A DNA stretch of 64,000 nucleotides from Aurelia coerulea. Taxonomy: Eukaryota > Cnidaria > Scyphozoa > Semaeostomeae > Ulmaridae. The stretch lies in contig CM076951.1 of NCBI GenBank assembly GCA_039566865.1, positions 18,485,484 through 18,549,483 on the forward strand. Reading direction: 5' to 3'. How positions within the stretch are numbered: position 1 is the stretch's first letter; each line of letters begins with the position of its first letter. The notes under the pieces are model-generated. The model saw nothing but the letters and a program-made list of their open reading frames with translations, searched no databases and was not told where the DNA came from. Shown here piece by piece: positions 1-64,000 of the stretch. The translations under genes were made by a program, and so were the position numbers.

Positions 1-698
1 AGAAATTAATAGTTTTTTTCTCCAGGTGGTACAACCTAAAACTTCTAACATGCACAAAAAACAGATGTAGGCCAGGTACAGCCATCTTTCAAAAATTGTT
101 ATGAAATTTTTAGGCTGCTTCTTGTAACCTGGGAACTGGATTTGTTTCAACTGTTAATGATTCTTTTTCATGAATGGCTCTGATAGGATAAACCTTTGGA
201 GGATTTTTACGATTTGATTGGGCAAATTGTTTTGAAATTTAGTGGATCTATTTGACACTTTGATTACTTCATTGTGTTGAAAATGTCATGAATTGAATTG
301 TTTTGATGACTCTCAAAATTGACTGTTCAAAATGAAAGTATATTTGTAAACAATTTTGAAGAATGCTTACAGTGTATGGCAGTGTTTTGTAAATACAATT
401 TTCAGGCCTTTCAGTTATTTCTAATTATAAGACATATGCATCTATTGCATATCATTGCTTTTCAGGGAGTGAAGAACATGAGAAACTTTGTTCAATTCTT
501 GTAAATACCAAGGTTGTCAATGATATCAAACTATTGTCACAGTTTGTTCAAACAAGCTTTTTGGAGGGGTATCATTCCTTATTGAACCACTGGCATCCTA
601 AATTGTTGTATTTTTCATTCATTGGAACAAAATGCCGTATGTTATAAAAGTTAAAATCACCTGAAACCACCTGAAATCACCTGAAACCACCTGAAATC

Positions 699-1900
699 GG
701 CATGTTCTATCTACCGGACCCTCTGGACCATTGGACCATTGGACCATTGGACCATGCCGCAGACCCTGACCGCAATTTTGCTTCGCACTGTTTCTCTTGC
801 TGTAAATTCTTTCTATTATTTTCTCAGGGACGCCTTTAACCCTTGTTTTTATTATTAATTGCACTTTTCCTGAGAAAATGAATAAATTCCACCATTCTAA
901 TTGTTGTCTGCTGGATTCAACATTCTCAGTTGCGTATGATCAAACTGGTCAGAAATCTTTTGCTTTCAGAGGGGCTCTGCGGCATGTAGAATTGCACTGA
1001 AAGCACAAGCACATTGAAAATGCAGTTTTCTGACTTTGCAACCATGGTCTATTGTTGTAAACCTTACCCCATGGCAGCCCATCCAAATACTTAGCTAACT
1101 TTTGGACCTGCATTTTTAGGAAAAATACGAATTTCAGCGTCCCTGAAATGGTGATGGTGACGAGGGGCATTTTCCTCTTTCAAAAAGCAAACCAGACGAG
1201 ACCTTTCAGAATGAAAGGATTTTTTACGAATTTTTGGTGGATTTCCTTCAAAAGAAAAGGATTTTGGTCAAAGATGTACAAGATGTTTTGGTAATGAAAT
1301 GCCCCTCACATTGTGAATTGCTTGGTCTTACCTCAAATCATTGTACGGTATTATTTTAAATCACTGTACTCAAATGTTTTTGAGATCCTTTGGCTGTGTT
1401 ACAGCGCCTTGTCTCGGTGGTGACAGCACAGGCAGCACAGCAAGAGTGTGCAGAATACGCGAATTACTTCACATCCACGTATTACTTCAGAAAAACAGAA
1501 CAATTTGCATCCATTCTTTGTCTGGTTTGAACAGGTCTTAGACTTGTTCTTGCATCAGAGTCAATTCTTGCATGCATTTGATTTCAACTTCAGCTTTGTA
1601 TGACCAAATTCAAGCCAACTTTCTATTCTGGGGTATTGCTGCTTATTGTGTTGTAAACATTGACATTCCAAGGTTGTAAATCCCTCCTTGTTTCCTCGTT
1701 TCTTTTCGAACAAAAGGGTTATCTGCATGACTGAGACCATAAGAAGTTTCATTCAGCATAATTTCATTTTTACTCGTATGCAAAAGAGACAGCAATATAA
1801 CAGCGAAAATATCTTGGCGGCCAGCGGGTCGGGGTCTGCGGCATGGTCCAAATGGTCCAATGGTCCAATGGTCCAGAGGGTCCGGTAGATAGAACATGCC
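699..1900. mobile_element. Non-autonomous DNA element with 9-bp TSD, nested in the foldback element
   Basis: The ends are inverted repeats starting GGCATGTTCTATCTACCGGA; at least 31 bases match perfectly, and a tandem TGGACCAT run follows on both sides. The 9 bases CCTGAAATC lie immediately outside each end (690-698 and 1901-1909), a clean target duplication. No coding region is visible. The 9-bp duplication and GGCAT terminus resemble the element at 37323-38756. A Mutator-like origin is an inference from TSD length only. Confidence 0.8.
1162..1307. repeat. Short inverted-repeat element (GAGGGGCAT ends)
   Basis: GAGGGGCATTT at the left and AAATGCCCCTC at the right bound about 146 bases inside the 699-1900 element. 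Similar GAGGGGCATTTC ends occur at 5519 (plus) and near 55905 (reverse complement), so this is probably a dispersed small element family. No gene content. Confidence 0.45.
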
Positions 1901-3895
1901 CCTGAAATCACCTGAAACCACCTGAAACCACCTGAACTCGTCTGCAAATCATCTGAAACCACCTGTAAATCACCTACAAATCACCTGCAATCGCCTGTCA
2001 TTGTTTTCATGAATGGGAAAAAGTCTTATTGTCTTCAACTTTGATCATTAACACCTAAAAAGGCAAATAGTCCTACTGGTGTGATCGGTAGTTCTTAGGT
2101 CTCACACCTTTTGTCTCATTCAAATTGCTTTTTGGTCTCATTGGGCTGATTTTAGTGTTTTATCTAAATTGTATTGAAGCTAAGCTAGGTCCACACCTAT
2201 CCGGATATTTTTGAAAAGTTCTATGCTCCATATAAATTTCAAGACTCACGAGGTATTCCCCAATCTCGTCCCCAGAGTGAGTTTGTTGCTCTACCTCTAT
2301 GTTCTTTTGGCTTCGTGACCAGCGTATGACGTCAGAACACCCTGGGAACGAGGTTGGGTATTCCCAGTTATAGCAGCAACAACAACAACAACATTTGTAT
2401 GGCGATAACTACGAACTGGTTAGACTAATTCCAAAAAAGTCTCTTGTTTCGCTCCCCTCCCCCCTGCAGACTTGTCGCTACAACACAGAAGCTATATTCA
2501 ACAACAACAACAGCGAAAGTTAGAGGGACTTATGTAATGAGTCTACGAATTTGTATTATCAGTATATTTATAGGCCTATCAATATAAAAAGATCGGCATT
2601 CTGCATCCACACGAGGAGCATCTTTGAAATTGTCCACACGAAAACCCTGCGATACTTGAAACTGGGTGACCGAGAACGCCGTCCACCTGTGTGCATTTTA
2701 TTTTCTGTATGTCTCTCTTATTTATTATGTGTCTCTCTAATAAAGGTACCTTTTAACTGCAAAAATTGGTAAATTTTTGCCTCAATGTGCATGGCTTATT
2801 CGTGATGACAGTGTCAATGCAAAATGGAAGCCCTTTGTCGAGAAAAGGCTTGACTTCGAACAATACCGCAATTTTAGGCCCAAATATAAAAAAAACGTAT
2901 CAAGCAAACTGCCAGGTACATGAAAAATTAAGAAACTTTTAGTACTAAGTGTTGATCGAAGTTTGTTATAAAAAAAAGTGTATTCGAAACATAAGCTTTG
3001 TGGCGGCCATGACACTTAAATGCAAATTCCCTATATCTTGACTGTGAGTCGCAGTCTCGAACTCGGTCTCAAATTTTGAGTGATTTCGGTCTCGGTTTGG
3101 TCCACACGCATCTGGATATTTTTGAAAACGCATCTTTTTTAGCCGCTTTGGTTTCACGCCCGCAAGTGGACGGCGTTTTCGGTCACCCAGTTTCAAGTAT
3201 CGCAGGGTTTTTGTGTGGACAATTTCAAAGATGCTCCTCGTTGTGGATACAGAATGCAGATCTTTTTATATGAATAGGCCTATAAATATATTAGACTGAT
3301 AATACAAGTTTGTAGACTAATTGCATAAGTCCCTCTAACTTTCGCTTTTGTTGAATATAGCTTCTTTGTTGTAGCGACAAGTCTGACGGGAGACTTTTTT
3401 GGAATTAGTCTAACCAGTTCGTAGTTATCGCCATACAAATGTTGTTGTTGTTGTTGTTGCGATAACTGGGAATACCTCGTGAGTCTTGAAATTTATATGG
3501 AGCATAGAACTTTTCAAAAATATCCGGATAGGTGTGGACCTAGCTTAGCTTCTATAAAATTTAGATATACTAAAATCAGCCCAATGAGACCAAAAAGCAA
3601 TTTGAATGAGACACAAGGTGTGAGACCTAAGAACTATCGATCACACCAGTCGGATTATTTGCCATTTTAGGTGTTAATGATCAAAGTTGAAGACAATAAG
3701 ACTTTTTCCCATTCATCAAAACAATGACAGGCGATTGCAGGTGATTTGCAGGCGATTTACAGGTGGTTTCAGATGATTTGCAGACTATTTGCAGATGATT
3801 TCAGGTGGTTTCAGGTGATTTCAGGCGGTTTCAGGTGGTTTCAGGCGATTTCAGGTGGTTTCAGGTGATATTAACTTTTATAACATACGAACAAA

Positions 3896-5188
3896 GAGTC
3901 TGCCTGGATGAGGTATTTTGTTTCCTGAAAACTCTCGTTGGTAGATAGGTGTCCTACTTGACTGATCCAATGCCTAAAATTTCTTAGAAAACTAACAATG
4001 ATCTTGACAAATTTAGTTCTTGATTACAAAATGTCAATTCCAACATACAGCGTTTTGAAATATCAGTTTTACTTAGCTACATTGTGATAAGAAACCTTCA
4101 TAGTCTCGACGATCATTTGATTTGGGAAATTTTGAATGCGCTTGTTAAAGAGCCACTGCTGACATAAGTGCTTTGTGCGCCTAGAAAATTGAAAGGAGGT
4201 AAACAGCAATGGCGATGAAGAACAAGGTTTTGCTTGTACTTATTAACATTTATTGTTTTATATTTACGTCATTGCTGAAACAAGAGCTGAACATTTCACA
4301 CGTATTAACCACAATTCTATAGGCCCTTTCTTTACTTATAGCGTCTGTTTTATTATGTTAATTTGAAACACAGTCATCTGGAGGGCAAATTCGTAATTCA
4401 AACTTTGTATTTGAACCATTCGATATGGCAAACTAAACCGTACAACAACGAGAACAACAGGAAATAATCCACATATTTACGGATCACCCATCATCACTGT
4501 CCAAGAAGAAAGCGATGAAGATAATGATGGTGGAGGCAACAGTGGAATTGAGGTAGGCTTCTTTCCACATCCGCGATAATGTTGACAAGCTAGGTCAAAA
4601 AACACTTTCAGACACCCAGAAAGTCAAAGAAGCAATGCATTGTGGGATTCGCACAGGCGAAAAGCACTCATGTCAGCAGTGGCTTTTTAAGATAGCAAGA
4701 AGTTTTAGGAGCTTTTACACCATATTTACAGGCTAATTTTGTTGACATTATTGTCAACATACATTGCTGGCCCTACCCTAGGCTGTTGCCACTTGTTGTC
4801 ACAACAGTGGACTTTTCAGTGGACAGTGGACTGAACTGAACAGTGGAGGGATCAATCCTTTCAGATTCATTGTCCACTTCTGGCAAGACATGATCATCTC
4901 TCGTCCCACAAAAGAAGCCTTTAGCATGGCCTATAGCATTGACAAATTTGCTGCAATGAGAATAAAACGCATTACTATTTCCTTCGTAATACAGTACATT
5001 CATGAGCCACCTTGAAAAACACTATTTAACGAAGTGCCTTTCTGAATTTACACCAGTTCTGTATCGTAGAACTAGATTTAGATATCTTTGCAATTCTTGT
5101 ACCCCGTTTTGTGATGAAGCTTTGATTTCCTGCCAATACTCCGATTTAAAACACATTAGCAAATAGAGACACAGTATATTAGGCAGGG
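3896..5188. other. Intergenic or intronic stretch with one exon-like segment
   Basis: Mostly unassigned AT-rich sequence. One possible plus-strand exon ends at 4552 before GTAGGC: an open frame from about 4437 gives an acidic segment including ITVQEESDEDNDGGGNSGIE. No homologue recognised and no partner exon with matching phase was found, so this is only a candidate. Confidence 0.3.
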
Positions 5189-5203
5189 GTGTCCCCAGCC
5201 ACA

Positions 5204-5515
5204 GCATTCAAAATTCAATTGAAAAACCAGTTATCACAAAAATTTGAAGTCAATGGAAATTTACCTTCTCCCCCCCCCCCCCCCGTTTTTCTAAAAGATG
5301 ATGCTGATGATCCAATCTTTTGGTTTTCAGGAGATCTCTATGGTATGCAGGATGATATGGCTAATAATCTTTTCCGACAAAAACGCCTCAAAGTGACTGC
5401 AGAAGAGTTCAATGGTGATGCAAAAAAAAAAACATTTGTAGCTCAATTTTTATTCTTGCAAGCTCAGCCATTATCTCCAACTATTATGAGATTGGTATTA
5501 TACTGTATTGCATAA
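5204..5515 (+). CDS. Possible exon of an unrecognised gene
   Basis: An open frame of about 100 codons follows a CCCCAG acceptor-like site near 5200. It contains a polyproline stretch encoded by a C homopolymer at about 5270-5285, then an acidic segment (FLKDDADDPIFWFSGDLYG) and a lysine-rich segment. I do not recognise the family. The C run makes the frame unreliable because it is prone to slippage. It may belong with the open segment at 6540-6824. Confidence 0.25.
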   Translation, partial: AFKIQLKNQLSQKFEVNGNLPSPPPPPVFLKDDADDPIFWFSGDLYGMQDDMANNLFRQKRLKVTAEEFNGDAKKKTFVAQFLFLQAQPLSPTIMRLVLYCIA

Positions 5516-6539
5516 ACCGAGGGGCATTTCACTACGGAAATCTCGTACACCATGTCTGGAAATCCGCAAAATAATCCGGAAATCCTTAAGAAATCATCTC
5601 CAGTGCAGGGGTAGGAGCAAGCCAATCAAAGGCTTAGGTACAACACTCGGGACCAGATACGAATTCTTTCGAATTCAATACAAACTAGACAAACATTTCT
5701 TATTTCGAAGATTCAGATGCTGCATAAAGAGATTTGGCTTCATAATCATGCTAAATGCAAAACATTCCATCAAAGAAACTTTTTGGCAGAAGCCTCAACA
5801 GTTTCTATTAGTCCAATCAAGTTCGTGGTTGGGCTACCTATTCCCACATTTTAATTGCAAATTAAAAAAACATTGCGTCACAAAGTAATTTCAAGACAGT
5901 AATAGTCTGCAAATGCGTTATTCAAACCTTGATATCCCAGAAACTGAATAAGATATTGAAAACCAGAAAAGAGTACACACTCATACCTATGGCTCAAAAG
6001 GAACTGATGGTACTTTGCTGTATATCTGCAGTGGAAATTTCTTGAAATCTTGTTTTTTCCAAAATTATAGCAATTTCATTATTTTTGAAAAATATCGTGG
6101 AAAATTCAAATTGTTGGATCTTGAAGTAATAGAGGAAAAATGATATAGTCTTCAAGGAAATCATATTTACTAAGGTATTCCATATAGTAGCAAGCTGGAA
6201 TATTCAGCTTTTCTAGTGAATAGGATTTAGATACGCGATGACGTCATAGCATCAGATTTGATAAATGCTGTCATTTTGAAACTGATCGAGATATCAATAA
6301 ATTTCCACAGCAGATTTGCTGCAAAAAACCCGACGTTGCTTCCAAGCCATTTATTTCAAAGACAATTGTAAAAGAAGTTTACACCAACCATTTTAAAGAT
6401 TTGAGACCAATTATATGTTTGTTCTGTCTTATTTTTTAAACAAAGATGAAGGATATTCCATTTGAAATTGAATAAGAGGTTGTGACAGACCCAAGACATC
6501 TTAAGATCGGCTTACGTTTTATACTTCTTATATTTCAGA
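5516..6539. other. No gene seen
   Basis: AT-rich sequence with no convincing exon. A GAGGGGCATTTC repeat end lies at 5519 and resembles the reverse complement of the sequence near 55830-55905, suggesting a dispersed element remnant. A homologue-free 126-codon frame at 5508-5888 has no features of a gene. Confidence 0.4.
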
Positions 6540-6824
6540 TTGTTAACTAGAGTTCTGCTGTTGCCATTTAACGAAGTTGGCTTTGTGACATCATTTCAGT
6601 CAGGGATGGAATTTGATAACAAATTCAAAAATGCAAAGCGAGATGCAAGAAAAGGTCTACTTGTCTTGATGAAGCAGCATTCGGTATTTCAAGATGACAC
6701 AAATTGGCTAATCGATGAAAATGGCATCGTGAATTCCATAGATGGAAAGTTGAACGACGTGTCGGATCAACAATCAACAATGAATTACGGAAGAGCAAAT
6801 TTTCTACTGTATAAGGTAAAGTAG
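6540..6824 (+). CDS. Possible exon of an unrecognised gene
   Basis: About 90 open codons lie between an acceptor-like TTTCAG (6539, or alternatively CATTTCAG at 6599) and a GTAAAG donor after LLYK at about 6817. The peptide includes RDARKGLLVLMKQHSVFQDD and DENGIVNSIDGKLNDVS. No known domain was recognised. It lies directly upstream of the transposon at 6993 and may be an exon of a host gene disrupted by the insertions. Confidence 0.3.
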   Translation: MLTRVLLLPFNEVGFVTSFQSGMEFDNKFKNAKRDARKGLLVLMKQHSVFQDDTNWLIDENGIVNSIDGKLNDVSDQQSTMNYGRANFLLYKVK

Positions 6825-6992
6825 TATTACAATTTATGTGCCCAGAGCTCATCGGCGACCATCAGCAATACTGTAAGAAAACAAGTTTCTTGTGAAAACA
6901 CAACATGGACGATAAAGGGCTTTTCTCACCATTTCTGCGTTTTAGTACAGATATTGATATTGAATCAAATAATCTTTGATTCAAAGCTGCAG

Positions 6993-7299
6993 TATGGTGG
7001 CCGAGAACCGCCATAGCATTTTTTTCAATGTTTTTTTCAAATAGCAAAAATTTAACAGAAAAATATCGATTGAAACGAAATAGAATTGAAACAAATTTAA
7101 TTTAAATTGATTCAAACAAATTTAATTGAAACATATTCAAATTAATTAAATAAAAAACGAATTGAAATAAAATGAAATGCATTGAAAATTAAATGAAAAT
7201 GATTTGGAAGCAGCCTAGAGCCGCCATAGCACACAATGCTTTGCGCGTTATCAAACCAAAAGGAGGCTATAGCAACATGCTACTTTCCCGTTTTCCCGC
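6993..7299 (+). repeat. Left terminal inverted repeat of the alpha-kinase transposon
   Basis: 307 bases, matching the reverse complement of 11754-12068. It ends in a CCCGTTTTCCCGC block 64 bases before the kinase ATG at 7363, so it probably supplies the promoter of that gene (inference). Confidence 0.85.
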
Positions 7300-7362
7300 C
7301 GAAATAGAAGATTGAGATTAACAGCCCTCCACTCAACAGTTTATCACACGAGAGAGTTGACT

Positions 7363-8729
7363 ATGTCTTGGAACGAATTTAAAAAGAAGATCAAAGCAAA
7401 GAGAACTGGAAAAAATGGCTCGAATGTTGCTGGATCAAACATCCTACAAACGGGAGAAATAGTTGTGCAGCGCCTCAGTGCAGAAGTAGCGGGTAAGGCT
7501 CAAAAGTACACCAGAGTAGGGGCACGGGAATTTGTGCCCTATAAATTCCCAGACATTACGCTGGAAAACATCAAGGCAAGCTGTCTAAAGCATTTCCAAC
7601 CGTTCCCTGGCAACTGTAAATTAGAATGTGATATCCTAGCTGGAGAACAGGGCCCATCCTGCAAAACAATGGAACACATTCCAGACATGAAAGTTATTCA
7701 TGTCAGATTCGTGAAGCCCTCCATTGCAGAAGGAGATGGTAAGAAGGTAGATTCATTGTCGTCAATGCCACTACCTCCAAGGCTTTTCAAAAAGTACAAG
7801 GTGAATACTGACAGGTTGAATACTGCAAGTAATGCTTTTCTTCGGTCAGTTCCCAGCACAAGTACATCACTACTTGAAATTCCAGAGGAGGTATTGAAGA
7901 AGAAAAGGAAGTACCAGTCCATGTCAATCGTCCCAAACCCAAAGAGCTTGACTGTCACTGAGATGTTGAAGCTTGGCAAAATAGTGACTATATAAAATAG
8001 GAACTGCCATACAATTGTTCCAGTTCAATTTACAGCAGATGTCATGGTTGGCTGCATCCATTGATGTTCAAGTCAACATTGAGGAACAACCCTTTGGTAC
8101 TGGAGGATTTAGAAATGCTTACAAAGCAACATGCCTAACTCCCGGATTTCCAAAGCAATGGGTGATTAAGAAGTACCTTGAGGATGCAAAGAAGTCCATT
8201 GCCACATTAGGTATGACTTTGGAAGAACACAACAAAAAGGTGGTTCAAATGCATTTACTGGCCAAAAACTTTTGCGAGCAGTTGCAAAAAGAAAGTTCAG
8301 GACAGTGGAGATAACAATTATGGGAGATTTTTGAAGTATAATCAGATATACTATGGGAAATTGGAGAGTGGCGAGTGCATAACATTGGAGGAATTTATTG
8401 AGGGAAAGTTCACAAAGTACATGAATAATACTGGAAAGCTCTGTGTTGGACCAATGAATGAAGTTGGTCAGAAGGCAGAAAGTCTGGCTCATTTCTCGTA
8501 TGAGAAGTCTGATCAAAAGCTCATGATCACTGATATCCAAGGCAGTGGATACACATTATTTGATCCTGAGATTGCCTCAGCTGATGTTTTGGATGGTGAT
8601 GCAAACATCTTGTTCTGTGCTGGTAATTTAACTTCCTTTGCCATTAATGAATTCAAGGCAAACCATGTCTGTAATGAATATTGTAGAATGGCCAGATTGA
8701 GCAAACTTTGCAGCGTACCCAGTGAGTAA
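7363..8729 (+). pseudogene. Alpha-kinase (MHCK/EF2K-type) gene, frameshifted, transposon cargo
   Basis: Atypical Ser/Thr protein kinase family. The N-terminal part (ATG 7363 to TAA 7993, 210 codons, begins MSWNEFKKKIKAK) is a basic region of unknown role. The kinase domain follows in two other frames: 8015-8314 has the nucleotide-binding start PFGTGGFRNAYKA and WVIKKYL with the likely ATP-contact lysines; 8331-8729 has YYGKLESGECITLEEFIEG, the catalytic-loop-like DIQGSGYTLFDPEI and the zinc site H-V-C-N-x2-C (HVCNEYCRMARL). Two shifts break the frame, one between 7993 and 8020 and one near 8300-8313. All diagnostic blocks are present in order, so the lesions look recent or could be sequence errors. 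The gene starts 64 bases inside the left TIR and converges with the transposase. Confidence 0.8.
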
Positions 8730-9531
8730 AAGTAAGAACACAGAAACACTCTTTTGTCATTTTTGCTGATAGGTTTTGTTCTGTTTTATTTTATATAAAG
8801 ACATCATCAATCACTGTGAATTAAATCTATGCTTTAAATATGCGAATGCGTCTGCACAGTCACTTGCTTTCACTTGCAGTGGATCTTTTATTATTTCCTC
8901 ACATCTCCTTCGAAAATCAGGAGGCAAATAATCACAGCTAGTCTCAAGTACACCTGACATTGAAGCAGCTTCTTCCATTTGTTCTTCTGTAACTTTCCAA
9001 CCTGTTGCATATACAACTGAAATTGTCATATAGAACACAAATGAAACTTTCAAGTTTTAGCTATAGGAATGGGATCTGCAGGGGGTAAATTAGGTATGCT
9101 AGGGTAAAGTTGGTAATGTCAAAAATTGATTGCCAAAAGAGCAACATTCAATACTGCAAGGAGAGCAGTTCCAACAGGTATAACTAGAGAACGTCTGCAA
9201 CAAGATTTTTACCAATTTATTCAAATTTTAACTTGCCCATTTTACACTATTATACCCTAATCCATATTGCAATATCATGCTGGAATCTTACACCAAATGA
9301 AGCATGCTATAAGAATATTCCAAGCCTTGGGGTCTGGCAGAAAATCTGGAAATGTAAGCCAAAAACACTGGTCTTGAAAACAAAGTCACTATTTCACTGC
9401 TATACCAATGCATCAAGTGTAACAGGCTTTACATTCAAACAGTGCTGGTTTCTTATGTAAAAAGTGCTTTATAAGAATATTTATCTTAAGAATACAACAC
9501 TGCACAACAACAAGCACACTTGCAAAGTGTA

Positions 9532-10282
9532 CAGGGTGTTCCAGAAAAATTTTTTGACGTTTGATTAAATGTTAAAAAATAATGATAAAATATACAGGCT
9601 CCTGGTTAGATAGCCATGTTGCTAAGATTTTCAATTAATTTTAGACGCCAGAATCTTGCGAATCCGCTAAGAATTCACGGAGTTACAAGCTTCTGAAATT
9701 CAAGTTTGTGCAAAAGCTGAAACCAGACGCCCCTAACTGACTTGTTTTTCAAAAAGGTGTCCCAAGATTAAAGTAAAAGAAGACTGTCCAATGTTTTACC
9801 TCTCGTTGATATCAGAGCAAACCAAATAGGACTTCAAAAGTTATTTAATTCTTGTAACCATTGCCCAAATTTACTTGAGAAGGCAAGTATCCAAAAACAT
9901 GAAATGAAAACTTAGTCGATGAGAGACAGGACGACTCCAAATTGTGCTCAATAGGAATCCTCCAAGCATCCATAACCTTGATTCAATGTTAGAGAAGTTA
10001 GTTTATCTAAAGTGTCTTTTGAATTCCAGTTGATTTGCTTTGAATAAACAAGATTCTACTTTTACAAAATATGCAATTTAGGGGCCTCTGGTTTCAGCTT
10101 TCGTACAAACTTGAACTTTGAAGTCTCGTAACTCCGTGAAGAATTAGCCGATCTATTAGCTTCTGGTGTCTAAAATTAATCTAAAATCTCAGCAATATGG
10201 TTATCTTACCATGGAGCCTGTTCATTATTTCGTTATTTTTTAATATTTAATCAAACGTCAAACAATTTGTTGGGACACCCTG
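9532..10282. mobile_element. Tc1/mariner-like MITE with TA duplication
   Basis: The ends are CAGGGTGTTCCAG and its near reverse complement TTGGGACACCCTG; inverted arms extend about 200 bases (for example GACGTTTGATTAAAT and ATTTAATCAAACGTC). TA flanks both ends (9530-9531, 10283-10284). It lies inside the last intron of the minus-strand transposase, so it inserted without hitting an exon. The TA duplication and CAGGGTGT ends suggest the Tc1/mariner group; no transposase inside. Confidence 0.8.
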
Positions 10283-10977
10283 TAGATCAAATAAAAACAT
10301 CTACAGTATAAACAGCTTGAAACTCGTTTGTTTCATTTTAATCTTAGATTCTCAACATACCAATATCCTCAAATACTCACCAAACTTTTGTAGACCATAT
10401 GCTTCAGGAAAATCATATATATGGTCAGGGATACCATCTGGCAAATATGTACCTTTTTGGACTCGTATTCTGTGTGAATTCCAGACTACATCCTTAAAAA
10501 TGTTAATCTCATTCTGCACCAATGGGATCATAAGATAGGCCAGCAGCATTCTAGAAATGAACGGATGTCCACATTTTGCAAATCTTTCAATACGTATAGT
10601 TTGGATTTGGTCAATTGATTTTTGAAGGTGCGGTTCTGCAAGAATTTTCAAGAGTGTTTGGAAATCTAGGCACTGAGTACGGGTTCCAGCTCAGGCAAAC
10701 CATGCAACATGCCCTGTACCGTCGCTACTAACCAAAAAATTTGCTAATACTTCTTCAATTATAGCTTCAGCTGATCTGAAGAAATTTAAGTCATCATTTG
10801 TGTCAAGCAGTAGGACTTATGTTATAGAATTATACTGTATTGCCTACGTGGCGAATTGCCTACGTGTCTGTTTTCAATATTCATTGGGTTACCATTTCCA
10901 CTTTTTTAGTCACTCCAAATGTAGTCCATAGAGAAGTAGTTATAAATTAACATCCAAGGCTGACAATTTACCTGGTA

Positions 10978-11068
10978 ACGAGTATATGCTCGAAACGTAT
11001 ATGCTTGAAACGTCGTGTTTTCAACTAACGAGTATATGCTCGAAACGTATATGCTCGAAACGTCGTGT
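10978..11068. repeat. Tandem duplication, about 50-bp unit
   Basis: ACGAGTATATGCTCGAAACG and ATATGCTTGAAACGTCGTG recur in two adjacent near-identical copies inside the intron between the second and third transposase exons. No function seen. Confidence 0.7.
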
Positions 11069-11753
11069 TTTTAACATCTCAGCTACTTTAGGTACTTAAA
11101 TCATTTATTTATTATATTATCGTGAAAATTTACTTGTCAGTATCGTTGTGTGGGTTGTAGGTGCAACTCTCCAACAAGTACTTCAAGGGAACTTTGAAAT
11201 ATTTCTCAAGGCGTTCATGCAATTCTTTCCACCAACGCTCTATCTGAAAGCAAAGAATCAGCTACTTGAAAGAAAAAATTATCTGAAAAGAGATTTTCAG
11301 AATAGCATGACTTCTTGAATATATTGCTTATGTTATTTGCTTCAGCTTATTTGCCCTATCTTTCAGTCCCATTGGATCCAAGTCAAACATGACATCATAC
11401 ACGAGATCTCTTGGAACATTTAGCTTATGGACTTGTCTGACTTTTTGGCACATTGCCCTGTACCCAAGAAGCTTTCCAGGACCCTCTAATTCTTGGCGAA
11501 CAGCTCCTTGTACTTGATCGATGGATACATCTTTATCCACATGCTTTATACCAAAATAGCAGAGATGTCGCTGCAATGTTCTCAAACTCCAAGCATATTG
11601 TTTAAAGTCTCTTTCAACATAATCTAAAACTTCTTCATGTTGTAATCCAACCTCCACTTTTTCCATCAAATAGCTTTTTAAATCTGAATCAATTCTCCAC
11701 TTGTCATTCCGAATCCTAGCCATCTTCATAGTGCTACCAGAAATCAAAAGTTA

Positions 11754-12068
11754 GCGGGAAAACGGGAAAGTAGCATGTTGCTATAGCCTCCTTTTGGTTT
11801 GATAACGCGCAAAGCATTGTGTGCTATGGCGGCTCTAGGCTGCTTCCAAATCATTTTCATTTAATTTTCAATGCATTTCATTTTATTGCAATTCGTTTTT
11901 TATTTAATTAATTTGAAATTCCTTTTTTTTTTCAATTAAATTTGTTTGAATCAATTTAAATTAAATTTGTTTCAATTCTATTTCGTTTCAATCGATATTT
12001 TTCTGTTAAATTTTTGCTATTTGAAAAAAACATTGAAAAAAATGCTATGGCGGTTCTCGGCCACCATA
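11754..12068 (-). repeat. Right terminal inverted repeat of the alpha-kinase transposon
   Basis: 315 bases, reverse complement of 6993-7299 with small indels in the AT-rich middle. Its inner edge is about 25-31 bases from the transposase ATG, so it likely contains that gene's promoter (inference). Confidence 0.85.
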
Positions 12069-12342
12069 CTGCAGTGATGCAGAATTTCGTGCCAAAACAC
12101 AAACCAAATTGGTAGAGAAGAGATTTGTTGTTGGATTTTTTCTTTTCGCACACTCATGTGGCCAATCATTGGCGATGGCCGATGGACCATGTGTTGCTGA
12201 TGTGATCGCTGAGGAATTACAATTTAGAACCTTTATCACTGTGAATGAATGCACCAGGTACATGGGCTGCAGGAGCGGGTCTGCTTTCTGGAAATGGTCT
12301 TAAAGCCTTTTGTAACGATTGAGGTTTTGAAATTGATTTTAA

Positions 12343-14721
12343 CTCATAGACTCCCGCAGGAGGTGTGAGTAGTTATGCTCTGTATACCCACAACAACAGT
12401 CAGCTGTTGTGCTCTGTGTACCCGCGAGGTGTTGAAAAATGAAGGAAAATATTACATCTTTTTTCAAACACGAATGTTGGAGTATTTAACAAAATCAAAT
12501 GAAAAAATGAAGTATTACAAAACTGTCAGTTAAAGGTTGAATTATGTAAATGTGAAAATGAATTGTCAATATCTTGTATGGTTATGACTAAAAGCATGTT
12601 AGAGTTTGCGTGTGTTAACTTTAGGCCATATATTTACAACGAAAACTTTAGTTGCTTTGATCGTTTCTTGATTATGAATACCCATCTACCATACACAAGC
12701 TAAAAAAACATCACAGATCGTTTATGCATGCTTCAGTACATGTTTTCAGTTTTATCTTCTCTCGTGAAACTGCTGAAAACAGTTCTTGTTCAGAACGCAA
12801 AGGTAAGTGAGCTTGCCAGCCGCTTCGTCACTACAATCGGTGCAAATGAATCGAGACTGTCCGTTTGTGCCTTTCTCTGTACAATTTTTGCAACGTCCTT
12901 TTACCTGAACCTTCTTTGGCCAGTGTCCTTCACCAAAAATATCAGGTCTAACTGCCCGTTTTCTTTTTCTTCCATTTCTTGTTTCTCCAAGCAACTGAAC
13001 TGCAAGGTTCTTTCGAAAATCAAGGAGCGATCTTTCTTTCTCCCTACCTGTTCGGCTTTTCAGCTTGTGGTTCTTGGACTCGCGCATTAAAACCAAAGAA
13101 TTTGATATGCACAAGTCAACAAGAAACCAGAACAGGTAAGTCCACCATCTTTTCGATGTTCTTGTTGATGAATAGGCTGTTCGCATTTGGTCGGCCCGAT
13201 CAACGCCGTCCATCCTCTCGTTGTAATTTTTGACAGGAGTTGGGCAAGGAACATCCTTCAAACTGCCGTCCTTTTGCTTCCGCTTCACTGAAGTTTGAGG
13301 GTCAGTTGGGTCAACATTTGACGACAAAAGCTTCACTGGCTTTCGTTTCGGCTTTTCTTGCCATAAGCATGCAACCAACTTGCCCTTTTGCCACACTTTT
13401 GACACAACCATACAGATCGTGTTCAATCAGTTCTTGATGTAGCTTCACCCCATTAAAATAGTTATCGAAGTAGACATGATGGTTTTTTCCTCGAATCTTC
13501 TCTGTCAATCTGCTGACAACTTTTCTTCCCAGCTCGACTTCACGTCCTCCACCATTCGGCCTCCCCACGTAAACTTCAAATTCTGACACGAAGCCATTTG
13601 CGCTATCCGCACGAGCCCACACTTTAATCCCATATTTGGTTGGTTTGGCTGGCATGTACTGCCTGAAACCAAGCACCCCTCGAAATTTAACCATTGCTTC
13701 ATCAATGGCAACATCTCTGTGAGGATTGTACTTCTCCAGGCAGTTTGCAAGAACGACATCCATGATGGGCCTAATCAGATGTAACTTGTCGCGATTTGGG
13801 TCTCCTCTGTTGTACGCTGTTCTGTCATTGGCGTGGAAATACTGAGAAAGTTTCTCAAATCTCAATCTTGGCATCACATCGGCAATTCCAAAATTCCCAA
13901 AGAATTTATCTTTACACCAATACATCCTTAATTCTGGGAGATCAACAACAGACATATAAACACGCATCCCAATAAATGTTTGGATTTCATTGGCATTTGT
14001 TGGCTTCCACGAATTGTCAACACCACGCTGTTCCTGGAGTTGCTGGGCATACCTGTTGGTCTCTTCAGCTAATTTTTCATACAGTTCTTTTGAGAAAAGT
14101 TCATGGAAAAAGTCAAGTTCTTTCTTATCATTGCCTAACTCGATGGTGGGCCCGGTTTCTTCTGTAAATGGTGGAATGAAAACGCCTTCCAAAATTTCAG
14201 TCCACTCCCCAACAGCCGTTGGCCTAGGCCGTTCTTCATCATCGTCTGAATACTCGCGATATTCCTCGTCTTCCTCTGCATCCGATATTTCACCAATAGA
14301 TATGTCGTCTTCGATCCTACTTTCTTCGATATCTCCACGTAACTCCTCATCTGGAAATCCATAAAAACTTTCGTTATCGCTGCTATTCTCCGCAAAAAGA
14401 TCTTCGTAATTTTCCATCGCTGAAACTTTCACGCAAAATCTGGAGCCACGTTGTTTTGAACGATCATAACTCAAAAATTGCCATTGGCAACCCCCCAAAC
14501 AACACACACCATTGTAAAGACAAGACAATAAGCTAAAAAATCAATTGTTGAATAGACCAATCAGACCTACGGATTTTTAGAAATTAACCAATCAAGAGCG
14601 ATGCGCCGCATGGACACAGTGGGGATACGAGAGGGTGAAAGATCATGTGCCGGGTGGAATCAATGGGTATACAACACCTCACCACAAAGCGCGCCGGATG
14701 GCACCAACGGGAGTCTATGAG
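12343..14721 (-). mobile_element. piggyBac element, complete ends
   Basis: The termini are the inverted 14-mer CTCATAGACTCCCG ... CGGGAGTCTATGAG, directly bordered by TTAA on both sides (12339-12342 and 14722-14725), the hallmark piggyBac target site. One transposase gene fills the minus strand. Length 2,379 bases, typical of an autonomous member. Confidence 0.95.
12752..14417 (-). pseudogene. piggyBac transposase (PGBD-like, DDE_Tnp_1_7), small internal lesion
   Basis: Cut-and-paste transposase of the piggyBac family. The start chosen is ATG 14417 (MENYEDLFAENSSD), followed by an acidic N-terminus, then the DDD core: VAIDEAMVKFRG (first Asp), HVYFDNYFNGVKL (second Asp) and, in a second frame, RMDGVDRADQMRTAY (third Asp). 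The C-terminus has a cysteine-rich finger (CKNCTEKG, FICTDCSDEA, CVLNKNCF) as in active piggyBac proteins. The frame changes near 13390-13410: after HDLYGC the expected segment before QKGKLVACLW is missing, so a deletion of perhaps 60-70 bases is more likely than a single-base slip. The catalytic triad is otherwise present. The host-like leader upstream of 14417 is not needed. Confidence 0.9.
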
Positions 14722-14725
14722 TTAA

Positions 14726-17219
14726 GTTGCCTTTCAAGAAGTAATGTAGATTCTTGCTGCAAGTATTTAAAAGGGCAGCGCTAAAAATTGATGATGTTCG
14801 AAATTAACAGGACTATAAACTAGCAGTTTTGTAATGACTGAAAAGGCTTGATGGGGGCAAAGGAGCCATTATGTCAAGGATTTATGATTCCCTTCCTATT
14901 TGGCTTCATCTTTCTTCTTCCTGAAATGTCCTATAGCCTACGTGCAGCCTATTCTCCTGGGTACACAGTCTGCACGTATGCTAGCAATTTCCATTCTTTT
15001 GCAGATATTACTGGAGATTGATATGCCAGATCTATATGAAAAAGCGCAGGATTTTGTCCTTGAAAAATGCTATCCAGCAATCAAAAGCATGACAAAGAAC
15101 TGACAGCGATCATTACAGAGTACAACAAATGCCTTTTCCTCAATGTTATTGAATGTGTGATATTGAATATTTTCTCGGTTCAAAGAACTATATTTACCGT
15201 CCACAATGAATAATAGTGATAAATTAAGACGTTAAGACAAAGTTACTACAAATTTCAGAGAAATTGAATTGTAGAGAGTTATATAATATGCATCCTCTGA
15301 ACATCTCCGACTTTTTTAGTATAGCATATAAGGCCAGGTAAAAAAGTCGGAGTTGAGAAACGTCGGAGAATCTTTGCTCCGACATCTCCGAGTTTTTTAC
15401 CTGGCCGTGTATCTAGTAAAAGCTGCAGATGTATTTGAAAAAGAAGCCATATAAATGAAAAGAGAAACAAATATGTAAAGTCTGAATATTGTCTGCATCG
15501 GCACCCCATAGTTATGACTTAAATGTATTTATTTTGAGGAGCACTAAATTTAAAATCAAGTGTTGACCTCTTGAATCAGTGTTAACATTTTTGAAATTGA
15601 CACAAAAGGATGTCTCCTAAATAGAAACTAAAAGCAAAAAAGATTGGATCGGGATTTGTTAGAGAAATATTTAAACAATCTTTTGCAGAAGATTCAGAGA
15701 ACTAACTTTCTCATTCAGAAGATCTCTATGCAATGCTCAAAGGTTTATGTGCACCTAACTTTCTTTATGTATAGTTCTCATTTTGAATAGCGATTACTGG
15801 GACTCATTGTAATCGGTCTACCAAATTTGGGTATTTAGAGAAGTACTGCGCTGTGTAAAATTCAATATTGGAAAAACTATAGTTTGTTTCAAAACATTTC
15901 AAGATGATTGCCAATTCATACTTTACAACCTACTTTTTAAGCAAAAGCATTGATCTTGCTTTCCACCTGATAATTTACATCTTTTGAATGCATCAAGTTA
16001 TGCAAGATCAACTGATTTACATGAAACGTTTTGAAATATAGAACCATACAGTAACAGTATTTTATGGAATCTTTTTAGATACTCATCATACTGTACAAGA
16101 AGTAAACTGGCAATCATTGATCACAATCACCACTGTCAGCGTCCACAAAATACCAATGCAAATGGACAGCCAAAGTGGTCCAGGCGGTGAAGTAAAAAAG
16201 CTGGCCGCTGGGTCCCACTGCTGGTGAAAAAACCAAAAGGATACGAGTACATCAACCATGGTTTGGCTATCATTTTGAGAAAAGGACGGGAAGATAAGGG
16301 TTCGGTAACGCGAGTAGTAGGACTGCAGTCTGGAGATCAAAGAAAAAGAGCTACAACAATCGCTAAACTGCCTCAAAAACCAACCAAAGAGCCGACAACT
16401 GTAATCCATGGGTCACCAGGTCATGTAATCGGCGGGTCACCAGGTCACATAGTCAATGGGTCATTATATTTGTGGTCAGCGGTACAGCCACTATTGCTGC
16501 GAGCATTCCAACACTGGCTGCCCAGGGGGGAAGCTACTTAAAACCGGGGGACAGGGACTTGTGGACCCTGGTTTTGGATCATAAATCCCGATCAGTCCCC
16601 GGTTTTGGGTTATATTTTTCAGGAAAATCCTATCATCCTCAGTTTTTGGGTGGGAGTTCTACCACTCCTTACTTGTGGAACACAAATCAAAGTTTAAGCT
16701 TATCCATTGTAGAGATCTGATTGGTTAATGATGCCTAATAACTAAGGCCAATTTGTGTGTAGTTTTTACTAATAAAGCAGTTATCAAAGTATTTTGAGGT
16801 GCATAATATCCTGACTTGCTACACTACTGGTAGTCGACTGGTGAAGTGGAGCATATTCCCTGTTCTTTTTGACACAAAGTCTTTGTAGTAACTTCTCCTG
16901 GAGCATTTCTGTTCTTGTTAATACACCACACTATATGCACTCTACCATGAATTAGTGACATGTTATCTGCCTGCTCTGTCTGATGAGATCACTTTTCTGC
17001 TGGCTGCATCACAAATTGTGTGAGATAACAATTATGATGAGTGAAGTGGACATTTATGCAATAGTTATTGATGTATTCTATAATAATCACCTGTACGAAA
17101 ATACAAGGGTAAACTTGGCCTTGTACATGCCAAGTTTCAGCCTTGTAACGAGGATAATGACCTTGTTATGACCTTGTCCTAACCTTGAAAGAACATTCAC
17201 GAGGCTATCAGTAGATTCC
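14726..17219. other. Mostly empty stretch with one terminal-exon-like segment
   Basis: A TTTTGCAG acceptor at about 15004 is followed by an open segment (EIDMPDLYEKAQDFVLEKCY) ending in TGA at 15103; it could be the last exon of an unseen gene but nothing matches it. At 16224-16541 an open frame contains the repeated HGSPGHVIGGSPGHIVNGS, coming from a short tandem repeat. No other gene was recognised. Confidence 0.3.
15329..15407. repeat. Hairpin, 21-bp arms
   Basis: GGCCAGGTAAAAAAGTCGGAG and CTCCGAGTTTTTTACCTGGCC pair with about 37 bases between them. It looks like a short inverted-repeat element remnant. Confidence 0.6.
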
Positions 17220-19005
17220 AAGTTACAACTAGTCTAACTCAAGGTTTTTACAAGTCTAGGGTCAACCTTGTGCTAGCCTTGTGAAAATTAGGCTATTCCT
17301 CATAAACCTAAAAAAATATTAATGCGAAAGCCAATCTAATTCCAAAAACGTGAACTACTTTTCAGTTTCTCATGGTGCAATTAAATAGAACAGGTTAGTT
17401 TTTCACAGGAGTGAGATGGGTTAGATCGATTTTTACCTGAATATTGTTTTGTTTCGTTCATAAAAAAGGCAGTAAATGCATTGTAATACAGAAAATACAG
17501 TAAATACAGTGAGAAACTCATGATGCTGTTCTCTATGTTTACTGGATCTACTCATTTACATCAAATGTAACTGGTGATGCTATCAGGAAATGCATTGTGA
17601 TACAGAAAATACAGTGAGAAACTCATGATGCTGTTCTCTATGTTCACTGGATCAACTCATTTACATCAAATGTAACTGGTGATGCTATCAGGAAATGCAT
17701 TGCAATGCAGAAAATACAGTGAGAAACTCATGATGCTGTTCTCTATGTTCACTGGATCAACTCATTTACATCAAATGTAACTGGTGATGCTATCAGGAAA
17801 TGCACTGTAATACAGAAAATACAGTAAATACAGTGAGAAACTCATGATGCTGTTCTCTATGTTTACTGGATCAACTCATTTACATCAAATGTAACTGGTG
17901 ATGCTATCAGGAAATGCATTGCAATACAGTAAATACAGTGAGAAACTCATGATGCTGTTCTCTATGTTCACTGGATCAACTCATTTACATCAAATGTAAC
18001 TGGTGATGCTATCAGGAAATGCATTGCAATGCAGAAAATACAGTGAGAAACTCATGATGCTGTTCTCTGTGTTTACTGGATCTACTCATTTACATCAAAT
18101 GTAACTGGTGATGCTATCAGGAAATGCATTGCAATGCAGAAAATACAATGAGAAACTCATGATGCTGTTCTCTATGTTTACTGGATCTACTCATTTTCAA
18201 ATGTAACTGGTGATGCTATCAGGAAATGCATTGCAATGCAGAACCTTCGGAAAAATACAATGAGAAACTCATGATGCTGTTCTCTAACTGGATCTACTCA
18301 TTTACATCAAATGTAACTGGTGATGCTATCAGGAAATATTGCAATCAGTGGAAATGCATTGCAATGCAGAAAATACAGTGAGAAACTCATGATGCTGTTC
18401 TCTATGTTTACTGAATCTACTCATTTACATCAAATGTAACTGCAAATGGGAAATGCATTGTAATGCAGAAAATACAGTGAGAAACTCATGATGCTGTTCT
18501 CTATGTTCACTGGATCAACTCATTTACATCAAATTTAACTGGTGATGCTATCAGGAAATGCATTGCCATGCAGAAAATACAGTGAGAAACTCATGATGCT
18601 GTTCTCTGTGTTTACTGGATCTACTCATTTACATCAAATGTAACTGGTGATGCTATCAGGAAATGCATTGTAATACAGAAAATACAGTGAGAAACTCATG
18701 ATGCTGTTCTCTATGTTTACTGGATCTACTCATTTACATCAAATGTAACTGGTGATGCTATCAGGAAATGCATGGTAATGCAGAAAATACAGTAAATACA
18801 TTTTGCATATGCTGTGTTGTTCTTCTACATTTTAGACTGCGGTCCGCAAAGTCTCCTGATGACACTGCAGATATGGGGAATCATCAACCTTGTTCAACCA
18901 TCGTATAACCTTGGACACATATGCAAACTTGTCGTTCCATTAACAACTTGTCTAAACAAGGTTTTCACAAGACTAAGATCAACCTTGTGCTAGCCTCGTG
19001 AGAGT
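17220..19005. repeat. Minisatellite array flanked by direct repeats
   Basis: About 12 head-to-tail copies of a roughly 105-115-bp unit occupy 17473-18799. Each carries GAGAAACTCATGATGCTG, TTTACATCAAATGTAACTGG and GATGCTATCAGGAAATGCAT. Copies differ by small indels, for example near 18240 and 18340. Similar non-satellite sequences lie on both sides in the same orientation (AAGGTTTTTACAAGTCTAGG at about 17241; AAGGTTTTCACAAGACTAAG at about 18958, each followed by a CAACCTTGTGCTAGCC block). The whole could be one element with an internal minisatellite. Confidence 0.85.
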
Positions 19006-19110
19006 TGTGCAGAAAGACCCAAAAGATACCTGGCATGATAATCCAATACACTCTTGTTACATTGCTTTGTTTTTTAATTCCATTTCAACTTTGCTTTGTG
19101 ATGAGAACTA

Positions 19111-19410
19111 CCGGGTGTCCCAATAAAAAGTTCTGGCGTTTGATTGAACACAGACAAAAAAGTTCGTTATCTGGCAATTTATATTCATTCTAGGTACATG
19201 CTGGACATTTCAACTTAGAATTTGGCATATTGTAGGAAGAACTCAGCAATCCGAAGATGGAGTTATTAGTCCTATTATTTCTTCCTACGATATGCCAAAC
19301 TGTAAGTTGAAATATCTAGTACGTAGCTAGAATGAATAGAAATTGCCAGATTAAAAAGATTTTTCTCTGTGCTCAATCAAACGTCGGAACTTTTTTTTTG
19401 GGAAACACGG
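19111..19410. mobile_element. 300-bp Tc1/mariner-like MITE
   Basis: The ends CCGGGTGTCCC and GGGAAACACGG are bordered by TA on both sides (19109-19110, 19411-19412). Inverted arms include TGATTGAACACAG / CTGTGCTCAATCA. Internally palindromic around a CTCAGCAATCC centre. Non-coding. Confidence 0.75.
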
Positions 19411-19526
19411 TATTTTAATTGCTCTGTATTATTTTTGAATTGTGAAAATTTTAATTTTGTGGTGAATTGAAACATGCATACATTGTATTGTATAGCCATG
19501 ATTTTCTGCTGTTATAACGTATTGAA

Positions 19527-20560
19527 ATGGAGGATCAAGAAGTTGCTGCCATGGTAAATGAGTTAGAAGCTCAAATGACGGCCATTCAAGCTGCTTTTGA
19601 AGGAAACACCCAGTCAGGCTTATTTAGAAAAGCCCCGTTTTGTGGGAGCCAAAACGAAAATGTGAAGGAATGGTTGACTAAATTTGAACGACTTTCAAAG
19701 TTTTGTAAGTGGTCAAATAGCAAAAAGTTGGGTGCACTTGTGCTTCTTTTTGGGGGGACAGCCCTGGCCTGGTTTCAGACTCTGCCTGAGGAAACTGTGA
19801 ACAATTTTGCTACGTTGGTAGATGGATTAAAAGCACAATTTGGAGCCCAAAACCTTGAATTTATTTTTCGACAAGATCTTTATGCAAGAAAACAAGACCA
19901 AAATGAACCTTTTCATGCGATATCATGCGGAAATGCCAGCAGTTATCACCAAATGATAATGATATGATGAATGTTTTTATAAACGGTTTGAACAATGAGA
20001 TAAAAACTCATGTCATTTTAAATCAGCATAAATCGTTTGTGAAGCTGCAAACCTTGCCTGATTGAAGAGTGCATTTGGGAGTGCCACATGATGAGCCAAC
20101 TCACAGGCTACAGCCACCGCCCAAAATCTTTCCCAAGAACAAAAGATAAAGGAGCTTGAAGGTCAGGTCAAGTTGCTCATGACTTTGGCCGCCCGGAAGA
20201 AAATTGTAAAACCCCTTCCAGGCTCTTAAAGCTAAAATGCCCTCCATTGTGAAAACTCAGACACACCCATTTTTGCCATTTTCGCCTGTGATGCATAAAT
20301 CTGATGCCAGAAACGAACTTGCAGATGTGAAACAAGAGATAATTGTCGCCTTTGAAACCCGTTTCCGGGGGAATCAATTACAACACGGAAGGGGAAAACC
20401 ACGTCAACCACTAGGTAACCAAAATGTTTCAAGAGGTCAAAAATTTACAAACAACCGACGGCCAACCAATTTGCAACAGTTGCCAATGTGTAGGGCATGT
20501 TTCCAGATACTGTAATTTTTGAGCCCAGTTGGTTCCTCACAGTGGGGAAATTGAATGCCT
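19527..20560 (+). pseudogene. Decayed LTR-retrotransposon gag
   Basis: The first 146 codons (19527-19967) read as a Ty3-type Gag capsid region: a short N-terminal helix, then VKEWLTKFERLSKFCKW and TALAWFQTLPEE, the usual retrotransposon Gag pattern. The frame then shifts and is interrupted by stops. A zinc knuckle of the form C-x2-C-x4-H-x4-C (CNSCQCVGHVSRYC) can be read around 20471-20512 in another frame. No protease, reverse transcriptase or recognisable LTR follows, so this is a dead fragment. Confidence 0.7.
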
Positions 20561-20762
20561 AACAACTTTCCATTTCAAAAATCGCCCCAAACGAAAAGCA
20601 AAACTGACAGTGCATTAGGGGATTGGGCTAAGATAAGAAGGAACGAATTTGAAACTGTTTCAAATTGAGCCCAGAGAGTAAGCCCTTTATTTCGATGAAC
20701 AGTCAGGATAAAAACGTAGAAGTGCCTTCAAAATTGTAGATTAATTAAAATGTTGACATTCC

Positions 20763-21223
20763 ATGTGTGGGAGTTTCTTCGATGACAATTATTAGTAAAG
20801 CGTGCTTACCTTCTCCGGCATGTAGTCTTCGCTGACATGATCTTCTACCTAAGAAAGAAGCCCCATCATTCATTTTTCATTTTTCATTATTTTTACACGG
20901 TAGCCCCGTCAATCGAGAGGATTGCTTTACAGGGGGCCGTGCCAAACTTTAGAATAGTACTAAAAATTACTAACAAATTACCTATATTTACAATCTAAAA
21001 ATAACATAAATGAAAAATAATAGTTACCCTGAGAGAAGCAAATTACTCTTAAGCCTACTTTTAAAAATGCCGAGCAAATTTTCCCTTACAACAACGTCAT
21101 CAGCAACAGTTTGTTCAAACATTGGTGCATCATGAGATCTACTCTCTGTAATCTGGAACTACTAAAGAAAAATGATATATCATCTATATGTAAAATTATA
21201 TCCTTAGGCAAACATGCTTCATA
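20763..21223 (+). repeat. 461-bp direct repeat, copy 1
   Basis: Starts ATGTGTGGGAGTTTCTTCGA and is repeated in the same orientation at 21498-21959 with a few substitutions and a short length difference near 21555. It contains CACGGTAGCCCCGTCAATCG. No coding content. Either a segmental duplication or two LTR-like ends around 274 bases. Confidence 0.85.
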
Positions 21224-21497
21224 GGCTGTTGACTACAGAGGAATGATTTCATAACCTCTTCCATAGCGTTCCCTGTCATAATTTTTTGGAATTCGATACT
21301 TTGCCACTGTCCGTACATTTTTGGTTTCATTAGTAACGCTTGCTTTGGAAGTATGGACAAAATAACTTTTCCCTTTATGTGGACTATTTAATTGTCTTCT
21401 TTCTCATTAGTTTTTTAGTTTCTTAGTTTCTCTTTCACACTGAAGTTTACTTTTGTGTTTTCTTTTTCAACAAAATTGTTGATACCACTTTAAAGTA

Positions 21498-21959
21498 TGT
21501 GTGGGAGTTTCTTCGATGACAATTATTAGTAAAGCGTGCTTACTTTCTCCGTCATGCAGTTGTTGTCCATTTCACTGACATGATCTTCTAACTAAGAAAG
21601 AAGCCCCATCATTCATCTTTCATTATTTTTACACGGTAGCCCCGTCAATCGAGAGGATTGCTTTACAGGGGGCCGTGCCAAACTTTACAATATTACTAAA
21701 AATTACTAACAAATTACCTATATTTACAATCTAAAAATAACATAAATGAAAAATAATAGTTACCCTGAGAGAAGCAAATTACTCTTAAGCCTACTTTTAA
21801 AAATGCCGAGCAAATTTTCACTTACAACAACGTCATCAGTAACAGTTTGTTCAAACATTGGTGCATCATGAGATCTACTCTCTGTAATCTGGAACAACTA
21901 AAGAAAAATGATATATCATCTATATGTAAAATCATATCCTTAGGCAAACATGCTTCATA
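21498..21959 (+). repeat. 461-bp direct repeat, copy 2
   Basis: Second copy of the repeat at 20763-21223, same strand, nearly identical. Copy 2 ends close to the transposon that begins at 22107. Confidence 0.85.
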
Positions 21960-22106
21960 TGGATACACATAACATCATAAACTCTTGTGAAGTATATATC
22001 TATACATGGGCAGCATCTGAAGGTATTGAACAAATTTATGGATACACATAACCATTAAAACCATTAAAAAAGTTAAAAACACCATTTTAAACTTGGATGA
22101 TGCCAA

Positions 22107-22695
22107 TATGGCGCGCCGTTGCGGCAAAAAATGATAGAATCTTGTGCATGTTGTTTTAAAAAAATGTGAATGTACAAATATATTTCTGTGCAGGCAAACA
22201 ATCACTTTTGTGCCTCCATTTCAAAAATTCATCAACACCACCTTCAAACATTTATGTGTGTCACAACCCAAATCAACGTGGGTGCATACAGTTTCACATT
22301 TTCGCGAGAAAACAACAACAGTTTATCTCTAGTGTGTGTGTTTCAACCGAAAAACTCCTGTGTGTGACATCGTAACTTTGTTTCTGTGTGTGTGTCATCA
22401 GAACCTTGTGTGGGCATGACGTCGCCCGTTCCTTCGTAACAACGACAATTTTACTTCAGTGTGTGTTGTGTGCGTAGCATAACATGGTGTGTGTTACAGC
22501 TAAAAAACTGTTGTGTGTGCAAACAAATTATTGTGTGTGTCGCAAAAATTGGTATGGGCAATATCTGACTTCTCTATTCTCTTAGATAATAGGAAGAATG
22601 ACCTTTGGAGGAAACAAGTAATTTGATATCTGATAACATCGTTCTTTTCTTGATCTGATCCCTGATTCAATTGTTTGCAGCTGTTTTAGACAAAC
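22107..22695 (+). repeat. Left terminal inverted repeat, 589 bp
   Basis: Reverse complement of 31151-31739. The HECT gene ATG (22758) is 63 bases past its inner edge. The outer half is rich in TGTGTG runs (about 22255-22545). Small open frames in it are mirrored in the right copy and are not genes. Confidence 0.92.
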
Positions 22696-22757
22696 TGGGC
22701 AGGGTGTAATTGGTTTAAGTTGGTGTAGTTCAGCCTTATTTTCCACGTTGATTCAAG

Positions 22758-25700
22758 ATGGACGAAGATGGTGAACGCGAAAGATCAATCGTTGAAAATC
22801 TAATGAGAGCGGCTGCTAGGATTTCGAATCTTAGCCAGAGGCAAAGTATGCCGAATAATCAATTGCAGCAGAGTGTTGGCGTGCAGGAGTACGTTGCAAA
22901 CGCATTTCCAACTGCACGTGGTCGAAATACCAACGCATCTGGAGGATCTGGAGGAGGGCAGACATCTGGATTACCAGGTTCTAGTGCAGGTAAGAAACGA
23001 TTTGAAATTGCAAGTTGAAAGGTAGCCTGTTACCTCCTGTGACCCGCGGTGGGGGGGGGGGGGGGTACTTCACCAGGTTTTCGTCGGGGACGGGCCATCG
23101 AAGCTTCAAAAACATACCCATACCTTGTACCAATTTTCCGAAAAAGTATACCCGACCTCATACTTATACCAAAATCGCTAAGATCGATACCGTTCCTTGT
23201 AGCAAAATCGTGAAAATCGATACAGTTCCTTATACCAAAATCGCGCAAATCCACACTACTCTTCCCGATGGCATGTCTCCGTACACAAAATCACAGGGAG
23301 CCCAGGAATAATTAGTAAATTCTGAAAAAAGCGCTGGGTAGGAAGATCTGAAAAACGCTACGTAGGAAACTGCGAATGAAATGCAAAGGTGAGAGAGGCG
23401 AGAAAAGAGAAAAGAGAAAAGAGTTTCTCCATCCCCCCGCAGCGCCCTTTACCTTTATCATTTTTGTATACTTGGACAAGTCCAGGTTTGACCGTAAAAC
23501 GAACAAGATATTAAAACTACTCTCTGAAAAAATTGTTATATTTGTAAAAATATATGACATATCTTATAGAAAATTTGGTGAAAGATGCGAAAATGATAGT
23601 TAGGAAAAGTCACGAAAAATAATTAGCGTAGAAATTATCATAAAAAAGATTCCCAGACAAAACTGGCAGGGGGGGCAGATAGGGTAAACCCTATCAAGCC
23701 TACAGGGGGCGGGGGAGCTACAATCGTGGACAAAATATATTGGAACAACGTAAGATTCTACAATTTCATTTGAACAACCCCCCTTTTACCCCCGGTACAA
23801 TGTTGTTTGGATGTTTTCAGCTTCAAGATGCCAACCAACATTGTTTCGGGGGTAAAAGGGGGTGGTGCAGATGTAAGAGTGAGAAGAACTGAGATAATCA
23901 CCAAAAAATCAACTTTGTTCCAAATATTTTGTCCAGGATTGTAGATTGGTGGCTTTTCTTCTGTTGATTTTTACCAAGTGCACTTACAGCGCGTTTTTAC
24001 CCTTCTTACAATCAAAATTATTTTTTTAGAAAAATTAGATTCATTCCGGGGGGTAAACACGATGAATTTCTGAGAGATGTCTGTGTAAAACTTCGAAGAA
24101 AATAAATCCTAATAGAATCTACATCTAATGTGCTAAATGATAAGAGATGAGTTATATACTAATTTTTTGTTCTCTATCCGCGATCAATATTTTTCTTTTC
24201 TTTTCTTTAACATTTCTTAAATTTCAAGGCCATTTTGCAACCAAAACCTCTCAAAACATTTAAGGCAAAAGGACATTTCGTTTTCCTACCTCGGAAATCA
24301 TTGGAAACATGAATTTCCCCCCTTAGTTTCCAAGAGAAAATTAGGGAAAGTGTACACTTGTTGCTGTGAATTTCTTACGTGTTTCTTATATTTGTGATGC
24401 CGGAAGTGTAGACTTCATTTAGTTTTGTCAAGAGGGATTCCAAGTTACTTAGTAAGATCGCAAAACAAGTAGATAAGTAGCCTGCGTGCAGTCTTTCTGT
24501 AAATAGGAGAATTCGCACTTAAATAATTTCTAAACAGTTGCTATAACTGTACAATGTCAAAAAACTTTTGAGTGCGATGGGAAAATTAAAACTGCAAATT
24601 ATAAAAATATCTTATCTGTTTAAATGCAGGCAGGGTTGTTCGTTAGCTTTTGAAAAATTGATCCTTCTTATTTAGAGCAGTTTCTTATAAAAATAGCTAG
24701 GTGTAGACCTGGTCTGTTGTGAAAGCCCGGGGGTACTCCCATTATGGCCTAACGGGGAGGGGGTCTAGTCGGTTTGAGGCTCATACGAAATGGAACAAAT
24801 GGCCCTATTTGTCAAGCACATACTACCAATTGGGGGTACTCTAAGATTCCTGGCCAGTTAAAGATTTCACCTCTGTATGCTCCTCCGCATGGTATTATGG
24901 TCGTTGCAGCAATAATCACCAACGAATTTTGAAGTTGTTTTGCTTTTTTCTATCAATGTTTACAATTTAACATTTGAAAAGTTGCACAAAATGTTCACAA
25001 ATAGATGCTACCAAATGGCCCAATTCTATGTTCACGAGCTACCATTTGGGGGTTTCTGCAAATAAATACTACCATTTGAGGAGATTTTTCAAAATTTGTT
25101 AGGCCAGAATGAGAGCACACTCTCCCCCCCCCCCCCCCCACGGGTGTGAAAGCAAGACCCTAAAACCTGAGTGTAAATCTAGATAAAACTAGGATGCTTG
25201 GCAACCAATTGCACTATTGGTGTGATTATAATTGGTGAGGTATAATTGGCGAGGACCATGAGTACTAGCAAGCCCAAAATACAAACTATCAAAAATTATC
25301 GAAACCAATTTAGGGTATTCATATTGTAATATCTTGCTCTACGTTATTGCAGGCTCAACAAATTCGTTGCAAAGGCCACCACTCTATGCAGCATACAATA
25401 CTAATAGACAGCGTCAATTTCAAACCAGCAATCGAGGGGGGATTAAGAGAAAAACGTCCTCACAACCAACAACTAAAAAGAAACAGCCAATAGATAGAGT
25501 TTGGATCAAGGACTTGATCTTACTCCCAAGCCCTAAGATGACCAGAGTACCCAAAGGAGCTGCCAGAGAGACTCTATACAACGATGGATTTGTTGTTTCA
25601 GGCTTTAAACTGCATTCAACTCTTTCTGAAAGGGGCATTGTGCAGATGATTGAAGAACAGTTCTCAGCAGCATTTGCAGGAGTGACAGATGTAGTCAAGT

Positions 25701-27385
25701 TTACCTTTGTCCGTGCAGTCGAAAGATCCATTGTCACTGTTAAGAGTCACGAGGAGATAACTGGAGAAGTGTTGAAACATCTGTCAGGAAACAGGGATCG
25801 CCCAATCTACATTCGAGCAACAGAAGATCTCATGCACCTTATCAGCAATCCAGAGAGCCTAGACATAGACGTAGATGAAGAAAGTGGTATGGACGGGGAG
25901 CTGCCTCCCATCTCCACATTCCTTGGGAGGAAAGATGGCCAGCAGAGCACTGCTCCTGGCACCCAGACCGTAATTGAGGACTTTTTCCCTGACGAAATGT
26001 TGGCACAACAGCATCCTATCACAAGTATTTCTGATGCATTGCAAGCACAGCCAACTGCTATCGAGATCAAAGACGACGTAATCAGTAAAAGCACAACTTG
26101 TCCTGTTTGTGAGAAAGAAATTGCAGTCAATATGATAGAAGAGCACGCAAATGCCTGTTTAGAGCTCATGCAGCGACACTCAACTGGGGATACTGAAGTA
26201 TTAGAGGCATCTGCATCATTTGAAGGTACATCGTTTGCCTCGCTTCAAGAAGAGATAGCACATAGAAGCAGGCATTTCATTGATGGAAAGGAGCCACTGA
26301 AGTTTGTTATTCGTCGCAGTCATCTGACGAAAGATGTACTGAAGAAGTTGGAGTTGTTTTTCAAGCATGACCCACTGAAGCCAATAACCGTTGAGTTCAT
26401 CGGTGAAGAGGCGATCGATGAAGGGGGCCCTTTACGTGAACTCTTCACTTCTTTTTACGATGGAGTTGCACAGCTTCTGATGTATGGCCAGGAGAAACGA
26501 TACACTTTTCAGCACGACGTCCACAAACTTGAAAAAGAATGGTTCTACCTATATGGGAAATTCGTTGCTCTAGGATTTCTGATGGGTACTGCTGGCCCTC
26601 ACAACTTCTGCTCAGCTCTGGCATCGCATATATTGTCAATAGACCTTCCACCGTTAAATTCATCAAATGTGCCATGCTTTGATTTAAAGCAAAAGCTAGA
26701 ACAGGCTGAGGCGGCACAAACACAAGAAGAGCTGGATCGCATCCTGCAAGACCTTGATGAGCGTTTCGAAGCTGGTTACAATAAACTAGTTATTACTCTG
26801 AATGATAAGAGGGATCTTGTGCACAAGGTTACAAAGCATTGGATGATAACTCGCCAGTTGCAGGAAGTAGAACAGTTCCTGCGAGGAATACGATCAAATG
26901 GTGTGCTTGATATGCTCAAGCGCCATAAAGATGAGTCTATAATGGAATTTATCTACGATGCAAAGCATTTGACCGCAAGAAAGATTCAAGATATCTTCCG
27001 AATTGTCTATTCCGAGGATGAAGATAAAAAGGGAAGAGAGCAAGATGTTGCATACAACTGGTGCAACTTTCTCGACGAGTTAGAGCAGCATGCTGTAGAG
27101 GAAGTGAAGGTTAGCGATTTTCTTGCAGACGAAGGGGAGAAGAGCCTATCAATGAAGCTTGAAGACGTCCTGTTCTTCCTAACAGGCTCAAAATTTCTTC
27201 CTTCCGTCAGAATGGGAACTGGAAGGATTATATTCGACCATGATTCTCTTCAAGAAAGGCGCATCTCTGTCAGTACATGTGCATTGAAAATCATATTTCC
27301 CATCTGCGAGCGTTACACGAATGAAGAATTTACCAAAAATATCATGGAGGACATCATATCTGCACCAGGTTTTGGGATGGTCTAG
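22758..27385 (+). CDS. HECT-domain E3 ubiquitin ligase with UBZ-like zinc finger, transposon cargo
   Basis: Exon 1 is 22758-22989 (ATG to a GCAG|GTAAGA donor), exon 2 is 25353-27385 after TTATTGCAG. A glycine codon is split across the junction, so phase is exact. The protein is about 754 residues. Exon 1 is Ser/Gly-rich. Residues about 327-346 form a Cys-Cys-His-Cys finger (CPVCEKEIAVNMIEEHANAC), like Rad18-type UBZ ubiquitin-binding fingers. The HECT domain runs from about 385 to the end: IGEEAIDEGGPLRELFTSF in the N-lobe and SVSTCALKIIFP with the thioester cysteine at about residue 720. It should transfer ubiquitin to substrates via that cysteine. It resembles the 'G2/M-phase E3-like' proteins common in invertebrates. 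No stop or frameshift seen. It converges with the transposase at 29274. Confidence 0.9.
23721..23942. mobile_element. 222-bp MITE with TA flanks
   Basis: The ends CAATCGTGGACAAAATATAT and its mirror ATATTTTGTCCAGGATTG are bordered by TA. An inner palindrome pairs CCCCTTTTACCCCCGG with a GGGGGTAAAAGGGG block. Non-coding, within the HECT intron. Confidence 0.7.
24726..25143. mobile_element. Inverted-repeat element with G/C homopolymer ends
   Basis: CCCGGGGGTACTCCCATTAT with GGCCTAAC at the left pairs imperfectly with GTTAGGCC followed by a C run and ACGGG at the right. Internal CTACCAATTGGGGGT / CTACCATTTGGGGG units recur. Within the HECT intron, non-coding. Confidence 0.6.
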
Positions 27386-27538
27386 TGAATGATAGAGATT
27401 TTAAAGAGAAAAGTTTACGGGGTTTACTTTAATACGATGCTTTTATGTTATAAGATATGTTTATATGAGGATTTACTTTCCTTCTGTCCGGAAGCGATGG
27501 TGTTGTAGCATTAAAATCAAATCAACACAGATGTAGTA

Positions 27539-27961
27539 CAGTAAATCCCCGCATATAAGAACCTACTTTTTTGGCCGCTAGGCTGAAATAGGTTCTTAGT
27601 TTAAAGGTACTAAAACTAATGTCAAGGTATAAAGGTTCTTATTTGAAGAGTACCTTGCGTAGGCCGTTTTAGAACCTCAACCACAGATGTTCAGCCCCAT
27701 TATTTGATTTGGCAAACTTATACTGTACCTAATAACCAGTTCTAAGCTTACAAACAGCAGGGGAGGAGATTCAAACTTTAACAGCCCATTGAGAACAAAA
27801 TCAACTTAATAATGACAATCCAAAATCAACTTTGCTACCCCTGCTATAAGAACATAATTTATATCAAACTGAAGTAGGTTCTTAATGACAAGGTGCATAA
27901 GTAAGGAAAAACAGCCTCTGTGTTCTTATTTTTGTAGGTTCTTATTTGCCGGGATTTACTG
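27539..27961. mobile_element. 423-bp MITE (CAGTAAATCCCCGC ends)
   Basis: CAGTAAATCCCCGCATATAA with AGAACCT at the left pairs with AGGTTCTTATTTGCCGGGAT and TTACTG at the right. TA borders both ends. The same family occurs at 52946-53366 with near-identical termini and length. Confidence 0.8.
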
Positions 27962-27996
27962 TAGGCCTTGTGACAAATTGTCACAAGGCCTACAGT
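27958..27996. repeat. Perfect hairpin, 19-bp arms, 1-base loop
   Basis: CTGTAGGCCTTGTGACAA is followed, after one base, by TTGTCACAAGGCCTACAG, with one more pair outside. It overlaps the last bases of the MITE ending at 27961, so it may reflect a second insertion or a rearrangement at that end. Confidence 0.8.
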
Positions 27997-29273
27997 GACA
28001 AATGTATCATGTCCGTTTTGGAGATCTTGCTTCAAACCAACACGACATAACCTTTGCTAAAAAAGGACAACAATCATTGGAGTACGCAGGTACCCCAGTT
28101 AGTTAAGTGTATCTCTAACTTTTCCCTTAGATACATGGCTATCTTAGAAATTTTGTGAAAGCTCTTTACCCCTTTAACCAAGGATAACATTTGCCCGAAA
28201 TATTGGCAACAAGCATTTTGACAATCGAATACCTTATCTCCAAACTGTTATGACAGGAATGTTGTTTAGGTGGCAAATTATAGGTGGTTCTTTAGGTGGA
28301 ATGTCTATCTTTGGGTGGCAAATTATTGGATGTACCTTCTTGGTTACAAACTGTTTTGAAGACCCAATTATAATCGCTTCACCAATGCATACGACTGAGG
28401 TTGACTTCCGAGCCTCGAAAATTGTACCCAAATTGGAGGTTGTACCCACATGCCAATTCTAACTTGTCGTAGTAAATGAAATCATTTCTCAAATGAGGTC
28501 TTTAGAGCAGCCACGTGCAAATACATGGTGAACTGAGAGTTGAATTTCTAATAAGCAGTCTTTTGTAAAGAAATACGTGTAGAAGAATATGGATCGTACG
28601 CAAGTTCCAGTCACAGGCACATATTTTGTGTTTGCACATATACAGTTGCCACTTATGCGGTAAATTTAACTGTTTTCCCAACAACATTTGCATGTTTTGT
28701 TTGACATATCTTTTTAGAGAGAAGAATTCTGAGCATTTTGTTGATTCACTTACTGTTATGTAGATGTTATGTTTATGTTAAATAACCTAATTATTGGTTT
28801 TTCCTCAGTAACTCTCTGCCCATAAAAGCACTTAATTCGTACTGCATGAAACTAGGATCAGCTTTACCATCCTTACTTATTCGCCCATCCCCCCAAAAAT
28901 GTGTCCCGTTTGTACTCCTTCTGTGGAGGAGCTGTACCTTCTATCGGCTCACTCTTAATACAGTTGCATGGGATAGGTGTCAACGTAGAGTTTGGGATCT
29001 TGTTTGGGCCATAGTTGTGCCTCTGTGCCATAAATCAGTGGTTGCTGATTTATGACACAAGAGAAGCATAAAAAGCAGGTAGTTGCTCTGAAGTAATGAC
29101 CTCTCATTTCAGTAAGCAAGTTTTTAAATCTTGACTTTTTATCCCGAATTGCCCCGGTCTACACTTTATAAAAAAACGAGACAAATGAGATCAAAGCTAC
29201 TCCACAACAGCCAAACAAAAAGGCAACAGTTCTGAGGTGATCATGTGGTATTAGATAAGGAACTGCATTACGT

Positions 29274-31073
29274 TTACTGATAGTAGCTAATTACAGACTG
29301 AAATCCTTGTATAGTGTCCACCAATGCAAGATAGATTTCTATTCCATAATTATCATCAGTTGCAAATGGGTCAAATTCGGCCAATGTCGTTGTTTCAACT
29401 TCATTGAAGTCAAAGGGATGCCTTGGAATAACTACGTTGTTGTTAGTTACTGTTTCTGGAAAAGCAGTATCTTGATCATCAACTCCATATTGCAGTGGAT
29501 CGAATTCTTGGATGTTCATCATCTCCCTAACTGTATCACCTTGCAGCCTTCTGTATACATCCTGAAGCCACAGCTGCATTGGTGTTCTAGAATGCTCCGT
29601 TCTCAGAGGATGGTTATTCCAGTGTGCTCGAAACTCTTCGAGTGCTTTGTTCAGCCTCGGGATATAAACAACTTGCAGCGCAAGAAGATGTACCTCATTC
29701 AGTGGTGCTAAAATGTCGACTTCTTCCATATGGTAGAATAGATCTCTGAAATGACCAACGACATAATTCACAACATCTCTCCACAGCCTCTCGATACGTT
29801 GATTATGGACAGAGAGGCCTGTAAGATGTGGGCAAGACTCTGTGCCATACTTGCTTAACATGAGACGAGCAACGCCGATATTCTCCATTCCTTGGTCTGA
29901 GCGCACACGTCTTGGCCAATAGAAGGAATTTGTGGAGCTGGAGAAAAGTCCCGCAACGGTTTGAGCACAATTATTATCACACCCATATAAGTAGATAATC
30001 AGACGTGAAAACCCATCAATACAGCCATGAATGACCATACGCCAACGAATCAGTTTATGATGGCTATCAATGTGCCTGAAACGGAAAGATACTTTTGATT
30101 ATTTGCAATGATATACTATATGACTACATCAAGACTACATTCGTACCTTTTTCAGAGAAAAATATTTTTTTTGCTTTCCTATATAGGGTTTCACATTCAG
30201 GACTGCCTGTTTTACATATTTACAAATCATTTGGAAAAGATGCTCGGGTTTTTCGCTTTTACAATGTCACCCCATTTCGGTAGAGAAGTTTGAATTTAAC
30301 AATGCTACATAGAAAAATCACAAAAATTTTTACCACAAAGCATTTGCTCCTTCTACGCAGTATCTTCTTCTTTTCAAGTTCCTTAATCTGCGAAGAACTT
30401 TGCCAAGTGGGTCGACTCGCGAAACCGACTCTCTCATACGCCTTCTCTGGACTCGAATCCCTCTTCCTCGCAATGCACCAGATAGAAGTCTCTCACCCAT
30501 GTTTGGTGATTCTAACAGTAAGGCATTGATAATGTTATCGAGATCCATATCTTCGATTTCTGAAAATGTTTCGGTGATGTCCATATCCTTTCTCTTGTTT
30601 CGAAGGGTCCTCTCGGATATTGAAAGCATCTCTGCAATGGATTTCCATGTGAAGCCAAGATTACGAAGGCCCTGTATCTGGTCTTCCTGTACTATGTATG
30701 ATGGGCGCCCTTTTCTCCCAGAAACTTCTTGTGGACAGCGAAATCCGTGATGGCCTTCGGGCATTGATACATAGTCAGCACTTGACTGTTGCCAAGCCAA
30801 TTCATGTAAAAAATTTAATTTGCTGCTTAACACTTCGATCAGGTCTGTTATCCCATCTCCTAAGTCACCAGGTAGCAAATACTCAAATGAAAACTCCTGC
30901 AAAATAGCTATTGTGTGTTGAACCTCTTGAACATAGAATTCAGCAAGAGTTTTCAATTGCCCTGTAGTGAATCCATAGCTATTTTCAGTTTTTTTAAGAT
31001 AATTTATCTTTTCCAGCAGCTCCTTTGAGTAAAGTAAAACGTCTTTCAAAATGGCAGTTGACTCTTCTTCCAT
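29274..31073 (-). CDS. DDE transposase, rve/IS3-type (IS3EU-like)
   Basis: Two exons on minus: 31073-30334 and 30075-29274. Donor TTTGTG|GTAAAA and acceptor TTTCAG|GCACAT join in phase to give LWHIDSHHKL. The protein is about 513 residues. A coiled-coil-like N-terminus is followed by a resolvase-type helix-turn-helix at about 133-163 (LGFTWKSIAEMLSISERTL), a basic stretch (VLRRLRNLKRRR), and an integrase core with Asp250 (HIDSHHKLIRW), Asp307 (RVRSDQGMENI) and Glu342 (VHNQRIERLW), 34 residues between the last two. All three catalytic residues are present. It would cut and join the ends of the 22107-31739 element and perhaps relatives. The ATG at 31073 was chosen because the frame upstream has none; it lies 78 bases inside the right TIR. 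Confidence 0.88.
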
Positions 31074-31150
31074 AATCAGGAACTGCAAGCTGAACAACTT
31101 TGGCGAACTAAATTCATTTTCACAAAATATCTAGACTGGACGGACGGTTT

Positions 31151-31739
31151 GTTTGTCTAAAACGGCCGCAAACAATTGAATCAGGGATCAGATCAAGAAA
31201 AGAACGATGTTATCAGATATCAAATTACTTGTTTCCTCCAAAGGTCATTCTTCCTATTATCTAAGAGAATAGAGAAGTCAGATATTGCCCATACCAATTT
31301 TTGCGACACACACAATAATTTGTTTGCACACACAACAGTTTTTTAGCTGTAACACACACCATGTTATGCTACGCACACAACACACACTGAAGTAAAATTG
31401 TCGTTGTTACGAAGGAACGGGCGACGTGCTGCCCACACAAGGTTCTGATGACACACACACAGAAACAAAGTTACGATGTCACACACAGGAGTTTTTTGGT
31501 TGAAACACACACACTAAAGATACACTGTTGTTGTTTTCTCGCGAAAATGTGAAACTGTATGCACCCACGTTGATTTGGGTTGTGACACACATAAATGTTT
31601 GAAGGTGGTGTTGATGAATTTTTGAAATGGAGGCACAAAAGTGATTGTTTGCCTGCACAGAAATATATTTGTACATTCACATTCTTTTAAAACAACATGC
31701 ACAAGATTCTATCATTTTTTGCCGCAACGGCGCGCCATA
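31151..31739 (-). repeat. Right terminal inverted repeat, 589 bp
   Basis: Reverse complement of 22107-22695, same length, with rare differences (for example one base near 31685 and a few near 31425). Its inner edge is 78 bases from the transposase ATG. Confidence 0.92.
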
Positions 31740-32408
31740 TGCCAAGAAACTGATTCTAAAATTTGATTTTTGTTTTACTAGACACTGCTTGGTGTGATTT
31801 ATGAAAACGAAAACAAGGCAGATGGAATGAAGAATATACTTGATCATCTACAGCAGTATGTATCAAAGTTTGAAAGGGATGGCGAAATAGAGTGTACATG
31901 ACAAGGTATTGTTGTAGATCAATTGACAGTTGGAAGAGGTACAAATGGATTTTATGAAGTACTAAATGGTTTCACAGCTGCAGAGCGCCATGATGGAATC
32001 CATTTTGAAATTGCAGACTTTCATGGAGGGATTAAGTTCCTCGAGGTACGGTAAACATTCGCACATACCACATGCCTTACATATTTGGTTTGCGGATGTA
32101 AGGCGTGCTCCACTATATGTTAAAAATTTATAACAAGAGATTGCAAATCCATACCAAATCTCAAAATGGATAATTCATTGAAATACCTACAGTACACTCA
32201 ACTTATCAACTTCTGATAACAATGCGTAATTTAGCTACTCATGAACATACTATCATTTATTGTTGCTAGCATTGCCATCTTTATAATTGTTAGTAAAATA
32301 GAAATTAATTGTAGAAAAGTAGAAGTTTAGACCATGTATCTATTAGATATTGTGTCTTATGATAATAAAAAGAAGACAAAAACAAAAGGGTAGACAGGCA
32401 GTACATAG

Positions 32409-33352
32409 ACATGCGGCTAAATCTCAAAATGCCACCGGCCTCTGATTGGCTAATTTTCCTGCCTCGTTTTCATGATTTTATATGACATGAAGTGTGTATT
32501 TCTTCTTTTAGCAGAACTTGCCCTCGAACTTGCCAGAGCTTTTATCTAATCCCGAGTGTTGTATCCCAAACCATAATTGTGTTTTTGTTTATTTGCCATT
32601 CATTTTTAACACTCACACTTACATTGTTAATTTTGTCAAAATTAACAAGGTAAGCATGTAATTGTGAGTGTTAAAGTTAAAAAAATAAATGGCAAATAAA
32701 CAAAAACACAATTATGACATGAAGTCTTTTTCAAATAAAGTCATCAGCCGACCTGAAGCTGTGAGGGTTGTTCCTCAACACAATTCAATAAATTGACTTT
32801 AATAAGAACTGAATTTTTATTATTTCTATTCTGAACTCGTCTTTGCACAATTTCACGGTTAGGCCAACTGTTTGGAAACAGGCATGTTCCGTCCTTCCTG
32901 CAAAGCGGAAAAAATCTGTTCCTCATTCTCCTTTACAAACTTTGAAAAGTTTAATTGTCAACCTTATTATTCCTGTGCAGACAGGTATGAATTTAAATTT
33001 GGAAATAAAAGAAACAATTTGCAAGCCAATAAAACATAAGATGTAATGAAGATGACAGGGCGGTTATCCTCATTTCTGAAGCGGTCCTTTTCATGGCAGC
33101 ATTCACAAAATTCCGTACAGAATGGCAGATCTTTCTTATCTTTATCAAAGAAATTCCCTTTCTTAAAATTTATGATGCGACACGGCTCAGCAAGGCTCTG
33201 TCTTTGTTGTTAGGTCTAATCATAGTCATAAGAGAACATCTTTTTTACTTGTCTACTTTCTACATCATTGTCTCTGTCATAATAAACATGAAAACGAGGT
33301 AGGAAAATTAGCCAATCAGAGGCCGGTGGCATTTTGAGATTTAGCCGCATGT
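32409..33352. mobile_element. Foldback element with 9-bp TSD
   Basis: ACATGCGGCTAAATCTCAAA is mirrored at the right end, with about 65 bases of TIR. AGTACATAG borders both ends (32400-32408, 33353-33361). A nested hairpin at 32573-32715 pairs ATAATTGTGTTTTTGTTTAT with its complement through about 65 bases. Non-coding. Confidence 0.85.
32573..32715. repeat. Long hairpin nested in the 32409-33352 element
   Basis: TTGTTTATTTGCCATTCATT and TAACACTCACA pair with TGTGAGTGTTA and AAATAAATGGCAAATAAACA around a TTAATTTTG/CAAAATTAA centre. Probably a separate small element inserted in the larger one. Confidence 0.8.
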
Positions 33353-34536
33353 AGTACATAGTTATTACTACAGAAACCTTTCGCTTCAACTTGACTGGTT
33401 TTTCAAGCTGGTTAAACATTGAGTTCTTTTCAAGCTGGTTAAACATTGAGTTGTTTTAAGAAACTATGCTATGAGAAACTCAGTCTCAGAATGTTTGCAA
33501 GAACAATAGGAACTTGATAATTGGCTGAGGTCAAAAAGTGGATTTTTTAAAGGTGGGACTTCACTGTTATCAGTTGTTCTTTTATCCACCATGGCAAAAT
33601 GCCGGTAAGATCTGCCATCTTCGTAATGGAATGCTCTTTGTTGTACCAGCTCCAAAACAATCTACTTTAGATCCGTTGTAGTAGAATATGTTAAACATGT
33701 AATACATTTCTTTCCGTTGGTATATGCCTACTTTTATCACACAACATCATCAATGGATAAGTGCACCCTTTACAGTGATCACAGCCTTATCAACCGAAGA
33801 AATGTCAGCACTGATGTGAGCAACAATGTTAATGCTTGCAAAAAATTCTTTCATATAGCTGTCCATGGAAGGATTGTTGCAGCTACAATGAAAGAGCTTC
33901 AAATAGAGGATTTTGATGATATTCCGGATGATGATCTATTTCCTGACAGTATCAAGACTGCAAGCAAGTTGTTCAAGCCAAATTTGTGAATGACTTATCA
34001 GCAAAGATTGTAGATAAGTATATCTTGCAAGAAGACAAAGTTTCTGTGGTTCTTAAGAAATTACAAATGGCAGAGAAAGAGCAAAGTACTGCAATGGTGG
34101 ATGGCCGTTTCAACTGTCGGTTTCCTGGCTGTGCCAAATAATTCCGATTTGATGGGAAGAGACGTCAGGATCATGAGAAGAGTCATGGGCTGGGCCACCA
34201 CAACACAACTGAGTCTGGAAGTAAAGGAGACAGTGCTGAAGAATCAAGAAGAGATGACATGTTCAATTATCAGTCTTCTCTATTAGAAATTGGGCTCTTG
34301 TTAAAAAACTTCTTTGATGCCATAAAGGAGGGTGATGGGCCAAGGTTGATAAGGTGCTGGAAGTTTTTTTTACCTTACTTGAAAGAAGATGGGGCAAGCA
34401 GCAGGAAATATGCCCTGGAGGGTTTGTACATGCTTTGTCAAGTGAACAGTCTTCTTAGCCAATCCTAAAGCGTGTTGAGCATTCATGGGTGTACATTTAA
34501 AACTTTTGGGAAACATTCAAGAATGTACATTCTTAG

Positions 34537-35153
34537 AACAAGGACAGATAACGTTACAATAGAACTCGCTACTTTTTATTCACACCTAGATACAAAGCAA
34601 TTTGTGATTGCAGACAAAGGGAATTCCATGATCGGTTGGCCAAGACATAAACAAAAACAAAGCAAGCCGCAAAAATTGCCCTGAAACCCGGGTCGCTAGC
34701 TCGGTCGTTGTGCATTTCAGAAATGGTTTTAAAGAGAAAATATTAGCACATATCGAAAGAAGGAGGATATATCTAAACTTCTGCCTCGGGCATTTTATTT
34801 TTTTCGTACAGAAGCTGAGCAGTAAGTGTTTTGATTACACCTAAAAAGTGCGAGAATTGAATCCCCTCCCAATTGGCTTCTGCACAAAATAAATAAAATG
34901 CCCGAGGCAGAAGTTTAGATATATCCTTCTTATTTCGATACGTGCTAATATTTGCTCTTGAAAACCATTTCTGAAATGCACAACGAGCGCGCTAGCGACC
35001 CGAGTTTCAGGGCAATTTTGCGGCTTGCTTTGTTTTTGTTTATGTCTTGGCCAACCGAGCATGGAATTCCCTTTGTCTGCAATCACAAATTGCTTTGTAT
35101 CTAGGTGTCAATGAAAAGTAGCGAGTTCTATTGTAACATTATCTGTCCTTGCT
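34537..35153. mobile_element. 617-bp palindromic element with 9-bp TSD
   Basis: Two arms of about 290 bases pair: CAAGGACAGATAACGTTACA at the left with TGTAACATTATCTGTCCTTG at the right. CATTCTTAG borders both ends (34528-34536, 35154-35162). Arms diverge by scattered substitutions. No coding content. It lies just downstream of the last DUF6589-like block. Confidence 0.85.
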
Positions 35154-35454
35154 CATTCTTAGTTTATTAAGAATATATATTTGCCATGTTCCTTTCATTG
35201 TGCGCACTTTAATGATATAACAGTTTTTAACTGATTGTCATTCTTTGGGTCTAACTTATTAGTCTATCAAAATTATTTAAAGTATTAAATAACTTTCATA
35301 ATATAGACATTGTTGGTAGACATGTTATACTGTTCTTAAGATTGGAAGGTACAGCTCACTTGCATTCTGGGAACTTTCTAGAGATAAGTTATAGCTTTGT
35401 TAATACTTTCAAGGTACGATTCACTTTTCCTTGTGGGGACATTCTAGATAGGTA

Positions 35455-36339
35455 CCGGGTGCGCCAAAATAAACTATGCACTTTTGGCAGGCCACGATAA
35501 ATCGTACACAGGACCGATTTGGAAGATTTATGACTTAATCTTTAGCAGAAAGCCTGAATTAGATTCTAGGATTTTTTGAAAATTTTTCTGTTTTCAGTTT
35601 TTAGAGCTACAAGCGAGTTTCTTAAAATTTTCGTTTTCGAAAACACTGAAAACGATCAAAAAACGTAGATCAAATTTTCTAAAGAATCGACGTGAATGGA
35701 CAAAGAGAAAACTTTTTCATGGTGATTTGAGATTTAGAAATCGATTAATTGTAAGCTGCTGTACGAGAGTTCGTACTATCTTGGGAGAAATGTAATAATA
35801 TTCTCAAGGATACAAAGAACTGTCTTTTCTTTTGTGATGTCATTGAATTTATGCTTTGGTGCAGGTTGTGTTCCTGTGTCAAGGGGGTTAAAAAGACAAG
35901 CGAGGAAGCGTCATGAGGCCAGCAAGCATGGAGTCTTCTTACAGTTTTTATTTTGTGACGGCTTTTGGAGCGGCACTTGATTGCAACTACTACAGAATTT
36001 CGCAACAGGCCAATCATTGAAATAACTCTCGTGCAGAAGTTTACAACAATTAATTTTCAAATCCCCAAATCACGTTGAAAACGTTTTCTCTTTGTCCATT
36101 CATGTTGAGTCTTTAGAAAATTTGATCAACGTTTTTTTATCGTTTTCAGTGTTTTCGAAAACGAAAATTTTAAGAAACTCGCTTGTAGCTCTAAAAAGTG
36201 AAAACGGAAAATTTGCAAAAAATCCAAGAATCTAATTCAGTCTTTCTGCTAAAGATTAAGTTATAAATCTTCAAAATCGGTCCAGTGTACGATTTATCGT
36301 GGACTGCCAAACTTGCATAGTTTATTTTGGCGCACCCGG
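35455..36339. mobile_element. 885-bp Tc1/mariner-like foldback MITE
   Basis: The ends CCGGGTGCGCCAAAATAAAC and GTTTATTTTGGCGCACCCGG are bordered by TA (35453-35454, 36340-36341). Arms of nearly 290 bases include CGATAAATCGTACAC and CGTTTTCGAAAACACTGAAA. The centre is unpaired and non-coding. Confidence 0.85.
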
Positions 36340-36511
36340 TAGCATATCAGAGTATTAGAATTTTGTAAGAATCAACTCACTTTAATTATGGGGACATCAT
36401 CGATAAATACCGTAAAAGCTCTATTTAGCCCCCCCCCTCTCTATTAATCCCCCAATCCCCCCCCCACTTCTATCAAATTCCAGAGTTTGCCAAGGATTTT
36501 CAACTTCGTTA

Positions 36512-36950
36512 GCTAAACAAGTGTGCATGTTAAGTTTGATAACAAGAGCAGATTTTGTAATACAATAGCAACAGTTGTGTTTGATTGACACCTCAATTCA
36601 AAGCGATTAGCGGCTGCAGACAAAGGAAATTCTCTCAACCAGTAATTCAAAACAAACAAAGCCGCAAATGTTTCCCCAAAACTGGTAGGGCAAACTCTCG
36701 CCTTGTGCAAGTGAAAGATGGTTTTTAAGGGAAGTTATGTCCTTATAGCGAAAGAAGAAGGGTAAATCTAAAGTTCTGTCGCTTAGATTATGTTTATTTG
36801 ATTTAGGAGCTGTTTTGTAATCGTTTCATTTTAAGCCCTAAAGACGCGAAAATTACAATGCCTTCTGCTCCGCTCCTGAATCAAATAAATATAATCTAAG
36901 CAAGAGAACTTTAGATTTACCCTTCTTCTCTCGCTATAAGCACATAACCG
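36512..36950. mobile_element. Palindromic element relic
   Basis: GAAGGGTAAATCTAAAGTTC and TTAGATTATGTTTATTTGAT (about 36756-36801) pair with ATCAAATAAATATAATCTAA and TTTAGATTTACCCTTCTTC (about 36882-36930). The left flank (CTGCAGACAAAGGAAATTCT) resembles the arm of the 34537-35153 element, so this is a diverged, truncated relative. A C-rich tract precedes it at about 36428-36467. Confidence 0.6.
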
Positions 36951-37044
36951 GAGAAACCACTTTGGCTAAACTAGCTAACTTTGACTCTTGTATACAAGAG
37001 TAAAAAAATATAGCCAACCTTCCGTACTGTACCCATAGTAGGGT

Positions 37045-37322
37045 AGACAGTGTTAGCTAACACGTTCGCTAATTTTCCCACAGCACATGCAGTAGGACAG
37101 ACAAACTTAGCTAACACGTTCGCTAATATTAGCACATACAGTATGACAGAAAAACTTAGCTAACACGTTCGCTAATTTTCCCTTCAGCACATGCAGTATG
37201 ACAGACAAACTTAGCTAACACGTTCGCTAATTTTCCCTTCAGCACATGCAGTATGACAGACAAACTTAGCTAACACGTTCGCTAATTTTCCCTTCAGCAC
37301 GTGCAGTATGACAGACAAACTT
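37045..37322 (+). repeat. 57-bp tandem repeat, about five copies
   Basis: The unit contains TTAGCTAACACGTTCGCTAA and CAGCACATGCAGTATGACAG. The array stops where the 37323-38756 element is inserted, and one further partial unit (ACTTAGCTAACACGTTCAC) resumes at 38763, so the insertion split the array. Confidence 0.85.
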
Positions 37323-38756
37323 GGCATAACGGAATAACCAGACCCAGGACCACTAGGACCGGACCCTAACGGACCGGACCCTAGGGGAATGCCCTCCCCT
37401 CTCTTTGACGTAGCCTCCAAGCTGCAAGTTGATCTCAGCGCTTAGAGTTCAAATTTATCAGGCACATGTTAGCTCCCATGGTGCCCCCATAACATTATTA
37501 GGGAAAGTTGGTCACATGTATCTCTGAAATATGGGTTACACTAATCTTTTTCGAGAAGAAACTGAGGTCGGAGGTCGTTAGGTAGTTTCTTATATCTTAG
37601 GACATTTCGCTACTAAAGTTTGAAAATTTGGTTTTTTCCATTTTTAATACTGAAAATGTAGAATTAATTTCGTTTTGTTAGAAGGGCTTCCAAATGATTT
37701 AATAAGATCTAAAACAATAAGTAATAACATAATTGGCACTCAAAAATTGGACACGGTACATTAATAGCAACGGTAATAGTATTTTTGAAAGAAAATTACA
37801 AAAGTTTCTTAGCATTTTGATACAGGCGATGGGGTGGTATTTTTCAAAATTTTAGCCTACTGTTTCTTATGAGCTGTTTCTTATAAAAATGCAGGCCCGT
37901 AAGGAGCGGGGGAGGGGGCAGGGGGGTTAAGCCCCCTAATAATTTTGAAAACAATCGTGCCACGCCACAAGTATTAATTTTAGATGTATTGTTCTCTATT
38001 GTTTTAAGAACAATCAACCCAATCAGAAGCTGCTTCCTACGGCCCTGTAAAAAGGTGAGTGCACATGCATGATACGAGAAAACAAATGCACACAAATGCA
38101 CATTCTGAGATGCAATATTGTGATCATGGGATTTACCAAAGACAAGTGGGGTCAATGCCCGGGTCAATGTGTGGTTTGAGAGAATGGTTCTATTAACATT
38201 CCCAAAATTATCACTCTCTCTTTCGAGATCGCCTTACCCCATATATCTGCCAATTACCACCTTTACAATACACATTACGAACAAATATGTTATCAAAAAG
38301 CTGCCTGCTAAATGATTTTGCAGTCCCAAACTAACTTCCAAAGAGGATGGAGAAGCCAGAATCAAGTCTAGATATTGAGATTGTGGAGATGGAATACAAC
38401 GTGGCTGGCATCACGACGTCATTGCAACAACTTGAATCACCAAGCAAGGTAGAGAGGTAAAATATTTAGACCATGTAGTTAAATGCTTAGGCCCAGTGGA
38501 CAATGGGTTGAGGCTGGATCAAAATTTGTCTGCTGGTTAGAAGATTTGAAATACCATGCATTTTGCGTTTGTTGTGGCATCCAGAAGGTAAAATTTCCTT
38601 GCAGCAGTGACTGCCTTATCTTACTTTGGAGCGAAACTTCTGTGTTGGCCGCCATTACAAACAAAACGCTGGAAGGAAAGTAATGGGTATTCCCCGAGGG
38701 TCTGGTCCGTTAGGGTCCGGTCCTACTGGTCCTGGGTCTGGTTATTCCGTTATGCC
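37323..38756. mobile_element. 1.4 kb non-autonomous element with 9-bp TSD
   Basis: TIRs of about 72 bases start GGCATAACGGAATAACCAGA. GACAAACTT borders both ends (37314-37322, 38757-38765). GC-rich GGACCGGACCC tracts recall the TIR of the 699-1900 element. The interior has no recognisable gene. Confidence 0.85.
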
Positions 38757-38765
38757 GACAAACTT

Positions 38766-39590
38766 AGCTAACACGTTCACTAATTTTAATTATTCTTATG
38801 CCTATGACCGAAGCGGTGAATTCAAGACAAAATAGAGCTTCTGTTATCTAATGTTCTTATGTATGGTCAACAAAACAAACAGACTAATTGCTTGGTTGTG
38901 CCCAGATCATTTGGAATGTAAAGTTCTAGGCTTACATCAAGATTTGTTTTATGGGGTATTTCAAATACGAAATTATTGTAATTTTTGAAGAAAGAAGGAA
39001 CTAACCGAGTCTGTTTATTTTTTAATGTGAAATAACACTTATCATATCTGAAATATGAATTAGCTAGACTCTTTTGTTAAACATCAAGAGCACCTTTATA
39101 GAACTGTGACTATGAGATATTGACATTATCAAAAAAGGTTCTCCTAAATAAAAAGAATTGTTCAGGCGAAACTAAACAATCATCAACAAAACAAACAGCA
39201 AAACATCACCATTAATTAAAGAACAAAACACAAATGATTTAATGCATCAAATTTAGATAACTGGATGAAACTTCAGTGCAACTGTCAGTCAAGGAGACAA
39301 TACAGAAAGACAATTCATTTACTATTTTTCTAGAATATTACGTCACTGTGAGACGCCATATATATATATAATGAATTTATGTCTTTAGATAAATGATAAT
39401 CATCATCACTTTGATTATCATTGTATTTTCATCATCGTCAATTAAACTTATCAGAAGCTCAGAATTTCTATCCAGTAAGATTTTACAGTCAAATTTGTAA
39501 GAGCACTGTTTTTGGCAGAAAACAAAGAAAATAATGAAGTCATCAAATGTACTATAATTGGAGTAAAGTAACTTGAATACACGAATTTTT
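38766..39590. other. No gene seen
   Basis: AT-rich sequence with a short TATATA run at about 39357-39370. Nothing recognisable. Confidence 0.4.
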
Positions 39591-41257
39591 TTATAAGAAA
39601 CTGCCCATAAGAAACTCAACTCTCACATCGCCAAAAAATTAAGAAACTCCAGTACTGGAGAAATATGACTTAAGCAACTATTTGTTTTGATAAAGGAAAT
39701 CCTCAACCTATTTTTAATTTATTCTTGCTTGTTTCCAGTATCATATTACTCGTAGGGTACTTGGGTAATGTCTAAACAGTGGCGGAAATTATGGGGGGGT
39801 TGGAGGGGCAATTGCCCCCCCCCCCCAATTCGATAAGACTCAGAAATTTTCTTAAAAGTCGGAAATTCCGTAGTTGGGACTGAAACTGTAATGAAGAAAC
39901 GAGTCACCGTCAAGAAGTGGACGAGTTTTTATATAGAAAGAGCAAACGAAATGCACAAACTCAAAAAGCACATTCTAAAGTTTTTATTCACTTTCATTTA
40001 TTTCATAAACGAGAAAAAAGTTCTTGGGTATAGGTCAGTTAGAGAGTAGCAATATTTCCGCGAGATGTTGCAGCTTTGGGAGAGGCATTCTAAGCCAATG
40101 TAAAGGTTGGAGTTCTTTAAACTTTCCTGGACGCGACATTAACACAAACTATCAGCAAATTGCCGAATTTTCAAAGTTTCCATGTTTGGGGCGGGGGCAG
40201 GCAAAACCTGAATTGCGACAGAAAAAAATTCCAGGGGATGCTACTCTAAAAACATGTTTCAACATTGTCAAAATCCCAATTCAGTACTGGCAAACATAGG
40301 GTCATGAAAGGCATTCTAAGCGAAAATAGAGGGAGTTTCCTCAACAATTTTCCTGAGGGCTTCGCCCCTGGCGATTTGCTGCAATTTGCTCGTTTGACTC
40401 TACCCGTCATTAAACATTCTTACTGGATACTCTGAATTACTGTATCCCTTCCACTGCGAGCAGCCATGTTAGTTTCTGAACATCAGAAACTCAAGAACAT
40501 AGGGTATCGAGGGTGGGCTATGGGCGCACAGCATCGATGTTGACCAGGGCCCTTTAATAAACTGTCTATTTTGTTGAAAGAAATCCTTAGGCTATTTTGC
40601 TTTATTATCAGTTATTTCCTGTATCATATTACTTGAACGGTACTTGAGTAAAGACTAAACATTGGAAACGCTTAAAAAACTTTGTTTTGAAATGTAAAGG
40701 AGGGCACAAGTAGTGATCATGAAGATTGTTATATGGAAATTTTTGAAAGTTTATTAATAGCACGAGATCGGCCGTCACTTAATTCCCAACAGTCATCAAT
40801 TCCGCTCTGTCTTTTTAGTTTTTCCCCTGGTACTGCTTACTCGGTGTTTCTCTCCTCTGACAATTGAATTACAGTAATAATAAGTGTTTTTGTTTCTATC
40901 TTGATAATTCCACGTTGATTATAAATAGCTTGTTTATTCTTAACTTTATGTGCTGATAATGAGTCATGGACGATTCGAAATATACAAAATAAACATGATT
41001 TGAGTCTAACTTATCCTTGGTCCTAGGCCAATCAACTGATTATGTCGAATTACAAATGATATTCCAATAAATGCAAATATGTTTGTCGTCTTGCTCTTCA
41101 CTATAAGATTTGTGATGAATTGCGCTTCCCACCGGAAACGTCTATCTCTGAAGTTATATGGAAACTTTTAAAGAAACTCCTAGGAAACTCTGAGTACCCA
41201 AAGTCTGATAATGTTGAGAAACTTTCAGTACTGGCTCAAATTCTTAGTTTCTTATAA
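39591..41257. mobile_element. Element with TTATAAGAAACT ends, copy 1
   Basis: TTATAAGAAACTGCCCATAA at the left and TTAGTTTCTTATAA at the right, with CCAGTACTGG-type subterminal blocks on both sides. A second, shorter copy occurs at 59968-60850 with the same ends and matching inner blocks. A GGCGGAAATTATGGGGGGG / C-run hairpin lies at about 39781-39829 and may be a further insertion. No coding region recognised. Confidence 0.6.
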
Positions 41258-41859
41258 AAAAAACATAGGTGTAAATAAAAAACCTGAATTTGTTTCCTTT
41301 ATACAAATGTAAAAATGTTCCTGCAAAATTAATAATCCTTAGTAATCTACTGTACAATCACTTACAAATTGTTGAGCCACCTTGCAAAAATGACATTTTT
41401 GTCCCCTTTTTCATGTCAATGTTGTTTGGAAAAATGTATAAATATAGGCTAGGCCTACCCGATTGACTGAGCTGACACAGGTGGTTGGGGGCAACCTTCT
41501 TGTTGTGGTAGAGTAAAAACCCGCACACACATTAAAACCTTCATAGCCTGAAAACTGTTACTGTAGGTTGCTGTGGCTTGGCCAGAGCTGGGCCGGGCGG
41601 GGCCACAAGCCAGAGTCTGGGCCCTTTTTGTATTTATTTCACCAGCTCCGTGAAATAAATACAAAATACAATTTAGGCCTAGACTACTAGGCCTAGAAAT
41701 TAACCAAGTGCATAAATGAATATTACCTTAATCCTTGCCGATTCCCTTTGATTCGTCTTCATCCCCAATGAACCATGCGATGAAACCGCCATTTGGTCAC
41801 CAAGTTATCTCTTCATAAACTTTCAAACGTGTTCGAAATCGTTTCTCTTCGAAGGCTAT

Positions 41860-42340
41860 CTAAACTGCCAAATCAATTGTGTCCTATGTCCTATTAACGA
41901 GTGCTCTCGCAACTCGCAAATGATCTTCCTGCGCCTGCGCGCGGCTTGCTCCCATATTTGAACTATAAACGAATTATGATACAGATATATTTCTGGTGAG
42001 ATTCCTACGGACTCTTCATCTACATATTTTGCATGAGCAACTGTTACCCTTCCACTCTTTAATTGATCTCTTAAAGCTAGCACTGGTTGCCAGGCTTTTT
42101 ATCGAGTCAGACATAGTGTTCCAAAGGATGGCCCCCCTGAAAGATAATGATTGTTGGATCATGCTTCCTGATAAATTGAGCATACAAAACGTGCTTTTTT
42201 CCATTTTTTTTCAATTTGTTGACATTTTCAGAGCTTGCGGCCTTAAGACCCTTTTTAGTAAATGAAGGGTCTTTGACTCTACGATTTGATATGACATTTT
42301 GTTTATACCACCCTGGACAGACAATATGACGCTTCATCTG
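41860..42340 (-). pseudogene. Non-LTR retrotransposon ORF2 3' fragment
   Basis: On minus, 42204-42016 reads MIQQSLSFRGAILWNTMSDS followed by a SFKRSIKEW block, the typical C-terminal tail of LINE reverse transcriptases of the RTE/CR1/jockey kind. Upstream codons (to about 42337) are in other frames. No reverse transcriptase palm is left. A 5'-truncated, decayed copy. Confidence 0.55.
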
Positions 42341-43334
42341 GTGGAGTGCCAGCTAGTAAGAATAGGAAATGCAAAGAACGTAGAAATATCACATATTGTT
42401 GTCACATATTCATGATTCTTTAAGAACATTACAATTACGGATGAGTAAGCATTGCTTTACAACCAATGGGCAATGAAGCAACTGTTACTGTGAGAGAGAC
42501 AAAATATCGTACAGTTGTCACATTTGCTGCGTTTAAGGTAAACCCAGAATGCAGCAATTGTCGCGACTCCAAGATTGGGGGGGAGGGTAATATAAAATGG
42601 AAATGATTTAAAAAGTGAATAAGTTTGTGCTTTAATTTCTTACATAAAGGCTACATTTGAGTGAAAATTCTTTCAAAGTCACTGTGACCAAATGGTCTCT
42701 TTTTTTTATCATAAATATCGCATGGACGGATACAAATATTTCAAATCGGTGACATTTGCTGAACATCCTTGATTTCATCAATGATGGCAAACCCCTTATA
42801 AAACCTAAAAGATTCAGCAGATTTACTTCTAATTTACAGAATCTACTCTCCATTACTTGCGCTTTCAGATGATATGATGTTTTAAAGGATTTGACTTATC
42901 ATCATTCTTAAATTAATTATTGAATAAAAAAAAATGACAAATCTAAACTCGACCAAAATTTCAAGTGGTTTTGGGTTTTTCATCTTTAAAGTAGCTAAAG
43001 CATTTTCATGGCGCGAAAGTCCGATTTCCAGTGGCTGAGATAAGGAAAGGTACTCTGAAAAAGGGCCTTACTGGTTGCTAAGTCACCTGTGTAACCAAGG
43101 AGAGATTATAAATTCTTGATAATTTTCTTATCGCAGATAGTGTAACTTTTGCTGCATTGTAAGGTGGTTGTTCAATGCTACGCCTAGCTATGATAACAGA
43201 TACAGCTATCTCCTTGAACACTAATAACTGTTGTTGTAAGGAAAATTTATTTCCTATTTAGGAGAAAAAGATGCATTATTTGTTGCAAAATATGCAAAAC
43301 ACCATTCATGCAGCAAATGTTCCAAAAGTTGAAT

Positions 43335-43462
<128 letters not shown>

Positions 43463-43516
43463 TAAAAGGAAGGAGAGCCGAAATTTGCAGGTGTCAAATG
43501 CTAAAGGAAAGCGATT

Positions 43517-43708
43517 GTGCCATTCATTGGACCACTTGTTGGATGTTCAGATGCTAGGTACTGTTCTTTTGCTGTAAACGACACCACTAAAACAAAGCAT
43601 CACTTGTATGGCTTAGCAACTACTTGTTTTTGGCAGCAGCAAGATCATCCACTGTTTCACACCATGATGCAAAATCTTAATGCATTTGATGAATATCCTG
43701 TGGAGTGA
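43517..43708 (+). CDS. Exon-like fragment, unrecognised cnidarian-type family
   Basis: 64 open codons: MPFIGPLVGCSDARYCSFAV near the start and FWQQQDHPLFHTMMQ and NAFDEYPVE at the end, where TGA follows. I have a recollection of this block as part of longer multi-copy invertebrate proteins that continue past 'DEYPVE', so this is either truncated or uses the GTGAAG at 43704 as donor. Its phase does not fit the exon at 43887, so linkage to the downstream gene is unproven. Confidence 0.4.
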   Translation: MPFIGPLVGCSDARYCSFAVNDTTKTKHHLYGLATTCFWQQQDHPLFHTMMQNLNAFDEYPVE

Positions 43709-43886
43709 AGATCTTCGTTCCGATTAATATTTACTGACATAATAAATTTACCTCTGTTCAGTTGGAAGGAACTGAATCCACAAATACGTGTGATTGCAAC
43801 AAAATATATTATTTTTGAGGAAAAAGCCGAATTATATTTCAGGTTAAGTGAGCTTACATATCAAATAAACTTTTGTTTATTTATAG

Positions 43887-45717
43887 GTTAGTTGCAAATA
43901 CAAGACCACATGTAGCAGGAAAACTGGGAAGAAACTTGGTTGCCCTTGCAAGGATGCTGGTCAATTGTGTGACGAGGAGAAGTGTAGTTGTGGAACCAAA
44001 AAGAAAGCACGCAAAAATTGCAAGGTATCAGCTTTTTGACAAACAATATTCCTGTAGCAGATTTGAAGATGTCTTCAAATTCTCAGCTAGATCAACTTCT
44101 TACATACTGTAAATACAATGACAATGTTTCAATTAACAATCCCCTCTCCTTCGAAAGCTTTGATAATGGTTGTACACACAGTTAATGAGTTTTGTTACTG
44201 ATGATGATGATGATGATGATTCATGAAATAACTTATTTAGTTAAAGCTAACTACATAAGATTTCATGCGCCCCAGAAGAAGAAGAGCTTATCAAGTCTGG
44301 GGTGCTTACAAACAGACTTGATAAGCTCTGCTTCTTCTGGGATGCATTAAATCATATGTAGTTAGGTAATGCAGCCCAAAACGTTGAAAGAATTTCATTT
44401 CAAAGAATATCTTTTCCAAAAGCTCTTTTGGATGTCAACAGTATCATCCTTCCTATACAGTATGCAATATGTTGTATAACATTTTCCAGGCACAAGCCAA
44501 GCAGAAAGAAATTCAACATGAGGACAGTGGAGAATCGTATGCACTGCAGATACAACAATCTACTGAAGAGATAAAGGTAACTATAGCCTGGATGAAGCAA
44601 TCATTGAGATCCAGGGGCAATCGTTGAGTACATGACTTGTGGATGGACAGGGTTCTGCCACCTAGTTTTCAGAAAGCTACCTACTCCAAATCATGAAAAT
44701 TTACCTTTGTACCAACTTTTATGATGACTTTTAGTGGAAGATTACCCATGTTAAACTTTTTTTTGCCAATTTCAGCCAAAAGTCCCCCATATACAGGTAG
44801 TTGACACATACCGTACCATACCTGTACCCTCAAAATGTTATGTATGTGTGGCAGGCATTTTATTATTCATTAACTCAGACATAATTACTGTACATATAAT
44901 TCCTCAAAGAGCTTTGAATGATATGATGTGTTCGAATTCATTCATTTTTTCATGAAATTAATTTTTTCTAATCTCATATAATTTCCATCCCCCTCTGATA
45001 GATAAGCCTACAGTATAGCAAGTTTTTCAATGAATTTTCAATAAACCTCCCCTATCAAGTTGTGAAAAAGGTTCATCCCTAATTTCATTATCAAACATAA
45101 TAGCCTACAGTATAATATACAGTATCATTTGTACCAAGGAATTTGTTGGAAAGCTCTCCAAAGATGACATGCAAATGCTTCTGCAAGAGGTATTGTCTAA
45201 TGGCAGAGGTAGTTTGAACTATTGTCAAAATTTTATTAAAAATATCAAGAGTCAGGAACTTAATGAAGCAGCTGCAATGCATGGTTCCCCCACAGTTACT
45301 AGTGTATCTCATCAAACTGAAGCTGGTAGTAGTTTGGCAACAGAATCCCACGCATCAGTAGATCAAGGAGACCCACAACTATCACTTAGTTTAGCAGATT
45401 CCAATCTCCCACAACCAGCAAACCAGCCCATAGTAGTTCCTAGATGGTGCAAATGTGGAAATTGTCGAGAGATGCGAGACCCTGATGAGAATGTATGCTG
45501 TAACAAGAAAGAATGCACAACTCAGTATCAAATTTTTGGGGTATTGTGTCTTGACAGGAATGTACTAGAGAATGTCATAAAAACTCGGTGTGATATTCTA
45601 TCAGATGACTATAAATTCTCATCAAATGAGTACAGAAAGGCTGGTTATCGTCAGTACACTATCTGGCAGCATGGAAAATTAGGAAAAGAAATAGACGTGT
45701 CTGTCCATCCTGCATAG
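43887..45717 (+). CDS. Protein with Cys-rich domain and P2X7-type ballast domain
   Basis: Three phase-0 exons fit: 43887-44024 (after TTTATAG, before GTATCA), 44490-44576 (after TTTTCCAG, before GTAACT) and 45139-45717. Exon 1 is a cysteine cluster (TTCSRKTGKKLGCPCKDAG, CDEEKCSCGTKKK) that likely binds zinc. Exon 2 is short and charged. Exon 3 has a Ser/Gln linker and then the ballast domain: WCKCGNCREMRDPDENVCC, KKECTTQYQIFGVLCLDRN, YRKAGYRQYTIWQHGKLG, ending in TAG. In mammals that domain is the cytoplasmic end of the P2X7 channel and binds zinc and guanine nucleotide. No channel part is encoded here. The 5' end is not defined and probably lies upstream. Confidence 0.7.
44248..44365. mobile_element. 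Short palindromic MITE
   Basis: TAACTACATAAGATTTCATG at the left and CATTAAATCATATGTAGTTA at the right, with an inner hairpin CAGAAGAAGAAGAGCTTATC / GATAAGCTCTGCTTCTTCTG. It lies in the intron between the first two exons of the ballast-domain gene. Confidence 0.75.
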
Positions 45718-46599
45718 TACTTGCTATCAGGAGGGCATACCCATCAGAGGATGGAAACTATATGGGATTCAAAAGATCATAAATTCAACTCATGTCTGAT
45801 AATTCGTTTTTTGTTTTGTTATCCCAGTTTTGTTATTTTGTTTTGTTGTTTTGTTTATGCTGTACACCGGTTGTCTGAAAAAATATTTGAGGTGTTTCCC
45901 AATATATTAGGCCAAGCAAATTGTACAAATTTCCCTATATTGTATGGCAATCTGTAACCTTACCTGATAAAAGATTATTGAACAAAAAGTCCATTGTACA
46001 ATAAACGAACAGAATACTAAATGAATCTTATTTGAGCTTTAAAATTGCAGTGGCACTAAAACATTTGAACAACCATGGTAAAAACTTTCACTTCATTTAA
46101 AATTTGTTTGAAAGAATACTTCTCATAAAAATTTATTTCATCTAAATAAATTTTAAAAAGTATAGCTCAATGTAATCTCTCGGAAGAGAAATTGTGAAAA
46201 TGTGGATTTAACAATTTGCATGGTTTTCCTTGGTCCAAAAGTTAGCAAACACCTCAACCCTTTTTGGAAGACCCAGTACACCACAACGTAGTACTGTTTC
46301 AATACATACAAATCTTTGCCTCATTCGTGACAATTTTTTTCTCCAACAGATGAAAGCCTGTTTCAATTGAGAGCAATGATTGAAAGTGTAACTGTTGTTT
46401 GATTGCCTGGTACAATGTGTTAAACTACATGAATTCACAGCTAATAACCAGAAAATGTTTCCTTTCAATCATTCCATTTTGACAAATCTTGTTTTGACTA
46501 ATTCGCTTGTTGGGGGTGGGTTTTTCAGTCCAATGTAGGGAGAAATCAGCTTTGGATGGCCCTCAGGAAATATGACTCTTCTATTGGATTTCCCTTTTT
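45718..46599. other. No gene seen
   Basis: 3' flank of the ballast-domain gene and the end of the minus-strand gene. The open frame 46208-46468 (minus) has no recognisable content. Confidence 0.4.
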
Positions 46600-47993
46600 T
46601 CAACCTCCCGTAGTTTTGAGATCATTGATCATTGCCATGAGATCAGAGAAATATTGGTATGATTTCAATGTCTTGACTCTTTCGGCATGCCATCTCTTCG
46701 TTCTTTTGCTATATTTTCTAGCATAAATAAGTTGCCCATCCTTGTTAACTGCCTGTTCTCTGTCAGCATGTACATTGTGATCAATGACTGCCAGTAAAGT
46801 TCTGACAATAAAGGAATCGTATCTGAAATGAATTAAAATTGGGTTTAAAGCAACAAACAATGTTACACTTATTACATTTATCACCCTTTCAGGTGCAAAT
46901 GATCTTGAATGTTCTCTTTGCCCACTGATCAAACACCAAATTAAGTTTTTTATCAGTCACTAAACAAAGTGTGTTTAATGTGTTTGATCTTAAGGTTTTA
47001 GTTTCAGTTCCAGTTCTTCCCCCCATCAAAGTACTGCACTTTACAATTTCTGGGAATTTGATTCATTTTTTTCAGAAATTCTCTGGCATTGGGGTCAAAT
47101 TTTTACCAGAAATTCTGCGAATGCTCAGACTGGGATAAAAACAGTCTCGTACACCCCTATATGATCCATGAGTGAAGTGCCCCCTGGGTTCTGCCACTTT
47201 CCATTAATGTGTAATGCTATTATCCAGGATTTGTTCTTCCCAAAGTACTACTTATTTCTGTTCTCTCCTAAAAAAGGATATATTCTCACAAATATTCCAC
47301 TTTTTAATCAAACTGAATTAGGGAAATTGTTCCCTATTGCAGGCAAATGAGGCCCTATTAGGGGGGGTGTCATTATTTCATATTGAAATCTTGCCGTTAT
47401 TTCATATTTCAAAATTACCAAACCGAATATTTCAAAATAATCAAATGTGCCATTCCTCCTCCCAAATTAGAAAATACATTTGTTGCTTCCTTTGATATCA
47501 AATAAGAATATATTTGCTACTTGCTCTGGGGAAAAGTTGCGTGGGTAGATATATAAATTTCTTGCCAGGATAGGTTGAGTGGGTAGATATATAAATGAAG
47601 GGGTCTGGAAACGTTTTTGAGGACGCACGCTCTACTGTGGCTTTGGATACTTCTAAATATCCCATGTTAGAATGCTAAAATAGACTATTTGACCATTTTG
47701 TAACAGTTTCTTATTAACTAAACATCCTCAGAAAATATTTTGAGCAAACATCACTTTCTTTGACTTAGAATTAATATCCTCCTCCTATCTTTACCAGATC
47801 CAAATTAGAAAACGAAATGACAATTTTGGCGAATCTTTGCATAATCATCTCTTTTTTAAAGAATTTTGGGGACAATCTTTTTTGACAGAACGCCACTGTA
47901 CTCGATGAATAGAAAAGGATACATCATTTGAATCAGTCCACGTCACATTTTGCTTAATGCGTAGTTGTTTATAATCATTTGTTTTTTCGATTG

Positions 47994-50900
47994 TCAATAG
48001 TATAGATAGTCAGACTGGTATTTTCTCTTGCTTCTCCTGCGCCGTGATTCCGTGGCAGTGACATTTCGCTCATCTGCGGTCGTGGTTTCTTCAGTTTGAC
48101 AATCATCATCATGTAATTCTTCTGTTTCCTCTACTAATGTCATTGTGTCCCCTAAATCCAAACAAACCACCAACATACGCTCATAGCAACCCTCTGACAA
48201 GACTATCTCTTTGTCACCTATTTTGAAGTTTCCATCTTCCAAGAAAGCGATTATTTTTTCCAACTCTAGGTTTGCCCTTTCGACTGGATAGAAATTTAAC
48301 GTTAAAAAAGGATCCTGGCAGAATACTGTTACTGCAATAACCAAGTCCTTGGCTGAAATATCTTTCTCGTTTCTCACAAGGAGAAATTCTGATGTATCTT
48401 CTGCTCTGGCAGGGATGGAAGATCTCTTTGCCACCCCTAAACATCTTTTCTTGTGCAGGATATCCTCCGTATGTGAAGACGTCACAAGATTTTTGTCACC
48501 TTTTGCAATAAGCAAATTGGAAAAATCCAAGGGCTGTGGAGCATCTGGTCTTAGCGCGTAGCAATTTAACGGCAAAGTACCTGGTTTATCCTTGGTCGAC
48601 AAATTCCTTACCGTTAATTGTCTTACACTTTGACCATGTTCAGCCCTCCAGATCCTCATTTCGTCGAGCTGAGATTTGGTAATAGTAGTGTTTCTTGGAG
48701 GCTTTCGTAGCTTTGGAAGTTGTACCTGAATCAGATTACTCTCTGGCTTCGAATAGTAATGCCTCTCACTTGTGAAATAATTGAAAGAGCAGCTTGTTGA
48801 ATACTTAAGTCTCTCTCTAAGGCATGCTAGAAAACGATAGCAGAATTGAAGCATCAAGGGCATGTCATTTCCTTCCCGCATTTCGGAAAAAAAGTTCTCA
48901 ACATATAGCGTTGTTAGCGAGCTCACTTTCATGCTTTCTTCATATCTGCTGCAAATTTCAATGACGTGCTCGCGGACACCATGCAACGATGTAAGTATCC
49001 TAAGAACATCTTTGGAAGTTTGATTTGAATTTACACCATCGGGTCCTTGAAGGTTGCGAGTCTCCTTTGTAAAATTACGAACCTCTGTCACACACTTGAT
49101 CAAGAAATCGTTGATACTTTGCAAGTGTGCAACAGAATCTTCCAACGTAATTTCAACCCTAGGCCTCCCACGTCTGTGAACAGCAAATGTTGTAAGAAGT
49201 AGCTCTAACTTTTCAAGGTAATGAACAAGCCCATGTGACTTTACCACCATTTTCACCATTTTCGCCGCAGTATCGCACACAAACACGGTTTTAAGTTCTG
49301 TGCATAGAGCTGTTGGCTGATGAAACTTTCCAGCTGTACCATCGCTGACTCCTTCCTTTCCTAGTTTGCCACTGATTATATCAACCGATTTGTCAAACAA
49401 AGACATCTTGCGCACAACTTTTGCTTTGACATCAGAAAAGATCAGATCATTCCCACATATTGCAACATCATGGACTGAGTGGCAATCTGGACTTCCATTG
49501 CCGATTAACATTACAACTCGAGCATTACCAGAAAGCATTTCCTGGTAGTTAAAGGAAAGTATCCCACCACTTTCTGGATGTGCAGAGGCCACATAGATTG
49601 TGCCATTATCATATGCCATTCCAAACACACTAGCAAGTCCACGAATCCTACCAATCACTGAACCTTTAATCGAGACACCATTTGCAACAAGCTTCAAAGC
49701 CAAAACACTATTTGTTGCAATATCACTGATCAGCAAAACATCATCCTCACAAAACAGCAATGCAGCTGGCTGTTTAATATCTTCATCTAATTGAACTGTT
49801 TTCATCTTCGTGCCTTTAGATACATTTTCACTTGCATGTCTAGAGGATTGATTGCTACCTTCTTCTATGCTCTTATCACATTGATCCTGCTTGATGATCC
49901 AATTTTCCAGAATAAGAGCAAGTTCTTTTTTCTTCATTTTGCTATGTCCAACAGGCAAGTGGTTTAAATCTTTAAGCACTTTTCTCGTTTCTTTTGCTGT
50001 TAATTTAGCAGGGTCAAAAATTGTTTTACCAGTAATGTCCACAAAGGATATCCACCCTTTACCGTGCTCAGCTACGTAGACAATACCACCTTTAAATTCA
50101 ACACCTAGAGGCTTTGACAATGATGAAGTAACCTCAGTAACATCAACAGGATAATGAAGCCTAGCCATAAAAACTTTCCCTTGAGAAGAATCTGTTATCA
50201 GTATAGACCCATGAGGCCCAGTGCAAATGCCGGTTGGGCTTGAGATGGTTCCTTTCTTGTTTCCATCATAAAGTTGATACTTTTCTGGAATCAGAGTATT
50301 GGTTATGTGTTGGGCCTTTCTCGTGATTAAAGTTCTTACTTCATTGCTAGAGATTTCGAGCATAGATTCAACATCCATCCTATCACGGTTTCTACATGCT
50401 GCAATTGTAAGATGCTTCCTTAACAGATCCTTGACATCAGTATCATTTCGTAGTGCTCGTAATTGAACACGGTTGATCCTTGTGCCCTCAACAATCAAAT
50501 ACCAGTTACTGAAGTGTCTGGATATTCTTTTGGCCACATGTACAGGGTCTGGAAAGCAGTTCACAAGTTGCAAGAAGTCACCAAGTTCTCCTGAATTCTT
50601 TTGTTGCATGAATTGTTCTTGGGCCCCACTATTTTTGCTCTCCGAGTCCATGGAAGTTGCAATCACTGCTAATCTAATGCATTTCTTCTTCATATTTATG
50701 CATTGTTTACAAGCTCTCAAGGCTGACTGGATAAACATTTGCCCATCTGCCTTGCATGCACCACACACTTCTTTCAAATTTAGACACTCTTCACACAATG
50801 AAATGCATTTCAAATTTGGCTCAAGGACAGCTGATTTATCGTTGACAATGCTCATTTTCACATGTTCCTGGCAGGTTTGAATATTATCAATTCCAACACA

Positions 50901-51593
50901 CAACTCTTTACCAGCATCATAACTATCTAATTTTGCAGGATTGTAATAAACTCCAACTGGAAGGCTTAATTTCCCATCCAGTGTTGAAATACAAGCACTC
51001 TCAGCTTCTTTAATAAATGTGTCCTTCAGGTGTTCTGGATTAGGACTGGGATTTTCATTCACATACTTGTAATCTATCTTCTCACTTGTTCCAATTATTA
51101 AGCCCTGGCGAGTGTCAACTTGCATTCCAGGTTTAATCGCCATTCCATCTTTCTTTAAACAAACAGGGATCACCTTGACAGAATCATTATCAACCAAACA
51201 TTCAACAGAACTGCATTGTTCACATATTTCTAGAAAACTAAGCAGAAGATTCTTATGAATCCCACTAGATGTCACATAGCCAGTATTTTTCCCTCTTGTA
51301 GTTTTACTGGGCAAGGGCCAATTTCAAGTTGTCCAATCAAATTCTTTTCTCCCTCCTTTGCCTGTTCCCAGGAAGCCAGGGCCACGTAGTAGGTTCATTA
51401 CTTTCTGATGACCATGATATTCAAGTGTTTCAACAAAGGATACAATGTCATCATCCCACTGAAAGTTTTCCTCTGGTGAAGAAATTTGGTCAGCAAATGT
51501 CAATGCGTTCTTCAAGAAGATATAGAAAATGCTGTCTCGGGGCAAGTTTCCACTGTCCAGGAAATTTTGAAGTTTTTGAGCAACAGGATCCAT
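47994..51593 (-). CDS. NHL-repeat beta-propeller protein with SAP-like motif, one in-frame TGA
   Basis: A single 1,199-codon frame from ATG 51593 to TAG at 47994, interrupted only by TGA at 51324-51326 (after KEFDWTT); the next 1,100 codons are open. The N-terminal region has a cysteine cluster (CEECLNLKEVCGACKADG, ACKQCINMKKKC), possibly zinc-binding. At least five NHL-type blades follow, for example SPTGICTGPHGSILITDSSQ, YVAEHGKGWISFVDI, GLASVFGMAYDNGTIYVAS and HQPTALCTELKTVFVCDTAA. A SAP-like stretch (LTAKETRKVLKDLNHLPVG) lies between blades. The C-terminal part has SSLTTLYVENFFSEMREG and a basic tail (ESRRRRSKRKYQ). NHL propellers bind protein or RNA; the role here is unknown. It lies inside the span of the transposase-like gene on the same strand. 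Similar proteins seem to be multi-copy in cnidarians (recollection). Confidence 0.75.
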
Positions 51594-51962
51594 AATTCTA
51601 AGGCAACTGAAAAGAAAATATTTTTTGTTAATTCCATAAATTCAACAAATATAATTTACAATTTGAGGAGACTCCAGGAATAAATAAAATGATTGAAACA
51701 AAGTAGGTAGCTTTTAATGGCAATATGTATATCCACCAAAAGAAAGAACATATACCAGTACCAGGCGGGCCTAATCAATCTGCACAAGCACATGAGCGCC
51801 GCTCACAACGCAAAATATTATTGCACACTAATTGCTGTTACTATCCCCCTTTACCTTAATGAGAGTGATTTGATTGCAGGTAAATTTTTCCCAATCATTT
51901 GCTTGCAGCCACAGAATATTTTCAATCAGGCCTGGTACCAGGTACATTGTATATTATGATAT

Positions 51963-52189
51963 CTATAGCAGTACTTGCCTTTCACCCTTCCGAAAGTCAC
52001 TCTGGAACGGATGCTTTTTGAAATTATCTGAATCATAAGATGCCTCAGAAAATGAATCACTGCAATCATCTGTCTCTGTAATGTGTGAATCATCTGAATC
52101 AGACATAACAGTTGGGCTGACATGAATGTAATCAGACTCTGTTGTCTCGTCATATTCATCCTCAACTTCAACACCTCCTTCCTCAATGT
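51963..52189 (-). CDS. Acidic exon upstream of the NHL gene
   Basis: Starts after an AATTTTTACAG acceptor at 52189 with DIEEGGVEVEDEYDETTESD and stays open to about 51963. Very acidic and Ser-rich. The donor is unclear. A second acidic segment at 54125-54034 (YYGPERPTNDDSDSDS, donor GTAAGT) is similar in character. They may be 5' exons of the NHL gene or part of the transposase-like gene; phases do not settle it. Confidence 0.35.
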
Positions 52190-52945
52190 CTGTAAAAATT
52201 CTAAATGGCAAAATTCCAAAAATAAGTGATTTTGGAGTACAAATAGTTAATACTCGATTTTTGAGAATAGTATAGTATTTCTATTTTGCATAGCAAAAAG
52301 TAAATTGAATGTGACTGATTTGTCACAGCTCAGATCACAGCTCAGATCACAGCTGGGCAGTTGTCCATACATAACTTTTTGTATGCATCATTTTCGTTTG
52401 AAGGAGACACCAGTCTCCTGTATAATGCCAATCCTGTATTGCCACATTTCAGCTTGCATCCTATTGTTGGGCTATTTTTTTATCAATTTTGCATTGCAAA
52501 CATAAGAAAACTCACATGATAAACCAACTATTCAAAGCAGTCAAACAAACTTCTAACATGATTGATCTCAGATGTATCGGCATTGGTGAGCAAATTCTTA
52601 CATTAAATGCATAAAAATAATGAATTACTTGGTGTTGAAGGACATCTAAACTGGTACATGGCTTGACTAATTTATATTCCTATTGTTACTCTAAGATTTC
52701 AAACAAAGGAAAAAGCAGAAATTGGCATAATTTGATGTCTTGTAATTGAATCAAAAATATTGCTCTCTACAGTATAAAGTCTACAACAACACTCTGTAAA
52801 TATCAGGGGGGCAAAACCTTGAAGAGAAACAACACTAAAATTCCTCAATATTTGTTACCAGCAATATGCCCGAATGAAGAAAAATTTAGCACCCTGCATG
52901 GAACAAAGATGGAGCAAAATGGCTAGTGTTGTTGTACTTCTCATA

Positions 52946-53366
52946 CAGTAAAAACCCGCACATAAGAACCTAGGATTTTGAACTCAGCCTGTTTAGGTTC
53001 TTATCCAATGAGGCACATCCAGCAATCAGGGTGTAGGTTCTTAACACGGGGGGGGGGGGAATATGCGAATTTTAATCTGAGGGAAATTTATTTACATTTT
53101 TGGCCCTATCCACTTCAACCCAAGATTACCCAGTTTACCCCTGCAGGCCCTGCCTATCACAGTTCTGTAAGTAATGTTTTGGAGTCCATGAAGGAGGTTG
53201 ATTGGCAAAAAGTTGCATTTATTTCCCAATGAATGAATGAAACGCTTTATTAAGAATCTAGTTAAGATATCAGCCTGAAACGTTTCTTATTCATAGGGCA
53301 CAAACTTTATTATTTCAGGCTGTAGGTTCTTAATAGATGAAGGTTCTTATGGGCGGCTTTTTACTG
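52946..53366. mobile_element. 421-bp MITE (CAGTAAAAACCCGC ends)
   Basis: CAGTAAAAACCCGCACATAA with AGAACCTA at the left, mirrored by AGGTTCTTATGGGCGGCTTT and TTACTG at the right, TA on both sides (52944-52945, 53367-53368). Same family as 27539-27961. A G run lies at about 53049-53058. Confidence 0.8.
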
Positions 53367-55133
53367 TACTGATACTTCTCACAAATAGTTCTTAAGATTT
53401 TGGCCATCTTAGTGCCAACAAATTTGGAGCATAGCCTCCAAATCTTTAACTCAGCGTAAAAAGGTGGGTGTAAAATTCTGTGATCTATTTCTTCTGTTTG
53501 AGTGGCTTGAAACAAACTTTAGTTACTTATCTTTAATTCTATCGTTGGACATTTCAGAAGTTCTGAATATTTTTCAAAATTTCAGCGTATGATACATTTG
53601 AACTCATTTGAGCGTGTGACATCATCAAATTTCTAACTCTTAAACCAGAAGAGTAACAGACTTTAGCTTGATACCATATTGTAGACATCCATAAACTATG
53701 GTTTTCTTCGAAATTATTTCATGTTGCTTCAAACAGTTTAGAAATTACAATGGGCTTAAGTTTTTTTGAAAAATTTTCTTAAATTATTGAAAAAGTAGAG
53801 AAACACTCTTATTTTGAAAATATTGAAGATTGCAGAAAAGTCCAATGGTAGAATTCTAGAGAAAAAGCTAAAGTTTCTTGGAAGTCATTCAGTTCAAAGC
53901 AATAAGTAACTGAATTTTACACCAGCCTTTTCAAAGATTTGAAACCTAAGCTCAAATTTGGCAGCTTATTACAAAATATGACAGCATTAACAAATGTCTA
54001 CATCAGTCAAGTTATCTCAGTCCAACAACTTACTCAATGTCCTCTGCAACACCACAGCTTGCCAACGAATCACTGTCTGAGTCATCATTGGTTGGTCTTT
54101 CTGGCCCATAATAGCTACTTGATTGCTGAAATTCACACAGAAACGTTTAAATTTTTGTTTGCAAATTCTTCTAGTAATTGATGTTTTATTGCTTTTTCAA
54201 TACAATGTACAGTAGATCAATAGTATCCGCATCAATTATAGCTTTACATACTGTACAGCACAGAATCTTTTGCCTATCTTTGATGTCTTGTTTATATCTA
54301 CCTGAAGCGGACATAATATGGTAAACTGTTCAGCCATTTCTTGTCAAGAATCACTGGACGCAATGCTATCATTGATTTGGAGTTCCTTGACAGTGGAATT
54401 TTGGGATCATCTGACGTTAGTGGTCCATGCTTACAAGCTCCCGAAGCCCAGGAATGCTCTCCATCCATATGGTGAAGAACACCAATCCAAGTTTCCTGAA
54501 AATTAAAACATTTCAAGTTTTGTAATAATAAAGCACCTGATCTAAGTCATTAAAAACAAACATAACGAGACTAATTATGCTTTGTTTGCTTTACTGTATT
54601 TCTTGATAACAAAAGAAGAGTATCTGGCTAAAGCTGCGCTGCAAGTTGTACATTGATTTTGGTAAACTACCTTCACCGAGCAAATTTACTGTATGATTCA
54701 CTTTTAAGGCAGTGAGTCATGTTAAACACAGTCTGCATCAAATCTTCTTATACCAAGACATAGGAACCTGCTGACTCATGGTTTTAGATGGCACATCTCA
54801 TCGGCTGGTTCATGTCTGATAAAATTGATCACATTCAACACTTTGTGCTACAGGGCCTTTTTGTTCTCCAAGAGTGACTGATCTTTTCCACATGGGTCAC
54901 ATGATACACAGCAGAGCAGGTCCACTGTATTTATCATGACTCAATGCCTCTGAAAGACCTCAAATGTTGTATACTGCAGTTACTGTACCTTCAAAAGTAT
55001 CTCATCTTGTATATAGTTAACTGACCTTCATTTCAGTAGCGTCGCCATCACAAACTTCACAACAATGCCAAAAATGGTTCACAATTTGGTCTATCCATGG
55101 CTTCATGTCTTCGCAACCCTTGACCTTTGCAAT

Positions 55134-56639
55134 CTGACAAGCAAATATGCAAACAAATTCATTTTGGAAGAACATCATAGCAAATTAAATTACATGCAGA
55201 GGATCACATGCTGTAGTATGCCGCATGAAATTTGTTTTCAAGAAAATAGAAAAAAGTGCTAACCAGAAAAGTTATTGTTTGACAATTAGCAAACATTTTT
55301 CTTAACCCTAAAGAAATTTTGCTGCAAGTAAAATGATGACTGTAGGAACAGCTACAAAAGAAGCATAACTTTATTTCTATTGACAGACATTGGGTGTGTG
55401 TTTATACTGTGTTATCATTTCGCTATATTTGTTGGTATGTGAGAAAAATTGTGCAGTCATAACATGTTCATTGGCAACTGGCAAGCAGAAGGAGGCTTGC
55501 GAGAAAGTTTAGTCTGCCTTGAAATCAATGCTGTTTCTATGAAGAAACGAACCACAAATATTGTTCACAACATGACCTCATATTTGTATGAAATTCTATG
55601 CTCTTAGAAGTTTATCATTGTTGGCACACCGAAGGGGTTCTAAATATAGTGGGATCTTTGAAATATTCGTGGGAAATCTCAGGTTTCGAAATGAGGGAAC
55701 GATGTTAATTCAAGCACGAAGCCTTTTCAAACTCGTAGACTAATCAAATATGATTTGAGAGAAATCTAACCCTATTTTACGCCCAGAGGCCTAAAATTTG
55801 ACAAAAATCCCTTTGTTTTCAAGAAAAATCCATCAGAAATCCGTAAAATCCTGTCGTTTTGAAAAAATCTCGTACGATTTTTGCGATTGAGTGAAATACC
55901 CCTCAACTAAGAACTATGTCGTTCAAAAGATGCGTTTCCCTGACATTCCTGACCTCTATTCCAATAATGACTCCAAGAAGAGTATGTTCGCAATATCTTA
56001 CCTTGTGCATGCTCTAGTTTAACTTCTTAGCTTTATGCCAAACATCCAAGAAGTGCTTGAGTTCTTTTAAATTTGGCTGTGCATCTGTTGATAATACTTA
56101 TATGTATATTTCAGACTGGAAACACAAAACATTTGATAATGGTGTGAGAGAAAAAAGTGTTGTTTTGGGAAGTACAGTATATATGGTAGCAAAGCGATAA
56201 TGTTTCAGCTTATGATCGTCAATCATGGAGAGTTACATGTTAAGTTGCTGCAAATTTCATAGCAAGTTCAGTTTCAGGATTTATGCAAAGATTGATTTTT
56301 AAACATGAAATATTTTCAATTCATAAAGATATTTGTGTGTATGGTACTCCTTTTACCCTCTATTCAAATACCATTTTCAAATATCACTATCAATGTTTTT
56401 GCAACATGTCATTATTTTTGTCAAATATAAACAACTTTCTGGCTCACCCAGTACTTCATATGCCTACAGGACATGATTTGATTTAGACCCTGTTTACACC
56501 GTATCGGATCATTTTACACGAGCTGGAAGTGATGTGATACACTTCTGCTCTGCTACTTGTATCACTTTTGATCTGCTAGTAAATGGGGTCTTACAAAAAT
56601 GAGGAATTATTGATGCCAGCTAATCTTTAAGATCTCTGG
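55134..56639. other. Intronic stretch of the transposase-like gene
   Basis: No exon seen between the blocks at 55133 and 56640, although the family pattern would place one here. About 55830-55905 resembles the reverse complement of 5519-5590 (GAGGGGTATTTCACT), a dispersed repeat. Confidence 0.4.
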
Positions 56640-58341
56640 CCATTTTTATTATGCTTGTTGATGCATCTGTTGTCAGCTCAGCTATTCTAAGTTCAATCTC
56701 AATCTCTCTATCTTCAATCTCTCTCTCGATCTCAATCTCTTCAATCTCATTAAAATTTTCTTGAGACACTCTCTCTCCATCACTGTAGAATTCCCTCCTG
56801 TTTCCCTCTTATCCATCACTTCAACAACATCAACAATAAGATCTGAAAATTGACTCATCAAGATATATGTACCAAATCGAGCAGAATGACCCGGAGAATC
56901 ATTCCGACTATCACCACACAATACAGCTGCCTCATTCCCATATGCGTTTACCATGAGTTGGTGCATTTCCCTCCAGATTTTTGTTATGACAGGCTTAGCA
57001 CATGTCTTTTTAATTCTATAATAAGAGGCACAACTAACCAACTGTATGTGTGCTGCATTAAGCATCAGTTGCACTTTCTGGTAACTATTTCCAGATATCA
57101 GAATTGCTGCTGATAATGTTCTGCTATTGGCATAAATAACATTTCCTTTCTTCTTACAGAGTATTTCTAAAGATGCCCAGTTTACTTTCTCATGGCTATC
57201 ATCTAACTTGCAGGACCAAGAGACTTCACATACAGCTCCAATTTCCTTCACACAAAAATCACGAGGAGATCCACATTGTGCGCACCATTTCCCTTTAAGC
57301 TCAATAAGTTTTTCATGTGACACAATAACCTTCTTATCACAAACCATTTTCTTTTCAATGTAATTCATATTTTCAAAAATTGAATTAAAGTTTAACTCGC
57401 TAGGTACTTGCTCTGAGACTTCAGACTCCAAAATTTCAAACCCTCCTGATTTTAGCTTCTCGACTGGAGATATATCTGCAGAATCATTCATCCAACCTTC
57501 CTAATTTCATATTCTTCTGCGGTAAGTGTCAATTCATTTTCTCTTTCAGCTACTACTATTTTCTCCTCGTCTAAGGAAATCGTTCTTTCATCATCCGTGC
57601 TAAAATTTCCCTGGGCATTGGCATTTGTCATTCCATCACATCTGAACAAAAGAGAAAAATGAAGACTCCTCAGAAACAAATTACTGTGTGTCCTGTATCT
57701 TTGCACACAAAATAAATTTTGACTGTCAGGTAATATATTGACCAGTTTCTCACACTAATCACGCACACGGGTGGGTTGGGTTCCTGAATTTTCGTATTTC
57801 CTTGACTTTGCTTGAAATAGGTCTTGTTCCTTGCCCTGTCTGTGTCACTATTAAAAAAGGAACCCCCATGTTTTGAAAATTTGAGAAAAGGTTGTTGTCT
57901 GAAAAGAAGGTTTTGCAGTATTACTTACATAATATCAGGAATAAACGACTCCTCTTTGTATGGACTATCTGATTCAGAATTGCTGCAGTTTAAATTCATA
58001 TCTTTGATGACAGAGAGTATCCTGAAAAGGAAACAACACTTGATTTACTAAAATGCAATTTGACAGTTGAATACATTACACAATAGTAACAGCACAGTTG
58101 AGCTTACCAAAAACATTATTTGAAAATACTGTTATATATATTGATATATATTTGGAATTGTACGCATATCAGATAATAAATGTAACAAAAACTTTAGTAT
58201 GGAGCATATATGCATAGTTAATAGAAAAATCCCTGGTTAGGAAAGGCGGCAAACATCAAAGGTAATTCAAAGTCTGCAGGACCGATGTCGAAACAATCGT
58301 AAAACAGGGTCACGTGATCATGACCGTGCACACTCGATTTC

Positions 58342-59883
58342 ATGATGGCTGCCATGAACGACCTGCTGTTTATATTTGGAAATGATTTGGATGCGATTTT
58401 GGATGTGATCGAGTCTGATGAAGACGTTCAAGACAGCTTTCAGGAAGCATCTGACTCAGTAAGTACCTTAATATTTGAATACAGTTATTACCATTACCAT
58501 ATCAAGTAAAAACAGCCATTTTTCCTACGCGGACGGGTGGGCCTAACCACCGACTGGCTTTCATTTTTGTTCTGATCGTAATTTGTAAGTTTGTAGCTCC
58601 TCTTTTGTCTTAGGATCTAGCCAGGGAGATTCTGAAGCCACAAATACATAAATGATTGCCATTTCCGATGATTCAAAGCTTTCTTCTTGGCACCAACCAT
58701 GTTGGCGCAACAAGAACAACAAATTGAAATACTGATTTTTGCGTGGACGTAATTTCCAAAATAGAAAACGGATCTTTGACGACAGTTGAATAAAATACAC
58801 TGCATGAGTAAAAACTTTAATTTTGTTTCCCTCATTAATTTAAAGGTTAAAAGCGGAATCTTTCTTTGCCAAATTTGCAAAAAGGAGTACAAAAGAAAAG
58901 GCAGTTTGGCCCAGCACATAAAAAGGGTCCATAAGGTGAATGATTCAGCTGCAGAATCTGAGGATCAGCTGTCAGCAGAACTGGTGGTTGAGCTATTGAA
59001 CGAGGCAAAATCAAAACTGGTGAAAAATGGGTGTTTCTCGAATGAGATAAAGTCAGAACTCTCCAATTATGCAATATCACAGCCTAATACTGTACTGCAA
59101 AAGGAGGTGGAAACACTGTACAATGCGTATACAAATGGACTTGATAGAGAAGGATTTTATGGAAAATTCTACGCAAAAATTGTTTCAAAGGCTAAGGAAT
59201 ATTTCCCAGGGCTTGGTAGAAACAGTGCAACTTTATTGAGTACTAAATTAGCAGATCACCTTTTGGCTTTCAAGCTGAAACAGACGAAAGATGCCCAAGA
59301 TGCCAGTATTGCTGTGCAAATAGAACTGTCTGCTACTGAGAAAGATGGTTTGCATTATATTGGGGGATACGTTTTGCACAAGCTGCACAGAAAGCTAAAG
59401 AACTCAACACATTGGAGGTCTGATGAAACTCAACAATCAATTGCTCTGCTCGAAGCAGGTAAAATGAATTCTGAAGATGCAGGCGAAGAAACCCTTGTAA
59501 CAGCTTTGAGTTGTGGTGGTTTATGGTCCATAAAACCTTGTATTGATGAACTGCTGATTATTGCAGAGAAAAATTTCAGACAATGTGTCAAAAAAGGAGT
59601 ACGTAGCATTGACACAAAGTCTATCATCGAAAAAACACTCAAAGATGAAAATGTTTTAATCAACTTCAATATGTTGGTAGCTGATTCTGAACTTGAAGTA
59701 GAGGATGAACTTATCAAACTTCTTTTGCACAGCATATTGAGCCTATATGTTAGAGTGAGAGCCTTTTCATCAGCACGTGATGTTGTGCAAAAATTCAAGA
59801 TGAGACAAGGCATGTCAAAAAAGAAAGGGCTACGCAAGGAACTCGAGAGATCAAGTGAAGCACCAACTGCAGCAGATGTATAA
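58342..59883 (+). CDS. C2H2 zinc-finger protein, two exons, beside a P-element-like transposase
   Basis: Exon 1 is 58342-58458 (ATGATGGCTGCC start, acidic, LLFIFGNDLDAILDVIESDE, donor GTAAGT). Exon 2 is 58846-59883 after TTTAAAG, both phase 0, giving 384 residues. Exon 2 starts with one C2H2 finger (FLCQICKKEYKRKGSLAQHI with the second His shortly after), then a long helical region with LHYIGGYVLHKLHRKLK and LLLHSILSLYVRVRAFSSAR. The latter blocks recall C-terminal segments of transposon-encoded proteins, but I cannot name the family. A CACGTGATCATG motif lies about 30 bases before the ATG. It converges with the transposase at 61170. Confidence 0.7.
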
Positions 59884-59967
59884 CCATGGTATAACATGGT
59901 ATAACTTTAGCATTTGTAATGAAATTAACCTCATTCCACACATATAACCTGAATACACATATTTTGT

Positions 59968-60850
59968 TTATAAGAAACTGCCTAAAAGAAACTCAACTCT
60001 CAGATCGCCAAAAAATTAAAAAATTCCAGTACTGGGAGAACACTAGGCTTTTTGAAACTTTGGGGAGACTAGGGGGGGGGCACAAAGTGCCCCCCTGGTT
60101 TTTCATAGAATCATAAGTGCTAGAGACTTGAAACTTGGCACAAGTAACAAATATGATAAGGCACACAAGATGATGTGATTTGTTTTTGTTTATGTCACGT
60201 GATTAAGTGCTGACGTCAGCAAATGTTGCTAATTTGGGTGTAAAACCACATGTACTTTGTCACGTTGTATCTCCAAATTGATAAAATATATCGATGTGAT
60301 ACTTGAAACATAGAGGGATTATATCCTTGTAATTCTTATTTTGAAATTTTTGCTTTGTAATGCTAATATTTTTGCTGATGTCAGCATTTATTTATTTTAT
60401 AAGAAAAAAAGAGCGATTTTTGTCTAAAATTGATTATAAATTACTTTTAAAAATAGCAAAAAATGCTAAATACACATAAAAATACCTGCTGCATCATATT
60501 ATGTCACTCATTTTTCTAAAAATGAACCATAACATGGTTTTTGTTAAGAAACTCTTTATTTTTATAAAGGAAATTCTTGAAATATTTTTACTTATACTTT
60601 AACTTGTTTTGTGTATCATATATATACTGTATATACGTTTGTGTATGTTACGTAAAGTACTTGACTAATTTCTAAACATTGGAAAGATTCAAAAACCTTG
60701 TTTTTAAAATATTCAGGAGGGCACAGGCAGTGAACATGAAGATTGCTATGAAGCCTCTAAGAAACTGGTACTGTAAGAAACTCATCAAACTCAAATCCTG
60801 ATAACTTTCAGAAACTTTCAGTACTGTCCTAAATTCTTAGTTTCTTATAA
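59968..60850. mobile_element. Element with TTATAAGAAACT ends, copy 2
   Basis: Same ends and subterminal blocks as 39591-41257: TTATAAGAAACTGCCTAAAA and AACTCAACTCTCAGATCGCC at the left, CTAAATTCTTAGTTTCTTAT at the right. It lies between the convergent C2H2 and P-like transposase genes. A G run and its partial C-run complement are at about 60072-60095. Confidence 0.6.
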
Positions 60851-61169
60851 AAAGATATGTGTTGGTCTGAAATACAGGGGCAAATTTGACCCTTAACGAT
60901 TTACAAAAGTACCTTGGAGTTGAGATCATGTAGCAAAATTTGGTACCATAATCAGCAGTCATAATAAATTTTGTGGACATTATGTTTTAAGAAACTGTGG
61001 TTTCCTATTATTGTCCTGGGGAGGGGACTTTTGATATATTAAAAAATATGTGGGGGTATATTTGCCTCCCCTTTAATGTGGAATAAGGTTAAACAGGGGG
61101 GTAAAATATGTTTGAAGCCTGACCTTAATTAACTTTTTACTACTTTTTAGTTTCTACAAATTTGTGTCT

Positions 61170-63532
61170 TCATTTTCCTTTGTTTTGCCTTTTTGGAAGT
61201 GGCTCATCTACAGTGTTTTCCCATGATTTCTTGTGATCATAACGTCCCCTGGTATTACCAGTATTACAGGATATTGTCCTTTGTATACAAATACAGTTAT
61301 CATTGTACCCAAAAGCCTGCAAGTCTGGGTTGTCATTCCGCCTTCCAAGTTGACGTTGCACCCTAAAGTATTCTTCCAAAGGGTCCTGGCAAAACCTTTC
61401 TGAAAGGACAAATTCCATGCCCTGTGACAAAAGATACTTTGTCGCCTCTATTAATGAATAGGTAGTAATTTGAAACCCCTCATAGGTTTGCCTGGAGATG
61501 AACATTTGACTTCGCGCATTTTTGGTAAAGTTACCAGGCCTTTCTTCGATACTTTTTTCCATAAATCAAAGAAGTTGAGGAAGTCATACTCTAGCCATGT
61601 AAATCTGAAATCATTCACATCTTTGTATGGAGCAAGGTTTGGCTTTCGCTTGCGTACATGCTCACTCGTGCTGCGAACATTCAAACAATCAAAATAAGCA
61701 TCAACCATTTCACAATATTTAGCTGTTGAATTTGCTTCTCCGCCTCCAGCATACTTTCTAAGTACAATAGCCATGGTTGAACTTAGAATTTGAACAGCAA
61801 GGCTGACCCGCATTTTTGAATATGGGGTCAGCTTGATATGATCATACGTGATTTTTGGGAGAAGCTTCAAACTGTTCTCACTGTCCATATGATATATTCG
61901 GGCAAAGTGTTCCCACAGCAAGTTCTGGCCTGCATTCCATAAATATCGGGTCTTTCCAGATCCAGATTGATATATGCAGTTTCGTGCTGTTTTTATCAGA
62001 TGAGGGGCATCTGAAAAAAAGAAAATAAATCGATCTGGTGCATATAAGTTCCTTGTGCAGTAGGTGACAGGTCTATTGACATCACCATCCATATTCCTGT
62101 GCAAGCTGTAGAATCGTCGGTTTGGCGCTGCCCCATCAGATGTAACTGCAATCACCCACAAGTTACAAGTGCATTCCAGGATGCACACAGCCTCCCAGAA
62201 TAATAAGAAAATGTCAACTCCTGACACTCCGTCTGTTCCAAAGTAGGCAAATGAGTATTTAAGTTCAGTACAGACGCCTCTTAATAGAAAAACCATTGCA
62301 TGAGAAGCAAGTTCATCAACTTTCTCCATTGTTCCATAATTTAGTTCTGGGTCTCCTAAATCTGTGAATCCAATCAATTCTCCAGTGCTCTTGTCGAATA
62401 CAAGGTTTGCCTTGAGCTTCATCTCATCGATTAGTACCACCACATATCTTTGAACATCAAAATAACTCTCAGTCTTATCAATAAGATCCAGAATCACTCC
62501 TTCATTGAATCCTGTCTTTGGTTTGATGAAATTCCGGTAGTCTCGTAAGGTTCTTTGACTTGGAAGGATGAGAACTCTGCTGTTTCTTAATTCTTCATAG
62601 CAAGAAGGTGACTTTGCAGCCAATGACAGGCAAAATCTGATAATCATTGGGTGGTATCTGATGCCTTTTGGGTTTGTCGAGAAAAGCTTTTTCTGTTGTT
62701 CCCAGAAAAGTTTCATAAATGGTGTCATTTCTGTGCTTGATTCACCAAGAATGCCTATCAAGTCTCTACTCAAATCATTATCAATGCGAACACTTGATTT
62801 TAAAAGTTCTGCCTTCATATCATCCAGTTCCTTTTGCAGCTGGGCACATTTTAGTCTTTGTGCTTGTAGCGTGAGCTTTATCCGAGCAGGATTTGTATTT
62901 GATATTGGTGCTTTGATCTTGGCAGGTAATAAGACTTTCCTTCTCTTTGGTTCCTTCGCTTTAGTGACAGAGCTCTCATTGTCTGCTGACTGACAATTTT
63001 TGCATTGTTGTGCTTGCTGTGTAAGTATGTCACAGTGGACAGATCTCCATATTTCCTTGCGAGGATATGGTGTATGTTCCTCTATTAAAGGGTCAAATGC
63101 TTTTGGAATTACATGCATGATGCTGTTTTTTGCATTGTCTATTCTTGTGACTCCTGAGCAAATTGAGAAGCTTTTGACCTCATTTAGGAGGTCTGGGATC
63201 TTTGCGTTTCTTACTGACCTTTTATGCATTAAATACATTTGGTGATTCTCAGGGAGATACCACCCAAAGACAGATATGTTGAACCCAAGGCTGTCATCAA
63301 TTGTCAAGCTATAAGTTGGCAAAAGGAATGTTTCTTCCTTAACACTTATGATGCACCTGTCGGCCTTCTTGATAACAGAGCATCCATCTGAGGACTCAAG
63401 TTTCTTTGCACTTTGCTGGACTTCTACTATGGAGTTGAACAAATATTTGGGTGTACTGGGAAGCGAAATGATTTTGCGTGCTTTCCTTGCAGTGTTTTTT
63501 CCCCAATTTCCGCACTCTTCTTTGGCATACAA
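61170..63532 (-). pseudogene. P-element/THAP9-like transposase, one frameshift
   Basis: DNA transposase with RNase-H-like fold and GTP-binding insertion. Frame 1 (63532-61556, ending in an out-of-frame tail to 61451) has a leucine-rich coiled coil (LQAQRLKCAQLQKELDDMKA), VVVLIDEMKLKANLVFD (first Asp), GELIGFTDLGD, AVTSDGAAPNRRFYSLH (second Asp) and the insertion-domain start FFFSDAPHLIKTARN. Frame 2 (to 61170) has [20 protein letters not shown] and [20 protein letters not shown] with the likely catalytic Glu. The switch is at a six-base T/A homopolymer (61553-61558), so a single-base indel. No THAP finger is visible; the N-terminus before 63532 reads in other frames. It is convergent with the C2H2 gene at 58342. 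Confidence 0.85.
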
Positions 63533-63632
63533 AGGGATGGGATGACACCAAACACTGGCTTTTTCTTGACCATTTTCTCACTTTTGACTGAAAGGAAAAG
63601 GTTATCACATTATATATCAGGGTCACCCAAAA

Positions 63633-64000
63633 TCTTTAGTCTGTTTCTGTTAGGATAACCAGGTTAATGTCCAACTTGATTTTTGCAATCAAAACTTGCT
63701 TTTAACTGAAGAAGCATGGAAATCAAATGACGCATATAAGAAACTTGATTGTCATACACATACTTTTCATGAGAATTTAAGCTGGTATTGAAAATTTCTT
63801 AGAAAAATCTGATTTTGAGTTGTCAGAGTTTACAGACTGTGCCCCCATGACAATTTAAAAACAAAGTTTTAAAATTTTCTGGAGTTTGCGAGAAAAATGT
63901 TTTCATACATTCTGCACATCCAGCAAAAGCATAAAAAATCTGATGATTTGATCATCTAGTTAATATGATTTGTTACTCACAAATCTCCACTTCTTCAGGT
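63633..64000. other. 5' flank of the P-like transposase; no gene seen
   Basis: A CTTTTCCTTTCAG acceptor-like site on minus near 63588 suggests an upstream intron, with the first exon outside the window or unseen. No inverted repeat matching the 58.2 kb region was found, so the right end of the element is probably beyond the window. Confidence 0.35.

Follow-up and report, generated by a model that had tools for sequence, protein, structure and literature searches.

The window, i.e. the whole 64-kb stretch of DNA that was analyzed, raises the question of why two transposons should each carry a gene for a protein-modifying enzyme opposite the transposase gene. Cut-and-paste transposons of eukaryotes are generally regarded as requiring hardly more than a transposase. 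We searched the window for end pairs of the form TAYGG..CCRTA, 0.2-15 kb in length and with an identical 6-bp flank required, and found exactly two, which define the elements E1 and E2 (Table 1). Both have TATGG..CCATA ends, and both are flanked by perfect 6-bp TSDs, namely CTGCAG at 6987-6992 and 12069-12074 for E1 and TGCCAA at 22101-22106 and 31740-31745 for E2. The two TIR arms of E1 share 304 identical positions, with 8 gap positions and 3 mismatches. The ends, TSDs and TIR alignments thus agree with an earlier note on this DNA, which had described TATGG starts, 6-bp duplications and long TIRs. The gene order that it had given, with the transposase on one strand and the enzyme on the other near the opposite TIR, was also confirmed in both elements: each element has a gene reading inward from either TIR, and the distance from the TIR edge inward to the gene start is 25-78 bp in all four cases. 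The genes are therefore convergent within each element, but the elements do not form the single convergent array that had been suggested, because they lie 10 kb apart, with remains of other transposons between them.

Table 1. Features of elements E1 and E2, with positions in the window
Feature	Position	Strand	Description
E1	6993..12068	.	5076 bp; IS3EU-type, carries an alpha-kinase
E1 left TIR	6993..7299	+	307 bp
E1 alpha-kinase gene	7363..8729	+	near left TIR; start 64 bp inside TIR
E1 transposase catalytic-domain remains	10355..11261 (11133-11261 + 10355-10690)	-	rva_4 profile 105-172 only
E1 transposase N-terminal exon	11328..11729	-	near right TIR; start 25 bp inside TIR
E1 right TIR	11754..12068	-	315 bp
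E2	22107..31739	.	9633 bp; IS3EU-type, carries a HECT ligase
E2 left TIR	22107..22695	+	589 bp; matches right arm at 581 positions
E2 HECT gene exon 1	22758..22989	+	start 63 bp inside TIR; GT donor, putative splice site
E2 HECT gene exon 2	25353..27385	+	HECT domain, candidate catalytic Cys, UBZ-like motif
E2 transposase exon 2	29274..30075	-	rva_4 integrase core, D-56-D-34-E
E2 transposase exon 1	30334..31073	-	near right TIR; start 78 bp inside TIR
E2 right TIR	31151..31739	-	589 bp

The enzyme of E1 is an alpha-kinase. The PF02816 profile matched it with E 6.8e-28 (98.4 bits against a cut-off of 21.3), a second match in the kinase pieces had E 0.0011, and sequence comparison showed a resemblance to the TRPM7 kinase and EF2K. 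Its TDIQG..DP and HxC..C motifs align with the TRPM7 kinase, and we take them to hold the catalytic Asp and the zinc-binding His/Cys of alpha-kinases. However, its coding sequence is distributed over three reading frames (7273-7995, 7988-8314 and 8217-8729), so that the earlier description of a signalling enzyme in both elements stands for the enzyme types, with the E1 copy being broken. E1 has a frame of 231 aa, compared with at most 175 aa in 300 dinucleotide shuffles. The transposase copy lacks the first two catalytic Asp residues, and a check of all six frames of E1 found nothing credible for the first ~100 positions of the rva_4 profile. With part of the transposase deleted and the kinase frame disrupted, E1 is defective and has no complete transposase of its own. 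Another family member, L084, whose N-terminus is 98% identical to that of E1, has the half of the catalytic core that E1 lost, with an rva_4 score of 22.0 bits that is under the cut-off. Since the TIRs of E1 are nearly identical, its last move may have been recent and have depended on a transposase acting in trans.

Unlike those of E1, the reading frames of E2 are open. The HECT protein has 754 aa across both exons, and includes an open frame of 707 aa, whereas 300 dinucleotide shuffles gave none longer than 210 aa. The PF00632 match (E 5.6e-5, 23.4 bits) is slightly below the curated cut-off of 23.9; relatives in the same slot exceed it, e.g. with 74.5 bits at C1:6782085. A C-terminal Cys (VSTC), presumably catalytic, aligns with the E6AP Cys in a weak stretch of 2.4 bits and is also kept in the HECT protein of L072, which belongs to another E2-like family. 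The protein also contains a candidate UBZ4 zinc finger, a UBZ-like C-x2-C-x11-H-x3-C motif; its matches to the RAD18 UBZ are weak (E 0.25-0.32), and its second Cys is absent in L072. Five near-identical full-length copies of this HECT gene, E2 included, occur in the genome. In the transposase, which has a GT-AG intron between its exons, PF24764 (rva_4) matched with E 1.2e-69, and the N-terminus is weakly HTH-like, below the cut-off. Structures predicted for the HECT protein from one sequence (mean pLDDT 36) and for the integrase core from four sequences (mean pLDDT 42) were of low confidence. We also considered an N-terminal domain common to the kinase and the HECT protein, and rejected it because the local alignment was matched by 333 of 2000 shuffles.

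The IS3EU superfamily is characterized, in the available text of two papers, by an integrase-like DDE transposase, TA..TA ends and 6-bp duplications (PMC10045372, PMC12730594), and the rust-fungus families by TAYGG..CCRTA ends and TIRs of more than 30 bp (PMC12730594). Both E1 and E2 have such termini and TSDs, and E2 has the DDE/integrase core, while the E1 copy keeps only positions 105-172 of the rva_4 profile.

Their likeness might come from recent duplication or from recombination between the elements, since they share a transposon-rich region and together span less than 25 kb. However, the TIR DNA of E1 and E2 is alike only in the first bases, no blastp match between E1 pieces and E2 pieces was better than E 0.14, and the cores of the two lineages, with E1 represented by L084, fall in well-separated clades of the tree described below. 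These comparisons refute recent duplication or recombination, which we regard as extremely improbable, and bear out the earlier view that the two transposases are divergent.

To see how general the arrangement is, we surveyed the window's own 574-Mb genome, in which 150 of 521 candidate rva_4 integrase cores were scored. The survey also yielded 100 alpha-kinase matches from 107 candidates, 76 matches to relatives of the E2 HECT protein (71 of 209 candidates scored), 132 matches to the HECT family (129 of 260 scored) and at least 150 E1-type N-termini, E1 included (150 of 175 scored). A HECT gene was found within 10 kb of 63 of the 150 scored cores, and all 63 pairs were convergent. Conversely, 78 of 165 HECT loci had a transposase within 10 kb, convergent in 77 cases, and 57 of 92 kinase loci had an E1-type N-terminus within the same distance, convergent in 54. 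Random placement gave a mean of 6.0 (maximum 14) for the HECT loci and of 1.9 (maximum 7) for the kinase loci; it ignores that transposons cluster in some regions, although such clustering would not account for the orientation. Beside the 74 close E1-type transposases, a convergent alpha-kinase occurred in 51 cases and a convergent HECT gene in none, and five of six pairs of E1-family ends enclosed both a kinase and a transposase. Many kinase matches lie in stop-free frames of 435-513 aa. The shared plan that the earlier note had read from two elements is thus repeated across the genome and is nearly always convergent. The abundance of further copies of both pairings makes the enzyme look like a working part that has been kept, rather than a stray passenger.

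Neither partner was seen within 10 kb at 84 of the 150 scored cores, which is an upper limit because the number of candidates scored was capped. Divergent HECT genes, truncated copies or these caps could account for some of them, and some rva_4 families may get along without a partner; the partnerless cores include a family of at least seven near-identical ones (L011-L015, L026 and L034). Likewise, 34 of the 92 kinase loci had no transposase of either list (rva_4 or E1-type) within 10 kb, nor did 87 of the 165 HECT loci, a set that includes host HECT genes and exons. The earlier note had contrasted its plan with relatives that mostly carry only a transposase, their second genes being random host fragments with stops. 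The partnerless cores resemble that picture in part, but the close E1 lineage and the open HECT genes do not.

Next, we compared partner sequences between copies. For the HECT genes of E2 and L072, pN was 0.317 and pS 0.774 over 604 codons, and both frames are open. That the gene stays open despite a 32% replacement and 77% silent difference indicates that selection keeps it, and HECT is thus under constraint between two E2-like families; seven of eight fetched loci entered the HECT comparisons, L070 being left out for a stop. Among close kinase pairs, dN/dS was 0.25-1.04 in 16 pairs, indicating weak or no constraint (28 of 30 fetched loci; L037 and L038 had no open frame that passed). We also set the transposase tree against the type of cargo, as the earlier note had proposed, here within the window's own genome. 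The tree holds 30 cores, those linked to a kinase or HECT being picked for their known partner; it left out near-copies, L086, L093 and L095, and E1, which has no core. The nine cores linked to a kinase group together as a single clade (support 100/99), and one change between kinase and HECT suffices on this tree. Because the type of partner thus follows the lineage of the transposase, a rare replacement fits better than the freely modular slot that had been suggested.

We therefore consider, with a probability of roughly 0.8, that E1 and E2 represent two IS3EU lineages on one conserved two-gene plan, in which the enzyme is a retained working part. This retention suggests that the accessory enzyme matters for transposition. 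If the enzymes were instead pieces of host kinase and HECT genes, captured by chance and carried without use, then the partnerless cores, the broken E1 kinase and the weak constraint between close kinase pairs would be expected. However, the same two enzyme families recur by lineage and in one orientation, HECT stays open even across two families with saturated silent sites, many kinase frames are free of stops, and the same kinase arrangement occurs in rust fungi. The survey counts heavily against such passengers, which we consider quite improbable. It is also unlikely that long TIRs by themselves produce the convergent layout, whereby only genes beside a TIR promoter are expressed and the identity of the enzyme matters little. 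The position of all four gene starts is consistent with this, but the clade-tied recurrence of alpha-kinase and HECT, the two types of second gene that the survey covered, would be unexplained.

A further possibility, which has some appeal but is not what we expect, is that the second enzyme acts on its own transposase as a brake or activator, limiting copy number or timing transposition. Equal TIR sequence ahead of both genes would give matched doses, and the strict pairing of transposase lineage and enzyme type fits co-evolution. A switch between unrelated enzymes, however, suggests a common host target over two modes of transposase recognition. In the retained-part reading, each long TIR would read inward, one copy ahead of the transposase and the other ahead of the enzyme; since TIR copies precede both genes, with starts just inside their edges, the duplicated TIR probably provides the same promoter for both. 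Judging from the ends and duplications, the transposase would cut at the TATGG ends and insert with a 6-bp stagger. The enzyme is an alpha-kinase in one lineage but a HECT ubiquitin ligase in others; most likely it would modify a host factor of silencing, repair or checkpoint control that restrains the element, or otherwise its own transposase. It is conceivable, though rather doubtful, that the two enzymes were swapped because both disable the same transposition-limiting host pathway, and that much of the apparent expansion of both gene families in such animal genomes is transposon. If this speculation is true, IS3EU elements are natural screens for host defences that are switched off by phosphorylation or ubiquitylation.

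In any case, a large element population of a single animal genome retains a protein-modifying enzyme whose type is tied to lineage, and this pairing makes the limits on transposition in animals a testable question. It also calls for caution, as such genomes contain dozens of apparent ‘kinases’ and ‘HECT ligases’ whose genes belong to transposons.

As far as the available text of PMC12730594 goes, fungi provide a published case of the alpha-kinase pairing: TET+ IS3EU elements of rust fungi carry a transposase and an alpha-kinase in opposite orientation, as E1 does, although with a TET/JBP gene between them. The kinase pairing is thus of a known kind; for the HECT pairing, our literature searches found no IS3EU families in print. 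Styx of Zymoseptoria, as described in the available part of PMC10853768, likewise has an IS3EU-related transposase, 6-bp duplications and several genes per element, and is modelled there as derived from a two-protein IS3EU ancestor. A Styx copy with a non-functional integrase is named there as a source of a new insertion, as we suppose for E1; the other Styx genes are described as encoding GATA, CCHC and DUF3577 proteins, rather than a HECT ligase or kinase. GingerRoot (Cerbin et al. 2019) also shares with E1 and E2 an integrase-related transposase, 6-bp duplications and mostly TA..TA ends, according to the portion of PMC10045372 that was available. Outside eukaryotes, scans for relatives confirmed none in viral contigs, and one scan of prokaryote contigs gave none. 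A motif scan of the latter found E2-like cores, 41-48% identical, on three contigs of a sponge Cycloclasticus MAG; these contigs are too short to show a partner, and the cores probably represent host contamination.

On sequence evidence, E1 (an IS3EU-type element with an alpha-kinase) and E2 (an element with a HECT ubiquitin ligase, PF00632) are two-gene convergent elements, in which the type of partner enzyme is tied to the lineage of the transposase. The anatomy described in the earlier note was found in both, namely TATGG starts, 6-bp duplications and long terminal inverted repeats (TIRs); both elements end in CCATA. The E1 TIR arms of 307 and 315 bp share 304 identical positions, with 8 gap positions and 3 mismatches, and the 589-bp E2 TIR has 581 identities. 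When the 64-kb window was scanned for TAYGG..CCRTA pairs flanked by the same 6 bp on both sides, E1 and E2 were recovered and no other pair. The two do not form a single array, because other transposon remains (a piggyBac-like transposase and a gag-like frame) lie between them. Further along, the window holds P-element-like pieces with TNP-like RNase H and GTP-binding insertion domains, in which the Tnp_P_element_C match is weak and under the cut-off.

Elements and other features of the window
Feature	Position	Strand	Length	Flanking 6-bp copies	Start/end
E1	6993-12068		5076 bp	CTGCAG	TATGG/CCATA
Inverted repeat between the E1 genes, possibly a small nested element	9540-10275
piggyBac-like transposase (DDE_Tnp_1_7), two overlapping frames	12752-14540	-
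Direct repeats, spacing mostly 105 bp	17389-18866
gag-like frame	19518-19967
E2	22107-31739		9633 bp	TGCCAA	TATGG/CCATA
P2X7 receptor intracellular domain in open frame (PF20478, E 3e-18)	45034-45717	+
Open frame, weak NHL-repeat match only, possibly a host gene	47994-51323	-	1109 aa
P-element-like transposase piece	58780-59883	+
P-element-like transposase piece	61451-63577	-

The E2 transposase (minus strand, two exons, GT-AG intron, 513 aa) is open and matches the rva_4 integrase core (PF24764, E 1.2e-69) with a catalytic spacing of D-56-D-34-E. On the plus strand, the two-exon HECT gene encodes 754 aa, with exon 2 within a 707-aa open frame. Against the HECT profile, the C-terminal half of its product scored 23.4 bits, slightly short of the curated cut-off of 23.9, and this half also resembles the E6AP HECT domain by sequence; a Cys near the C-terminus aligns with that of E6AP, in a stretch that alone scored only 2.4 bits. 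It also has a motif resembling the UBZ4 zinc finger; the matches were weak, and one of the Cys residues is absent from a relative.

In E1, the plus-strand alpha-kinase (E 6.8e-28), which matches the TRPM7 kinase and EF2K by sequence, is spread over three frames. Of the minus-strand transposase, the N-terminal exon is left, together with a C-terminal portion of the catalytic domain (profile 105-172; E 8.3e-10 with the pieces joined); the half that would hold the first two catalytic Asp residues was found in none of the frames. E1 is therefore a damaged copy. Its almost identical TIRs suggest a recent move that relied on transposase from another source. In Styx, a new insertion has been ascribed to a parental copy whose integrase does not function (PMC10853768).

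A genome search with the first 26 bases of E1 gave 13 occurrences, which make up six end pairs and a lone end, against 0 for the reversed pattern. In five of these pairs, one of them E1 itself, a kinase and an E1-type transposase lie convergently between the ends; the sixth (15.3 kb; contig C21 of the surveyed assembly G000, 17794489-17809835) encloses no match to either. The gene pair lies within the TIRs of E1, E2 and four further E1-family copies.

We then surveyed the window's own assembly (574 Mb, 294 contigs), scoring only the best candidates of each search, so that every count is a minimum and E2-like cores make up most of the rva_4 list. All of the best 150 of 521 rva_4 candidates were over the cut-off, and the alpha-kinase gave 100 matches among 107 candidates, many within open frames of 435-513 aa. 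E1-type transposase N-termini gave at least 150 matches (best 150 of 175 candidates scored), the HECT family at least 132 (best 129 of 260) and E2-HECT relatives at least 76 (best 71 of 209); the last include five full-length E2-HECT copies, counting E2, which are open and 99-100% identical.

Same-strand matches were merged when less than 3 kb apart for HECT, or less than 1.5 kb apart for kinases and N-termini. Among the 150 scored rva_4 cores (best of 521), 63 had a HECT locus within 10 kb, all convergent, three had a kinase, in each case on the strand of the core, and 84 had neither. The 165 merged HECT loci include host HECT genes and exons; 78 lie no more than 10 kb from a transposase on one or other list, 77 of them convergent (median gap 2.2 kb, 0.9-9.6 kb) and one on the same strand at 9 kb, and 87 had none among these best-scored candidates. 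Random placement, which ignores transposon crowding in some regions, averaged 6.0 and never exceeded 14 against these 78 (300 draws), and averaged 1.9 and never exceeded 7 (1000 draws) against the 57 of 92 kinase loci that lie no more than 10 kb from an E1-type N-terminus (54 convergent and 3 in same-strand orientation; the other 35 had none). Adjoining or nested E1-type elements cluster at C17:4.88-4.92 Mb and account for two of the three same-strand kinase calls. The close E1-type set (the first 74 matches, identity at least 42%) had 51 convergent kinases, 2 same-strand kinases, 21 loci with none, one same-strand HECT and 0/74 convergent HECT within 10 kb. The distant set (69 loci, any that lay within 3 kb of a close locus having been removed) had 13 convergent and 1 same-strand HECT, and 4 convergent and 2 same-strand kinases. 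Repeated counting of one family was ruled out, because the gap lengths fill many 25-bp bins (64 HECT-rva_4 pairs in 43 bins; in two other pair sets, 15 in 11 and 57 in 40).

We also built a tree of 30 integrase cores, of which this genome supplied 27, among them that of E2, and sponge-like contigs three; partner-linked cores were picked because their partner was known. For E1, which lacks a core, we used L084, a locus whose N-terminus is 98% identical. Three groups were seen: A, which holds E2; B (L076-L083); and C, the E1-type (L084-L094). The nine kinase-linked cores form a single clade (support 100/99), and the 11 HECT-linked cores fall in A (seven) and B (four). Leaving out cores without a known partner, one change between kinase and HECT suffices on this unrooted tree, in which 14 of 27 inner branches are weak, mostly within A. 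Seven of nine B and C proteins searched against Pfam were over the rva_4 cut-off; L084 was under it (22.0 vs 26) and L085 had no match at E 0.001. The three sponge-like contigs (L001-L003), filed under a MAG of the Cycloclasticus symbiont of a sponge, are probably host contamination, because their IS3EU transposases are animal-type.

Over 615 aa, the HECT proteins of E2 and locus L072 share 53% identity. Both frames are open, and over 604 codons pN was 0.317 and pS 0.774, with silent sites saturated; on this comparison the predicted HECT is constrained between the two families. The closest E2 copies (L065-L069; dN to E2 0-0.0035) differ too little for an estimate of selection. Among 378 kinase pairs from 28 frames, 334 were saturated, 28 near-identical and 16 close; the close pairs gave dN/dS of 0.25-1.04, indicating weak constraint or none between copies of recent origin, which is the expectation once copies have inserted.

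It has previously been reported that IS3EU elements have TA..TA ends and, as a rule, 6-bp duplications (PMC10045372), and that those of rust fungi end in TAYGG..CCRTA (PMC12730594). All TET+ IS3EU families are described there as carrying a TET gene between an oppositely oriented transposase and alpha-kinase, so that the plan of E1 is already known from fungi. No paper on a HECT-bearing DNA transposon or IS3EU was found in the literature searched, which covered few subscription papers and no Repbase entries. The HECT pairing therefore appears to be new beside the known alpha-kinase pairing, and it is backed by a strong within-genome survey.

All four genes of E1 and E2 start 25-78 bp inside the TIR edges; for this reason we propose that the TIR may carry a promoter, two copies of which would drive both genes. 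The accessory enzyme would modify a host factor that limits the element, a tentative reading to which we give a probability of about 45%. That the enzyme instead acts on the transposase itself seems somewhat less likely.

For a family of at least seven near-identical integrase cores (L011-L015, L026, L034), neither a HECT nor a kinase was found at distances up to 10 kb; this family may have lost its partner or may carry a different one.
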